Assembly: GCF_026151205.1 (NCBI RefSeq) | Contig: NC_087081.1 | Coordinates: forward strand, 2,919,246-2,983,245 | Length of the DNA: 64,000 bases | Direction of reading: 5' to 3' | Origin: Bolinopsis microptera | Taxonomy: Eukaryota; Ctenophora; Tentaculata; Lobata; Bolinopsidae | Shown: one piece after another, positions 1 to 64,000 of the stretch | Numbering within the stretch: the stretch's first letter is position 1 | Layout of the letters: each line of letters opens with the position of its first letter | The notes under the pieces: model-generated | Database searches by the model: none | Seen by the model: the letters and a program-made list of their open reading frames with translations, nothing else | Told to the model about the DNA's origin: nothing | Program-made: the position numbers and the translations under genes

Positions 1-3000
1 TAATAAGGCAAACGTTCTGTTTTCGAAAGATTTCACCCCCGCTAATATCGTAAGTAAATCAACTTAATGATAAGTAAATCGAATAAATTTAATAAAGTAA
101 ATTCGGTCAAAGGTTATGTAGATTAAATTCCCGATAAAAACCCACAAAAAGCAATATCGCAGACGACCAATTAGACAGCCTCCGATCATATACACCAACT
201 AAAAGATATTCAGAGAGTTCAGTAATGATAACACTTAACAAAAGGAACAAAAAGAGCAGAGTCAGACAGCACTTAGAAAACAAAGCTAACGACCAGTGAG
301 GAGGGTACAGCGATGTAACGTATGGAGGAAGCGTCGGGTTAGTCTATATCTGATATTTAAAGATGTATCATTGTGTTTAGTATCTGATTTGTAGTGAGTT
401 TAAGAGCTTATTTTGAAGCTTGTTTCGTCCCAAGAGTGATATTGAAGACGGCAAATACTGAATGATTATATCAGAGAAGGGTGAAATACGTGTGAAAATA
501 CGTGAGCTATGGATAGCACATTGCAATTATCAAGGGTAAAAGTATAATTTGATGAGCAGACGGAGAATAGACATGGTATGATACAGAGTGCGTCTGTAAG
601 TCTATAACAAGCGGCAATATGGTGAAGCCAAAGAGACGAATAAAACGTTCAATATACAAATCACAAAATGTTAACCGATCTAAAGTTAAATGAACAAGAC
701 ATTTTACCTGCATGTTAAAAGAGAGGTTATGCCCAGTCGCGAAATTATGTAATTTACGGACCCAAAAGACGCAGCTCTAAAGATTCAAGGCTTGAAACCT
801 GTTTTTAAATACTTTTTAATAGTTTCAAAATTTCTGTATGGCAGGTAATATTTTAACGTCTCAATATGATGTGTTAAATACGATTATTTTGTTATCCTAA
901 AATATGCTGTAGAGTCGTAAAAGTAAGATAATTACAAAGCAAGGGCCCAGGAGAACTAGCTGTCAACATTAACAGACGGCACTGCTGCAGTAACAGCAAA
1001 AATCAATTGTATTCAATTTCTGAAGAACCGCTCGTAACACTATCCTCAGAAACTTTAACACAAAAATTTAAAAATTTCGTCAAAAAAATGTACAGTTAAA
1101 AAGTGACCCACTCAAATAAAACAGCGACACGATGTGGTCACACAGATGCGGCAGCGACAAGGAATATATCAATACAACAACTGTCTCTCGTCTCATACTA
1201 ACATGCAAGCTTGTAGATTGTCACTAGTACTACGTTCTAAGGCTCAACTGAAGTAGTGTTGAAGTAGAAGCACGATCAGGGGAATTGCATGTGTGGGCGA
1301 GGACTTGTGATGAGGTTATTTGAGAATTAGCATTTTTATATTTTTATAGAGCTCAGCGGTTAAAACTGAATACTGTAGCAGGCTTGGCAATAAGATGTTA
1401 CATATACTATTGTTAAGTCGTATAGGTCGTAGTTCAAGTTAGTTTTGTCAAAGTGTGAGTCCTCCCGTAATGTTCTAGGGTCCCCCATAAAGTTTGAAGC
1501 AAAATATCAATATTCAACTAAGGTATAGGACGATATAATAATAATGATAATAATAACGGTTGCGAGACTGACAGCAACAGCTTGACTGATAATACCAATA
1601 ACCAATAATAATTATTATCATTATGACCACTATTCTAATCAGTTCCCAACGGTCGGCAGCAGCACTGATCTCATCTTAATGTTGAGATGAATTAAAATGA
1701 AGCACCAGGTACAGCTTGATGACAGACGATCACGTGATTATTTTGTATATTCTAGAAAGTGGTTCCTGACTTTTTGATAACGTTGGGTTTGGAAACATTA
1801 CCATCTAAAGTTGCAATCAGAGGCTTGATCTCAACTCATTACTGTAGCTACATCTCGATGTAATTGTAACTGTAAGGTGAGAGCAGCATGATCAATGACA
1901 AATCTACGGCATAGGCCTGTTATAAGTTACAAATTTAAATTCTGCGGAGATCAAGTTGTAATTAGTTAGGAAGGAGCGTGTAACATAGGAATTAAACAGG
2001 AATTAAAAAGGAATTCAACAGGAATTAAACATAAAACATAAGTGTCAGTGCCATTTGAGAATTAACGACATAGTTCTCAAACCATACAGCCAGTGTCAGC
2101 ATTTATATAGGCTGAGCCCTGAGATGATTGTTACCCTGCCTGGCCTACCTGTATTTTAATTGGCGCTATCAAACACTCAGTTACAATTTTTATCGAAGTA
2201 GTTATTAACAGTATACAGACTGATATCACCATTATTAATTACCCCAAATTGTTTTTCGCAAGTTGGCAGTTGATATTTTATTAGCAGAATTAGACAAAAT
2301 AACAGGTAGACAAATACCATCGGTGGTACTGGCCACTGGACACTGGACACTGGACACAGACATTCAATCAGTCATGCCATTAGTGTTATTGCTCAATTAC
2401 CCATTCAATACCATAATTGCCAGCAGATAATATCGATGTTAGCCATGATAATAACGATAGTAGTCCAAGCCAGACGAACATAACCATGATGATAATTTCC
2501 GAGGTTCAGGATAATTTCCGAGGTGAGACTATGTACGGAGCAGCTGAGACTGATAACAGGAGGCCGATAAGGGCGAGGAATGTGGCCCTGATAGATACTC
2601 TGGAGAGGAATGTGGAGTATAATTAGCATAATTAGCATAGTATGTAATTATCATATTACGTAATTATTATGTAATTACACAAGGGGCGAGGCATCACAAT
2701 TAACATATTAAGATCATATAGACGTTTAATTATCGTCTTATTTGAAGCCGATAGCCTTAGGTATACAAGTGATAAGTTGTAAAGTTGAGGGTGGGCCGCG
2801 AAACTGATCTTAAAATGAACGAAAGATGGAATGCCTAAATTAAGTAATGCGAAACGGAATGAAAACAGGCGCCCAAAATCCACAAAACTATTGAACTATG
2901 TCGACGAAAGAACCATCACTTGACTCACTTATTGAATGATGAATCAGAACAAAAACTACTCTCCAGCACACACTGACCTCCAAAAGAGCTGTATTGCAGT

Positions 3001-3583
3001 CACGTGACCACACCAACCAATCAGGACACAAAAGGTAAGGACACCTCGACAGTCACTGTAAATGGTAATGCAATCCCGAGATGGCATCCAACATGTGAGC
3101 TCCGACTAAATCAGGGACTGCTTCCGACATTGTATTGGAGGAGGAGGAGGGATTCAAAGTAATAATGACTGAGGTCTTACGGAGCAGCTGCACTTCAACT
3201 AACGCATCAATAATTCATTATAACATACCTTGAGACCCCACATCCATCATCCATCAAAGACATCATTACGTTGCAGTGTAAAGATCAAATTCCCTTTTTT
3301 GGGGTCGTAATTTGGTGGAGATCCACCGAAAGATTGTATCAAATTTAATCAAAAAGAATCAACTTAATGATTTGGGCCCTGTAATTTAGTGTAATTACCT
3401 CTAGTAGGTAGATTTACAGCTATTAAGATTGTTTTGCTACTTAGACTGATATATAATGTCACGTAATCTTCCGAGTATTCAATAACACGGACAGAGGAAT
3501 AAGGAGACAAATAATAAAATGCCAAGAGGCAAATTAGGACAATTATTTAACAATCATTTAATGTATAATCATAAATACCCAGA
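1..3583. other. noncoding AT-rich DNA
   Basis: No exon, RNA gene or convincing ORF is visible; open frames are short and lack codon structure or paired splice sites. The block holds an 11-bp direct repeat (AGGAATTAAAC, about four copies, 1987-2032), an AT-rich inverted pair around 1536-1625, a short TGGACAC repeat near 2340, and a CACGTG at 3001 followed by CCAAT at 3017. If the Sidekick-like gene continues beyond the left edge, this is its intron; otherwise it is intergenic. Confidence 0.6.
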
Positions 3584-3744
3584 CGTTCACTTTAATCAGG
3601 CAGAAAGGCTACCGGACAACTGAACCCAATTTAGACAATTTAGTCATTTAGACTAACCCTAACCAATAAAGCTGATTGGTTAGTGGGAACTAGGTTCAAT
3701 TGGGTTCAGTTGTCGGTCACCCGTTCACTTTAATCAGGCAGAAA
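3584..3744. mobile_element. small foldback/MITE-like element with long flanking direct repeats
   Basis: The core (3607-3721, 115 bp) has terminal inverted repeats of about 25 bp. Both ends read inwards through a shared block ACAACTGAACCCAATT, with a few mismatches nearer the tips. An inner inverted pair, CTAACCAAT/ATTGGTTAG, sits at the centre. An identical 23-bp sequence flanks the core at 3584-3606 and 3722-3744, as a target duplication would. No coding capacity. Terminal repeats suggest a DNA-transposon derivative, but 23 bp is longer than the duplications of the common cut-and-paste families, so the superfamily is not assigned. Confidence 0.65.
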
Positions 3745-4460
3745 TTATAACGGGATTAAATAAAATCTTAAATCTTAAGAAAAGTGGGAATGTTGTGAAC
3801 TGTATTTTTAAACCTCCAGTAATTATTGAATGTTATAGGCAAACTTGTGAGAACTGTTGAAATTAACAAGCAACATTAGGAACGAATATTTAAGTTTTAA
3901 AACTGTTCCATTAACACTAGTATTATATGAGATGATTTAAGAAATGAAAACAATCCCGAAACTAGGTTAAACAAAGCCAGCATCCACTTACTAACAACTT
4001 AACAGACTCAAGATAACCAAAAAATTATCTTGAAAATGAAAATAAAATCTTTCAATTTTGACATGTAGAAACCAGATAAGACCCACCAGACTGCAACATT
4101 GTCCTACGACAATGAAACCCACAAGTGAACCGGATTCTAAATACAATTTAAACAGCCTCTGAGTGGCACTAAATGAATCTTCAATTTAAACAGTCACCAA
4201 CACTACAACATTGTTAGACTCCCGCCACAATTGCACGCAATTTACCCGCAGAATTCTTCTGTAACAAAATAACACGTCCAACAATCCGACATCATACTTT
4301 CATAGACCCGAAATGTTAAATAAAGGTCCTTTGTTATAGACCAGAATGGTAAATAAAGTCTAGTAACCCATGTGAGAAGTGGCTCAGTTTTATAACAATG
4401 TCTAAACAACTCTAACCTGTAAACTAACCATGCAAGGTTAACGATACTAACAACCCGTAT

Positions 4461-4830
4461 CAATTTACATTTCACTACAATTTACATTTCACTACAATTT
4501 ACATTTCACTACAATTTACATTTCACTACAATTTACATTTCACTACAATTTACATTTCACTACAATTTACATTTCACTACAATTTACAAAGAAGATGCTG
4601 CTAATTTAGTATTTACATTTCACTACAATTTACATTTCACTACAATTTACATTTCACTACAATTTACATTTCACTACAATTTACAAAGAAGATGCTGCTA
4701 ATTTAGTATTTACATTTCACTACAATTTACTACAATTTACAAAGAAGATGCTGCTAATTTAGTATTTACATTTTACTACAATTTACTACAATTTACAAAG
4801 AAGATGCTGTTAATTTAGTATTTATTACTG
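4461..4830. repeat. 17-bp satellite with higher-order structure
   Basis: Tandem units of 17 bp (CAATTTACATTTCACTA) run from 4461. A spacer containing AAAGAAGATGCTGCTAAT interrupts them at about 4588, 4685, 4741 and 4797, giving 97-, 56- and 56-bp higher-order steps. A GA-rich microsatellite (4832-4855) follows directly. Noncoding. Confidence 0.9.
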
Positions 4831-6425
4831 CAGAGAGAGAGAGAGAAAGAGAGAGGCTTCACAACGTGTTAAGCCGCATTTAATTGCAATATATGACGGA
4901 GAAGAAGAAGGACACGGCACAGGACGTAACACCTTTACAGTACTACGCGGTGATGCTAATCATTGCTAGTCGTTTGGAAAAACACCTCATCAGATGAAAA
5001 ACGTACATTCATGAAATTCAAATAAGGATCGGTTTTCTGGAAGGGAGGAGCGGTACCTAGGCTTCTTAAGTGCATGATGGTGAAGCTAATTTATATGAGG
5101 GTTTGGGATTAGGATTGCTAGGTCGTTTGTAAGATATTGATATCTTCAACACGATCTCGTATTTATTAAGACGCGATTACGTCCTCATTTGAAAAACGCA
5201 TAACTAATGGCCTAACTCTATTAATTAAATACCAAGAATGCATTAGGTACCGGGGCTTGTTGACCACTCCTATAACTCTATAACTCTGCTGCTATAAAGA
5301 TATCTAGATGTGATGATGTCCCGATCACTGGAATTCAATAACTAGGTTCTTAAAGAGCATGGCGGTGTATAGCCGCATAGGATGGGTTTATAAGATTCTA
5401 TTAGCGGATGGTGCCGATAAACCGAGTTTTATGATATCTCTCGATGGAGCTAACAGTAATATCAGTGATTTCTGGAGAATACAGCTGAGTGTTTCCCCAA
5501 ACAGCTGCGTCCTGGAGAATACAGCACCTGTATTACAGCCGATAAGCCGGTGTTCCCCAAGGCCAAACAGCTGTGTTGAGTGTTGACCACTCCCTAGTCA
5601 CTGCATGTATTAAGATACGTAAAATACCGAATAGCCGATAATGGAATTGTGTCAAACTACAGAAACCAGGATAAATTGAGATAAGAAAATCCGGAAAATG
5701 ACCTTACAATTAGTCCATAAAGTACAGACCCCAGTCTTAAAGTCTAGTCCTAATATAGGGGAGAGTGCACTAAACCTACCAGAACGAACAAAAAGTTAGA
5801 CTCAACCGAGAATAGGTACTGAAACTAGTGTTAGTCAATTAAGGGTTCTAAACTTGGTACAGGAGACCGAGCTGCCGTTAATATACCCACATTACCTGTC
5901 AATCACTGAGGTAAAGTGAGGTTAATTAACAACCATAGTAATTTGATATGAAGGAGGCAAGGTGAGGTCAAATGCCACAGCAACTTAACAATATCCAACT
6001 TAAACGGGCAAGGTGTTAGGCTGAAATGAATGGCCTTCCTTGACACTACATTCATTTTTCGCTTGATTACGCTTTGACGGTTTTAAGGTGATGATTTTGC
6101 ATTTATAGTGCTTCATGTAAGAAAAGGAACAGGCTTGGTGCATGGCACTGTCGAATACGATAAAAACCTTGCTAATATTCATTACTCATTGTTCACAAAT
6201 GAATTATGTATGGCAAAATGTCTCAGACGGTTATTAGCGCATGTCGAGTAGGTGTAAAGTTTCAAAAATGATTATAAAACATTTTTCTAAAACATTTTGC
6301 CGCTTATTAAACGTCCAGACGAAATAAACTCACACATTTTCATCAGATGCTCCATTTAAAGTCCTGATATTGACGAAATAAACTCTGAAATTTTCATAAG
6401 ATGCTCCATTTAAAGACTGATACTA
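4831..6425. other. noncoding DNA
   Basis: Apart from the GA microsatellite at the left end I see no gene. A 75-codon frame at 5359-5586 contains two copies of a short AACAGCTG-containing duplication and has no recognisable domain; I regard it as chance. Confidence 0.5.
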
Positions 6426-7726
6426 GGTAATATTAGGCTATCCATTATCGGTATGAAATCTTTTATCTAGATAAACAGATAAAGATTTAGGTTTTATCTA
6501 GATAAAACCGATAAAACCGATAATTTTTATGCTGAAGGCCAAAGCCAAAATGTTTTCCAAATTTCGCAAAAACTAATTGTCGACCTTTATTACTGTTTAC
6601 CAGTAATCTTTCTAAAGTACCACTTCCTTTCTTTTGAAAATATTAGAGCATCAGTTTTCTTCTCCGGGGAGCATAAGTGCACCAGTTTTCTTCAAAACAG
6701 TAGACAAACGGTTTTCTTCTCCTAAGAACAGTAGTGTACCAGTTCTCTTCAAAACAGTAAACAGACGGTTTCCTTCTCCTGAGAACAGTAACGCAGTAGT
6801 TCTCTTCAAAACAGTAGACCCCACTGGTTTTCTTCTCCTGAGAACAGTAACGCACTAGTAGTTCTCTTCAAAACAGTAGACCACCGTTTTTCTTCTCCTG
6901 AGAACAGTAACGCAATAGTTCTCTTCAAAACAGTAGACAGACGGTTTCCTTCTCCTGAGAACAGTAACGCAGTAGTTCTCTTCAAAACAGTAGACCAAGG
7001 GTTTCCTTCTCCTGAGAACAGTAGTGTACCAGTTCTCTTCAAAAACAGTAAACCACTGGTTTCCTTCTCCTGAGAACAGTAGTGTACTAGTTCTCTTCAA
7101 AACAGTAGACCAAGGGTTTCCTTCTCCTGAGAACAGTAGTGCACCAAATACCAAATCTCCTCGAAACAGTAAAGCATTTAAAGTGATTCAGTGAACCGTT
7201 TTCTTATCCTGTTGATAACTTGGAGCAACAGATTCCTTCTCCTGAAGACAATGTTTCACGCCCAGAACACTTACGGAATTCAATTGAGTGCCCTGCCGGT
7301 ATTTTTGACTCTTGTTAACAGTAACATGCTCGTTCCCGTCTCCAGAATGATTATAAGGTAAAACGCCAGCACCTCAATACAAGAGAACAATGTCAATAAC
7401 CTTCTCTGGATTTCAACAGTTCATACAGTTCTACAGTTCCATAGGTATACAAATGTAAATAAACCTCTTAAGCTCACATCTAAGTAAACTACCTCTTCTA
7501 TTATACTAGAAGACGTTTGGGACTGTTTCTTGGATTGCTTGGGAAGGCAAAAACACTAATATTTCTTTACAATTGTACGGTATTGTGGCAGTATTTTCGG
7601 TAATATCTAGTGAATTTTTATACCGATAAAAATATGTTTTATCTAGATAAACAGATAACTTTTTTTAACGAATTATCGGAGATAATTATCGGTTACGATT
7701 ATCGGAGTGGATAGCCTAGGTAATAT
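6426..7726. mobile_element. non-autonomous hAT-like DNA transposon
   Basis: The element spans 6434-7718 (1285 bp). Its ends are the perfect 11-bp inverted repeat TAGGCTATCCA / TGGATAGCCTA. The 8-bp direct repeat GGTAATAT lies immediately outside both ends (6426-6433 and 7719-7726). An 8-bp target duplication is characteristic of the hAT superfamily. Subterminal TATCGG motifs cluster near both ends, and a block built on the palindrome TTTATCTAGATAAA occurs near both ends in direct orientation (about 6462-6482 and 7637-7658). No transposase frame is present, and a 57-bp minisatellite fills the interior. The borders and duplication are directly visible; the superfamily call rests on duplication length. 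Confidence 0.75.
6651..7172. repeat. 57-bp minisatellite inside the hAT-like element
   Basis: The anchor GTTCTCTTCAAAACAGTA recurs at 6742, 6799, 6861, 6918, 6975, 7032 and 7090, steps of 57-58 bp with one of 62. Each unit also has GAGAAC about 12 bp before GTTCTC, so every unit can form a small hairpin. Because 57 is a multiple of three, minus-strand frames stay open and give artefactual 70-99-residue reading frames. Confidence 0.9.
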
Positions 7727-9189
7727 CAGTATTTTACAAACTCAAATCTGTTGGTGGCAAGGCACAGCTGTCATGAGGGTTACAAAAGAAAGCCGTGTTA
7801 GGAGATTGTCTGGAAATAAACTGATAAGTCAGTACTGCCGCTCTGAACACAATAGCACAATATAACGCAGTATATTCGTTATCTGCTAAAACCTGAGCAA
7901 CAATGGCATGATGTGATGCTGGAGAAATGTCAGGGGATTGGCAATTGGCATTTGTCGGAAAATGGCACATGAAAATGATGTGGCACATGATATCATCATT
8001 TTATACCGACTCGACATAAAGCGATGACATAATATGCCGACCATTGTCTCCGTTTGATGTTTATTAATATTATGGTATGTGAACATTTTGAGCGTTTCGT
8101 AAGAGATGACTCTTATGACAAATTTTTCGGGACACAAAGGCCAAAAAAGAGACTTCCCTTGTCATTTTCTGACGGCCAAACCCAATGAAAACAGCGCTCA
8201 AGAGACAAATCATAGACAACGAATAATCCTAAAGATGGTCTGATTATTACAACACAAACACAAATAGAAATTAAATATTTTTCAAGAGTCCACTAATATT
8301 CATCTATCTTTATTTACACAATGATTTCAATCCATTCGTCAGTCCACTGGAATCATGGCTTTTCAAAAAATAGTTTTTAAAATGAAAAAGGCTTTTCAAC
8401 CCTGTCTTAAAAAACATTCTCAAACTCTAGAAAAGAAGGCGCTGTCGAGATCAACTGGTTCCCCGATGCGTGCCTTTAACAAAATTGACGCGCACTGAGA
8501 ATATCAGAAAGAGCAGCGGATAATTAACTTTTACAGCAGTTAGTTTAGGCTGGAACAAAGTAATTCACCTTTATTTGAAGTTATTTTATTTCGGTCACCA
8601 TGCAGCCTGTATTAATTATTAAAGTTATACAGGCCATGGTAAATTTCGTAAGTAAATTAATAATATTGATAAAACATTTGTGCTGAGTAAGAAAGAAAGT
8701 ACTGATGTCAGTAAATATTTTTAATTGTATACTGGAGGACTTTAAAAATTGTTAACGAAGTTCTCGCTAATTTTCATGTCGCGCTTAATGACTACCATTC
8801 GCATTTTGTCTTCTAGATAATTACTTTTTAAAGACGCGTCCCTGCATTCTTGAAATAACAACTTCATAAATTATAGAGTCTGACTCTATTACATTCATGA
8901 GAAAAAAAGTGAAATCAACGAGGTCGCAAGAAGCACACTGTACAGCTTGTGCATTAAACCACAGATGGAGTTCGTCAGAAATCAGCAGAGAATGGCAACT
9001 GTATTTACGAAACTTGCAAAATCTATTGTAATAAACAATATCTCACAATTTGAAGAAATTCTGCTATTATCCCAAGAGTATCTCTCTAATAGAAACTCCT
9101 CAAGTTTCAATATCTTATAAAACAAATAGCAAGCAAGATTAACCTCAGCACGATCCGGGAACCACCTCAGACCAGTTTGAGCAACTGAT

Positions 9190-9242
9190 CACGTGACAAG
9201 AAGGAACCAATCACAGTGGAGGTAACTGAAGTGAAGACCAAT
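9190..9242 (+). promoter_or_regulatory. E-box/CCAAT cluster
   Basis: CACGTG at 9190-9195 is followed by CCAAT at 9207 (17 bp, 5' to 5') and 9238 (31 bp further). The same 17- and 31-bp spacing is repeated at 9726/9743/9774, and a shared GTCCCAGGA lies just downstream in both, so the two clusters look like diverged copies of one element. No transcript start can be assigned. Confidence 0.4.
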
Positions 9243-9680
9243 AGCAACTGTCCCAGGACAAGATACAACCAAGATATAACCTCAGTGCAGCTTTAAACAT
9301 AGCGAAACTGTAGCGCTTGAGACATGAGAAACGCTTCAAGTTGCAAGAAAGATACATGCCACAGGTCAATATTTTATTATTAGAGCTTCGCTCGAGGGTT
9401 ATACCGACAAATTTTCCAAAGATAATTGGATAAAAGTCGAACAAAACTCGAGTCCAAGATGGATGAAACTGAGAGTAAACGGTCAACTTGATACTATTAC
9501 TTATTACAAGAAATCTCCAAGAAACTGAAGACGTATATATTTCAATCTAGATATTGGAAATCCGATCGGACCCTTACGGAGCCATGTCCATCTGGTGCAT
9601 CTATAATACAGCTCGTCAAGTATAAAACTCTTCAAACACAAGCATAGAGTACTGTCTTACTTGTGCTTTACAGGGACTAG

Positions 9681-9778
9681 CCAATCTAGCTAGGTCTATT
9701 TGGTCACGTGCTTTGAACGACTGGTCACGTGACCAGAAAGAGCCAATCACAAGCAAGGAAATGGAGGAGACGGCCAAT
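9681..9778 (+). promoter_or_regulatory. CCAAT / double E-box / CCAAT module
   Basis: CCAAT at 9681, CACGTG at 9705 (24 bp), a second CACGTG at 9726 (21 bp), CCAAT at 9743 (17 bp) and CCAAT at 9774. In animals CCAAT boxes are bound by NF-Y and CACGTG by bHLH-leucine-zipper factors such as USF, MITF/TFE or MYC/MAX. The fixed spacing recurs across the window; which factor acts here is inference. Confidence 0.45.
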
Positions 9779-10501
9779 GGTAAGACAGAGAATTGTCCCA
9801 GGACTCGATCGGAGAGCCATTAAAATTGTACTGATGGACCGGAGATTTAGGGACAAAACTAAACTGTAATCTGGAAATATCATAATATGATGAATTGATC
9901 AACTACGAATATATCAAATATATCAGATGGATTGTCAAAAATAGATGGACCAAAATGTAGGGTGGGGGCTGACACTTTAGAATTTGAGGTCAAAAGCTAC
10001 AATAAACTGAATTAAGGAGAGGTATAATAAAATAAACCGATCGAGGGATGGAAATCATCACTTCTGGCCACAAACCATTCGAGAAATAGACATTAGACAA
10101 GTTGACATGATTTGACATGTTATTTTACATATTTTGGAGTAATATAATTGGGTTTGCGGCAAATATACGACCAGACGTTCTGACGGTTTGAGCATAAAAA
10201 TTACAGACTTGAATTCAAAAAATTTCTACCAAATAGCGAGCAGAATATTTCAAGCAAAGGACTTATTATTTGTCGTCTGTTGATATGGATCTATCTGCAG
10301 GATAGAGCCTTGAATGAGAAACAACTCCTGAATTTTACCACCCCCACCCCCTCATGATTTAGTGGAAATCTTTACAGTGACTACACACGTTAAGAGAGTA
10401 TAAATGACAAATAGGCCGATTTAGCGACAAATTTCAAGAGAGTCGCACTGACCATGTATGTGATATGCTTTCTGCAAACATCCTGACAAATGTTAGCTAT
10501 G

Positions 10502-10558
10502 AATATTCGGCAGAATCCAGATAGCCCGACCCCTGTTCGCGAACAGGTGCCGAATATT
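10502..10558. repeat. nested palindrome
   Basis: An outer inverted repeat with 11-bp arms (AATATTCGGCA at 10502-10512, its complement at 10548-10558) encloses a perfect 16-bp palindrome, CCTGTTCGCGAACAGG, at 10532-10547. The whole 57-bp segment could form a cruciform or a dimeric binding site. It is GC-richer than its surroundings. Confidence 0.8.
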
Positions 10559-10794
10559 TGATATAAGAGATTGTAAATCCAAGCCATGGTGTGGTGGAGG
10601 TTTAATCTCAGTCAACAGTCCACTGACGCCACAATAGTATAAATCTCCATTAAAGTGAGCGATGGGTAATGGCACTCTGGGTTGACAAATGAACACTATA
10701 CCCGGTAACGTTTTAACTTTTTAATGGATTGCGTACAAATACTTACAGTAAAGCAGGCGTCAAATTAAGGTGTTCACAGAGGGTTAAGGAGCAG

Positions 10795-10865
10795 CCAATC
10801 AAACTTGAGAATTTGGTCACTTGTCAAATAAACGAACCAATGAGAGGCTTGAGAAGTAGCACGTG
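10795..10865 (+). promoter_or_regulatory. CCAAT/E-box module
   Basis: CCAAT at 10795 and 10837, CACGTG at 10860, so 23 bp separate the second CCAAT from the E-box. The downstream text (GTTTATTGTTTAAGAGG) resembles that after the related pair at 45226/45247, suggesting two copies of one ancestral element. Confidence 0.4.
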
Positions 10866-12171
10866 ATCCGTAGCGGGGGTTTATTGTTTAAGAGGAAGGG
10901 ATCGCTTATCTTACTTTACCTTTGAGCGGTATAACTTTCATGTTACAGTAATGTGAAGATTGTGATTGAGTGGTTTAAACTTAAACGAATTCTGAGAGAG
11001 TTATAAATGTAAACCAGATGATTTGCTTATCTTAATGAATTCACTGAAAAGTTAAACAGTTAAACAGTTGGAGCAGATCAATTTCAAACAGAATACTGCT
11101 GTGATGGGGTACAAGTTGATAGATTCACGTCAGATTTAACGTTACTGAAGTTAAATTCAACGACCAATAAGAAAATCAAGTTAAAGTGGTGAAGGATAAA
11201 CTACTACGATGGTTTACCAGATCGCAACAAAAATTAGCGCCGACAAGTATAACAGAATGAACACCAAGACAATTTCTGGTGGTATGGCTTCAAGAAATAC
11301 TGGTTGAGGAAGTGGTTTCAAGTATACTTGATTACAACCAAATTATTTGGTACTGGTAGTGAGAATTGCTGCTCGACGATTCCTAATAATTTGGTTATTC
11401 TGCCGCAACATTGGAAAGTATCCTGAAATCCGCTAATTATTTGGTCACTATGCGTCAATATTGAGACAAATCCTTGTTCTGCTACACATCAATTAGTCTC
11501 CTATCGACTTGAACGATAGAGGATCGCTTTTATCATGCAATCACGTGGTCAATAAACCTGAGACAACCCTCAACCACACCCGATGAAATCTGAAAACCTT
11601 TAAAATGTCAACAAAATTGCTTTCAGAGCTCGAAATATAAAGGTCAGATTCTTGCACCCTTGGGATAGAAGGCGGACATTTATAAGGTTTGGGATATTTG
11701 AAGGGGAGGTATGTACGGATCTCCAACTATGCAGGACTTTCCTAGGGTGAAATGGAGTAAAACAAAAAAAAACACGTGCTATCTGCCGTGCTATCTTATT
11801 GATTTGGAGACAGAAGAGATCTACTGCAATCTATAAATGAAGCCAAGCAATCAAATTTTGCAAGTGGTACCTCGTGCCGAGTACATACCTATAAAACAGA
11901 GGATCAACTACAGGTGGCAGGACAACAAAAGGGCCTGCTTCAAGCTACACTCTATCCACAACCAGTAATAAATTAACATGATCAGGAGGGAGTCCTGTAG
12001 TGATAACGCATCATCACCGCACTAAACAATAAACATACGTTAAAAAGAGAAGCGTTCAAGCGAAACAAATCAGGGAATTAAGGGGTTGCACTGCTTCATT
12101 GATTGCTCCACTGTCATATTATGGTGAAATACGAAACAATCACAATCCATGTGATTAAAGGAAACGCTGTG

Positions 12172-12218
12172 ATTGGTTTATCCAAATAGCACGTGATAGA
12201 AGGAAACAATCTGATTGG
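12172..12218 (-). promoter_or_regulatory. CCAAT/E-box module (reverse orientation)
   Basis: On the minus strand CCAAT (12218-12214) precedes CACGTG (12195-12190) by 23 bp, and another CCAAT (12176-12172) lies 19 bp beyond. Two more E-boxes, including the palindrome TGCACGTGCA, follow at 12299 and 12325-12334. Confidence 0.4.
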
Positions 12219-13628
12219 TCACCCCTGGCGCACGGTCCGTGCTTACCTTGTTATTAACTGGAACATTTTCAAACCACATAAGTAGTACACGGGACGCGCA
12301 CGTGTTTATATTAGATGTATGAAGTGCACGTGCAAATTGGGCCGCGTGGTTGATGGTTGGGGACCCACAGGTGCAGGGTAGCAACCACTTAATCAGTGGA
12401 GCATCACGATAATTGGGTCATTGGTTAGCTGCCGATGATACCAGAAGGATACTGATAAAACAGTTATTGTGTAAGATGGGACCAGTTATTCAAACCGTAG
12501 TTATCTGTATGCGATAAAACAAGACGTGCACCTGTGCACCATGATAAGTAAGACAGATAAGAGTTTGTTATCGTATTAGAAGATAGTAGAGATGCAGATA
12601 ACATGAGTAGGTAAACTTTATAGCTCAAGGGATAGCATTCCTTTCGATGAGACATCTTTAAGTACTCATATATCGTATGGGTTCAAACAACCACGTTAAG
12701 GTATGTCATATTTTAAATGTTTTGATACAATTATAACAAGCATTAATTGTGTTTAAATCAAAGCCATGAAACCTTGCATTGGCAGGTCAGCATGATAAGG
12801 AGCAACATAAACTATTTATTTTCAGTTATTTTAGGATTTTAAAAATTTCTCAAACTATAAATTCGAAAACTTCAAAACACCTTGCGCCTGCGATTTACTA
12901 CAAAAACAAGGCAGTACAATAAGGGCACAATAAGGGACACACTTATACTTATAGGGACACAATGGAGGTTTTAGCAAGGTTATCAAGCTGCTGTAGCCGG
13001 GTAACCATGGTGACCAGTAGCTATGAGTACGGTAACCAGTAGCTGAGGCTTCTGGGGGCTTGGTCGACTGCCGGAAGTCAAACGTCACTTTTCCAGAGAA
13101 TTAATTATGCCAATAATTTGGGAGCGTCCTCTGCAATGTTTTGCATTGGATCAAATTTGTAGCGAAAAAGGGACAATAACCTTTGTCCGAAAAACGTAAT
13201 ATTCGCGACAACTTCAGTAATTATGCTGCAAACACTTCAGAGACAATGTAGCTGATATAATTCGAACAGACTGGAAACTATTGACAATTATTGCATCGTG
13301 CAAACAGAACAAAAACGTTGGGAGAAAACTTATAGAGACCTCAGCTACATGCCACGACAAATTATATAATTTAGTTATGACGATAAAAATCATAATTCCC
13401 GGCCAGGAATTGATACCCAATATCGGACAAACGCTCTGTGGGCTGCAATTGCCATTCACCAAGTACCAGCCACTAGAATACGTTAGAAACTTATTACAAC
13501 ACTACAAATCTATTACGTTTTTTGAGAATTATGTAATGTAACGTGATGGAAATATTTTAAACGGGCATGTCCTGTCCAAACCCATAATTCGTTGTAACTT
13601 TGTTTGAAAAGCATTAATAAAGAGGGAT

Positions 13629-14268
13629 ATACATTACGAGTAGTCTTAATAGCTGTTCTGGAAACCAGCTGGAAAAGGTGACAGACTTTGTTTACCTTGG
13701 AGCTTGGATAGCAACAACAGAGAGGGACCTGCGGGTCAGAAAAGCTAAGGCTTGGGCAGCCTGCCACAAGCTAAAGAAGATGTGGAAGTCTGACCTTAGA
13801 AGAGGACTAAAGATCCGTCTATTTGTTGCTACTGTGGAGTCAATACTTCTTTATGGTTCTGAAACGTGGACGTTGACAGAGCAATTGAAGAAACGCATTG
13901 ATGGCTGCTACACTAGAATGCTAAGGATGGCACTTAATGTGGATTGGAAGCAGCGAAAAACCAACAAAGAAGTCTATGGCAACCTACCGAGAGCAACCAT
14001 GAAGATCCAAGAGCGCAGGATGCGACTAGCAGGCCATATCCACCGGCACCCAGAACTAGTCGCAAACCGCTTGCTACTCTGGGAACCAACTCATGGGGTG
14101 CGGAGTAGGGGGAGACCAGCCATGACCTATGTTGATAGCCTACGAGCTGACACGGGTCTCAACGACACTGGAGAAATGGGCGGACTTATGGCGGATAGAG
14201 TTTTATGGAGACAGCGCATCAATACTCGGACGCTGAAGCCGCCTTAAGTCAAGTAAGTCATACATTAC
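13629..14268 (+). mobile_element. 5'-truncated LINE insertion with target-site duplication
   Basis: The insertion runs from 13638 to 14259. It is bounded by the 9-bp direct repeat ATACATTAC at 13629-13637 and 14260-14268. It starts inside the reverse-transcriptase region, ends just after the stop codon, and closes with a short AAGTCAAGTAAGTC tail. This is the expected product of target-primed reverse transcription that stopped early. Confidence 0.85.
13639..14247 (+). pseudogene. C-terminal fragment of a non-LTR retrotransposon reverse transcriptase
   Basis: About 203 codons are open from the truncation point to a TAA stop; there is no native start codon. The fragment matches the end of the polyprotein of endonuclease/reverse-transcriptase LINEs common in marine invertebrates: a YLG motif with FVYLGAWI, then LLYGSETWTL, a CYTRMLR segment, TNKEVYG, the ERRMRLAGH segment, GRPAMTYVD and a tryptophan-containing tail. 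The catalytic palm with its YxDD box lies upstream of the truncation and is absent, so the protein cannot be active. The frame has no internal stops, consistent with a fairly young insertion. Assignment to a clade (CR1, RTE or Jockey-like) is not possible from this piece. Confidence 0.88.
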
Positions 14269-15640
14269 TCGATCGAATTTATAAACCAAGTTAATTGATC
14301 TAGAAAAAAACCCGGGGGTCAAGTGAGTAGAAAGAGTAATGAGTATGTACTCATTTAATTGAGACATTGAGACAGGGTATTAAGTATTTAACTAGGTAAC
14401 GAGGTTATGTGTCCCTCTGTTTCACGGGCCAACAGACTATTAACTGGATTACACTTCCATTCCGCATGGGATTATTGCCCTATTCGTGGTATTATTATGG
14501 AAGAGAATCGGGACAAAACAACCTTGTGGATCAATAAGATTCTATAATTTAAAGAGAAAGGAATGTCCATAAAACTTGCACTTATGTTTCAAAGAGGACA
14601 ATGTAGACTGGAGGTGAACCAATGATGTTGACGGTGTCGGGTCATTGATAGGGCACGTGACACAGATGGAACGTTTTGATTGGCTGATAGAAAACGCATT
14701 GTGTTGTGATTGGTTGTCGTGAGTAACGTGATGAGAATTTATCGAAGGTAAAGATTGGTTTGAGATTTCACCTCGGAGAAGATGTGAAACTTGAACTGTG
14801 GGAGCGGATGAAACTTGCGGAATAAGACAACGAATCTAACTGTTAAAATGCCGCCCGAGTAAAAAATCGAATTGAAAATTGAATTGAATTAAAAACAGAA
14901 GGCAAGTATTACATAATTACCCGGAAATTGTAATTTGAAACAGAAAACTTAGTCGACAGTCACAAGAAGTCTCGTATTCCTGTCAACTGAACTCGGAATC
15001 ACTCAGCCTGATACTGTAAGGGCTATAACCAGCTATAAACGCAAGAAGTGGTTAAACTGCCAACCTCCTGGCTATGAGAACAACACTCCAGTGCAGGAAA
15101 CGCGGTAATCCTTATAAAAGTGCGGGAAAATCTGACAAAATAATTGGTATTAATAAACAGGGAAGATTATTATCAATCCGTTTGACATCATGCTTATCAT
15201 GAGAACGGCGGACGAGAGGCACAAAGCGAGATTTACGTGTCATAGATGAGGTTTACGGGTGACGAGTCAGGAAGAGGAGAAGAACAAGGCCAGAAGAGAA
15301 GCAGATCCAGATTAGTAACTTGTGAAGCGTTATCAGACGGTGTCTGGCTGTCTGCCCATTTGATGGGTTTCTGATAGAGGACTGGTAAGACATTAGTAGA
15401 GGAAGTATAGTTTTGATTATATAACTTACTACTGGTGTCTATTTATTGTGTTGGTGACCCAGCCCAGACTCAGATGAATTGTTGTAATGGAAAACATAAT
15501 ACCTTTATATTGTGTTAAAACCTCTTTCTAATACTATATTCCTTTACAAAAACAACCAAAAATACACCTCATCAGGGAAACTGATGCTGTATATTGTGTA
15601 ACACAGGCTCGCCGAGAAGATAAGTGAATCCTGTGGAGTG
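14269..15640. other. noncoding DNA with one CCAAT/E-box module
   Basis: No exon seen. On the minus strand CCAAT (14683-14679) precedes CACGTG (14659-14654) by 24 bp, with another CCAAT at 14713-14709. The remainder is AT-rich unique sequence. Confidence 0.5.
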
Positions 15641-16002
15641 CACCACGGAGTTCACCACGTGCACCACGGAGTTCACCACGTGCCCCACGGAGTTCACCAC
15701 GTGCACCACGGAGTTCACCACGTGCCCCACGGAGTTCACCACGTGCCCCACGGAGTTCACCACGTGCCCCATGGAGATCACCACGTGCACCACGGAGTTC
15801 ACCACGTGCACCACGGAGTTCACCACGTGCCCCACGGAGTTCACCACGTGCACCACGGAGTTCACCACGTGCCCCACGGAGTTCACCACGTGCACCACGG
15901 AGTTCACCACGTGCCCCACGGAGTTCACCACGTGCCCCACGGAGTTCACCACGTGCCCCATGGAGATCACCACGTGCCCCACGGAGTTCACCCCGTGCCC
16001 CA
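15641..16002. repeat. 21-bp tandem array carrying an E-box in every unit
   Basis: About 17 units based on CACGGAGTTCACCACGTGC. CACGTG occurs at 15656 and then every 21 bp to 15971, 16 times without slippage; the next unit has CCCGTG. Units alternate between two variants (GTGCAC and GTGCCC after the core), and two units carry ATGGAGATC. Because 21 is a multiple of three, long repetitive frames are open on both strands; they reflect the period, not protein coding. Confidence 0.95.
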
Positions 16003-18522
16003 TACTGCCTGATGTGATGGTACCAGGTATTGACAGATAGTCAGTGGAGCGGAAGTAATAACATGCACAGATCGTGGGAAAACGGTGAATACTTATGATA
16101 TCTTGTGAACTGTCTGTGATAGTCAAAACATGGGGGAACTTCATCAGAATCATCGTCATCGCATACGGCTTAGAAACGTCATCCTACGCAGCATTCGGCA
16201 ATCTAATTTGGATATTACGAGGCCAATAAACATCACGAAGCCAACAAAAATTAAACTTTGCAGCAATTGTTCGACGAGTAACAAGCCCAAAAGTAAGATA
16301 AAAGTAATATGACAGAAATTGCGGGAACATGATAATGTAATCTTTAGGGCAATGCAGTGCGTTTTAAGGTAAAGCTTAAGTATTACCACGGCTTAACGGC
16401 GTAAAAGACTATTTGTTTAAAACTCGACTGTGCACTTAAATCGATTACATACTTTTTTCGCTAACTAACTGAATTTGAATACTTTGTGGAATTCAAAGGG
16501 AACATAATGACTTTACAGAGTTCGAGGCGCTTAAAGGGAACAATTTGGTTGGCTAGACATGATTACCATAGAGAAAATTAACCAAGAATTTAATCTCTGA
16601 AATGGAAGACTGACCTAGAGGACGCATTAAAAACTCAAATCAACAAGCTCTAAAATTAGGACAGTGGTTAACCCAAATCTTCTCCCCAGGTGAAGAAACA
16701 TGGAACAAGCACTGGAAATGAGTGGAAGTTCTTTTACAGCATCAAATTAAAGAAGTTAACAAATTGGTATAAAACTGAATTTGTTGTTGTTCTCTAAAAG
16801 GTCGGCGCCGGCCGGGACCAACTGGAACTTAGGAGAATTTAGATAAAGCAGGTCTTTACTCCTGACAGAGGTATTAAATCATGAACTGACAGAGGTATTA
16901 AATCATGAGCAGGGTACATGCAATGATGAATACCAGGAACGTTGACACTCTAACTGCTAAAAATTCGAGAAATGTTCTACTTTTACTGGTCATGCCATCC
17001 TCCTCCTTGAACGGAACACCTAATAGTTGGGACTAACGAAGAGTAAAAATTCAATCTGCTGGTGACATAACGGCATGGGTACGTTCCCCTTTTTTGCCAT
17101 GAAATAGATAGATGATCAAATTGGCAGGAGAGTTGACAATACCTATTAGCCGTTCCTTCCTGAACTTGCCTTCAAATATTTTCATAACCCGTCATAAAAT
17201 GCAAAAGAGGAGTGGGATACCTAAAATTCCGTTAAGAATCTCCATCATCAACACACGGACTACTATAAATCACAAACCAAAATAGTAAAATAAGTAAAAT
17301 AAGCTGTCATGTCGTGGGAGGAGTTTGAAGGGCTAGACGACCCTTTTTGGTTTGTTGTTGATATAGAGCTGCTTGCCACTTAGGTCCAGGATCAATATAA
17401 TACATAACGCCGGACTTCTAGGCTAGACGACCTACTCCGCTGTCTAATATAATACAAATGGGTGATTTCCATTCTTATCAATGGGACCATACCGACATAT
17501 TCCATAGATCATGATAAAGGAATACTGACAAATTGTTAATTTATGGGTAGGTGCATTGGGTAAGGTCTATTCAATAAAGGCTTGTAGCAGACGGACAGAA
17601 GTTGGAGAACAAGATATAACAAGACATAATCCAGTAAGTCCAAATGATGTAAATAATCTGTATTCAAGCGACAGAATTTTATTCAACTAGTGAAATCAAC
17701 TAAGAAGAATTGTGATTCTAAAGAATAAACTATGTTTATGCTAAACTGTCCATTCTAAAAATATGTGGTGATTTTAAAATTTCCGTCCAACAAGTAGGTG
17801 TGACACAAGAGAAACAAGACCTGTTAGGAATATTTGTTTTACACCGCAAAATCAAATTTATAACAAATATTTTGAGTAATGGCGGAGTCTTAGCCAGCAC
17901 GTTTAAAAGACGAACCTTTAAAGAGGAACTTTAAGAGACAAACATTGCACCTCAACCACCGCAACCGTGCTCAACTATTGTGTTCTGGTGAAAGTATGAA
18001 GACTCGAGAGTTATAATGCACAACAGTAAACGAGTTAAGTAAAAACACCTTAAGCGCTAATAATCTACATGCCCGTTAGCAGTTGGTAGTAAACTACAAC
18101 ACCAAAATAGAACTAAATCAGAACTAAACTAGAACAGCAAAACTAGATACTTACATTCCAAACATTCTAACACCAGTGAAGCGTTAAAAGGAAATGAACG
18201 TAAATTTGTATCTATGCAGCTTAATTACTTCAAGCGTAACGTAATTACAACTATTATCATCGATTAAAACGTTATAAATTACAGCTTCTACGGAATTATT
18301 ATTTCTGAAATTCATACTATTTAGGTGAGCGCGAGCGTCAGCAAATTATTTTCTAATCGATCTCAAATTTTATCCAGCTGTTTACATCAGAAGGGTAAGT
18401 GATCGTGGTTATTAATTTTAGATTTAATTAATTTAATTCACGTGTTAGCAGCTTATTAGCTAATAAAAGTGGAAAGTCGGAGGCAGATGTGTATTCTAGT
18501 GCTGGAAATTGAAATATCAACT
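16003..18522. other. noncoding DNA
   Basis: No exon or RNA gene recognised. Contains a 22-bp direct duplication at 16862-16906 (CTGACAGAGGTATTAAATCA, twice). Open frames of 60-77 codons at the left end have no domain signature. Confidence 0.5.
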
Positions 18523-19062
18523 TCTTACGTATATATAAAGCGAGACGATATGGATCCGTGCCATTTTACTGACACCACGGCATCCACGTTAACACGACTT
18601 TCCGCAAAAACAGTAAAAGATATGCAACTGAAACTTTTTCGACTGGGTCAAATGCTTTAATGGCCTTCAAATCAGCATGGAAAAATAAAAAATATGCCAA
18701 GGAATAAGAATTTTAGTGCCCAAAATTTGAACTCCCAGGTGGTGTCAAAAACGAGAATTAAATAGGTAATAATTATTTTAGCCTCTCGAGTCTTAAATAA
18801 TGATATGAACTCAAAAGCGGACGCTTTTGAGTTCAAATCATTATTTACTGTATCATTGGAACCTAGTAAACATTTGTTAATTTTCTGTTGTTAACAACAA
18901 TTATTTCTTTCCTGTTGACCTTAACAACAACGATAGATTTAATTATGAATTGCCCAATATTAATAAGTAACTTAAATTAATAAAACATTAAGTGAGTCAG
19001 TTATACCCAAGCTGAATCATTCTTGCAATTTGTAGTCCTGCTGTTAGACGGGTTCCTGCTAG
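18523..19062 (+). mobile_element. Helitron-like element, copy 1 (rearranged)
   Basis: The left part (18523 to about 18794) is collinear with copies at 35852 and 45791: a TCTTAC(T/G)TATATATAAAG start, then TTTTACTGACACCACGGCAT, then AAATAGGTAATAATTATTTT. The right end, GGGTTCCTGCTAG followed by T at 19063, matches the end of copy 2. A 5' TC and a 3' CTAG before T are Helitron hallmarks. The 5' flank here is T rather than A, and a 25-bp-arm foldback plus extra sequence sits between the shared parts. No replication-helicase gene, so non-autonomous. Confidence 0.55.
18795..18846. repeat. near-perfect foldback within Helitron copy 1
   Basis: Arms of 25 bp (18795-18819 and 18822-18846) match at 24 of 25 positions with a 2-bp spacer. 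The sequence is absent from the other Helitron copies at this point, so it is a later insertion or local palindrome. Confidence 0.9.
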
Positions 19063-19081
19063 TGAGACTAAATATTAGGCC

Positions 19082-19440
19082 CACAGGCACCTTATTCGTC
19101 GAAACTCGAAAAGAGCTATAAGAGCCGATGGAATTTTAATCCATCTTGCTATTTCTAAAATATGTGTTACCATGGTGATAGAGTAAAAGTGATACATCAT
19201 ACAACAACCCTGATACAATGTTCCTCTTTAGACTAAGCTCCGTGAGAAAGTCACTTGTAGAAATTACAATGCCTTAAGTTCAAATAAAGGCTCACAGGCA
19301 CTGCAAAATGACGTTCACAGGCACCTTATTCGTCGCTTTCCCGCTATATTCTATATCTGTGTTACCATACCGACAGAAGGAATCTGAAAAAATGCTCCTC
19401 TTCCAACCAAGTTCGATCATAACTTGTCGTATCCTGCCCG
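19082..19440. repeat. diverged tandem duplication, about 233 bp
   Basis: The 18-bp block CAGGCACCTTATTCGTCG occurs at about 19084 and 19317. Further similar blocks (GTGTTACCAT, then ATG(T/C)TCCTCTT) follow each in the same order, so the whole segment is an old duplication. No coding potential seen. Confidence 0.6.
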
Positions 19441-22400
19441 GATTTTTTTCAAATTATGCTGTTAAATTATAAAATTACATACTGCGTGGTTAGTTAAAGA
19501 TGGAACGAGTTAGATTTTCATGAACTAAATTAAAAGCGACAAAATTACTCTGTAACAGTGCAATAACTGCGCTAAACTCATAAAATTGCTAAAATAGAAT
19601 TCCCACCGTGCGGCTGGTATGCTATAATTGAATTTACCACACATCCAGTGTATACCTTATGTACTGTAATTTGGAAATTGGACCGCATGCTTTTATTCGC
19701 GGTAAATACCATCCAATTCAAGCCTACAAGTATTGGTGATTAATTGGCTTGAAAACCTCAAATTGTTAAATTGCCAAAAATAATCAGACCATGATATGAA
19801 GCACAACTCAGCTATTTTAGTAAAATATTCGGAGGATGTGAGCCCGGGGCAAGGTACGTTGCAGATAACAATGAATTGTTGAACAATACTAAAATATAAC
19901 GAATACAACAGGTCCATGCTGGCTAGCCTGATAGCTAAATTAGTCCCCAACACTGCACAATGATAGCTAAACTGCTAAATTAGTCCCCAACACTGCACAA
20001 TGATAATTATAATAGGTAGGGGGCTGGTTGAGACAGCTGTGGAACACATGAATAGCCATGAGGTTGCACAAGTTGAGAATGGATACTGAATAATAAACTG
20101 AAATAGCTCCAAGGTCCGTTGTTATCGATTATAGTATTGTGTACTGGACGACGGACGCTCCGAGGTGAATGTAGGACGATGAAGCAAACAGACAGTTTCT
20201 AACGAGTAGGGACAAAGGAAGAGGAGAATTTAAATGGTGAACTTGAAATAAGCTAAGAGCTAAAGGGTGATCTGAAATAGACAAAAGGGGTTTAACCGAG
20301 CAAAAAAGTCTTGCAGCAAATAGCAAACTATCGCACGACAATCACAATGCGAGGGTCACGTGGCAAGCCTGTCACGTGACTAACCTAGAACCTACAAATG
20401 ATAACGTTCGATGGGATCATCTGAAACAAAACAAGGCGGAAGGTGTTTTGTTTGGGAAAAAGTTCAGATAAAGGAGCTCTGAACAAGTGCAACAATAGGG
20501 GTTAGGTAATCCAATCAGCACATTTCGTTTGATCACGTGACTCGCCAAGTCCAATGACCGAGCTTTAATTTATCACGTGATTTTGCAAAAACAGCACGTG
20601 GCTTTACTGTCCAGGGAACCTTGAAACATGGAGAGTATAGATAGAACTAAAACAGTTGATGTAGTAACAAGCAATGTTGAAAGTAAGTTTACAAGACGAA
20701 AATAGGAGTGTGTTAAGGTGAGCTGAATTAAGCAGACGGAAGGAAGTTAATTTTGAAAAGTCAGTCAAGGGTGTGAAATGACAAATTAGGAATTAAAATA
20801 CCTTCAGTCCTTTCGAAATCATCCAATAATCAGGGATGATAATCGCATTGAAAATCATAATAATATAATTTTCACTCGAGCGGAGCTGTGACGTAGTTTC
20901 TACCGTTGGAGAAGACTTTAAAAATCTTTTAATCACAAAGATAAGCAAGAAAACACTATGACGGGAAAATTAATTTGAGGTAGGAGGTTAGGATGAGGTT
21001 AGAGTTGAGGTTGGAAATAGGATAGTGAAGACGATAACCCGTATTAGTTATACGGATCGTGAGATCTCTACTTAGTATCCTTACCATTGTTAAAACAAGA
21101 TCCAGGAGATATGGAGTCTTAGAATAGTTTTTATTGAATTATGAATTGCAACATCGACTCATTAATTTGTCATGTGGTAACTGAACTTTAAAGATATAGC
21201 CAGGTTCACTTAGACCTCCGATAATGAAGATGAATCATTGATTACGACAGATTGCAGCAAGGTAGCGTTTTACAGTAGACAATACAAAGCCAACCTTTCA
21301 CAGGTAAACTCTCAAGTAGTACTCACAACCTTCGCACACCAAACCTCAACATATCACGTGATAGAAACCATAGTAACCACGTGATAGAAACCAGGACTCC
21401 TTGTTGGCTGGGTATATTAATGCACGTCTGCTATCGGCGGATGAACAGTTCGAGAGCGTGAGTACCATTAGCTCGTTATTAAGTATTATCACCGGGCTAA
21501 AAACTACTTGACATCAGTTACAGAACCGCAGGGGTTAATTAGCTGAAATTAGCTACTTATTTGAGGATCAGTAGGCCAACGGGTATTATATTTATCTCCG
21601 TCCGAAATTAATATAATCAGTGCAACTACTTAAACAATCAAAATTTCAGGGCACGAAACGACGAAGAAATAAAAAGGAAGATAAAATAGTAAAGATTTAA
21701 TGCACAGAGTTAAGTTTATTAGAAGATAATATAATAAAGAAGTGCCATAGATTAAGACGGACCTCAGACATGACCAAAAGACTAATGATATTGGCACTAA
21801 ACTGATAAAAGGGTCTGCCATTTTAGACCTGCCAAGATTCCAATGAGTGGGAAATGCCATCTCCGATCCCAAGACACGATTGTTGAACCTTATACCACCG
21901 AATTTAAACCACTGACTTTATTAGAAGTCTGTCTTACTTATAATTTGAACCTTGAGCTACACAATGCTAAAATGTGTCAGGAATCAGGAACCATAGAAAA
22001 TGCAACCTCTTTGCTGGAGCCCGATTGGCTCCAAATCATAAAGGAGGCAAGAAATAGAAAGCAATCGGCTACTACTACTACAAAGCAAGTAATATAAACT
22101 TGAGAATGGAATGAATGAGGTACGAGCCCAACTCCATTTCGCCCCGGGGCATTTTAGAGGAAAGCACTTAAAGAAAACATAGGACCAGTCCCCCCTCATT
22201 CAGCGGGCACCATTACCTGAGGAGACCAACGCAATGAAAGCCAAACATAAATGTAGCGAGAAATATTACGTTATAATATTGCGATGTGTGCCCTGTTGCG
22301 AGTTCTCGTATAAATGCAGATTTGTTGGTTTGGGCATGTGCCTTGCAGCGCTGTATAATGGGACGTTACGAGAGGGTGCAGTGTAATGACGGCTTTATGT

Positions 22401-23312
22401 GAGAAGTAACTGTACGTGTTGACTATTGACTGTTGTGGTATAACACACATCGTACTTATAATTACGATTAAATACGATTGGATGTTTGACAAATTATAAG
22501 CGTTTAGTTATATAATAAGTAATGTTGTTAAGTAATATAATGTGTCACCACGATAAGTACTTTATTAAATATTCTATCTGGGAAGGCACGAGGTGACATG
22601 TGACTGCTGGGGGATATTCGTAATAGAAAGGCAAATAGCCGATGTGTTATTTAAGAATACAATAGTTAAACCGATCGGAATCTGGCATTTTGACCAAGAG
22701 TCGTTTCACGTGCAAAAATAAGGATGAAATGAGGAGTCGAGGGAAATTATAGTTAATATAAAAGAGTAAACAATAAGTAAGACTGGATTGACTGGGAGGC
22801 ATTATTATCATATTGGATCCCACCTCTGACCTCACCAAGTATTTCAAGAATTAGCTTGTAGGAATTTTCTCGGATTCTATGGACATCCGAAATATAAATA
22901 TTATATTATTATTTAAATATCATATTTTATGAAGTATTGAATATAGGCAACTGAATGTTGCAACACCAGCACATGAATCTCGTTATATACAAATACTATA
23001 CGTTGTTTATATAATCAAATAATATAGAATATGTGCGAATGTTGATTGATGAACAAGTAAATCAACGAAACTTTGAAACATATTTTATTGTTTCAAACTA
23101 CAGAAATTCGTGCTGACAGGTAACTGGTACGAGTAAAAAAAAATTTATATTGATGAAAAATGTTAGAATTTATGGTTCCGATTAGCAAGAGTCGTAAAAT
23201 TTTTGCTCTTGAAACAGCGAACTTAATTTTAAAATAGCAGAAGTTTTAAGACAAACATCAATAAAATAACCACAATCATGATAATAATCAGAATCCTAAT
23301 TTTTAAGCCAAA
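19441..23312. other. noncoding DNA with E-box clusters
   Basis: No exon recognised. Holds a 38-bp tandem duplication around 19935-20004 (core TTAGTCCCCAACACTGCACA), the E-box/CCAAT cluster at 20357-20600 and a repeated CACGTGATAGAAACCA at 21355 and 21378 (23-bp step). Confidence 0.5.
20357..20600 (+). promoter_or_regulatory. E-box cluster with CCAAT/E-box/CCAAT module
   Basis: Five CACGTG sites lie at 20357, 20373, 20534, 20574 and 20595. CCAAT at 20511 is 23 bp before the E-box at 20534, and CCAAT at 20551 is 17 bp after it, the same arrangement as at 63206/63230/63247. This is the densest nonarray E-box group in the left half of the window. Confidence 0.45.
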
Positions 23313-23691
23313 GTTTTAACTGATCGGAAGACTCAGAGTCGGACACTAGTCAGTAGTGACAGGCACATTTATTAATTTCCATACCACAAAGCCATAACTA
23401 TACAGTTTACTATACAATCACTGACGAATTACAAGTCAACACGTGCAGAATACAAGCAAAAAATCATAGTTTTAACTGATCGGGAGACCCAGAGTCGGGC
23501 ACTAGTCAGTAGTGACAGGCACATTTATTAATATCCATATCACAAAGTCACAACTTTACAGTTTACTATACAATCACCAACGAATTACAAGTCAACACGT
23601 GCAGAATACAAGCAAAACACAAGAGGAATACAAGCAGAACAAAGACAGGACACTCTTTCAGAGAATTCCAACGAAATTTAACACGCCCCCC
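23313..23691 (-). mobile_element. probable LTR retrotransposon 3' end (solo or partial LTR)
   Basis: On the minus strand a purine run ending GAGGGGGG (23693-23686) precedes TGTTAAATTTCG, which looks like a polypurine tract followed by an LTR start (TG). Further on comes AATAAA and a stretch containing GACTCTGGGTCTCCCGATCAG, resembling the R/U5 part of Gypsy-type LTRs. The terminal 156 bp is present twice in tandem (from 23313 and from 23469), each copy with its own AATAAA (23373-23368 and 23529-23524). No gag or pol is visible. The call rests on motif order alone. Confidence 0.4.
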
Positions 23692-24434
23692 TCGTCACAA
23701 ACAAATTTAGACTTTCCCTAAAAACAAACTTCCCCAGACTTAAATCCTCGACTAGATATCGCCAATCTGGTGCGACTGGTAGCCTCCTCCCAGCCACAGA
23801 CAGTGAACACGCCATGAAATGCGTGCTGTAAATCATTTTCACGAGCAGTTTCCCCCTTATCGTTGCACGTTGAGGTAGTTTAACCCCGACACAGATCTGC
23901 CAGTATCATTATCGTCACAACCGCAAAACGCAGTTACTCATGTTCAGTGTTTACAATGGTTGGAGGGTGGGAATCGGCGTGATTTGTTTTTCAATAGTAA
24001 CAGAAATATGCTAGTTTTGATCAGGGATAGCATGGCGAAAGAGGGGAAAGAGGGAATTATATTTTAGGCATGATAAAATCTGTGATGCATTCGGTAACAT
24101 TAACTAATGGGGCGTTACTTAATTCGCATAATATCGAAAATCTCAAAGCCAGTATCATTTTCGACATAACCGCAAACATGAGTAGTTAAGTATTTACAGC
24201 GGTCGGAGGGTGGGAATTGTCGTGACGTTTTTTGTAAGTTAAGATCGTGGTCTGTGACATGGTCACATCTTTTAAACGGGGCGACAACAGGGGAATATGG
24301 GAGTTTTTTGTTTGATTTGGAGATAATCTAAAGAGCCAGGGTTGCTAAATACTGAATAACAGACAAATTCAAGCAAGCTTTTCATCGGCGAAAAGCAAAA
24401 TAATCATTTTAATAAAAATGTAATTTGCACATAC

Positions 24435-24543
24435 CTTTGACTTGGACAGCGAAAGTAGCTTGGGCGTTCCCAATTTCATTGGTACAGTGACATTGGTACA
24501 TCCCACTCGATATCGCCTTCACGTCAAACAGTGTCAGAGATTT
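24435..24543 (-). CDS. exon 11: Ig4, end (last exon in window)
   Basis: 109 nt, phase 0 to phase 1. Encodes the SGMYQCHCTNEIGNAQ turn (Cys394 and an extra Cys396), ending VQVKG. Acceptor CTTCCTCAG, donor AAAG/GTATGT. A phase-1 end fits the start of a fifth Ig domain in the next exon, not found in the 24.4 kb to the left. Confidence 0.93.
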
Positions 24544-27500
24544 CTGAGGAAGGGATAAGGATAAAGTTCAGTGCTTCCACGATGAAGGGTAGTGTTTGAT
24601 CTAGAAATTCTATGGCTAATTTTTTTCATAAACAAAAACAATGAGAAGAAGATATGAGTAGAGCTCAAGCTTATAGAACAAACTAATAGCCAATCAAAGC
24701 TTCTCAGAACTCCTGAAATTTGAAAATTCATGGAAGTGGAGCTTTCGATTTAAAATTTGATTCTGAAAATAGAACTATTAATAAACCAATACTTACATCT
24801 TCGTTAATGTTGTTATTAATAGGTTCGGTGTTCTTGAACCATGTAACTTCCGGCTCGGGAATGCCTAAACAATCACACGGAACGTTCAGATCTCCCCCTT
24901 CCATAACGGTCAGGTTTCTGCTCGGCAATGGGAATTCTGGTGGCTCTGAAATTTCGTGTGGTTAATTCTTCATTCGACAAGGAGAAAAGGGTTATTCACT
25001 CGAGATATTTAATATCTGTTATCAGATCGGTTCAGTTACTCGATACCTGATCATAAGAAATAATTCTTAATACTGATAGATGAGTCATGAGAAATGTATG
25101 TTGTGGGCACGTGTAGACAGTGAATCAGACTTTAACAAACATGTACAAACATAATAATATGTGCATTGGCCATTGTGCAATATAAAAGTCTTCAACTTCG
25201 ATACAAGATCGTGTGCACGAAACACAGTTAATGAAAGTTCGTAAAATTTAAGCGGGCCAGAAAAACGAAATATTCGATCTCGTGGCCGGTAACGCGCGCA
25301 CATGTTATAGTCGATGTTGTCAACAAATTGCATACCTTTAGATACTATTGTGATTTTCGCGCGCTACGTAAAATCTACCAACTTGTGGTCCAATTTCTAA
25401 TAGTGAACTCAAGCAATTTGCGGCTTATGATTCCAGACAGTTTTCAGATAACAGACAACACCGTAATTCAGCATAAACAACCTAATTACAGACAACCAAA
25501 AAAGAGTTTAACGATCGTTCAAAACCGCCCGAAATTGAAGAAGCTAACTGAAAATTTGTCTGAAAACCGACCAGATATACTCAGACACAGTAAGCTTTAC
25601 CCTTAATATTGCATGTGCAATCACTACGGACTTAAGGACATGCTTCATTGCCATTAGAGACCGTTGGGAAGTTCTTATCAACCTATAAGATCTATTAACC
25701 TGGATGAACTCGATCTTAACCTGATAGCCGATAGATCCAAACACTGAATCATCTGTAGATCCAAGGAGAAGATATGAGTCAACAAGTGTGGAAGGATAAG
25801 TGATGTTACTTGATATTATTGAGCTTGTGTCTGATGATTGACTCCTTAGGTACAAGGTCGTGAGTCTCTGATTGGTCTGAGACACAAAATATATCATTAT
25901 TCCGATACAAATCCATTCCACAGAAATTGTACGCCAGACCAAATGAAAGCATGCACATAATTGAAGAGACTCTTTCACAATTTGATTTATCAATCAAATC
26001 ACAGATTGCATATTATGGAAGCATGTATCATTATTTCGTATGCAAACTAAACCTATTCAAGTGTGTTAACATACTCTAAAGATTACACGGGTAGTAGCTG
26101 ACTGGGGTGGTGAGCAATGACTGTTGACCTACACACAGTTCGATTACATATTCAGTGGTCACTGGTCATAATTTTTTCACTCAAAGTTCAAGTCGGATAT
26201 GCGGATATGCGGATATGTGACATAATTAGACGGCAGACTGTGGAATGCGTAAACCGTAAAACCACGAAACTTAAAGCTCACGTACTCAGTTCTCATGCAG
26301 TTGTTTGTTGACTTGAGGAGCACAAGTTTAATGCTGGGATCAGGACTCAAGGAAAAAGCTTAATAATTTAATGTAATTTTAAAAGTGTGTTCACTGAATA
26401 TTGGCCCAATATTTGATAGGGCGAGCCTGAATTCGTTCAGAAGACAGTCTGGATCTGATTTACCAACTCATTCGTATCTCTTAGGCTAGAGGATATGGAG
26501 TCTCTAATGATTCGTCTAAGTACAGGATTCAGCCTAATGCAGACTCCAGAAATAGACCTACAGTGCAATGGGAGACTTCTAACTCACTTCCGTGTAGAGC
26601 ACGGAAAGCAAAGTATAGTACACACTCCAGATCTTGTTTTCAAGTACGATCTGATGCAACATTCCTAATGTATCTTGTTTGGAAATCTAGGATGATATCT
26701 CCAGGATTCAGTCGTGAAATATCAAATGAGGATGAACTTGTAACATATAGTTTCGGATTAAGGCGATTAAATCAAACAAGGACTATCAGACAGCAAAATG
26801 CAGCGAATTTCTTAATCTCCCGCCTCAAAAAGTCAAAAATGCAGTGAATTTCTTAATCTCCCGCCTCAAAAAGTCAAAAATGCAGTGAATTTCTTAATCT
26901 CCCGCCTCAAAAAGTCAAAAATGCAGTGAATTTCTTAATCTCCCGCCTCAAAAAGTCAAAAATGCAGTGAATTTCTTAATCTCCCGCCTCAAAAAGTCTA
27001 AAATGCAGCGAATTTCTTAATCTCCCGCCTCAAAAAGTCAAAAATGCAGCGATTTTCTTAATCTCCCGCCTCAAAAAGTCAAAAATGCAGTGAATTTCTT
27101 AATCTCCCGCCTCAAAAAGTCAAAAATGCAGTGAATTTCTTAATCTCCCGCCTCAAAAATGCAGCGAATTTCTTAATCTTTCGACTCAAAATTCAGCGAA
27201 TTTCTTAATCTTTCGCCTAAAAATTACTCACGCAATAAAGTGAGGTCAATGAGACTGACTCTGACTTTGTCGTTGTTCTGAATAGCTGTACAGTAGTACC
27301 GTCCCTCGGCGTCAGATCCAAAGTTGGGTATAGTCAGGAGAACCGTGTTGTCGCTAACTATAGATCGATCAGGTAACTCACCTCCGTCCTGTTAAAGGGA
27401 TTAATTTAATTCACTTTGTAACCACACAGTAATTAAATAGTAATTGAATAGGTTAAGTTCATTAGATTTAGAAAATCAAACAAAGTGTAAGATTTAGTAG

Positions 27501-30500
27501 GAGATTTATCGGCGAATAAGTGGGGCCGGTAAGTAACTGATCATGTGGTATATTTCATCATCCGTCCTGACTAGAAAATGTTTCAAATGGTAACAAAGTT
27601 AAGATGCCACATAACCGCTGAAGATTTTAGCAGCAATTAAGCAATTAGTTTGAAATTTGAATCATATCAACTGTCCGACTTTCCAGTTTACCAATCAATC
27701 TTTAATTTGGAACGTTAGAGATAAAATAATCGGTAAGTATGAGAATATATTCATCATCGTCTACTGTTATCTGAGGCATGATCGTGTCATCGAGTAAAAT
27801 GTCTGGTCTGAATCTAGTTTCAATCCCAAAATTGGATTTCAATAACTAATGAGATTTTTCCAAATAAATCAGTGAATTTACAGTGGAAATCACAGGAAGG
27901 GATAGCGAAGACCTAATACTTTCAATAGGTATTATTATGTAATGCCGGTAAGGAATTGATTTACCATTACGGACTTGTGAAATGCTGTATAAGGGAACTT
28001 ATATATTGAATTGCAGTCTCGTGCATTTTCCGCTTCGCAGTAATAATATTTTAGTAATTATCTCAAGTGATTTTTTATCCCAGACGATATCTCTAAACGT
28101 TTTAATCGAAATATTGTTTATTGTCTGATCAAATTATCCAAATGGATAGAACCTTTTTCAGCAGAGAAGACATGCGAAAAACTATTTTTTTCAACTGTCG
28201 CGTCTTCAGTCTTGAATAATCGATGTATATATTACAACATCAGTGGACTCTAACTTTAATATAGCTTTACATTATAGGTCACTGGGATCCGATTCCATAA
28301 TAACTTAGAATGAATATCATAAGGACAGACATTCTAAAAATTCTAAAAATCTGTTGATTATACCTGTTAATGTTTTTACAATTCCCATCGATAAATTAGA
28401 TATTCATATATAAAAAAGAAATGTTACGTACCTTGGACCAACGGATGGTAGGGGTTGGTGTGCCATACGGGATACACTCCAATATTGCCGTACTCCTACT
28501 CACAACCGCAATGTTATCCAGCGGCACGTATATGTCCGCGGGTACCTCTTCTATTCTACCTGAGGTATTGGGCGTTAAGATGCGGTTCTGTGCGGTTAAA
28601 TGAAGTGTTGTGCGGTAATATACCAGTATTGTGCGGTTTTTAGCACAGTGTTGTGAAATTTTTAGCACATTCACGACACTTCTCAAGCAGTCAACCATGG
28701 TTGGATGGTTTTGGCTGGGTTTAAAACCGCTACAAAGCTAAGGATGGTAGACACTAAAAAGATTTAAAATTTACTTCACACCACTGCCCAGCCTGATGGA
28801 AATATTTGAATGTGAAACGGTGTGAAAAAAACAACTGCATAGTTTTTGTAGAAGTCTGTATGCGTCTGCAATTAATAAGACAACAAGAGCGTCTGCAATT
28901 AATAAGACAACAAGAGTGGCTTCTTGACCACTAGCTTGCTATGATCGACCAAATATTCACCATTGTGAGGTTTCACGTAGTATGGGACGGTTTGATGCAG
29001 TATTATGCGCTCTTCATGACGTACTGCACGACTTTGTATTGTAAAATTCTCAACATTTTAGATCTCATTATCCTTAAAAGAGACCCACGAAAAACAGTAT
29101 AATTTCCAGTAATTACAAGAGTGTACCATCACATAACACTGTTCATCATCAGATGATCGTTTGGTTAAGATAAGGGTGATTCAGTGTGAATTAAAACCAC
29201 ACAATTCCTCCATCCTATGTTACTTCCTGTATTATTCCTATATTACATTTAATCGTGTAATAACCGAATCTAATCGTGGCAAGAGTAAATGAAGCTAAGA
29301 AAATACCCTCTTTCTTGGAGCACACATTCGCAAACTATAATTGAATTGTCACCCTCTGCTAGAGGTGTTTAACACATGGCCTCCATTGTTCGAATAACTG
29401 AGGACCATTGTTAGGGTAAGTTAGTGTGGTTGGGATAACCGGAATATCTGATAACCTCACCCCACATTCTATAAAAACATTACAAGAGGGTCATTCATCA
29501 TAAGGTCCATTCATCAAGTTCATCAAGTTCATCATTGTTATAATATTTGGAGATATACGTAATATGGGCAGTAATTGTGAGTACAATTATCGGCTACTAC
29601 AAATACTTGAGTATTATCCATTTATTCACCATTTTATTTTGAGTTAGTCCTGATGAAGTGATATCGAGAGATAATGGAATGGCATACGTCACACATATTG
29701 GCGAAACATTTTTGGAAAATGCTACATTCAACCCGTTTAGTACTCGCGGCCTGATAAGTCGTTCAATCGAAGTTTTGTCACAACTTTAAGGAACAGTGTA
29801 AACTATAAATCAAAATAAAGTAACGAAAGTTGATGAAAATACCACAAATCACTGTTGGTGGTTTTTATAGCTAATAGTTTTCATCATACTGATGAAAATG
29901 GCGATCAAGCGAGTCATGACTACCCACTTTTAACGGTCTTATCGGCGATGTACTGAGTTTTGGGACTCTTAAAACTATTACCTTTCTCCACCAACCTCTA
30001 GAATAATCTAACTCTGATCCGTGAGATTTTACCCCTAAAAAGGTAACCGACAAAAAATGATTATTATAGTTACAGAGGTATTTGGCTAGTGTAAGTTACA
30101 TTGCATAACTCTTACCAAGAAATCTGTACACTGCTATTTCATTGACTGCGGCCTTCTGTAATCAAATAAGCGTTATTATTTAGAATACCCATCAGCCATC
30201 TTCAGGTTAATATCAAATTTGATAATTTTATCAAGCTCTCTTTGCATTGTTCACCAAAATGCGGACAGACACCCTAAAAGCACTCTATTGTACGTGCTGT
30301 GAGAAAAGAGCAGATACAGTCCCTCCTGTAGAAATATTTCCTGGCTTTTATATAAATTAGTTAGGATACTTTCAGCCATGTTTATTGTTTATGTCTACAT
30401 CGTATTTGATTTTATCAAAAGTTTATCTGCATTACATATTATCTGAGATCAACCCATATCATGAGTACAGAGGTATAGGGACAGAGGTATATCACATACA

Positions 30501-33500
30501 TAACTACTACATAACTACTACAGAGTACAGACAGTTTTAACATTTCTTCACTGCCCTCCTGTACGGGACTGCTGGAATGGTTACCTGGTTACCTGGTTAC
30601 CTGGTTACCTGGTTACCTGGTTACCTGGTTACCTGGTTACCTGGTTACCTGGTTACCTGGTTACCTGGTTAGTTAACTACTACAGAGTACAGACAGTTTT
30701 AACATTTCTTCACTGCCCTCCTGTACGGAACTGCTGGAATGGTTGAGTTGAAGTCGCCACTTTACAGTTTACACAATATATTCCCTGGCTTTCATCAATA
30801 CAAGGGCGATCTCACACACGACTCTCACATAACATAAACAGTAAAACACCGGACATTCTTGTAACTTTGTTAAGGGTAAGAAATCTCCACAAATTGTCCC
30901 GCTAGCCAAACAGTATGATGTAATACTACATTACCTGCATACCTTACCGGACGGGAAAACGAAATTAGATATATACAGCATAGTATTACAGGTTGTATGT
31001 TATGAATATCATCATTGCCAAAATAAAAACCAACCCAAAAAATTAGTTGATTTTCGATTCGAAAGAGTTAAATTCTAAATCATCCATGTCAGATAATTCG
31101 TCGGTTTTATTTGTGGTATTTCTAATGCACAATAAAATACCTTACCGGACCCATCTTAGTTGCAATAGTAGCGAGATTTTCGTGATTTAAAGCGGGCTTT
31201 TCCATTAACACTGTTTCTATAAGGGCCTGAGTTATACATCTAACATACCGCAGACAGTACATACTTGTAGGCTGAAGATTTTAATAGCATGCAGGTAATA
31301 CCCTCGACAGAAAGGAGACTACAGTTCAAACTTACAGGGTGACTAAATTTTACTACTTTGAAATGTCTAAAAGTAAAGTTACGAATGTTGGGGGCCGAGT
31401 TAACATGTTTGGGTACGGGAGAAAAGCAAAAGTTTTAAAGCGTTTCATTGCTCTTACTAAGAACAATGAAACGTTTTAAAACTTTTGCTTTTCTACCGTA
31501 TTTCTAAATTTAAAAGTTATATTTTCCTAAGAATCTTAGGAAAATATAACTTTTGAATATGGAAACAAATAAATTCAACAGATTCGTTTTCCCGTTTTTG
31601 TTAAAACATTTTTGACAAGCACCAAAACACATCTTTGTCAAGCATTGGCCATGATCTTACTCGCTTTTTTACAAAAGACGTGGAATGATCTAGTTGGTAC
31701 ACCCTAGAAATGAATAATGAATTATTAACCACATAACTCAAACTGCGGTCACGATAGTGGGGAATCATTTCAAAACCACGACAAATTCCTGGCACAGCTA
31801 CCGTGTTCCCAAACCATTATTGTAACCCAGATATTGTAAAATGTAAATGCTACAATTCATCTCACAAAATATTTTTAACACCACACCAGACTCTCACTAC
31901 TGATGATAAATCCATATCAGTTTGGCACTTTCTAATCCTTTGTCTCATTGTTCTAGCAAATCAAACAAATCAATCATTCTATTGTCTGGTACACAATAGT
32001 CAGGTTAAGAACGCGGTGTGTACTGGATCACATGCGGGTGTATGTGTTCAGAGTGATCGATCAGTTTTATTGTAGCCAGTAATTGAACTGCAATAGATTT
32101 CTACGTTTCATTGCACATTCTTTTTATATCATGATATTGTGTACGAGGTAAAACCAGTGCATTTGGGTTGGGTAGATGGTATTATATTCTGTAGAAGGAA
32201 CCAGAGTGGTGTATGGTAGTATGGGCACTGGTCAGTGATGGAAAAGTGCGGGGATACTAATGATGATAGTAAATGCGGATCCTGACTGTTGCCTGTTGAA
32301 CCAGACCTGGATCATCATTGGAAGTTTAGATCATCGGTAGCTTTTGAATAGAATTATTTATTTTGAGAAAAGACGAATAATTCAGTTCCTCAGTACCACA
32401 CTGAAAAATAACCACGCCGACTTAATAAACGCTGGTTTAGCTTCAAAATATCCTGGCTTTTGCTTGAATGAAGTAATTAGGAGGATGAATATTTGAAGTG
32501 AAAATAACATACTGGTGCAAGAGGATTACATTTTGCTTTGTGTTCTAGCGTATTAGAATACCTACTTAGGTATTTAGGTAGAGCTATGGTGCCCACTTAA
32601 GTAAATATAAAGAGCCAAGGAGATTATATTAATCTGCAGCCGATATGAAGTTACCGTGATCTTCTGTATTTGGTTTGAATGTATAATTTATGACCAACAT
32701 ATTATATATATTTATTTCTGGTATTCACATTTATTCGAAGTGCAAGGTAAGGTAAGGCACCATTGAGGTGCTGTACTGCATACAATTCAAGTTAGTGTTT
32801 TGGAGCCAGCGAGAACTGATTATGCCAAAAAAACTGATTTTTGGCAAATTTTAACTTTTTTCCGTGACAGATGTTTTTGAAAATGCCTTACTGTACTACA
32901 TGCAATTCAAGTTAGTGTTTTAGAGCCAGCGACAACTGATGTTTGCCTCCAGGGGATGGAACAAATTACTGAAAACTGTAGACTTCAGACCTGTAGACAA
33001 TATTTCAGTTTGCAATTTAAAGATTACCAACAAGCAATTAAACTTAGACTTTATCGCGTGTATCAACACGTTCAAACCTCTAATTTTTCTAGTAGTATGA
33101 ATTAAATTTAACCCCTTGATACTACAATAAAATTGTATCTGTCTTGCTCTGCATGTTGGCCAGGTCCAAGCCCACAAGCAAACAAGACTTCTGATTGGTT
33201 GGATAAAGGACGACTACGATATCCTTGAATTTGGTTGGTCGGCGTGCCCTTCTTGCAAGATTTGATTAGTTTCAAGCAAATTGAGAAGTGATTCCTCGTG
33301 TAGTAAAGGAGAGAGGTGGTACATATTATAAACATTACGTTAAGTTTTAAATTTAATTTGGTTATTTTTCAATACTTTTCCTGATTCAGAGGACGGATAT
33401 AGGAATTATTTTATCAGATAACTAATATTCACGGATAGTAGTATAAATAGCACATAGATCGTTATACACGGACTGGGATTAAATTACTATGATTGTTGGC

Positions 33501-36500
33501 GGCAGATTTAACCAGTACATCATATTATAGTAGAGTTCTAATTATATAGTTATATAGAATTGAAATGATACTACAATTACACTTGACATTCAATCTTTCC
33601 AGGTTGTTCAACAGTTCAAAAAGTATACGTCTGTACTGGAAGTGGAAGGAATGAACTAAATACGTTCGTGAGTAGTGACGCAATCAAAAGTTTAGGGCTG
33701 CGAATTGTGATTAATTTAATTATAAGTTTAATCGGAAATCAAATAAATACCTGATTCAACAACGAGTCGAGCTTTATCAGATTCTGATATCGTTCCCATT
33801 ATCGCATTTCGAGCTCCACATCTGAGGAAACCACAATTTAAATAAAGAAAGTAACATCAGAATTAACAAAGCCTGTGACTATAATACCATCAGCATTATA
33901 ACAACTTGTCCTGATTAACCGATTAATAAATTGACTGGTCGACTAACCTATAAGTGCCAGAATCCTCCGATTTGGTCTGAGCGATGACCATGGTTCCTTT
34001 GAGTTGGGAGATAAACCTTGACTCGGTGGGCCAAATGTTATCAAACCGTTCATCCTCTATCAACTGAGTAGAATACTGACATAAAATTAACTTCCCATTC
34101 CGTGAAGATGCTTTAAAGATGCTACCAGAGTGTTCACACATGACGTCATAAGGTAAAAATGGGCTTTTTTGAAATTAGGACCGTAAATGGTCAATTTAAT
34201 GAATTTTATGGAAATTTTGAAGGAAATTTAACAGCCAGGAGACAAATATATAAAAATGGGAAGGAAGCGTTGTAGTTAAGAGAGTTTTTTATGATTGAAA
34301 CCTATAAATTCAAATTAATGACGTCATTTGGGAACACACTCTTTAGAAGTAAAACAGAAATTTTTTCATCAAGACGAAAATCAGATCGAGAGATTGACAA
34401 AGGTCTGATTAGATGAATATTCCGATTAATAAAAACATGCACTATGTAATAAAATACCGTGATAAATACCATCCAATCAAACTTGATCATCCTTTGAAAG
34501 GTATCCAGCAGGGTTCGGAAAGATGCTAAAATCTTGTTATAAATACGACTCTAAATAAGAGATCGCAGTGCGGCATTTTCCCTGCAAATTAAGCAATGCC
34601 GCGGACGCCAGAGGAAGGCGAAGCCGAAAGGCGGCAAAAAGACAAAGACCCCAAGAGTTTATTGAGATAGGTGGGCTTGTTTTTTCAGCGTTGAATGATT
34701 TGTATGCTTATCATTCAAATCAGCGATCATTGGGGAATCAATAGACCACAAGATTATATTGTGTCAACACACGTGAACACATATCATATTATGGGACGCA
34801 TAAGTGAACACTTAATAAATGTCATTTAAAATCAAATGGGCACATCATAATATGTGGTCACGTGCGGACATGGAAATTAATCAAGCGGTTCATTAATCAA
34901 TAGTTACCTTTCTCCAGAAGATTTGAGCTTGGGGCCAAGAAGCTGCAGGGTCAAACTCGCAGTGGATGATGGTTCCTTGCCCGGGGGAGGCGGTGTAGGT
35001 GGGGAGAGGGTTCTTGGTGAAGTAATCCTGGTCTTTCAGGAAATCTGGGGAGGAGAGGGGGTTAGAAGTGGGGACTGGTGTGGGGTTTTACTTTGTTATG
35101 ATTTTTGGTTCAGGTACGAGGTGTTAATTATTGTTAATTAATTAGTGTTAATTATTCTCACGCATCAAAAGAAGTATAATACCCGTAACCCACTATTGAT
35201 CAAGCGCATTAAGATGCCCTAATATATAATACAAAATGACAGGCGATGAATTAAAATTTGGAAGCAGACAACTTTCACTGAATATATAATATATTGTGGG
35301 GTGCCATGAAAAATAAATTGACAATTTGACACCAAAGCACAAGCTGCTACCACGTGACTAGCAACTTTGATTATTTTGCTTCTTGGCCACGGTTTTGGAG
35401 GAGAGGTGATTATTGACAAAGAGCGCGTTTAATTGGTGTGGGTAACCACTAACTTCGGTATAGGACCGACAAAAAGCAAGCCGATATGTGTGATTTATCA
35501 CATTCAGTGGAAACTGTTACACATCAATGTTTTATTTATTTAAATTGGAAAACCGAGAAATATTGCAATTTGTTGAAGATTGTGACACACCCTTAAACAT
35601 CAAAAAGAAATAACAGATATTCGTGATTTGCGAATGTTTTAATACAAATTAGGGTAAATTTGTTTGTCGATGTTCATTTTCTTCATCTCCAACAAATATG
35701 GACAATTTTCAATACTAAATCAATTGCACAATTTTAGAGGGGCTGTAACAAGTCAATATTAGTCGCTTCAAGACATATTTTAGCGGATCTGCCTGACGGC
35801 CAACCACCAGTAATAATAATATATCCCAAACCGCAGATAAATATTAATAAATCTTACTATATATAAAGCGAGACAATATATATATATATATCTGTGCCAT
35901 TTTACTGACACCACGGCATCAACTTTAACAAGACTTTCCACAAAAACTGTAAAAGATATACAACCGAAACTTTTTTTACTGGCTCAAATGTTTTAATGGC
36001 CTCCGAATCAGCATGAAAAAATAAAAAATTGGCCAAGGAATAATGATTTTAGAGCCCAAAATTTGGACCCCCAAGTGGTGTCAAAAACGCCAATTAAATA
36101 GGTAATAATTATTTTAGTCTCTTGAGTCTTGACACCGTTTAGGGTTATATTATACGGGTTCCTGCTAGTATTAATAAATTGTAACGCGGACACTGGTACT
36201 TATAGTGCGGACCCTGTTACCAGGACTCCTGTTACCAGGACTCCTGTTACCAGGACTCCTGTTACCAGGACTCCTTAAATTACGCGGTCTGTTACCAGGA
36301 CTCCTTAAATTACGCGGTCTGTTACCAGGACTCCTTAAATTACGCGGTCTGTTACCAGGACTCCTTAAATTACGCGGTCTGTTACCAGGACTCCTTAAAT
36401 TGCCGGTCTTTTACCAGGACTCCTTAAATTACGCGGTCTGTTACCAGGACTCCTTAAATTACGCGGTCTTTTATGGCAATTTTGTTCTTTCTAGAACCGT

Positions 36501-39500
36501 GCTATGATGAGGTCTCAGTGTAAATGCAATTGTTTCAATCGATTTCTTTGACTGAAGTAATTTTAACATCTTATTGGAGGTAAGAACTGAATTTCAGCAC
36601 TCGGCAAGACAGTAATTTCAAATCACCTCATCAAATTGAATCAAAACCCAGTATGTCTCACTCACTAACAGTAGGTATTTCAATAAAGAGAATAAATTGT
36701 GGGCATCTGGTACACTGAAGACTTATCACCTAGAAGAGCCGATCACCGACCCATGCAAATAAAATCAAGACCCTTTCAGAACACATAATACATGATTAGT
36801 GATTCCAGATGAATCATCAAATCAACTATAATAAGGAGCTGCAATAAATTATTGGATCATGAACAGTAAATATCATTTAATCACAATTTAGTGGGCAGGG
36901 AAGGCTGCTAGTGAAGCGGACATGACTCATGTCACGTGATCCGTTGTGAGGGTCACGTGATCCGTTGTGAGGGTCACATGATCCGTTGTGAGGGTTACGG
37001 TTTGTAACTCTGAAGAGCGCCAGGTTTGAGACAGTAGTGGATAAGATAGTGTGGCGAGGACTGAGGGGAAGTTTAACCAGGTAAACTTGGGCCCGACTTC
37101 ATATGCCCCCGCCCCCCGCACCGCCCTCGCCCCTCTTCCGAATCATATCCGTCTTTGGTTTTCCCTTTTGCGGATATAGACATAATGAAGTAATGACTAA
37201 AGAGAAAGACTTAAGAGAAGGCTGGGTGTTTATGGCACTATGCCAATGACATCGTCGGATACTATTTACCGTGAAAATATTGTGATAGATGTAATTATAG
37301 CCTTCGAGTAGATTGAACGTAGTGATATGCCTGTTGGCATTTTGTTCATCTTTGATTTCTGGAACTGCTTCTAAAATCAGTTGAGACCATTTTTTTGAAC
37401 TGTATTTACTGTAAATCTTAAGGAAAACTAGAAAATAAGAATGACGTGCCATTTCAGCTTTTTCCAGGTACTGGGAAAACATACTGACTAATTGATTTTG
37501 TATCGCCCAGTAATACCAAATCCAGGCCCACAAAACTAATGTAAAACCGTAATTGAATTTGATCTAAGATATCATAATGAAATGAAAAAACTGATCTAAT
37601 TTTTTTTTTCTATTTGTAGAACAACAAAATTGATACGCAACATTGAATATGAAGAATGAAGTCCTGAACTAAGGTAAATCTAATTTTATGGTCCATTTTT
37701 ATTATGGTTCTAAATTGGATGAAATATGAACCACACCTATATCTCATCAGTTTTGATTATAGATAAGAACAGGTACGTTAAATCCAAATTTATGATAAAC
37801 AGGAGAACTTACTAGATTAGATCATAATTGTACCTTTTAGGAATTTGAAATATTGTGTTCTGTTCAAACATGATAAAAATAGGACATGACGCCCTTGAAA
37901 TTTTATTTGACCATACTTTAAACCAATTGCCAGATTATGCAAATACTCCAATATTATGTAATACTTATCGGGACATACTTATCAGGTGATAATAATATAT
38001 ACTAGATAAAATCACTTGTCGCTATGCATTCGCAGAGTAGAATAACCACAAGTCACTCAACTTGATTTTAAAGATTCACTCACTACACGCAATTCTTTTG
38101 AATGAAGTACTCATATTATTGGGAAACCAGCTGCTGGTTAGCAACACCCTGGCAACACCCTGGCAACACCCTGGCAACACCCAGATAAGATATCCTGACC
38201 CTATCAGTGTCATGGAACTTGGTGTAACTTTAAGTAGCAAGTTATAGGAGACATGGTCTCCCCTGACTAGCAGACCATTCTGACCGGTCTTATACCCGGT
38301 TAAATCAGCTGTAAGTTACGTTATAATATAAGAGCTGGTGTGTTATCACAGTGGACTAACTGTTAAAAGCTAAATATAAGAACTCAGCCAGTTGACAATT
38401 CAACCTTCGTCCCCATAGTTGTTACACAGTTGTTACACAGTTGTTACACAGTTGTTACACAGTTGTTAGACAATTCTTACAGAGTTCTTACAGAGTTCTT
38501 ACAGAGTTCTTACAGAGTTCTTACAGAGTTCTTACAGAGTTCTTACACAGTTTATACACAGTTTATACATAGTCCTTACACAGTTCTTACAGAGTTCTTA
38601 CACAGTTCTTACAGAGTTCTTACACAGTTCTTACACAGTTCTTACACAGTTCTTACACAGTTCTTACACAGTTCTTACACAGTTTATACACAGTTCTTAC
38701 ACAGTTCTTACAGAGTTCTTACACAGTTCTTACACAGTTCTTACACAGTTCTTACACAGTTTATACACAGTTTAAACACAGTTCTTACACAGTTCTTACA
38801 CAGTTCTTACACAGTTCTTACACAGTTCTTACACAGTTCTTACACAGTTCTTACACAGTTCTTACACATTTTATACACAGTTTATACACAGTTCTTACAC
38901 AGTTCTTACACAGTTCTTACACAGTTCATACACACAGTTCCATTGAAAGTTGAGGATCAGCTGAGGAGCAAGGAGCTTCAAACAGTGCTCGGCAAAACAT
39001 GAGCTGTAAGTCCTTAGTAAGAAAAGTCTAGAACGTTTGGCATACGTAATACGCTCAAACAGTGGCCGTCTAAGATCAAACGATCCTTCGGATGAACTGT
39101 AATTGGGCAGTTTCCTATTTAGGCAAACAGTCGGCAAATCTCTTTCTTATTCTCATATGAAACCATACTGATAACTTTGTTGCTTTTATGCTATCGACAG
39201 CGACAGGGCGTTATACCGAGTAACGCTCTATCGATAGCATAAAGATATATAGGTGAATGTAAGTACTGACTACTAAAAGTAAAGCAATCTTTAAGTTTCT
39301 TAGGAAGACGTTTACTTATCAGCTGATGTGTGTGAATTCCCTTTCAGAACTAAATAAAGTCATATTTGGTGGAACCACAATTATTATTCATTTGAGAACT
39401 TTCTCACTTTATTAATCAATTATGCTGATTGAAATCCGATCATTTCAATCATGATTCGAAAATCAGACATATTATTTTCGTGCAGGGAACAAATTTAGGG

Positions 39501-42500
39501 CATACATTCACTGGAATGAATTTTAATCTTAATCAGACGATCGAAATTGTTCTCAAAATTGCGTAATCTCGGTTGTCGAGGAACTCTGACGAAAGTCACA
39601 GCTTTCGGCGGGATTGTTAGGAAAATCAGTCTTATTCTCAGTTTGTACTTTGGCGGTGATCTGCAAAGTATAAGTACAGTTCAATTGAACCGTTTCTCGT
39701 AAGTTTTAACTCAGGGCGTCATGATCCTAACAAATATGTGTTCCAGGTAGGACATGGCACAATAATTACAATAATTAACATGATAACTATGATTATCACA
39801 ATATAATTGCACCAGACCATGTAATATAATGGTGGCCTTGTACAAAACCAGTGAATTCAAAACACATAAGCCGATATTCAATTGCTTACACGCTTTCCAA
39901 AAATAGAACTGCAAAGAAGAAACTTGTAGCTTAGACCATGTTAAATTGCGGGATAAAAAACAATTGCACACGGAAGTTCGTAATGAATGGGTCGAGCGTT
40001 TGTCGGGCACATTTCATTTTTACATTCGGTGTAAGAGCGTTGAAAGTGAATGTATGGCAGTGTGACTTGTGTGTGTGTATGTCTGGTGAAACAAAAACCT
40101 AACATATTATAATGGATATTTAACTTCTGCGAAAAATATATATTATCCTGTATGCGGTGACAACTGACTGAAATCAAAATTATAAATAATTTCAAAGAAA
40201 AAACAAACGGGCGTTGTTAAAACAGGTGAAAATAGATAAAGATAGATAAGACAAGTGTCAAGTACTCACAAGGCGCAGTCAGCGTTGCTTTACGGGAACG
40301 AATAACCCCCATCTTGTTTTCTGCTTCACACGAATACTCTCCGGCATCCTGGAGATAACATTCATATAATAATTCCTGGTAACTTGCCAAACATTCATAC
40401 AATTCCTGGTAACTTGCCAAACATTCATATAATTCCTGGTAACTTGCCAAATATTCATATAATTCCTGGTATCTTGCCAAACATTCATATAATTACTGGT
40501 ATCTTGCCAAACAGTCATATAATTCCTGGTATCTTGCCAAACATTCATACAATTTCTGGTAACTTGCCAAACATTCATACAATTTCTGGTAACTTGCCAA
40601 ACATTCATATAATTCCTGGTAACTTGCCAAACATTCATACAATTCCTGGTAACTTGCCAAACATTCATATAATTCCTATTTCCTGATATCTTGCCAATCG
40701 TATCAATATTACTTAAAGATATTCATGATATTATAATCCGACACATTCATACACCTAGAATCAAAGACTTGGATAATGGATATCAGGGGGCCGGCGAAGC
40801 ACGCATCTTTTCGTCTGTGACAGCAATAATCCTTTTTGATTGGTAACTGCTACTAGTATAGCTTGAGCCGACAATACCTTATCAAGCAAATATTTCTTCT
40901 AGCTTTATTATGGTTATGCAACACATATTTTCCCATCCATAATTCCATATGTCAAATATTATGCAAACTGATTGGAATCTTACATAGGACAGTTTTTTAA
41001 ACCTGGACAACTCGCTCGTCACGACCGTTTAACTTGTTAAAGTGGTATTTTTTCCTAACAACTGTGGCTGAGCTGTAATCACCTCCGCCAAAAATAAAAA
41101 CTCGATCAATTTATTTGGGTTTTAAAAACTTACAAGTTAGAAGCTTGCTTCAGAGCCTTCTTAATCTAAGAAATTCCTAACATAATTTACATATTATTTA
41201 GCATATGTTTTGCATATTATGACCACGTACCGTGTTATGGCGGACACCGGTTATAGTCAGTATTCGGTGGTTGTAAAGGCCGTCCACCGCGGCGTCACTG
41301 ATGTGTCCCTTCGCTGAAATGACATCCAACGTTACATTATATAAATTTTAACCTATTTTGATAAGAAAATTAACAGCATCAATGAAAAAACCAAAACGTT
41401 AATTAGATCATAAATGAAGCGTCAATTTCAATGAAATATTAAAGCCAAAGCTGTTCTTTTAACAAACGATAAGCAAATGGTGTTATTCAATATTTATAAT
41501 AAATATGTTAACATTCCTAATTCTGAAGATAAAATACCCGAACCATCCTTTGAAAAGTAACACCCCCATTTTAATGAAACAAGAACCGAAAATTTACGAT
41601 TATAAATAAGTTTTTATAATAATTGGAAAATCGAAAAGTGTGGGAACTCACGGATGAGACGCTGGGAGTCCTTGTACCAGACGATAACGGGGGCTGGGTA
41701 TCCGCGCGCACTGCACGTGAACTGTACCTGTCCTCCTGTCCTGTTCACCTCAACTGGACTAGGTTCTAACGAAAAAAACGGGCCTGAAAAGAATTTATAT
41801 ATTAGTATATTATTTACTGTTTGAATTATCGGAAATTGATAGTTATTGAGTTAGTGGAAGTTATTAATTAGTTGATGTGTCGGGATGGATATTGGGTGCA
41901 TAAGTACGAGGTAGTACGAGTGTAAATATAGCCGTGTTAAAGTTTCTTGTAAGTTAAACATTTCTGAAACATGAGATCATTCTTGCTGTAGTGAAAGCAA
42001 AACTACGCATCAACATGAAATCATAAACCCACATGACAAAATTACACTAAGTATTCATGTTCGACATTCTTGAATGATACTTAGTGATCATTGCATTAAA
42101 TAAATTTATAGTCAGTAAGATTAAGAAGTTTAACATCTTTCCTGATGAAATAACTCAAAATTCGAGTCAAGATCTGCAAATTGAAGAATTCAGACTCATA
42201 AAACTTGTCATCACTCGCTTCTCCAACAGAAATAAAAACAAGGTAAATCCATCAGTGTAGCAGATGGGTTACTGGCTTCTCCAACAGAAATAAAAACAAA
42301 GTAAACCCATCAGTTTAGCAGATAAGGAAAGCGGACTTATCTTACCCGTCACATTTGAACCTGCTGTATATTTCTTTACCGTCCCATGACCAACTTTTTG
42401 AGTTGGGCTGGCGACCGTTTTATCTAATTCTGATACGATCAGAAAATCAGACTCATTTCATTTTCATGATCAACTTTACATTCAATTATTAACATAATAT

Positions 42501-42831
42501 GAGAATCTTTGAACAGTCGTCATAGTATTTTGTTCTTGTGAAATTATTTGTGATAAATTTTGGTTTAAATTAATTACACTTGTGGTCTTCCAAAGTTAAA
42601 AGTGTACTTAAAAGTGACATCTAACACATTTGGAGTGTATATTTCATCTATCAATCATATTTTAACAATTTATCCAATTATCCAATCACAATATTAATCA
42701 ATCAATTATCCAATTACAAGATTAATCAACCAATTAAATCCAATTAATAACTTTTTCATAAAATTACCTGACTCGGAAAGAGACAGAACGATAAGTGTCT
42801 CAATTAGAACGACATATCGGAAGGCAGTCAT
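24435..42831 (-). CDS. Sidekick-like immunoglobulin-superfamily adhesion receptor, 5' part (11 exons)
   Basis: Exons in reading order: 42831-42768, 41783-41652, 41313-41231, 40348-40270, 35044-34908, 34075-33948, 33821-33751, 28559-28432, 27388-27232, 24945-24797, 24543-24435. All introns are GT-AG and every phase joins, giving 412 codons plus one base. Residues 1-21 form a signal peptide; four Ig domains follow (about 23-119, 120-231, 232-326, 327-412), each with the B-strand Cys, Trp and F-strand Tyr-x-Cys pattern (C45/C100, C148/C209, C260/C307, C350/C394). Domain order and linker wording (NKMG in Ig1, TIPN in Ig3, the PPEF start of Ig4) match remembered Sidekick proteins: six Ig domains, thirteen fibronectin III domains, one membrane span. 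Sidekicks are homophilic cell-surface adhesion molecules, and Ig1-4 form their adhesive head. The protein continues off the left edge. Alternatives: another multi-Ig receptor (Dscam, contactin). Confidence 0.75.
24797..24945 (-). CDS. exon 10: Ig4, first half
   Basis: 149 nt, phase 1 to phase 0. Starts PPEFPLPSRN and includes PCDC (Cys350 and an extra Cys352) and VTWFK (Trp362). An NLT sequon lies at residue 337. Acceptor AATTTCAG, donor GAT/GTAAGT. Confidence 0.93.
24946..27231 (-). other. intron 9 with two unexplained open frames and a 41-bp array
   Basis: Between exons 9 and 10. A 150-codon frame (25993-25544, gene strand) contains stretches with coding-like codons (for example NITYPSTLVDSYLLLGSTDD) but no known domain and no splice sites that fit the gene's phases. 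Another minus-strand stretch around 26760-26640 also reads as plausible peptide before a stop. They could be remnants of a decayed insertion. Confidence 0.35.
26795..27220. repeat. 41-bp minisatellite next to the exon 9 donor
   Basis: About ten units of 41 bp (core TTCTTAATCTCCCGCCTC), the last ones shortened and diverged. The array ends 11 bp from the donor GT of exon 9. Confidence 0.93.
27232..27388 (-). CDS. exon 9: Ig3, second half
   Basis: 157 nt, phase 0 to phase 1. Encodes LLTIPNFGSDAEGRYYC (Cys307), strikingly like the TIPN-GSDAG-Y-C stretch I remember from vertebrate Sidekick Ig3. Acceptor TTTAACAG, donor TTGC/GTGAGT; a 41-bp tandem array starts just inside the intron. Confidence 0.93.
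27389..28431 (-). other. intron 8
   Basis: 1043 bp between exons 8 and 9. I see no other gene or repeat array in it. Confidence 0.8.
28432..28559 (-). CDS. exon 8: Ig3, first half
   Basis: 128 nt, phase 1 to phase 0. Contains Cys260 (AILECIP) and Trp272 (TIRWSK). Acceptor ATACCTCAG, donor AAG/GTACGT. Confidence 0.93.
30512..30744. repeat. 8-bp microsatellite between 71-bp direct duplicates
   Basis: GGTTACCT repeats about 11.5 times at 30579-30670. The same 71-bp sequence lies on each side (30512-30582 and 30674-30744), with a single mismatch noticed, so the microsatellite sits inside a recent duplication. Confidence 0.93.
31414..31554. repeat. two consecutive long foldbacks in intron 7
   Basis: First: arms 31414-31450 and 31464-31500, 35 of 37 positions matching, 13-bp loop. 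Second: arms 31512-31532 and 31534-31554, 21 of 21 matching, 1-bp spacer. In the pre-mRNA both would form long double-stranded stems. Confidence 0.95.
33751..33821 (-). CDS. exon 7: Ig2, end
   Basis: 71 nt, phase 2 to phase 1, separated from exon 6 by only 126 bp. Completes the Arg codon and adds CGARNAIMG (Cys209). Acceptor TTTCCTCAG, donor TCAG/GTATTT. Confidence 0.9.
33822..34907 (-). other. introns 5 and 6
   Basis: Intron 6 (33822-33947, 126 bp) and intron 5 (34076-34907, 832 bp) flank exon 6. A small GC-rich inverted segment lies near 34560-34640. No other feature recognised. Confidence 0.6.
33948..34075 (-). CDS. exon 6: Ig2, middle
   Basis: 128 nt, phase 0 to phase 2. Ends SEDSGTY, the tyrosine-corner turn. 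The acceptor is taken as TTTTATGTCAG before 34075. An alternative AG at 34092-34091 would add five codons in the same phase; I prefer the first for its pyrimidine tract. Donor TATAG/GTTAGT. Confidence 0.82.
34908..35044 (-). CDS. exon 5: Ig2, first half
   Basis: 137 nt, phase 1 to phase 0. Encodes Cys148 (IIHCEF) and Trp163 (IFWRK), with a PQAQIFW segment that aligns with the PQ-Q-TWF segment of Ig2 in remembered Sidekicks. Acceptor CTCCCCAG, donor AAG/GTAACT. Confidence 0.9.
35852..36168 (+). mobile_element. Helitron-like element, copy 2 (complete ends)
   Basis: 317 bp. Starts TCTTACTATATATAAAG after an A (35851), ends GGGTTCCTGCTAG before a T (36169). An imperfect hairpin (CCGTTTA at 36135 / TATACGG at 36151) sits 7 bp before the CTAG. 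No target duplication is apparent. These are the structural hallmarks of Helitrons: 5' TC, 3' hairpin then CTRR, insertion between A and T. Non-autonomous; inserted antisense within intron 4. Confidence 0.7.
36213..36470. repeat. 15/30-bp tandem array
   Basis: Four 15-bp units (CTGTTACCAGGACTC) followed by about seven 30-bp units with an added TTAAATTACGCGGT. The long open frame across it is a by-product of the period. Confidence 0.93.
36931..36996. repeat. 21-bp E-box repeat in intron 4
   Basis: Three units of GTCACGTGATCCGTTGTGAG plus one base. CACGTG at 36933 and 36954, CACATG at 36975, exactly 21 bp apart, as in the unrelated array at 15.6 kb. Confidence 0.9.
38139..38183. repeat. 11-bp repeat, four copies
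   Basis: GGCAACACCCT repeated in tandem. Confidence 0.85.
38417..38940. repeat. 11-bp minisatellite, about 48 units
   Basis: ACAGTTCTTAC units with sporadic variants (TTGTTAC, TTTATAC, TTCTTACAG). The 190-codon plus-strand frame is produced by the 33-bp triple period and is not a gene. Confidence 0.95.
39185..39243. repeat. stem-loop
   Basis: Arms TTTATGCTATCGA (39185-39197) and TCGATAGCATAAA (39231-39243) are perfect complements. A second inner stem, GCGTTA/TAACGC, lies at 39208-39226. Confidence 0.85.
40270..40348 (-). CDS. exon 4: Ig1, end
   Basis: 79 nt, phase 0 to phase 1. Starts with DAGEYSC (Cys100) and continues through ENKMGVI, the F-G strands. Acceptor ATCTCCAG lies only about a dozen bases from a 30-bp tandem array; donor is CTT/GTGAGT. 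Confidence 0.92.
40360..40680. repeat. 30-bp minisatellite next to the exon 4 acceptor
   Basis: Ten to eleven units (AATTCCTGGTAACTTGCC core) at exact 30-bp steps from 40371 to 40671. The array ends about 12 bp from the exon 4 acceptor. On the gene strand each unit contains TTACCAG, which resembles a 3' splice site. Confidence 0.93.
40681..41230 (-). other. rest of intron 3
   Basis: Noncoding sequence between the 30-bp array and exon 3. No feature recognised. Confidence 0.6.
41231..41313 (-). CDS. exon 3: Ig1, middle
   Basis: 83 nt, phase 1 to phase 0, acceptor TTTCAG, donor ACG/GTACGT. Encodes residues 67-93, including the RILTI strand before the DAGEYSC turn of the next exon. Confidence 0.85.
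41314..42767 (-). other. introns 1 and 2
   Basis: Intron 2 (41314-41651) has nothing notable. Intron 1 (41784-42767) carries a 58-bp tandem duplication at 42217-42328 (core CTTCTCCAACAGAAATAAAA). Confidence 0.75.
41652..41783 (-). CDS. exon 2: Ig1, first half
   Basis: 132 nt, phase 1 to phase 1, acceptor TTTTCAG, donor CC/GTGAGT. Carries B-strand Cys45 and the WYKD core (Trp57). An NRT glycosylation sequon lies at residue 35. Confidence 0.93.
42768..42831 (-). CDS. exon 1: start codon and signal peptide
   Basis: The ATG at 42831 is the first in its frame after an upstream in-frame TGA (42858-42856). The exon encodes a short polar start (MTAFR), a hydrophobic core (YVVLIETLIVLSLS) and ends in phase 1 at a CAG/GTAATT donor. 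The signal peptide leads almost directly into Ig1. Confidence 0.85.
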
Positions 42832-42850
42832 CCTCTCGCTGCGACCGCAT
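42800..42850 (-). other. overlapping upstream ORF
   Basis: An upstream ATG at 42850, with an A three bases before it (AAAATGC), opens a 16-codon frame that is out of frame with the main ORF and stops at 42800, inside exon 1. If transcription starts above 42850 this could reduce translation from the main start. Confidence 0.45.
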
Positions 42851-43399
42851 TTTGTTCACAGAGAAAGTGGGTACCGGAATAGCGGGGAGTCATGGCAACA
42901 TTCCTTACATTTTATCATGCTAGGTAAAGAGGGAGGGGTTAGGTTATCTGTGGTATTTCTAAACGTAATAGCAAGGTAGATCATAATAATATATCATCAT
43001 ATTATCACAAATGGGCCTTAAGTGCAGTGTTATGTACGAAGTACGCACAAACATACATACACGCACCCATACAAGTCTGTACACTGTTTTGGGTGGAAAA
43101 TTCGTCAATAAAAGTGGGAAAAAGATTAAGATATCCTCAATTTTATATAGAATATGAGGGAAACCGAACCTAACCTCCAAATTCACTAAGGAATCACAGA
43201 AACAGTTGCTACGTGGATAAAAACCAGTGTCAAGTAGACTAATTTCTAGAGTTATAATTTTAATTGCGGACATAAGGATGAACCTTATAAAATGTAAGGG
43301 AAGCTTAATTGGAGCTTATTAGAATTTAAAGTGGGCGATGACACACTGAAAGAATAAACAGGGAATTGAGAGCTCGTGCAATTATAACATGTAACCACA

Positions 43400-43945
43400 T
43401 AGCAGGGGAGGAGGAGGGGAGGAGTAGGAACAGAGGGGAGGGGAAACAGGGTGTAGAGGGGAAAGAGGGGGTAAGGGGTAGAGGGGGTAGAGGGTGTAGA
43501 GGGGGTAGAGGGAAAGAGGGGGTAGACTGTAGAGGGGGTAGAGGGGGTAGAGGAGAAAGAGGATGTAGAGGGGAAGAGGGGATAGACGGGAAAGAGGGGG
43601 TAGGGGGTAGAGGGGGTATAGGGGTGGAGGGGGTAGAGGGGGTAGAGGGGGTAGAGAGGGTAGAGGGGGTAGAGGGGTGGAGAGGGTGGAGGGGGTAGAG
43701 GGGGTAGAGGGGGTAGAGGGGGTAGAGGGGGTAGAGGGGGTAGAGGGGGTAGAGGGGGTAGAGGGGGTAGAGGGGGTAGAGGGGGTAGAGGGGGTAGAGG
43801 GGGTAGGGGTAGAGGGGGTATAGGGGGTAGAGGGGGTAGAGGGGGTAGAGGGGGTAGAGGGGGTAGAGGGGGTAGAGGGGGTAGAGGGGGTAGAGGGGGT
43901 AGAGGGGGTAGAGGGGGTAGAGGGGGTAGAGGGGGTAGAGGGGAA
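43400..43945. repeat. 9-bp G-rich array upstream of the Sidekick-like start
   Basis: Degenerate G/A-rich sequence from 43400 becomes a near-perfect GGGGGTAGA array from about 43686 to 43945, roughly 29 units. It lies 0.6-1.1 kb upstream of the start codon. One strand is almost pure purine with G-runs, so it could form quadruplex or triplex DNA. The 241-codon proline/leucine frame on the minus strand is an artefact. Confidence 0.95.
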
Positions 43946-45790
43946 GGATGAAGAAGAGGAGCTCTTTTACGACAACTCAAGCAAACTGATGAAATGGTTA
44001 GAAGTCTCAACTTATATACTGGGACCTGGGTCTTTGATAAGGCAGGGGGAAGACAATCTATGAAGTTATCATTTCAAGGGGAGCGGCTTCATTATTCAAA
44101 ATGCAGGCCCTTTGTGATCGCCTGTTGCAATGCGGGGGACAATAATTGGAAATACTAATTGAAAAGCTGCAGATCCCAATAATACTGCAATACAATTACA
44201 CACAAACTAAGAACTGGTGCAACCATCTATGGTGCAACCAACTATGGTGCAGCTGAGAGCTGAACACGTGACATTAACAAAGCAGAGGGTATGGCAGGGA
44301 CTAGGGAGTGGAAGTAACAAGTGTCAAAACTCTGGAAATCATCGTGTGATTACCACCTTCGTGTGAGTCCGAGTCAACCAAATGAATTTACAATCTCAAA
44401 ACTCGTGAGGGGTGTTCTGAAATACAGTTAGGAGCTTCGGTGACCTGAGGCGGCGGGTGGCGCTCGTTAATTTCTGTAAGTAAACAAATTATATTAAATT
44501 TAATGATGCGTAAATTGAAAATAGACTGTCGATTGCCTAGTCTATTGAATAGGGAGAATAGTAGGGAGATCTGCACTTCTTTTATTATCGTGAACTTCTT
44601 CTTTTCTCAAGAACGTGAGATTTACTTATTTATAAGTAAGGTACTGTATTTCTATTATAATAAATTCGTTTGAAAGTTAAATAATTGTCCTAATTATTTC
44701 TTGCAGACCATGTGGAAAATATTGACAAAATTCTGCAAGAAAAAATGACGATAAGGAAATCCCATGTTCTCGAGAAAAGAAGAAGTTTAAACCTCCATTC
44801 TATTCGCGATGAACACAGACCTGCACAAATCTCAAGTTCTTAAAAATACATACGTTCTGCAGATCTCGAATAATGTTAATACAGACGCGTTCTGCAGATC
44901 TCTATTTCTGATGAACGCAGAAGTGCACAGATCTCAAGTGAACGTCGCCGAAACGTGAACCCAGTGACGAAAGACCGTGTCCGGCTCGACTAAGGCTCAA
45001 AATCACGAAGCAGCAAAATCCAGACATCCCGGCAGCCTACCATTGGAACATGACCAGACACGTGACCCTTCACTGACCCGTGAGTGGCCAGTGGGTCTGC
45101 GCTGGCTGAGGTAATCCTATATAGGACGAGGGGATGACGGTGGGGAGCGTACTTTATGTTGTAATCCCCAGGAACGGGTCCGACCAACCACAAACCGATA
45201 CCTCATCTCACGGGTCATGTCAGAACCAATGAGAGGGCGTGAAAAGCACGTGACTCAAGTATGTGGAATTGGTGTTTAATACAATCAAGAGGGGATTTTA
45301 ATAACCCACTCCCTGTAGTCCAGTGAATAGTGGGAGAGAGAAGAGTAGTAGATAGTTTCTACTGGTCCCTTTATAAGGAGGTTTGAAATGGAGCACAAAT
45401 TGCTGGGGGGGGCTAGGTATCAGTATCACACGTGTAATCTAGAGGGTGGGATCAAGAGGATGATCTAGTCGAAACAGCTGAAAGTGAGACCCTTGTCCGG
45501 TCCACCAGGATAGATTTCATTAAAATAGTGAGCTGAGACTGAGAATAGACCGATAGTGCGGTTAATTAAATCAAGGTCAGCCTGCTGCTGCTGCTGATGA
45601 AAGTTAAGCTATTGAAAACCACTATGACATGTTGAGTGGTGACCGCACGAAAATAGTCGGGTGGTTTTCTGTTCAAGATATATCATTGTCAGCAAAGTGG
45701 TTGGAGATATTGGTTGATGCTACGAGGAGAGGCCTGTGAACCATTTAGGCATATTTAAAAAGGAACGTATATATCAGCGGTATGGTATAA
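43946..45790. other. noncoding DNA, possible upstream region of the gene
   Basis: No exon recognised. Contains E-boxes at 44266, 45059, 45247 and 45429, with CCAAT at 45226 preceding the one at 45247 by 21 bp, and a direct repeat around GTTCTGCAGATCTC (44857-44903). A 62-codon minus-strand frame at 44576-44388 follows a TTACTTACAG acceptor-like site but has no domain. Confidence 0.45.
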
Positions 45791-45997
45791 TCTTACTATA
45801 TATAAAGTGAGACGATATATAATATGTGTTTATCCTTACCATTTTACTGACACCACGGCATCAATTTTAACGCGACTCTCAGAAAAAACCGTAAAAGATA
45901 TACAACTGAAAATGTTTTGACTGGGTCAAATGATATAATGGCCTCCAAATAGGCACGAAAAAAAATAAAAATTGGCCAAAGAATAGGAATTTTAGAG
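45791..45997 (+). mobile_element. Helitron-like element, copy 3 (3' end lost or diverged)
   Basis: Starts TCTTACTATATATAAAG after an A (45790) and follows copies 1 and 2 through TTTTACTGACACCACGGCAT to a GGCCAAAGAATAGGAATTTT segment. Similarity then stops. A weak match to the family end (GGATTCCTGCC, about 46362) might mark the decayed terminus. Confidence 0.6.
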
Positions 45998-48900
45998 CTA
46001 ATACTAAATCTGTATCGCACGTATTGTTTTAAAAAATAAAAATATTAAAAAAGCTTAATTTTTTGCTGATAGAAAACGGGCCTTTTTAAATTAAAATATT
46101 AATATTTAATATTATCTTATAAGTTAAATTTTCGAAACCAAGTCAGAACGTGAATATATTATGAAACAACCGTACTACTGGATGCGCACTGCTGAAACAG
46201 TTCGAAATTAATCACATAACATTTAAATATGAAAATCGATTAATTTAAATGAGAAAATCATGGATTAGTATACGCGTTCTGTTCGAGAACTCCAGAATTA
46301 GTTATATACTGTAAACTGTAACATGAAAATTAGCTATCTTTGAGAAAATCGGGGAGAGACGAGCCCGGATTCCTGCCTGCAAAGCTTCTTAAGTATACCG
46401 GCATGATTATAATAAAGTTTAAACGGCTTAATTGGTAAAGGAACACGGCAGTCAGCTATACGGTAAATATACACCTCAAAGCAGCGCAGCTACAAGCAAT
46501 TATAGTCCTCTCTGTTTAAGTGAACGAAATATAAATCATTAAAAACACCGACAAACGCTGACTTCGAGTTCAAGGGTTGATGATGGCACCTTCATGTAGT
46601 TTTACGCACGCAAGTTGTGATACAACTTTAAACGGACACTGTATTAGTGCAATCAGTGAATTAGAAGTTCCCAACCGAATGTTCTCTTTATGGCAATGAG
46701 CTATAATACAACGTATGGTATGACTATGAAATTTACGGTAGAAAACTGTGCCAGAGAGTCAGTTGAAGTGTCGTTAAACCTGGTTTGACGAAAAACGAGG
46801 TTCAAAGTGTGGTAAACAAATTAGATACCATTTGTGGAATGGAGGGTGCACATTGCACAACGGTCTATGTTGTCAGCAGCCTGTGTAAGATAAGGGTTAC
46901 AATTGTGGATTTATTGCTTCTGCAGTGTGATTTTAAAATTCTTCAGAGAAATAAAGATTACAGTTCTTTTGTAAATCGTAATGAAAGCCGTCGTACTAGC
47001 GTATATTTTGAAGTTAACCTAATATGTCATATATCAAGTTACTGATTTAATGTGTTAATGTTAAAAGGTAATGTTTTACAGTTAGACAGATAAGCGATCA
47101 TGCAATAAAACGGTGCATTTCACACGTTTTATCTCATATTCCTCCCTTTTCCGCACACTAAACGAGTTATTTGACAACCCGACATAAGATGTGTTGAATG
47201 TTATTTCTTTTAACAACTTGTTGAACAAATTAATACGACGTCTTCATTGGAGTGGAAAATTGATGATAAAAATTACGAGTAAACTTATTACGATCGAGCC
47301 CCAAAAGAATTATATGGCAATCCAAAATAAACTTATCCCGCATATAAGTACAGCTCCAACAAGGTTAATTAATCGTGTAACATAAACTTGTTCCCAGGAA
47401 AGTTGCTTTTACGTTTAGTAATCACATCATTGGTCAGAATCCTATCACAGACAGTCCTTCAGACGAATGAGTGATACTATGAGTTTAGATTGAAATTGGC
47501 TAATCTCCTCTGAATTGAATACAAATAACACACGTTAGTGCCGACGTTTCGCCTCCATGGCTTCTTCAAGGCGGAACAAAAACTTTGTTACATAGTGACC
47601 TCAATAAATGTAATAGATTTGTAGTGTTGTAATTAGTTTAAAATTAAATTAAAATTAAATTAAAATGAGTGATACACTGATACGGCCAAGAAGACAAAAA
47701 ATAGGTTTAATCGATCTTTAAACGTATTATTGAAGTGCGGCAACCTCCTGTGTTGAATCTGTGTTACAATTAAGTCTTATATTCAAATAATATCTTGCCG
47801 TTTGCTAACTTATATTTAAATAATATCTTGCCGTTTGCCAACTCCTTATCTACTACAACTGCGTGCTTGACTACCAAGAGAAACAAACGCTAAAATCGTA
47901 TTTAATGTTGACTTCGTGAGCGGGCCACGGAATCAAGAAAGATGAACTACCAATTAACTCAAACTTGTACTCTCAAAGTGGCTCAATTTGAGAACTTGCT
48001 TAAAAAGACATTATTTCTTCTGAAGTAAGTTTAAAAGATTGCAAGTATGAGGTGTAACATCTACACGTTCTAAAGTGCGTCATGCACAATGCGTGTTTTA
48101 AATAGTACGGGACGTAAATAGATTGTTGGGTGGGACAATGTATGCAAGTGGGACAATGTCTGCAAGTGCTTGACCATCATGTTAAGATACTGTATAAGAG
48201 GACAATCATACCCTGTATTAATAATGAATATGGGACTCAGATTGGGAGTATAATAGTTGGGGTCGATGGCAAAAACACTAAAAATCTGGAACCGATACGT
48301 TGAAGAGAAGTTAAATTTCAGGGTAAGCAAACCTTTCAGAAGGGAAAAAGCGTTGGAAAAACATATCGCAGATAGAGGAAGTTCACACTTAAACTTTTCA
48401 GAGTAATTTGTTAATCCGTATAAACAATATTTTATCAACACTCACTGAAATAGAGCCCAAGAATTGAAAATTTAAATTTAAGTTACTTTAGCTCATGCTA
48501 CAAATATGCTCATTAGGGGTTGCTGAGTAATACTAATGTGGTTTACCACAAACGTTTTAATTCCTTACTTAATATAATATGAATATGTAATTTGAAACAT
48601 TTCATATTTGATCCAGGGATAACAATATGATATGGAATATTTTAGACAGGTCACCGCGCTACCCATCCCAGTGTCATCCCAGTGTCAAGCTGTTTTATGA
48701 TCAGTGACACTCCTTTTAAATCGTATCTTTAGATCACGAAATAAGCGACTAATTAAATGCAATACGGTAAATAGAGTAAGGATTTAAACTTACTTCAGAT
48801 ATATAATACCACACAATTTTAATAAGAATAACAACTATTAACGAATTAATTGCACATGGGTTATGTATTACATAATATATATAGGTCGTTTCACAGATTC

Positions 48901-49144
48901 ATCCGAATGTCAACGTTTTCATCGCAGAAAATATGGCATATTCGCAGATTCAGCGTGCATAATATTTTACAAGATTAGTTGAACGAGAAAATAAATATTT
49001 GATTGGAAATGTGATTCAGACAAGTGTGGCGAGTCCAAAAAGCAAGGCTTCAAATCTAGGCTTTCTATAAATTTTGGTTCCTAATTTTGGTTATCAGGCC
49101 GGCCGGTGCTAAAAGATCTTATAAGCGACCAATTCGATCCTTAC
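45998..49144. other. noncoding DNA
   Basis: No exon recognised. Frames at 46785-47045 (plus) and 48441-48070 (minus) are open but without domain or usable splice sites. Also holds a 33-bp duplication at 47778-47842 (core AATAATATCTTGCCGTTTGC, twice). Confidence 0.45.
47541..47572 (-). other. degenerate hammerhead-like motif
   Basis: On the minus strand TTGAAGA, a short stem (GCC/GGC) and GAAACGTC follow in the order of a hammerhead ribozyme core (CUGANGA, stem II, GAAA). The first core base is T where C is required, so it should be inactive. Such motifs are typical of Penelope-like retroelements; no other part of one is visible. Confidence 0.25.
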
Positions 49145-49319
49145 TGATAAAGTACAAGTAATTCCAGCAAAGAATACCCAACATTTGAAACGATATGACG
49201 ACAACAAGCAAAAAACTGTTTACTTCACAACAAGGAGCCCGGGTGGTGACGCAACATAACAATACCACTCCAGTGATCCCAATTAAAGCGCACAAAAGTG
49301 CATCGAATAATACCATTAG
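49145..49319 (-). CDS. possible isolated exon with two transmembrane segments
   Basis: A 175-nt segment between a good acceptor (TTATCTCAG) and donor (TCA/GTAAGG). It encodes about 58 residues with two hydrophobic stretches, ALLCALIGITGVVLLCC and SFLLVVVISFQMLGILC, joined by a short TTRAPCCEVN loop. Hydrophobic stretch, CC, Arg, Cys, then a second stretch ending near a Tyr resembles the TM2-loop-TM3 part of tetraspanins, but the CCG signature and neighbouring exons are not found. Unspliced, the frame starts at 49316 and runs to 49119. It may be chance. Confidence 0.28.
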
Positions 49320-51282
49320 CTGAGATAACTACAGACAACTAGTAGCTCTCTAGCTCTACACACACATAGACCTTTATAAATAGCACTATACTGTGGGTTA
49401 TCTTGTACAACACCCTTATTAGTAGAGGGGAATAGAGACCGGTATGGAATCTAAAAACCTTAAAAACTGTCTCCTTTATTTCAGTAAGTGAACTTGAGGA
49501 TCTCCGATATTTTCTCAGTCATATTATAATCCCAGTGGAGGTTGAACGTGTGTTAACAAGACTTAATCAGAACGATTAACGAAGGAAAAACGAAAACGAA
49601 TATTTTCATATTCACAAAAAGATGCTTCTTTAATTCTTAAGAAAACTAGAGAAGGAATGAGACGACTGCTTGCAGCAACGAAAAACTATTAAAAGGGTGT
49701 GTTGAGGTAATATTGGGTATGTATTGTGCAACATAAGGGACCGCGACCGCCCGGACCAATAGAAAGCCACTACGTAATGGGAACTCGAAGTTTCGTCAAA
49801 ACTGAATCTTTTGCTGTTTGTATTGTTGCGTCTGGCATTATGCCAGTGAGCAATACACCAAAAGACTAATATTGGAGTCAGCAATATCAACACTACACAA
49901 TATTAGGAGAACTACCCATCTCTAGGAGGGAATAAGTAAGAAAGAGTGCGCATAAACAGAAGAGTAGATGAAATTAAGTGAAAGTGTAAGTGAAATTATC
50001 TCGTGTCAAAAAATAAATCAGCACTGAAATAGAACTGAAAACAAGAGCGATATGGTGTGCTATATTATGAAGTAAAGAAAGGATGTAAAGTTATGAGGTA
50101 TCTTCCAGGCATATTTCAGCCACGTGATCCACCACATGGTGTGTCACATGATCTACCACGTGGTGCGTCACGTGGTGTGCCAGGTGGTATGAAGGACAAT
50201 ACGGTTACGGAAACTGAGCTACAGTTGAGATAGCGACCAACGCTTGCTTGTGTCACTTGACAGTGAAGTGAAGTAGCAGCAGCCTCGTACCACACGAACT
50301 GTCAATTCCCTGTGAAATGGGGCTGGGTCCTATGTGACGTGGTGACTGTATTAGTACAACTACTAGAGTACTATAACTAAGCTCCAACTACTACAGTCTG
50401 ATTCATAATAGACGATATATCTCAACATCAAAGTTTGTCTGTGTGAACCCACTGTCTATTGCTCTACTTAAACGACCATATCAGACTTCATATCAGACTT
50501 CAGACACCACTCACTTCAGTCCTCCCCTGAAATAAGGGAAACGGGACAATTGGCTGACAAAGAAAACACAACAAAGAAACCAGACAACAGCTAGCCAACT
50601 AAAAGTACAAATAAAGCATGTCGTCCACTGTCCAGCACTTACCAAGAACCTGTCTATTTGGTGAAAGTGGAGCAAGGTTTTCTTTGAACAACACAGAGCA
50701 TTTGTCGTGTGCATATAATAGCTCCAAAAACTCGAAACTTCTCGAACTTATAGTTAATGAGCAATTTAATCGGTCATATTGTTCGGCATAAAGCCACATT
50801 GTATGCCACATTATAGTTCGGCATCAGGCAATATATGAAAATAACAGTCGATGTTACAAGCATTGAAGCAATAACGGTATAGGTTCACGCGGTGAAGTAG
50901 TACTATAAGCGGCACGTTAAATGTAGGGTCCGTTAAATGGCTATTATTGCCAGATCATGATAATAACGGTTCTGGTAGACAATATGAGACAATATGAGAG
51001 AGGGAAGTATACAGTGATAACCGTTTCGAGGCAGATAAGAATTTGAGAGAGATAAGATCGTACTGACACCCATGTGATCTTATTTTGTTAAATAGATATT
51101 ACTAAAGTAGATATTACTGAAGTAGATATTATTATTACGTAGATATATTATTACGTATGATCATGGCACGTAAGTTTGCTGTAACGATTACTGCACTAGA
51201 ATCGTTAGCCTTAAGACCTCTTCAGAGCTATTAGTGGCTGGTGGTTTGCTCGGAGTACCCAACTTCATGGGCAGTACCAGGT

Positions 51283-51316
51283 CACGTGACATTGTGGCGT
51301 GACGTCATGTCACGTG
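51283..51316. promoter_or_regulatory. E-box / CRE / E-box composite
   Basis: CACGTG at 51283 and 51311 flank the perfect cAMP-response palindrome TGACGTCA at 51300-51307. bHLH-zipper and CREB/ATF factors bind these motifs in animals; use here is inference. Confidence 0.4.
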
Positions 51317-51719
51317 GGTCGTGGTGGCCGGCAATCTGTAATAATATTGGAATATTTGGCTGATGACTGACGTAAAGGAATGGTAGGTTCATAAGGGATG
51401 GGTCAAAATGAAACATTCGTATTGTTGTAATATTATGTTGATTGCTAATCAGAAATGGTCTAGTGTAAAGTATTCAGTACAAAATTATAGGACTTTTAAA
51501 AGCCCCATTGAAGGAATACACCTTCAACATGAACTTGTCAATGAATTGGATAAAGTACAAAATGATAGACTTACCGAAAAGGGGCTCAGTTTAAACTAGA
51601 GGACGACACCTAGGGTACAAAAGCGTGCCGGCAGCCGTTCTAATGTCAAAAACTATGGACATAGCAACCTCTGACAGGATTACGGAAGATAAGTGTTTTA
51701 AGCTAGTGTGCGTTTCTCA

Positions 51720-51811
51720 CACGTGAACATTCTTTATGCCTGATACGAGGAGATAAGCACGTGTGATGTGCGCGTGTGCACGTGCTGGTTTTACAGACAT
51801 ATACCCACGTG
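51720..51811. promoter_or_regulatory. E-box cluster
   Basis: CACGTG at 51720, 51758, 51779 and 51806, with additional CGTG halves between. The step from 51758 to 51779 is again 21 bp. No CCAAT partner. Confidence 0.35.
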
Positions 51812-52796
51812 GGCAGTAGACGGAACACGTACTTCAGGTTCTGTTTATTATTCGCTAGCTCGTGCTATTTGTTATTTAATGCGAACATAATATTTTAGAC
51901 TACTGATATCATTATTATTAAATTAAAGTCCTTCAAATAATATAACTAAATATCAAAACTACTGATATGTGTACTATTTTGAGGAGTATTAATGGTAGAA
52001 TATTTTACCCACAAATGATTCATTAGTCGGAGTCAGATTGGTTCGCTCATGGTATAAGCAATAACAATAACAACTGAATTTGTCAAAGTAAATTCAACCA
52101 GAAAAGAGCAGTACAATGGAGTACGGATAAAAGTTACATTGAATTATCGGCATAGGGAGGAAAAATAATAAATAAAACTATAAAAATCGTCTAGCAAAAT
52201 CAAGGATATAATAATATTCTCAAACCTAAGGGACCATAACGTGATACTTTACTCCGTTTATAATATTGTGGTGTAGAGTTCTATTTCGTTACGAGGCTGA
52301 GGAGTTGTATGGGACCATGTCAACGCACAACCAAACCTTATTAAAACCAGAGGAATGCATTAAATGTCACGTGCCAGAGCTTTACCTACATGATGGATTT
52401 GGGCCACTTTGCGAACCAAAAAATGAGAAGTAAAATATTGAAATGTAAAAATCGTGAGATCTAGCTTGACTGGATACGTATCAGACTGGTACCAACCATT
52501 AAGTCATTTCCGATATTCTCAATTGTTGAATTGTATGACCTAGTACCAAGTAACAATTTATGCCGCTATTATCCTTTGTAAAAACCGCACCAACAATTTC
52601 AACCAAACCTCATAAAACCTAAAAACGCAGTACAAGTGTTGAGAACTGTAGTAGAAAGTTAACCTCGCAACAATACAATTGTCATACACACACACATACA
52701 GCAGGACCTGACTCGACCTAACGAGGTCACATCTAGACAACATCACGCTACTACCACACCTCTCAACCAACCACAACCCTCCAATACAGTCATCAG

Positions 52797-52869
52797 CCAA
52801 TCAGAGAGCAGGATTCTGCCCACGTGACCAAGCTGTCAGCCAATCACCGGACAGTATTGTGCCCACGTG
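52797..52869 (+). promoter_or_regulatory. duplicated CCAAT/E-box module
   Basis: Two consecutive 43-bp copies: CCAAT 52797 then CACGTG 52821, and CCAAT 52840 then CACGTG 52864. Each pair is spaced exactly 24 bp. The copies share GCCAATCA and GCCCACGTGAC at the ends while the middle differs, so the spacing is kept although the linker is not. Confidence 0.5.
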
Positions 52870-54850
52870 ACAAGTTGGAGACTTTGAAGGGATTAGTCAT
52901 GTGATGAGCGGGAGGGATGTACATGTTGGGTGTAGAAAAGGTAGCAATCTGAGCGAGCAAGATATTTTCCGCTAGACCGGTGGCAGGTTAAATACTTTAA
53001 CTTAAATTAGACCGCGACGCGGTGGGTACGATCATCTGCTCAGACGTTAGACAGGATCCGTTCAAATGGAAGCAGTAAGTTTTAAATGGAATTCCTCTTT
53101 CCATGACAATTCTGAAAGCCCGCCCACTTCTAAAGCATATTTTTAATTAACTGCAACTTAAGTCATCATCAGCCACTAGACGTAATTCAAAGGTTCATTA
53201 AAAAGTGATAAATTATTGCCATCCTAGATAGCAGATTCTGATCATTTTCCTGACTGATGTCCTAATTATAATTAGTATTACTTATTACGGTGTTTCTTGT
53301 TCCCAAAATCTCAACGTGACTTCCCGTCTAAGGTCTAAGAGGCATGCCGTAATTTAGATGGAAAAACTGTTAACTGAATCCCCATGAGGCTGTGTACCCA
53401 CGAGGGCACTCAACTGGAACAGGTTGAGGTATGCAACTTTAGATGACACCCACGAAGAATAAAAAAGATAAAAGCTAGTGGCACGGATAAAAGTTAAGTT
53501 ATTCAGGCTATTTCAGGGAAAACCCATAGACTGTACGTACACGTGATGTACGCACTTCAGCAGTGATTCCAAAGACTGGAATTATCAATCACACTAGCTT
53601 CATCACCGTGAGGACTGAGGGATTAAAGGCTTCGCATAGTTCTTGTCATGATCACGTGACGCAGCTAGCAGTTTTACGGGCAAACATCGTGTCACGTGAC
53701 GTTGAATTTTCTTTATGTCTAGAGTCAGTAAATGGGCTTAATAAATTATAAAAGGAAAGTTGCCAATAAAAGTCCTCAGATTTAAAACTTTGAGCTCACA
53801 GTACTCTGTAATATTTGAGAACTACGATTGCATACCTATTAAAATGTCATTTAAGAAGGAAATATTTCTAGAAATTCCCTTTCGGCAAAAGTTTTTAACA
53901 ACCTGACCAATGGAAGAGCGTTCAAATAAGCATTCAGATTGATTTAAATTAATTAACCCCACTCATTAAATTCAAAGGTTAAACTTAAAGGATGAGCCAA
54001 TAGTTTTAAATGTTTAATAGGATTTAGAACGATGACCGTGCTCCTACCCCAAGGCGTAGTGTCCTGATCCAGGTTATTTATATAATTGTGGTTGTATAAT
54101 GAGCAACTTTGTGGTTAGGGTTAGGCCTAAGTTGGAGCTGTCACTTTATTATGGTTCGTATAAAGGTTTACAGTACGAATCTAACGGCATACATTTTTCA
54201 AACTAGATGAAAAGTGTCGACACAAATGTAACTCATACTGTTAGAAAAAACAGGTTGTAAAGTCTAGACTTTCAACAATAGCACACCATATTACCATAAT
54301 GCCATAGAATATTATCATAATAAAACGCACTCTCCAAAGATATCAGCCTACTCTGAATAACAAAAGTTACAGCAGTAATGTCGGCCTTGAGATATTATGA
54401 TAATCACTAAAATTACGATAGTGCATCTACACCGTTTGCTTCTTTAAAGATCAGTAAAATATGTCCAAACGAAAACCTACTGATACCCCGAGGTCATGTT
54501 GTAGCATAGAACCAATAATGACAAGGCAAGCCGTGAACTACAAGCAATACACACGGGAGCGTCCTCAACACAATACTACAATAAGGCAAATGAGACAAAT
54601 GAAGGAGGAAGACCTAATGTTGATATATCATGTATGTTGGATGAATTGGGCTATTGAATTGCTACAGGGATCCCTCAATCGATGAAGGAGAGTGGTGTAT
54701 TGTATTGGACCTTGGTCATTGGGAAAGTCCCATGTCATTAGGAAAGCTGGAAACATATAGGCGGCAGTGGAACTTCCGGAATGTGCCTTCTCGTGTACAA
54801 GTGATTTCTGGAGATCCTGGACACTTTGACACTCCTAAGAAACATGACTA

Positions 54851-55035
54851 GGTAGTAGGTATGTAGTATGTAGTAGGTATGTAGTAGGTATGTAGTATGT
54901 AGTAGGTATGTAGTAGGTATGTAGTATGTAGTAGGTATGTAGTAGGTATGTAGTATGTAGTAGGTATGTAGTATGTAGTAGGTATGTAGTAGGTATGTAG
55001 TATGTAGTAGGTATGTAGTAGGTATGTAGTAGGTA
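54851..55035. repeat. 11/18-bp tandem array
   Basis: Mixed units of GTAGTAGGTAT and the same with an added GTAGTAT. Minus-strand tyrosine/leucine-rich frames across it are artefacts. Confidence 0.93.
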
Positions 55036-56522
55036 TACTGTCTCTGTTTGCATCTTAACCGTAATATCATGAAACTCGTCAGTGGAATTAAAAATGAAAG
55101 TGTCCAGGCCCAATCTGAACTACAGTTCACGATGATTGTGGCACGGACAATCTAATTATACAGACTTTAAATTAAAATACACTACTTCACAGTAACGCTG
55201 GAATAGCAAAATAAATAAATTACAAAACAACCAACATCAAGAGATTGTGCTATGAAGCACAAAGGAGATCATAAAGATTGTTGATTTCAACTCACGACAC
55301 TAAAACCTAAGGTAAAACACAATTATTGTACAACTAAATATAGATTGTTTTAAAGCACTGAGGTACGAATTCAAACAAATTGTAACAAACGATAGCATGT
55401 GAAAACAAAACAGAAGGCGAGGATAACTTTTAACAGTACGTGCCACAAAGAAGCGTAAATATGCCAGAAATCAACTGGAAAGATTGCAGGAAATGGAACA
55501 AAAGTTCATAGACAGTGAAACATGACACACACCGCAACAGTAAATTCTAATAATCAACCCTAATTGCCAGGAAACAGATCATGATCTATTAACTGTTAAG
55601 TCAATTGACTCTCAGATCATTTGACTCTAAGTTAAGACAACAAAGTCCTGATTTGAAGCTGACACCACGTTTTACGCTTACATAGTTGTAATTCCGCCGT
55701 GCTCCAGTTATTGGTAATGGTATTTACCAATATAAAGTCATCAGTATCTTCTACCTCCCTCCTTTCATGCAATTCTAGTAAAATTGAGGATAATTACAAA
55801 TTATTCGTTACAAATTCGTTTATCTGATGCAGGAAACACTAAATTACACTCAAAATGATAATAACTGCAAAAACACCATCTTACAGTAAATGCTATCAGA
55901 TCCACGAGCACTCCGGAGATCCGATGGATAGCACACACCAGATTGTGGGGAAACAACAAAATCTGATGAACTGGCTAAATCATTACAACCAAAATATTAC
56001 TACGATTGTCAACTTTGCAACCTGCACCAAGCGTCTCATTGTTTCCCGAAGCACTGGATTAGACCGGAGTAACCTAAGGCCTATTTTACGACATCGGCCG
56101 GTGCCGTAAAGAAAACAACAATTAATCAAGAAAACAACTAATTCTATTAAAATCTAAAATTATTAAAATTATTCAGGAATGTACGTGGGGTACTCGCAGT
56201 AAGCTGTGGCACAACATTAAATGCTACTGAAACGTCCTAAGACTCTGAAAGTATTTGAATAATACGAGGACTGTGCGAAAGTAGAGACTTTGAATATATT
56301 TATAATAACCAATAAATTAAACATGTAACGATATTTGAATAATGTGACAGTACTTAAAAGTTCAAATATGAAATAGTATTCAAGCCGGTTATCTGACAAA
56401 TAGGCTCGTAATAATAAACCTCGCAGCATAACAGCAACTGAAAGGCAAGCCGCTAGAACCTGACCCCGTAAATTTGGTGAACGATCCCGCACAAAGTGTT
56501 TACTGATGGGTTTGTTGAGGAA

Positions 56523-56599
56523 CACGTGACACGTGTCACGTGACAGGTAACGAACAAGTTAGTGATTGTCACGTGACGGGGTAGTTAGAGGGTCACGTG
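56523..56599. promoter_or_regulatory. E-box cluster with 7-bp phasing
   Basis: CACGTG at 56523, 56530 and 56537, exactly 7 bp apart, then 56568 and 56594. The first three sites are too close for independent dimers to bind at once without contact. Confidence 0.4.
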
Positions 56600-57173
56600 A
56601 TTGGCTTGTTTTGAGTAATTGAGGGTGACGGTTTTGTGTGAGGGTAATTGACCAAATAGAGGGTCAGAGGAGTAGTTCTTGAAACGTTTGTATTTTAACA
56701 ATTTACTTGCATGACAGTGCGGGCCAGGGATATGAACTGAGTTGTATGCTTACTCACAGTCCAAAGCAATAAATCAATAGCGTTTAAATTTGCAAGTTTA
56801 GCGCGGAAACAAAATCTAAGCAAGCTTTCAAAATGACGGAAGACCGTAACAACTACAAAGACAAAGTCTTGACCATCACACAAAAAGCCCGTCCGCAAAT
56901 GTCTCGAGCAAGTCTTTTACTAGAACATTACTAGAATTACATGTAACATTGTTAGAGTTGCCAAGAAGTTGGCTAAGTGTTGCACAAGATAGCTAAACAA
57001 TAATAATAAATGTATATTACAAAAATACAGTTCAACAGGAAATCAGATAATCTGATAAAGATAAGAATGAAGATATGAGTACATAATATTATTAATATTA
57101 TTATCTATTATTATTACATAGCAAACAAATAGTAAAAACAGCACCAAAAACAGCAAACAAAAGGCAAATAGGT

Positions 57174-57310
57174 CCGGCTGTTACGGTAACATCCCTCTAA
57201 CAGCCATAACAAAACAAAAGTAAGCGTCGGCTGTTACAGGGTCGTTATAGGGCTGTAAGGTATTTGTCCCCTCTAAATGGCTGTTAGAGGGCTGTTACCG
57301 AAACAGCCGG
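57174..57310. mobile_element. MITE-like inverted repeat
   Basis: Arms of 33 bp (57174-57206 and 57278-57310) match at 31 of 33 positions around a 71-bp loop. The arms are built of GGCTGTTA-type units, and the loop holds more of the same, so the motif occurs at least six times. No clear target duplication was found at the edges. Confidence 0.6.
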
Positions 57311-59053
57311 CTAATAACCGGTCGGCATTGTACCTTTTTGCCCAGAATAACAGTAAACACTGTAGTTCCAGTTGCTCAGGAATGTACAAACTCCTTCAGC
57401 ATGATGAGAATTCCTAACACGATTACTAGGTTTATCAGCATACATTCCAATAAATCAGTGAACACTTTAGCTTGAATACTCATTACCTAAGAAAAATACG
57501 TGTAATTTAATAATATATAATGTAAATGTGGACCGTGGGTAATATCGGGGAGATGATGCAAGTTTGTTTTGACACTTGATAGTGGAACTGGGATGCTGCC
57601 TGCTGATATGACGTTTAAATCTCTATAACGTGTCAACAACAAAAATCTCGAGCCAATCTCCCACTCTCCACGTTTTCATCCAATTTCTGATAATTTCGCT
57701 GATTTCGCAGAGTATGCCACCAGTAAACAATCGTTAGACCGAGATGTGCAGTGTTAATTAAAATCTCAGTTCTTCGTTTCAAAATCAGAGTACCCCTCGG
57801 GCCTCGGTCGGCGGTAGAAGTTCTACTTCTGTTGATGAGAACTATGCAATCTTCACAGACGGCCTTCAGTTGACGGACGTGACCCCTATAATTTACAGTT
57901 AACACTAAACACCGCTGTGGAAAAAGGGGAAGAAAGATTCAATTTTAATTCCACTCCCAGTTTACAGATCACAGATCTGTAAAATAAACATTCTTGAAAA
58001 TCTTTCTGATCTCGTACAGTAATTGGTTAACTGATAAAGCAATTAAGTATATTGACAACCTCTCATAATTCACATATTTCCTCATTTCACTTGAAATGGA
58101 AATACAATTTTTACATATATATACAATTTTGCTTAGTTCCTGATCGTTGTTGTTGTTCCTGATCGTAAGAAGGATTATTATATACACTAAATTAAGATAA
58201 TGTTCCGAGTAAGCCATATCCATAAACATTGTCAATTATCCGTACTCAGTAATTTGTCGAAATCCGGGAAAATTCAATGTTTTATTTTGACCGTCTGATG
58301 AGATCTAATTTTTCTCGATCTCAATGGTGTAAGTGCGTAACCGGGAGTGTTATATTTATAACTTACTTAACCTATATAATATTATTATATAAACTATGTT
58401 ATAAACTATGTGCAAACTGTAAGTAACAGTGCTGAAAGTGTATTGATACCAAAGTTCAACACTTTGTATTAATAGTTCTCTACTTGCAATGTACTTGCAC
58501 GCGTATGCTTGATTAGGGTGTGTGCTTGTATAAAACCTGTAGTGTGTTGCTGTAAATATATGATTTCTATTTACTTGGTTTATCTACTGCATTCTTTCAC
58601 TTATTGAGGCTAAGATTTAAAGTTTCAGGGAGCTCTCAAGTCCTAACAGAGTACATACATGAAGGATTTTGTTCACCCCACCCCACCCCACAATTATCAA
58701 CGAAAATTTTTGGCCCACAAATTTACACAATCAGAATGTACAGGACTAAAGGAACAAAAATAACATCACTAAACCGTCAGTCTTATTATGAAATAAAGGT
58801 ATCGTATATAATATATTACATAATATGATACATTTATTTTATAATAAAAATCTCGTTTTATAATAAAACTATACATATTATCATAATATATAATAAGTAC
58901 ATACTCTACAGCTTTAGACAAATTCTAAAGAACGAACTTGAGGAATGCCACAGTTCAGGGCCTTAATTTTAACAAAGCATTGGAAACTCCATGGTTGTCT
59001 GAGGATCGGAGTTTTCCGATAACCTTTACCAGTAAAGTCTTTTAATAACCCGA

Positions 59054-59143
59054 TAAGCCGCTTATCTAATATGATTTCCTGGGAAGCCATTAAACGCTTA
59101 TCAGAGAAGCGTCTAATCGATATGGCTTCTCGGGAAATCATAG
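59054..59143. repeat. clustered stem-loops
   Basis: Arms 59071-59091 and 59123-59143 match at 19 of 21 positions (core GGGAAGCCAT-type). Two shorter stems, GATAAGC/GCTTATC at 59053-59067 and CGCTT/AAGCG at 59096-59112, lie in and beside it. Confidence 0.7.
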
Positions 59144-60352
59144 CAGTTTAAAACTAGTTAACGATGAGAAGCAAAATTATGTTTATATATATATTTAATC
59201 GTTATCATATTTATATAAGAAAAATATAACAATAGATCTTTATAAAGAAAAATATAACAATAGATGATAATATAATATGCAAGAACTCAAATCTCGTGTC
59301 AAAAGCAGCGGTGCTAATAACTGTAAAAACTAAAAATATTTAGAAAATTGTAAGATATTGGTTATTTATTAAATACTTTATTTTAGAAAGTGAGGTGGTA
59401 GGTCACTCTATCCATTAGTCATCCCGTATAAAGCGTATTTGTAAAACTGTTGCGAAACTTATTTATAATAAACTGTGCGATGAGCTTTACTTTTCTTCTA
59501 AAAGCCAACTTGCTCCAGAAAGAAGTTTAATAATGAAAATAGGCTGCACTACAAGTTTGGTATATAATATGCAGGACCAATGAGAAGAACTGAATAAAAC
59601 ATGAAGGAATTTAAACCCTCCAAATCTGCATCATTCCTAACATTGTTTAGAGATAAAATTCCCAGAACTTGAACTGAAAATGATCAAAAGTGCTCAGTTT
59701 TGAAATCCAAACTTGCAGGATATTTTAATCGGGATCAGGCGTCTGAAATTGCATTTAAACCACATTCCGCAGACTCCACGAATCAATACTGAAGGGATTA
59801 AGATGTATTTAGCATAACCAAAAGTGAAACGACTCTCAAACGAGTTGGGCTCCCATTTCGATTAGATGACGTAAACTGGATGATTTATAGGAGCTTTCTA
59901 AACTGGTTAGAGTTTAAATATCTTGATGTACATCAGGAAATGCAAGGCGGATGTGCATTGTGCAATGCTATAAAAATACGCTCAATAATATCGTTCAAAA
60001 CAAAAATACCCAAAACACGATCGTAAAACACTGCTAATCGATCGAATAGCTGACAATTGGACAGTCACTGTTAGATCGAATTAGCGGCGTCTACCAAAAT
60101 TTAAACTGCAAAACGTGTAGTTGCCCACTGGTCTACCAGTGTATTATTACATGAATCTAACCACTAAACGGCAGCAAGAAACTGTAATGAACTGAGAAGA
60201 AGACGTGATGTCTGGAAAATGCAAGATAAAGAGTCTTCTAAATGGTGAAAGTGAGGGAAGTGTAGTGAGGAGAAATCAGGAAGGCTGGGTCAGCGAGGCG
60301 AGTACTGATTGTGTAGGGTAAGTGGGTGCTAGGTAAGATAGCCGAGTAAGAG

Positions 60353-61925
60353 GGTAAGTGGGCAGGATGTTCAGGGGAGGGTGACTAAGGAGGGTGACCA
60401 GAGAGGATGGTGACCAGGGAGGAGGGTAAGTGGGCAGGATGTTCAGGGGAGGGTGACTAGGGAGGGTGACCAGAGAGGAGGGTGACCAGGGAGGAGGGTA
60501 AGTGGGCAGGATGTTCAGGGGAGGGTGACTAAGGAGGGTGACCAGAGAGGAGGGTGACCAGGGAGGAGGGTGACTAGGGAGGAGGGTGACTAGGGAGGAG
60601 GGTGACCAGGGAGGAGGGTGAACAAGGGAGGAGGGTGACTAGGGAGGAGGGTGACTAGGGAGGAGGGTGACTAGGGAGGAGGGTGACTAGGGAGGAGGGT
60701 GACCAGGGAGGAGGGTGAACAAGGGAGGAGGGTGACTAGGGAGGAGGGTGGCTAGGGAGGAGGGTGACTAGGGAGGAGGGTGACTAGGGAGGAGGGTGAC
60801 CAGGGAGGAGGGTGACCAGGGAGGAGGGTGACCAGGGAGGAGGGTGACTAGGGAGGGTGACCAGAGAGGAGGGTGACCAGGGAGGAGGGTGACCAGGGAG
60901 AAGGGTGACCAGGGAGGAGGGTGAATAGGGAGGAGGGTGACTAGGGAGGAGGGTGACTAGGGAGGAGGGTGACCAGGGAGGAGGGTGAACAAGGGAGGAG
61001 GGTGACTAGGGAGGAGGGTGACTAGGGAGGAGGGTGAATAGGGAGGAGGGTGACTAGGGAGGAGGGTGACTAGGGAGGAGGGTGACCAGGGAGGAGGGTG
61101 AACAAGGGAGGAGGGTGACTAGGGAGGAGGGTGACCAGGGAGGAGGGTGAACAAGGGAGGAGGGTGACTAGGGAGGAGGGTGGCTAGGGAGGAGGGTGAC
61201 TAGGGAGGAGGGTGACTAGGGAGGAGGGTGACCAGGGAGGAGGGTGACCAGGGAGGAGGGTGACCAGGGAGGAGGGTGACTAGGGAGGGTGACCAGAGAG
61301 GAGGGTGACCAGGGAGGAGGGTGACCAGGGAGAAGGGTGACCAGGGAGGAGGGTGAATAGGGAGGAGGGTGACTAGGGAGGAGGGTGACTAGGGAGGAGG
61401 GTGACCAGGGAGGAGGGTGAACAAGGGAGGAGGGTGACTAGGGAGGAGGGTGACTAGGGAGGAGGGTGAATAGGGAGGAGGGTGACTAGGGAGGAGGGTG
61501 ACTAGGGAGGAGGGTGACCAGGGAGGAGGGTGAACAAGGGAGGAGGGTGACTAGGGAGAAGGGTGACTAGGGAGGAGGGTGACTAGGGAGGAGGGTGACC
61601 AGGGAGGAGGGTGACCAGGGAGGAGGGTGACTAGGGAGGAGGGTGACTAGGGAGGGTGACCAGGGAGGAGGGTGACCAGAGAGGAGGGTGACTAGGGAGG
61701 AGGGTGACCAGGGAGGAGGGTGACTAGGGAGGAGGGTGACTAGGGAGGAGGGTGACTAGAGAGGAGGGTGACTAGGGAGGAGGGTGACTAGGGAGGAGGG
61801 TGACTAGGGAGGAGGGTGACTAGGGAGGAGCGTGACTAGAGAGGAGGGTGACCAGGGAGGAGGGTGACTAGGGAGGAGGGTGACTAGGGAGGAGGGTGAC
61901 TAGGGAGGAGGGTGACTAGGGAGGG
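60353..61925. repeat. 16-bp G-rich satellite with higher-order duplication
   Basis: Begins with three 72-bp units (marker GTGGGCAGGATG at 60358, 60430, 60502), then runs as 16-bp units (GACTAGGGAGGAGGGT and variants). Rare variants recur at exactly 432 bp: GTGGCTAGGG at 60748 and 61180, GGGAGGGTGACCAGAGAGG at 60851 and 61283. 432 is 27 units, so a long block was duplicated as a whole. The plus strand is dense in GGG runs. Confidence 0.95.
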
Positions 61926-62131
61926 CTGTACAAAGGTAGCAGGCAGGACCGGGGAGGAACAAAAGAACTAACTATCTCACTAACAAACTAACTCAGCGCG
62001 CAATGCGCATATATTGACACAATGGAGCGACCTGACACCCACAATGGGAGCGCGGAAATTGAGGGAGTTCCTCTGACAAATGGAAAGAGGGTGTTGGGGG
62101 AGCTGGGAGTCACGAGGTTTGGTGGTGATGA

Positions 62132-62209
62132 CCAATCACAGGGCGAGTAGGCGGTCACGTGGTGTGTGTCCTCCAGTGGGAGAGAAGAGAGACCACTGGA
62201 CTATATAAT
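62132..62209 (+). promoter_or_regulatory. CCAAT/E-box module with TATA-like box
   Basis: CCAAT at 62132, CACGTG at 62156 (24 bp), and TATATAA at about 62203. This is the most promoter-like of the modules, but no coding start follows. Confidence 0.42.
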
Positions 62210-63205
62210 GTATCATGAGATCTTAACAGAAGTGCGATATATAATTATATTATTCGGACTGTTTAGTACCTGCAATCTGCATGCTTTACACGATATACGT
62301 ACAATTTAGATAAGCCACGCAAGGTTGTTCGAGGCCTACATACTTACACAATATATTATATAATACGTTATTAAGAATAAGATTAATGTAAATGTAGCTG
62401 GATATTAGATATGAAATATTTTATATTAAATCCATAATTCACCGAAGAGCCTCCATTTGTATTCTGAGTTACGAAACGTTTTGAATTTGTCTTCATATCG
62501 ATTACAGCATTTAAACAATATAGAATTCAGTTTACAGGTAAATACCTTCACAAATGTGGACAAATTATGTTTTAAGGAGATTTTGTGGCTAGAAATTCAC
62601 AAATTGGGAAATTCAACAGTATACCTAGTTCTTTTATTAAGTTGAACCCATCTTGCTGCAGTATTAATTCGTGGCCAATTTTTCCAGTATGAAATATGTT
62701 GGCAGGATAATTCTATCAAGTTTCCAGTATACAAACAAAATTTCGTTAAATAATCCGTTTTACCGAACATTCCTAGTCCATAGATTACATCACCTCTCAT
62801 TTCCGGAAAGAGGGAACCGTACCAAATTAGAAACATTTTATCCGAAAATAAAAATCATACGTCTAAGATGAACTTCCATCGATTCGAGGACCGGAAATAC
62901 AACTTAAACACGGCAACTTTTGTCTTCAACAAATACAATACGTTCCTACAGAGTGCAGACAAGGTGCCTTGTACTACAACGACACTTGAACAACCTCAAA
63001 ACTGAAGATGAAGCGCCATTACCCAAGTTCCTAGCAGTTACCATTACTATTACCACGTAAGGTAGAGAGAGAGAGATGAGCATCAGAAAACAAAGCGTCA
63101 ATACTAAGTTCAATAAACAGAGTGGGTGGAAGTGTAGCCATCAAATGAGTCGTTATCGAAACTGTAGGCATAACACGTCTAGACAAAATTATTACCAGCA
63201 AGCAG

Positions 63206-63251
63206 CCAATCATACTGTCGAGTACTCGTCACGTGGCGAGGGGGATCCAAT
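63206..63251 (+). promoter_or_regulatory. CCAAT/E-box/CCAAT module
   Basis: CCAAT at 63206, CACGTG at 63230 (24 bp) and CCAAT at 63247 (17 bp). Same geometry as at 20511/20534/20551. Confidence 0.45.
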
Positions 63252-64000
63252 GAGAAAGCAGAGAATTTAAAGTTGAAAGTGGCAATTACAGGAGGTGCAT
63301 GCGCTCAAAATATATTTGGAATTTCTGAACAGTGGTAGAGAGGAATGCGAACGGGAGAGCAAAGCACGGCCAGGTACGGGTAAGAACTGAGAAGTGACTA
63401 GTGAGATGAAGGTGGTGAAGAGTCACTAGTTACTAGTGCCGTAGTTACTGGTACCGTATACCGCAACATATGGGTGGACATTTCAAGACATCAACAGGAG
63501 CGCCATGATGGAATTCATGGGAGTAATCCTGGTTTTCAGAGCGAGCTAGAGTAAGTCTGAGCTTGGGGGGTTGGGGTTTAGATCCGGTTAGAGGAGGACA
63601 GGGTCAGTTCGGATAAAATGGCACCTCAAAAATATTACTTAGTATTACATACTAACATAAGTAATACTAATTACATATTATCATGACTTTATTATACGAG
63701 CAGGCTTGTAGCAGGCTTGTACGCACAGGAAGCAGACATATCTGGTGGGTTGGTGCATTAATTCATCACTATTGAGCTGGTGATGGTTAAACGTTACTTA
63801 ATCAAGCCCAGCGGGAATAAGGCTTCCTTTTGGCTTTTTTCGTGGCTGTCACGAAAAAAATAGAAATAAGAAAGAATGCGGGTTATTAAAAGATTTTTTG
63901 AGAGGTGATTGGAACATTTGAACAAGGAGGTGATCAAATGTAGGTATAATAATAATGATCAGATTGTTGGACAAGTGTTACCAGAGGTGTGACAGGCAGC

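Follow-up and report, generated by a model that had tools for sequence, protein, structure and literature searches.

Introduction

To our knowledge, it is uncommon in animals for two general transcription factors to keep a rigid spacing, and the human pair of NF-Y and USF is one clear case. In most of the human regions co-bound by NF-Y and USF1, the CCAAT box is located 17-18 bp downstream of the E-box (PMC7046753), and human USF1/2 and MITF are positioned 10-12 bp 5' of CCAAT (PMC7793273). Because the distance is defined differently in the available portions of these two reports, any match to the human E-box-to-CCAAT spacing is good to 1-2 bp. At the Txnip promoter, according to the accessible part of the report, NF-Y is needed for the recruitment of Mondo/MLX (PMC2791861). 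We here examine a stretch of 64,000 nucleotides from the ctenophore Bolinopsis microptera (contig NC_087081.1, positions 2,919,246 to 2,983,245; the window), in which a sequence-only reading had noted CCAAT boxes at a fixed distance from E-boxes (CACGTG) and had proposed that they are either strictly arranged NF-Y/bHLH-zipper promoters or enhancers, or copies, now eroded, of a single mobile promoter. The features of the human-type composite that were found here are the E-box spacing (six pairs in the window), the CCAATSR extension, the RTCACGTG flank, and genes for NF-YA and a USF-like protein.

Results

The window contains 10 CCAAT-N18/19-CACGTG pairs and 6 CACGTG-N10/12-CCAAT pairs. All nine pairs previously noted at 23-24 bp between first bases were present where they had been placed, the real total being 10. 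On the plus strand, CCAAT-N19-CACGTG occurs at 9681..9710 (CCAAT at 9681 and E-box at 9705), 62132..62161 and 63206..63235, and as two units 43 bp apart at 52797..52826 and 52840..52869 (the 52.8-kb site), and CCAAT-N18-CACGTG occurs at 10837..10865, at 20511..20539, where it opens a C-E-C-E-E cluster, and at 20551..20579 (CCAAT at 20551 and E-box at 20574), which is the pair that had been missed. The minus strand carries an N18 pair at 12190..12218, downstream of which a CCAAT-N18-CACATG resembles a second, decayed unit, and an N19 pair at 14654..14683, with two more same-strand CCAATs within 110 bp upstream. In the opposite order, CACGTG-N10-CCAAT, which is near the human NF-Y/USF geometry, occurs at 3001..3021, and CACGTG-N11-CCAAT at 9190..9211, 9726..9747, 20534..20555 and 63230..63251, all on the plus strand; these are the five E-boxes reported earlier to have CCAAT 16-17 bp downstream, and a sixth member of the class (N12) was found on the minus strand at 45042..45064. 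The pair at 20534 links the 20511 and 20551 units into E-CCAAT-E, with the E-boxes 40 bp apart.

The excess of CACGTG had been estimated by hand as about eightfold, with about 55 copies outside the array; the window contains 72, of which 16 are in a 21-bp array at 15638-16002 and 56 outside it, compared with 7.9 expected from dinucleotides, resulting in an excess of 9.1-fold with the array and about 7.1-fold without it. With the array included, CACGTG is the most enriched of all 64 six-base palindromes in the window. As the null for the spacing, CCAAT positions were circularly shifted with the E-boxes held fixed. At the 23/24 spacing, 10 pairs were observed versus a null mean of 0.35 and a maximum of 4, with 0 of 5,000 circular shifts giving 10 pairs, and the null maximum for any pair of adjacent spacings within 60 bp was also 4 (2,000 shifts). 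No comparable spacing peak was found in the window for CACATG, CACGTT, CACGCG and CACCTG (with their complements), CAGCTG or CATATG. The pair density is about ten times the genome mean (10 versus 0.97) in this window, which was chosen because the pattern was noticed there.

The genome-wide scan that had been suggested as a check revealed the spacing peak: CCAAT-N18/19-CACGTG occurs 4,030 times in the 264.65-Mb genome, compared with 709 times at N16/17 and 794 times at N20/21. These separate flanking counts, rather than the N0-30 totals, are the clean comparison for N18/19; its share of 40% of the 9,947 pairs counted at N0-30, a doubtful total, may be too high because some minus-strand N18/19 sites are missing from the N0-30 list. 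The reversed-pattern controls gave 137, 120 and 112 (N18/19, N16/17 and N20/21, respectively), and no weight was placed on the comparison of 137 with 4,030, since a reversed CACGTG loses its CpG and its own enrichment. CACGTG-N10/11-CCAAT occurs 4,185 times, or 32% of 13,210 at N0-30, and its preference was measured against this total, which is likewise doubtful. In 20 stretches of contig C1, sampled to a total of 200 kb, 2 N18/19 pairs were found where the genome mean predicts about three; by itself, this sample showed no visible spacing peak and a CACGTG excess of just 3.5-fold. Both spacings are strongly preferred across the genome, and for N18/19, chance or composition was excluded as the cause of the spacing by the circular shifts and the far lower counts at neighbouring spacings.

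The two geometries also combine, giving interlocked E-CCAAT-E units. The genome contains 1,184 CCAAT-E-CCAAT and 1,014 E-CCAAT-E triples, compared with 1 and 0 for the reversed controls, and the E-boxes of the E-CCAAT-E units are 39-41 bp apart, which is about four helical turns. Some triples form 41-bp arrays, which were seen on C1 and C2, with a probable further one on C12, where two matches are spaced by 41 bp.

Flanking bases, which played no part in site selection, were compared between paired and unpaired boxes. The NF-Y extension CCAATSR was present at 14 of 15 paired CCAATs versus 34 of 139 unpaired ones (p = 2e-7), and the purine preceding CCAAT, which likewise belongs to the NF-Y site, was only mildly enriched (11/15 versus 72/139). 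An RT flank at one or both ends of the E-box (RTCACGTG), which is the preferred flank of USF/MITF-type E-boxes, was present at all 14 paired E-boxes and at 24 of 42 unpaired ones (p = 0.002). These features suggest that the pairs are probably composite sites for NF-Y (at CCAAT) and a USF/MITF-class bHLH-zipper dimer (at RTCACGTG), which would occupy two preferred positions. When the linkers of 100 listed N18/19 sites were grouped into 71 clusters, the strongest columns were those adjoining the boxes, CCAAT[CG]AGA and [AG]TCACGTG, and a few columns in the linker middle had a weaker bias. A third motif inside the linker was rejected, with nothing found beyond weak column biases.

Many copies of the element still lie in repeats, and dispersed repeats as well as minisatellites both carry it and amplify it. 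Most pairs could be eroded descendants of one or a few repeats, either dispersed or in tandem (the 41-bp unit being an example), that by chance contained both boxes, with the spacing inherited and not maintained. Besides the 41-bp arrays described above, this is consistent with the sharing of a linker with another listed site by 41 of the 100 listed N18/19 sites and by 75 of 100 listed CACGTG-N10/11-CCAAT sites, a class that consists mostly of repeats among those listed. Linker likeness among cluster representatives (88 pairs with at least 10 matches) also exceeded that in 300 column shuffles (mean of 57 and maximum of 80). The repeat groups at the site involve 7 of the loci L001-L030, with about 950 bp around the pair common to L001, L005 and L016 and about 800 bp common to L014 and L026; in the window, the pair at 12218 and its CACATG neighbour point to local duplication and decay. 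We nevertheless consider this explanation unlikely for most pairs, since the ten window pairs have no flank homology to one another beyond overlapping stretches, and none to L001-L030, and the 52.8-kb site, the only one used for a genome search, had a single full-length match in that search, which skips common words. Furthermore, linker conservation peaks beside the boxes, the extensions separate paired from unpaired boxes, and N18 and N19 are both present. The earlier proposal of one mobile promoter fails as a single family because the window pairs are without shared flanks and the linkers of 59 of the 100 listed N18/19 sites are singletons; a full-length alignment as one recent repeat family was not seen among the ten window pairs. 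A retroposon nature of the repeat shared by L001, L005 and L016 is not supported, as the shared stretch stops near 1730-1754 of L001 and the reverse transcriptase ORF spans 1706-3028.

Gene placement was evaluated at 23 non-redundant loci by scanning 126 of 198 ORFs of at least 60 aa. An ETS domain is encoded among these ORFs. A cellular gene was placed at four of the loci, where the pair was upstream of the start codon in the sense orientation (one), upstream and divergent (one), or between exons (two). At L004, the first Met of a gelsolin-like ORF is located about 316 bp downstream of the pair in the same sense, with a gelsolin match of 20.2 bits, just below the Pfam cut-off of 21 bits. A promoter position of the pairs is weakly supported, with one clear case, and this part of the sequence-only reading stands less firmly than NF-Y/bHLH-zipper elements of strict geometry, which are supported by the spacing, by flanks of the NF-Y and USF/MITF types, and by NF-YA and USF-like genes being present in the genome.

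For the context profile, 30 sites were used, after removal, as copies or overlaps, of eight loci from L001-L030 and two neighbouring sites in the window. Around them, CpG o/e and same-strand splice donors were flat, without a step. Opposite-strand splice donors were fewer within 500 bp upstream of the pairs at the 30 sites. An apparent directional accumulation of CCAATs on the same strand, upstream of the pairs, was discounted, as 19 of 43 came from the single locus L015; without L015, the difference was weak (24 versus 16), and overall, 11 loci were up and 7 were down. In the window, neither Rfam families at the gathering threshold nor tRNAs were found. Ten window ORFs were scanned singly and 134 of 490 ORFs of at least 42 aa together; the convincing domain matches were immunoglobulin exons on the minus strand, none of which touches a pair, and lone unplaced weak matches to Chordopox_L2, MNNL and TraD_N were attributed to chance.

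It is also conceivable, albeit very unlikely in our estimation, that, instead of being promoters or enhancers, the pairs have an architectural role (as loop anchors, origins or chromatin elements of another kind) or are for the most part inactive. This would agree with the location between exons of two of the four sites with a placed gene, with the unchanged CpG around sites, and with many human NF-Y/USF shared sites being in inactive chromatin, as described in the accessible text of PMC7793273. However, NF-Y and E-box factors cooperate in Txnip activation, according to the part of the report at hand (PMC2791861), and the gelsolin-like start in L004 is just downstream of a pair.

As candidate binding proteins, NF-YA was found at three places in the genome, and a USF-like bHLH-zipper was found with 44% identity over query residues 1-106 (E 3.5e-16). 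The assignment of the E-box partner to USF, which rests on the flanks and this one best match, is putative, and RTCACGTG suits MITF/TFE equally well. In a variant compatible with the composite sites, the partner would be MITF/TFE, SREBP or Mondo/Mlx and not USF, making the pairs a nutrient/lysosome response element, which we consider rather doubtful. The human MITF geometry of 10-12 bp (PMC7793273) and the NF-Y dependence of Mondo/MLX recruitment at Txnip (PMC2791861) speak for this variant, whereas the firmest fixed spacing in the available published text belongs to USF1/2 (PMC7046753, PMC7793273), and a USF-like gene, the only bHLH-zipper searched for, is present. A search with the Antennapedia homeodomain found no Hox-like homeodomain in the genome, the best matches being 47% over 51 aa and 55% over 38 aa; together with the ETS domain, this would fit a sponge or ctenophore.

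Discussion

If the pairs are composite NF-Y and USF/MITF-class sites, NF-Y would bind and bend the DNA, and a USF-like dimer would dock on one side of it or on both, always at a set distance, with the E-box 10-12 bp 5' of CCAAT or 18-19 bp 3' of CCAAT. The docked complex may support a promoter or an intronic enhancer, and one USF tetramer could bridge two E-boxes across a single NF-Y. We tentatively extend this to a possible model in which NF-Y has two stereospecific USF-type docking positions, 39-41 bp apart, and many regulatory regions are a directional E-CCAAT-E lattice, where the tetramer may clamp the bent DNA; the 5' position would be shared with humans, and the 3' position would be another half of this grammar, as yet undescribed. 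A 5' position shared with humans would therefore be older than the divergence of early animal lineages. The near-human spacing, repeated thousands of times in a genome without a detected Hox-like homeodomain, would make a very old gene-control rule, and the N18/19 spacing together with the 41-bp lattice would directly predict the shape of the protein complex.

Among known systems, the promoter E-box of Amphimedon queenslandica (G-box-like) is also of the CACGTG type and enriched in an AT-rich early animal genome, but the main text is without 'CCAAT' or 'NF-Y', and its accessible part gives no fixed spacing (PMC4773876). The holozoan ribosome-biogenesis CACGTG box (Myc/Max) is similar in having CACGTG near start sites, whereas the fly box has AA/CA-type flanks, with CCAAT unmentioned in the accessible text, and the GT flank common here is nearer to the 'anti-flank' KKYCACGTGRMK of that box (PMC2570694). 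Identity with this Myc E-box was rejected because its flanks fit poorly. The Txnip tandem ChoRE/CCAAT promoter likewise has E-box-type elements with CCAAT boxes between them, but it is a single promoter in which one CCAAT is inverted, and the word 'spacing' is absent from the part of the report available (PMC2791861). CCAAT-N18/19-CACGTG has its E-box on the other side and at another distance than in the human spacing and is therefore not the human element, though it may work alike; no description of this spacing or of the 41-bp lattice was found in the accessible parts of published NF-Y/USF work. As far as that literature describes the human NF-Y/USF1-USF2 composite, the element is like it in the two boxes, their relative strand, the flank type and the CACGTG-N10/12-CCAAT spacing, and also in its occurrence in repeats (HERV in humans), but differs in that the second geometry, CCAAT-N18/19-CACGTG, is about equally common here and interlocked with the first into a 41-bp lattice.

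Results

The fixed spacing between CCAAT and the E-box CACGTG is real and genome-wide. All nine pairs reported by the sequence-only reading with first bases 23 or 24 bp apart (CCAAT-N18/19-CACGTG), and all five E-boxes reported with CCAAT 16–17 bp downstream, are present in the window, which holds a tenth pair of the former type (CCAAT 20551/CACGTG 20574) and a sixth of the latter (minus strand, 45064). When the E-boxes were kept in place and the CCAATs shifted round the window, the ten 23/24-bp pairs observed compared with a null mean of 0.35 and a null maximum of 4 (5,000 trials); the maximum across all adjacent spacing pairs within 60 bp was 4 (2,000 trials). The proposed over-representation of CACGTG also held, with 72 copies in the window, 56 of them outside a 21-bp tandem array, against about 8 expected. 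This array (15638–16002; 17.4 copies) has CACGTG at 16 unit junctions, and none of its CACGTGs has a CCAAT partner at either preferred spacing. An E-box-to-E-box distance of 21 bp, or two helical turns, occurs in four cases outside it, namely 9705/9726, 20574/20595, 51758/51779 and a small GTCACGTGATCCGTTGTGAGG array (36931–36999). A 16-bp tandem array (GGAGGGTGACTAGGGA) extends over 1.5 kb (60376–61924), and strong GC skew marks the window's final 4 kb.

Over the 264.65-Mb assembly of 232 contigs (window, C10:2919246–2983245), CCAAT-N18/19-CACGTG occurred 4,030 times, against 709 at N16/17 and 794 at N20/21, one repeat family making up about a quarter of the N20/21 places among the matches listed. 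CACGTG-N10/11-CCAAT occurred 4,185 times, the pooled N0–30 total being 13,210. Reversed-word controls gave 120 (N16/17), 137 (N18/19), 112 (N20/21) and 153 (CACGTG-N10/11-CCAAT), but reversal also strips the enrichment of the E-box itself, which makes the neighbouring spacings the appropriate baseline. Triples numbered 1,184 for CCAAT-N18/19-CACGTG-N10/11-CCAAT and 1,014 for CACGTG-N10/11-CCAAT-N18/19-CACGTG (reversed controls, 1 and 0), totals that are not counts of independent sites because, among the matches listed, many are tandem arrays of a 41-bp unit (e.g., C2:10945048–10945790 and C2:10991166–10991908) and others are dispersed-repeat copies. In two minisatellites the boxes recur at different spacings, with CCAAT-N6-CACGTG repeated roughly every 22 bp (C1:1792225–1793370) and CCAAT-N12-CACGTG roughly every 64 bp (C1:425882–426807). 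GCGCGC and CGCGCG were about tenfold over-represented in a 200-kb sample of C1 (52 and 40 copies), and only about threefold in the window (4 and 3 copies).

CCAAT thus has the E-box at two preferred positions, and at each of them the sites are extended, as seen in bases lying outside the search words. In the window, CCAAT continued as CCAATSR in 14 of 15 paired and 34 of 139 unpaired boxes, with a smaller difference for a preceding purine (11/15 vs 72/139), and all 14 paired E-boxes were flanked by RT on one side or both; among unpaired E-boxes, the 21-bp array excluded, the figure was 24 of 42. We take these extensions to match the preferences of NF-Y and USF/MITF and, since they played no part in the search, to support protein binding independently. 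A directional pile-up of CCAAT upstream of pairs came mostly from one locus and was dropped as support. At locus L015, 19 same-strand CCAATSR boxes, apparently an array, lie in the 500 bp upstream of the pair. NF-YA, usually single-copy in animals, matched three separate places (C7:5786332, C11:8466648 and C4:10257949), one of which has the complete domain in one reading frame; a USF-like bHLH-zipper was matched at 44% identity across query residues 1–106, and a second more weakly.

Eroded copies of one mobile promoter had been suggested as the source of the sites. Among the genome loci L001–L030 around listed pairs, sequence was indeed shared across or beside the pair in L001/L005/L016, L006/L007 and L014/L026, with shorter stretches in L001/L022, L003/L014, L006–L007/L014 and L017/L022. 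However, the first 100 N18/19 sites listed, all on C1, gave 71 linker clusters with 59 singletons, and the first 100 N10/11 sites gave 37 with 25. Across the 71 clusters, the strongest linker columns adjoin the two boxes, the middle ones being biased more weakly, and similar linker pairs were slightly in excess (88, against 57 on average and at most 80 after shuffling). Compared by their 1.5-kb flanks, the ten N18/19 window pairs showed no mutual similarity except overlap between neighbouring stretches, and none to L001–L030. The double site at 52.8 kb had one full-length genome match in a search that skips very common words, a 62-bp match (89%) 20 kb away and two overlapping 76–77% matches on C12, 41 bp apart. 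The element is therefore carried and amplified by repeats, which do not account for every site.

For the other suggestion, NF-Y/bHLH-zipper promoters or enhancers of strict geometry, gene context came from scanning 126 of 198 ORFs of at least 60 aa from 23 non-redundant loci (116 together, 10 singly). At L004, a gelsolin-like ORF just below the Pfam cut-off reads in the same sense as the pair, which lies about 316 bp upstream of the first Met of this ORF, and an ETS gene at L027 has its first Met about 0.6 kb from a pair that faces the other way. Tubulin ORFs (L013, placed by motif) and ubiquitin repeats (L030) flank their pairs on both sides; a calponin-homology match was also obtained, without placement relative to a pair. 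Pairs are therefore found both near a start and inside genes, and a strict promoter role is no more than a possibility. Immunoglobulin-domain exons are spread across about 17 kb of the window's minus strand (24731–41850), two above Pfam cut-offs (24731–24961 and 41617–41850) and others weaker or by eye (27227–27391 and 28399–28737); no CCAAT/E-box pair lies inside this stretch. Two ORFs gave a sub-threshold DUF6451 match (window 13621–14244; L001 1706–3028), the latter also containing a reverse transcriptase domain and starting about 180 bp past a pair.

Discussion

NF-Y, which covers and bends about 25–30 bp, would sit on CCAAT, and a USF-like dimer could dock 5' of it, near the human position, or 3' at the second position. 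The two E-box positions are 39–41 bp apart, about four helical turns, and therefore lie on roughly the same face. Since USF forms tetramers, one tetramer could join them, and repeating the E-CCAAT-E unit would generate the 41-bp lattice. A published study reportedly addresses the USF1 region mediating NF-Y contact.

Two earlier studies argue against a general role in promoters: one describes human NF-Y and USF promoter clusters as almost mutually exclusive (PMC6238301), the other strong promoter motifs as tending toward independent occurrence (PMC3820735). In Amphimedon, a G-box-like E-box is reported at start sites, more commonly in bidirectional promoters, and the main text of that study contains neither "CCAAT" nor "NF-Y" (PMC4773876). 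In the mainly open-access literature covered, we found no description of the CCAAT-N18/19-CACGTG spacing or of the 41-bp lattice, and this half of the pattern is apparently undescribed. The other half closely resembles the human NF-Y/USF spacing, here in a probably distant animal: in human cells, most regions bound by both NF-Y and USF1 place CCAAT 17–18 bp downstream of the E-box (PMC7046753), and motifs of USF1/2 and MITF are found 10–12 bp 5' of CCAAT, some of the shared sites being in HERV repeats and inactive chromatin (PMC7793273). The 16–17-bp class of Bolinopsis agrees with this human spacing within 1–2 bp.
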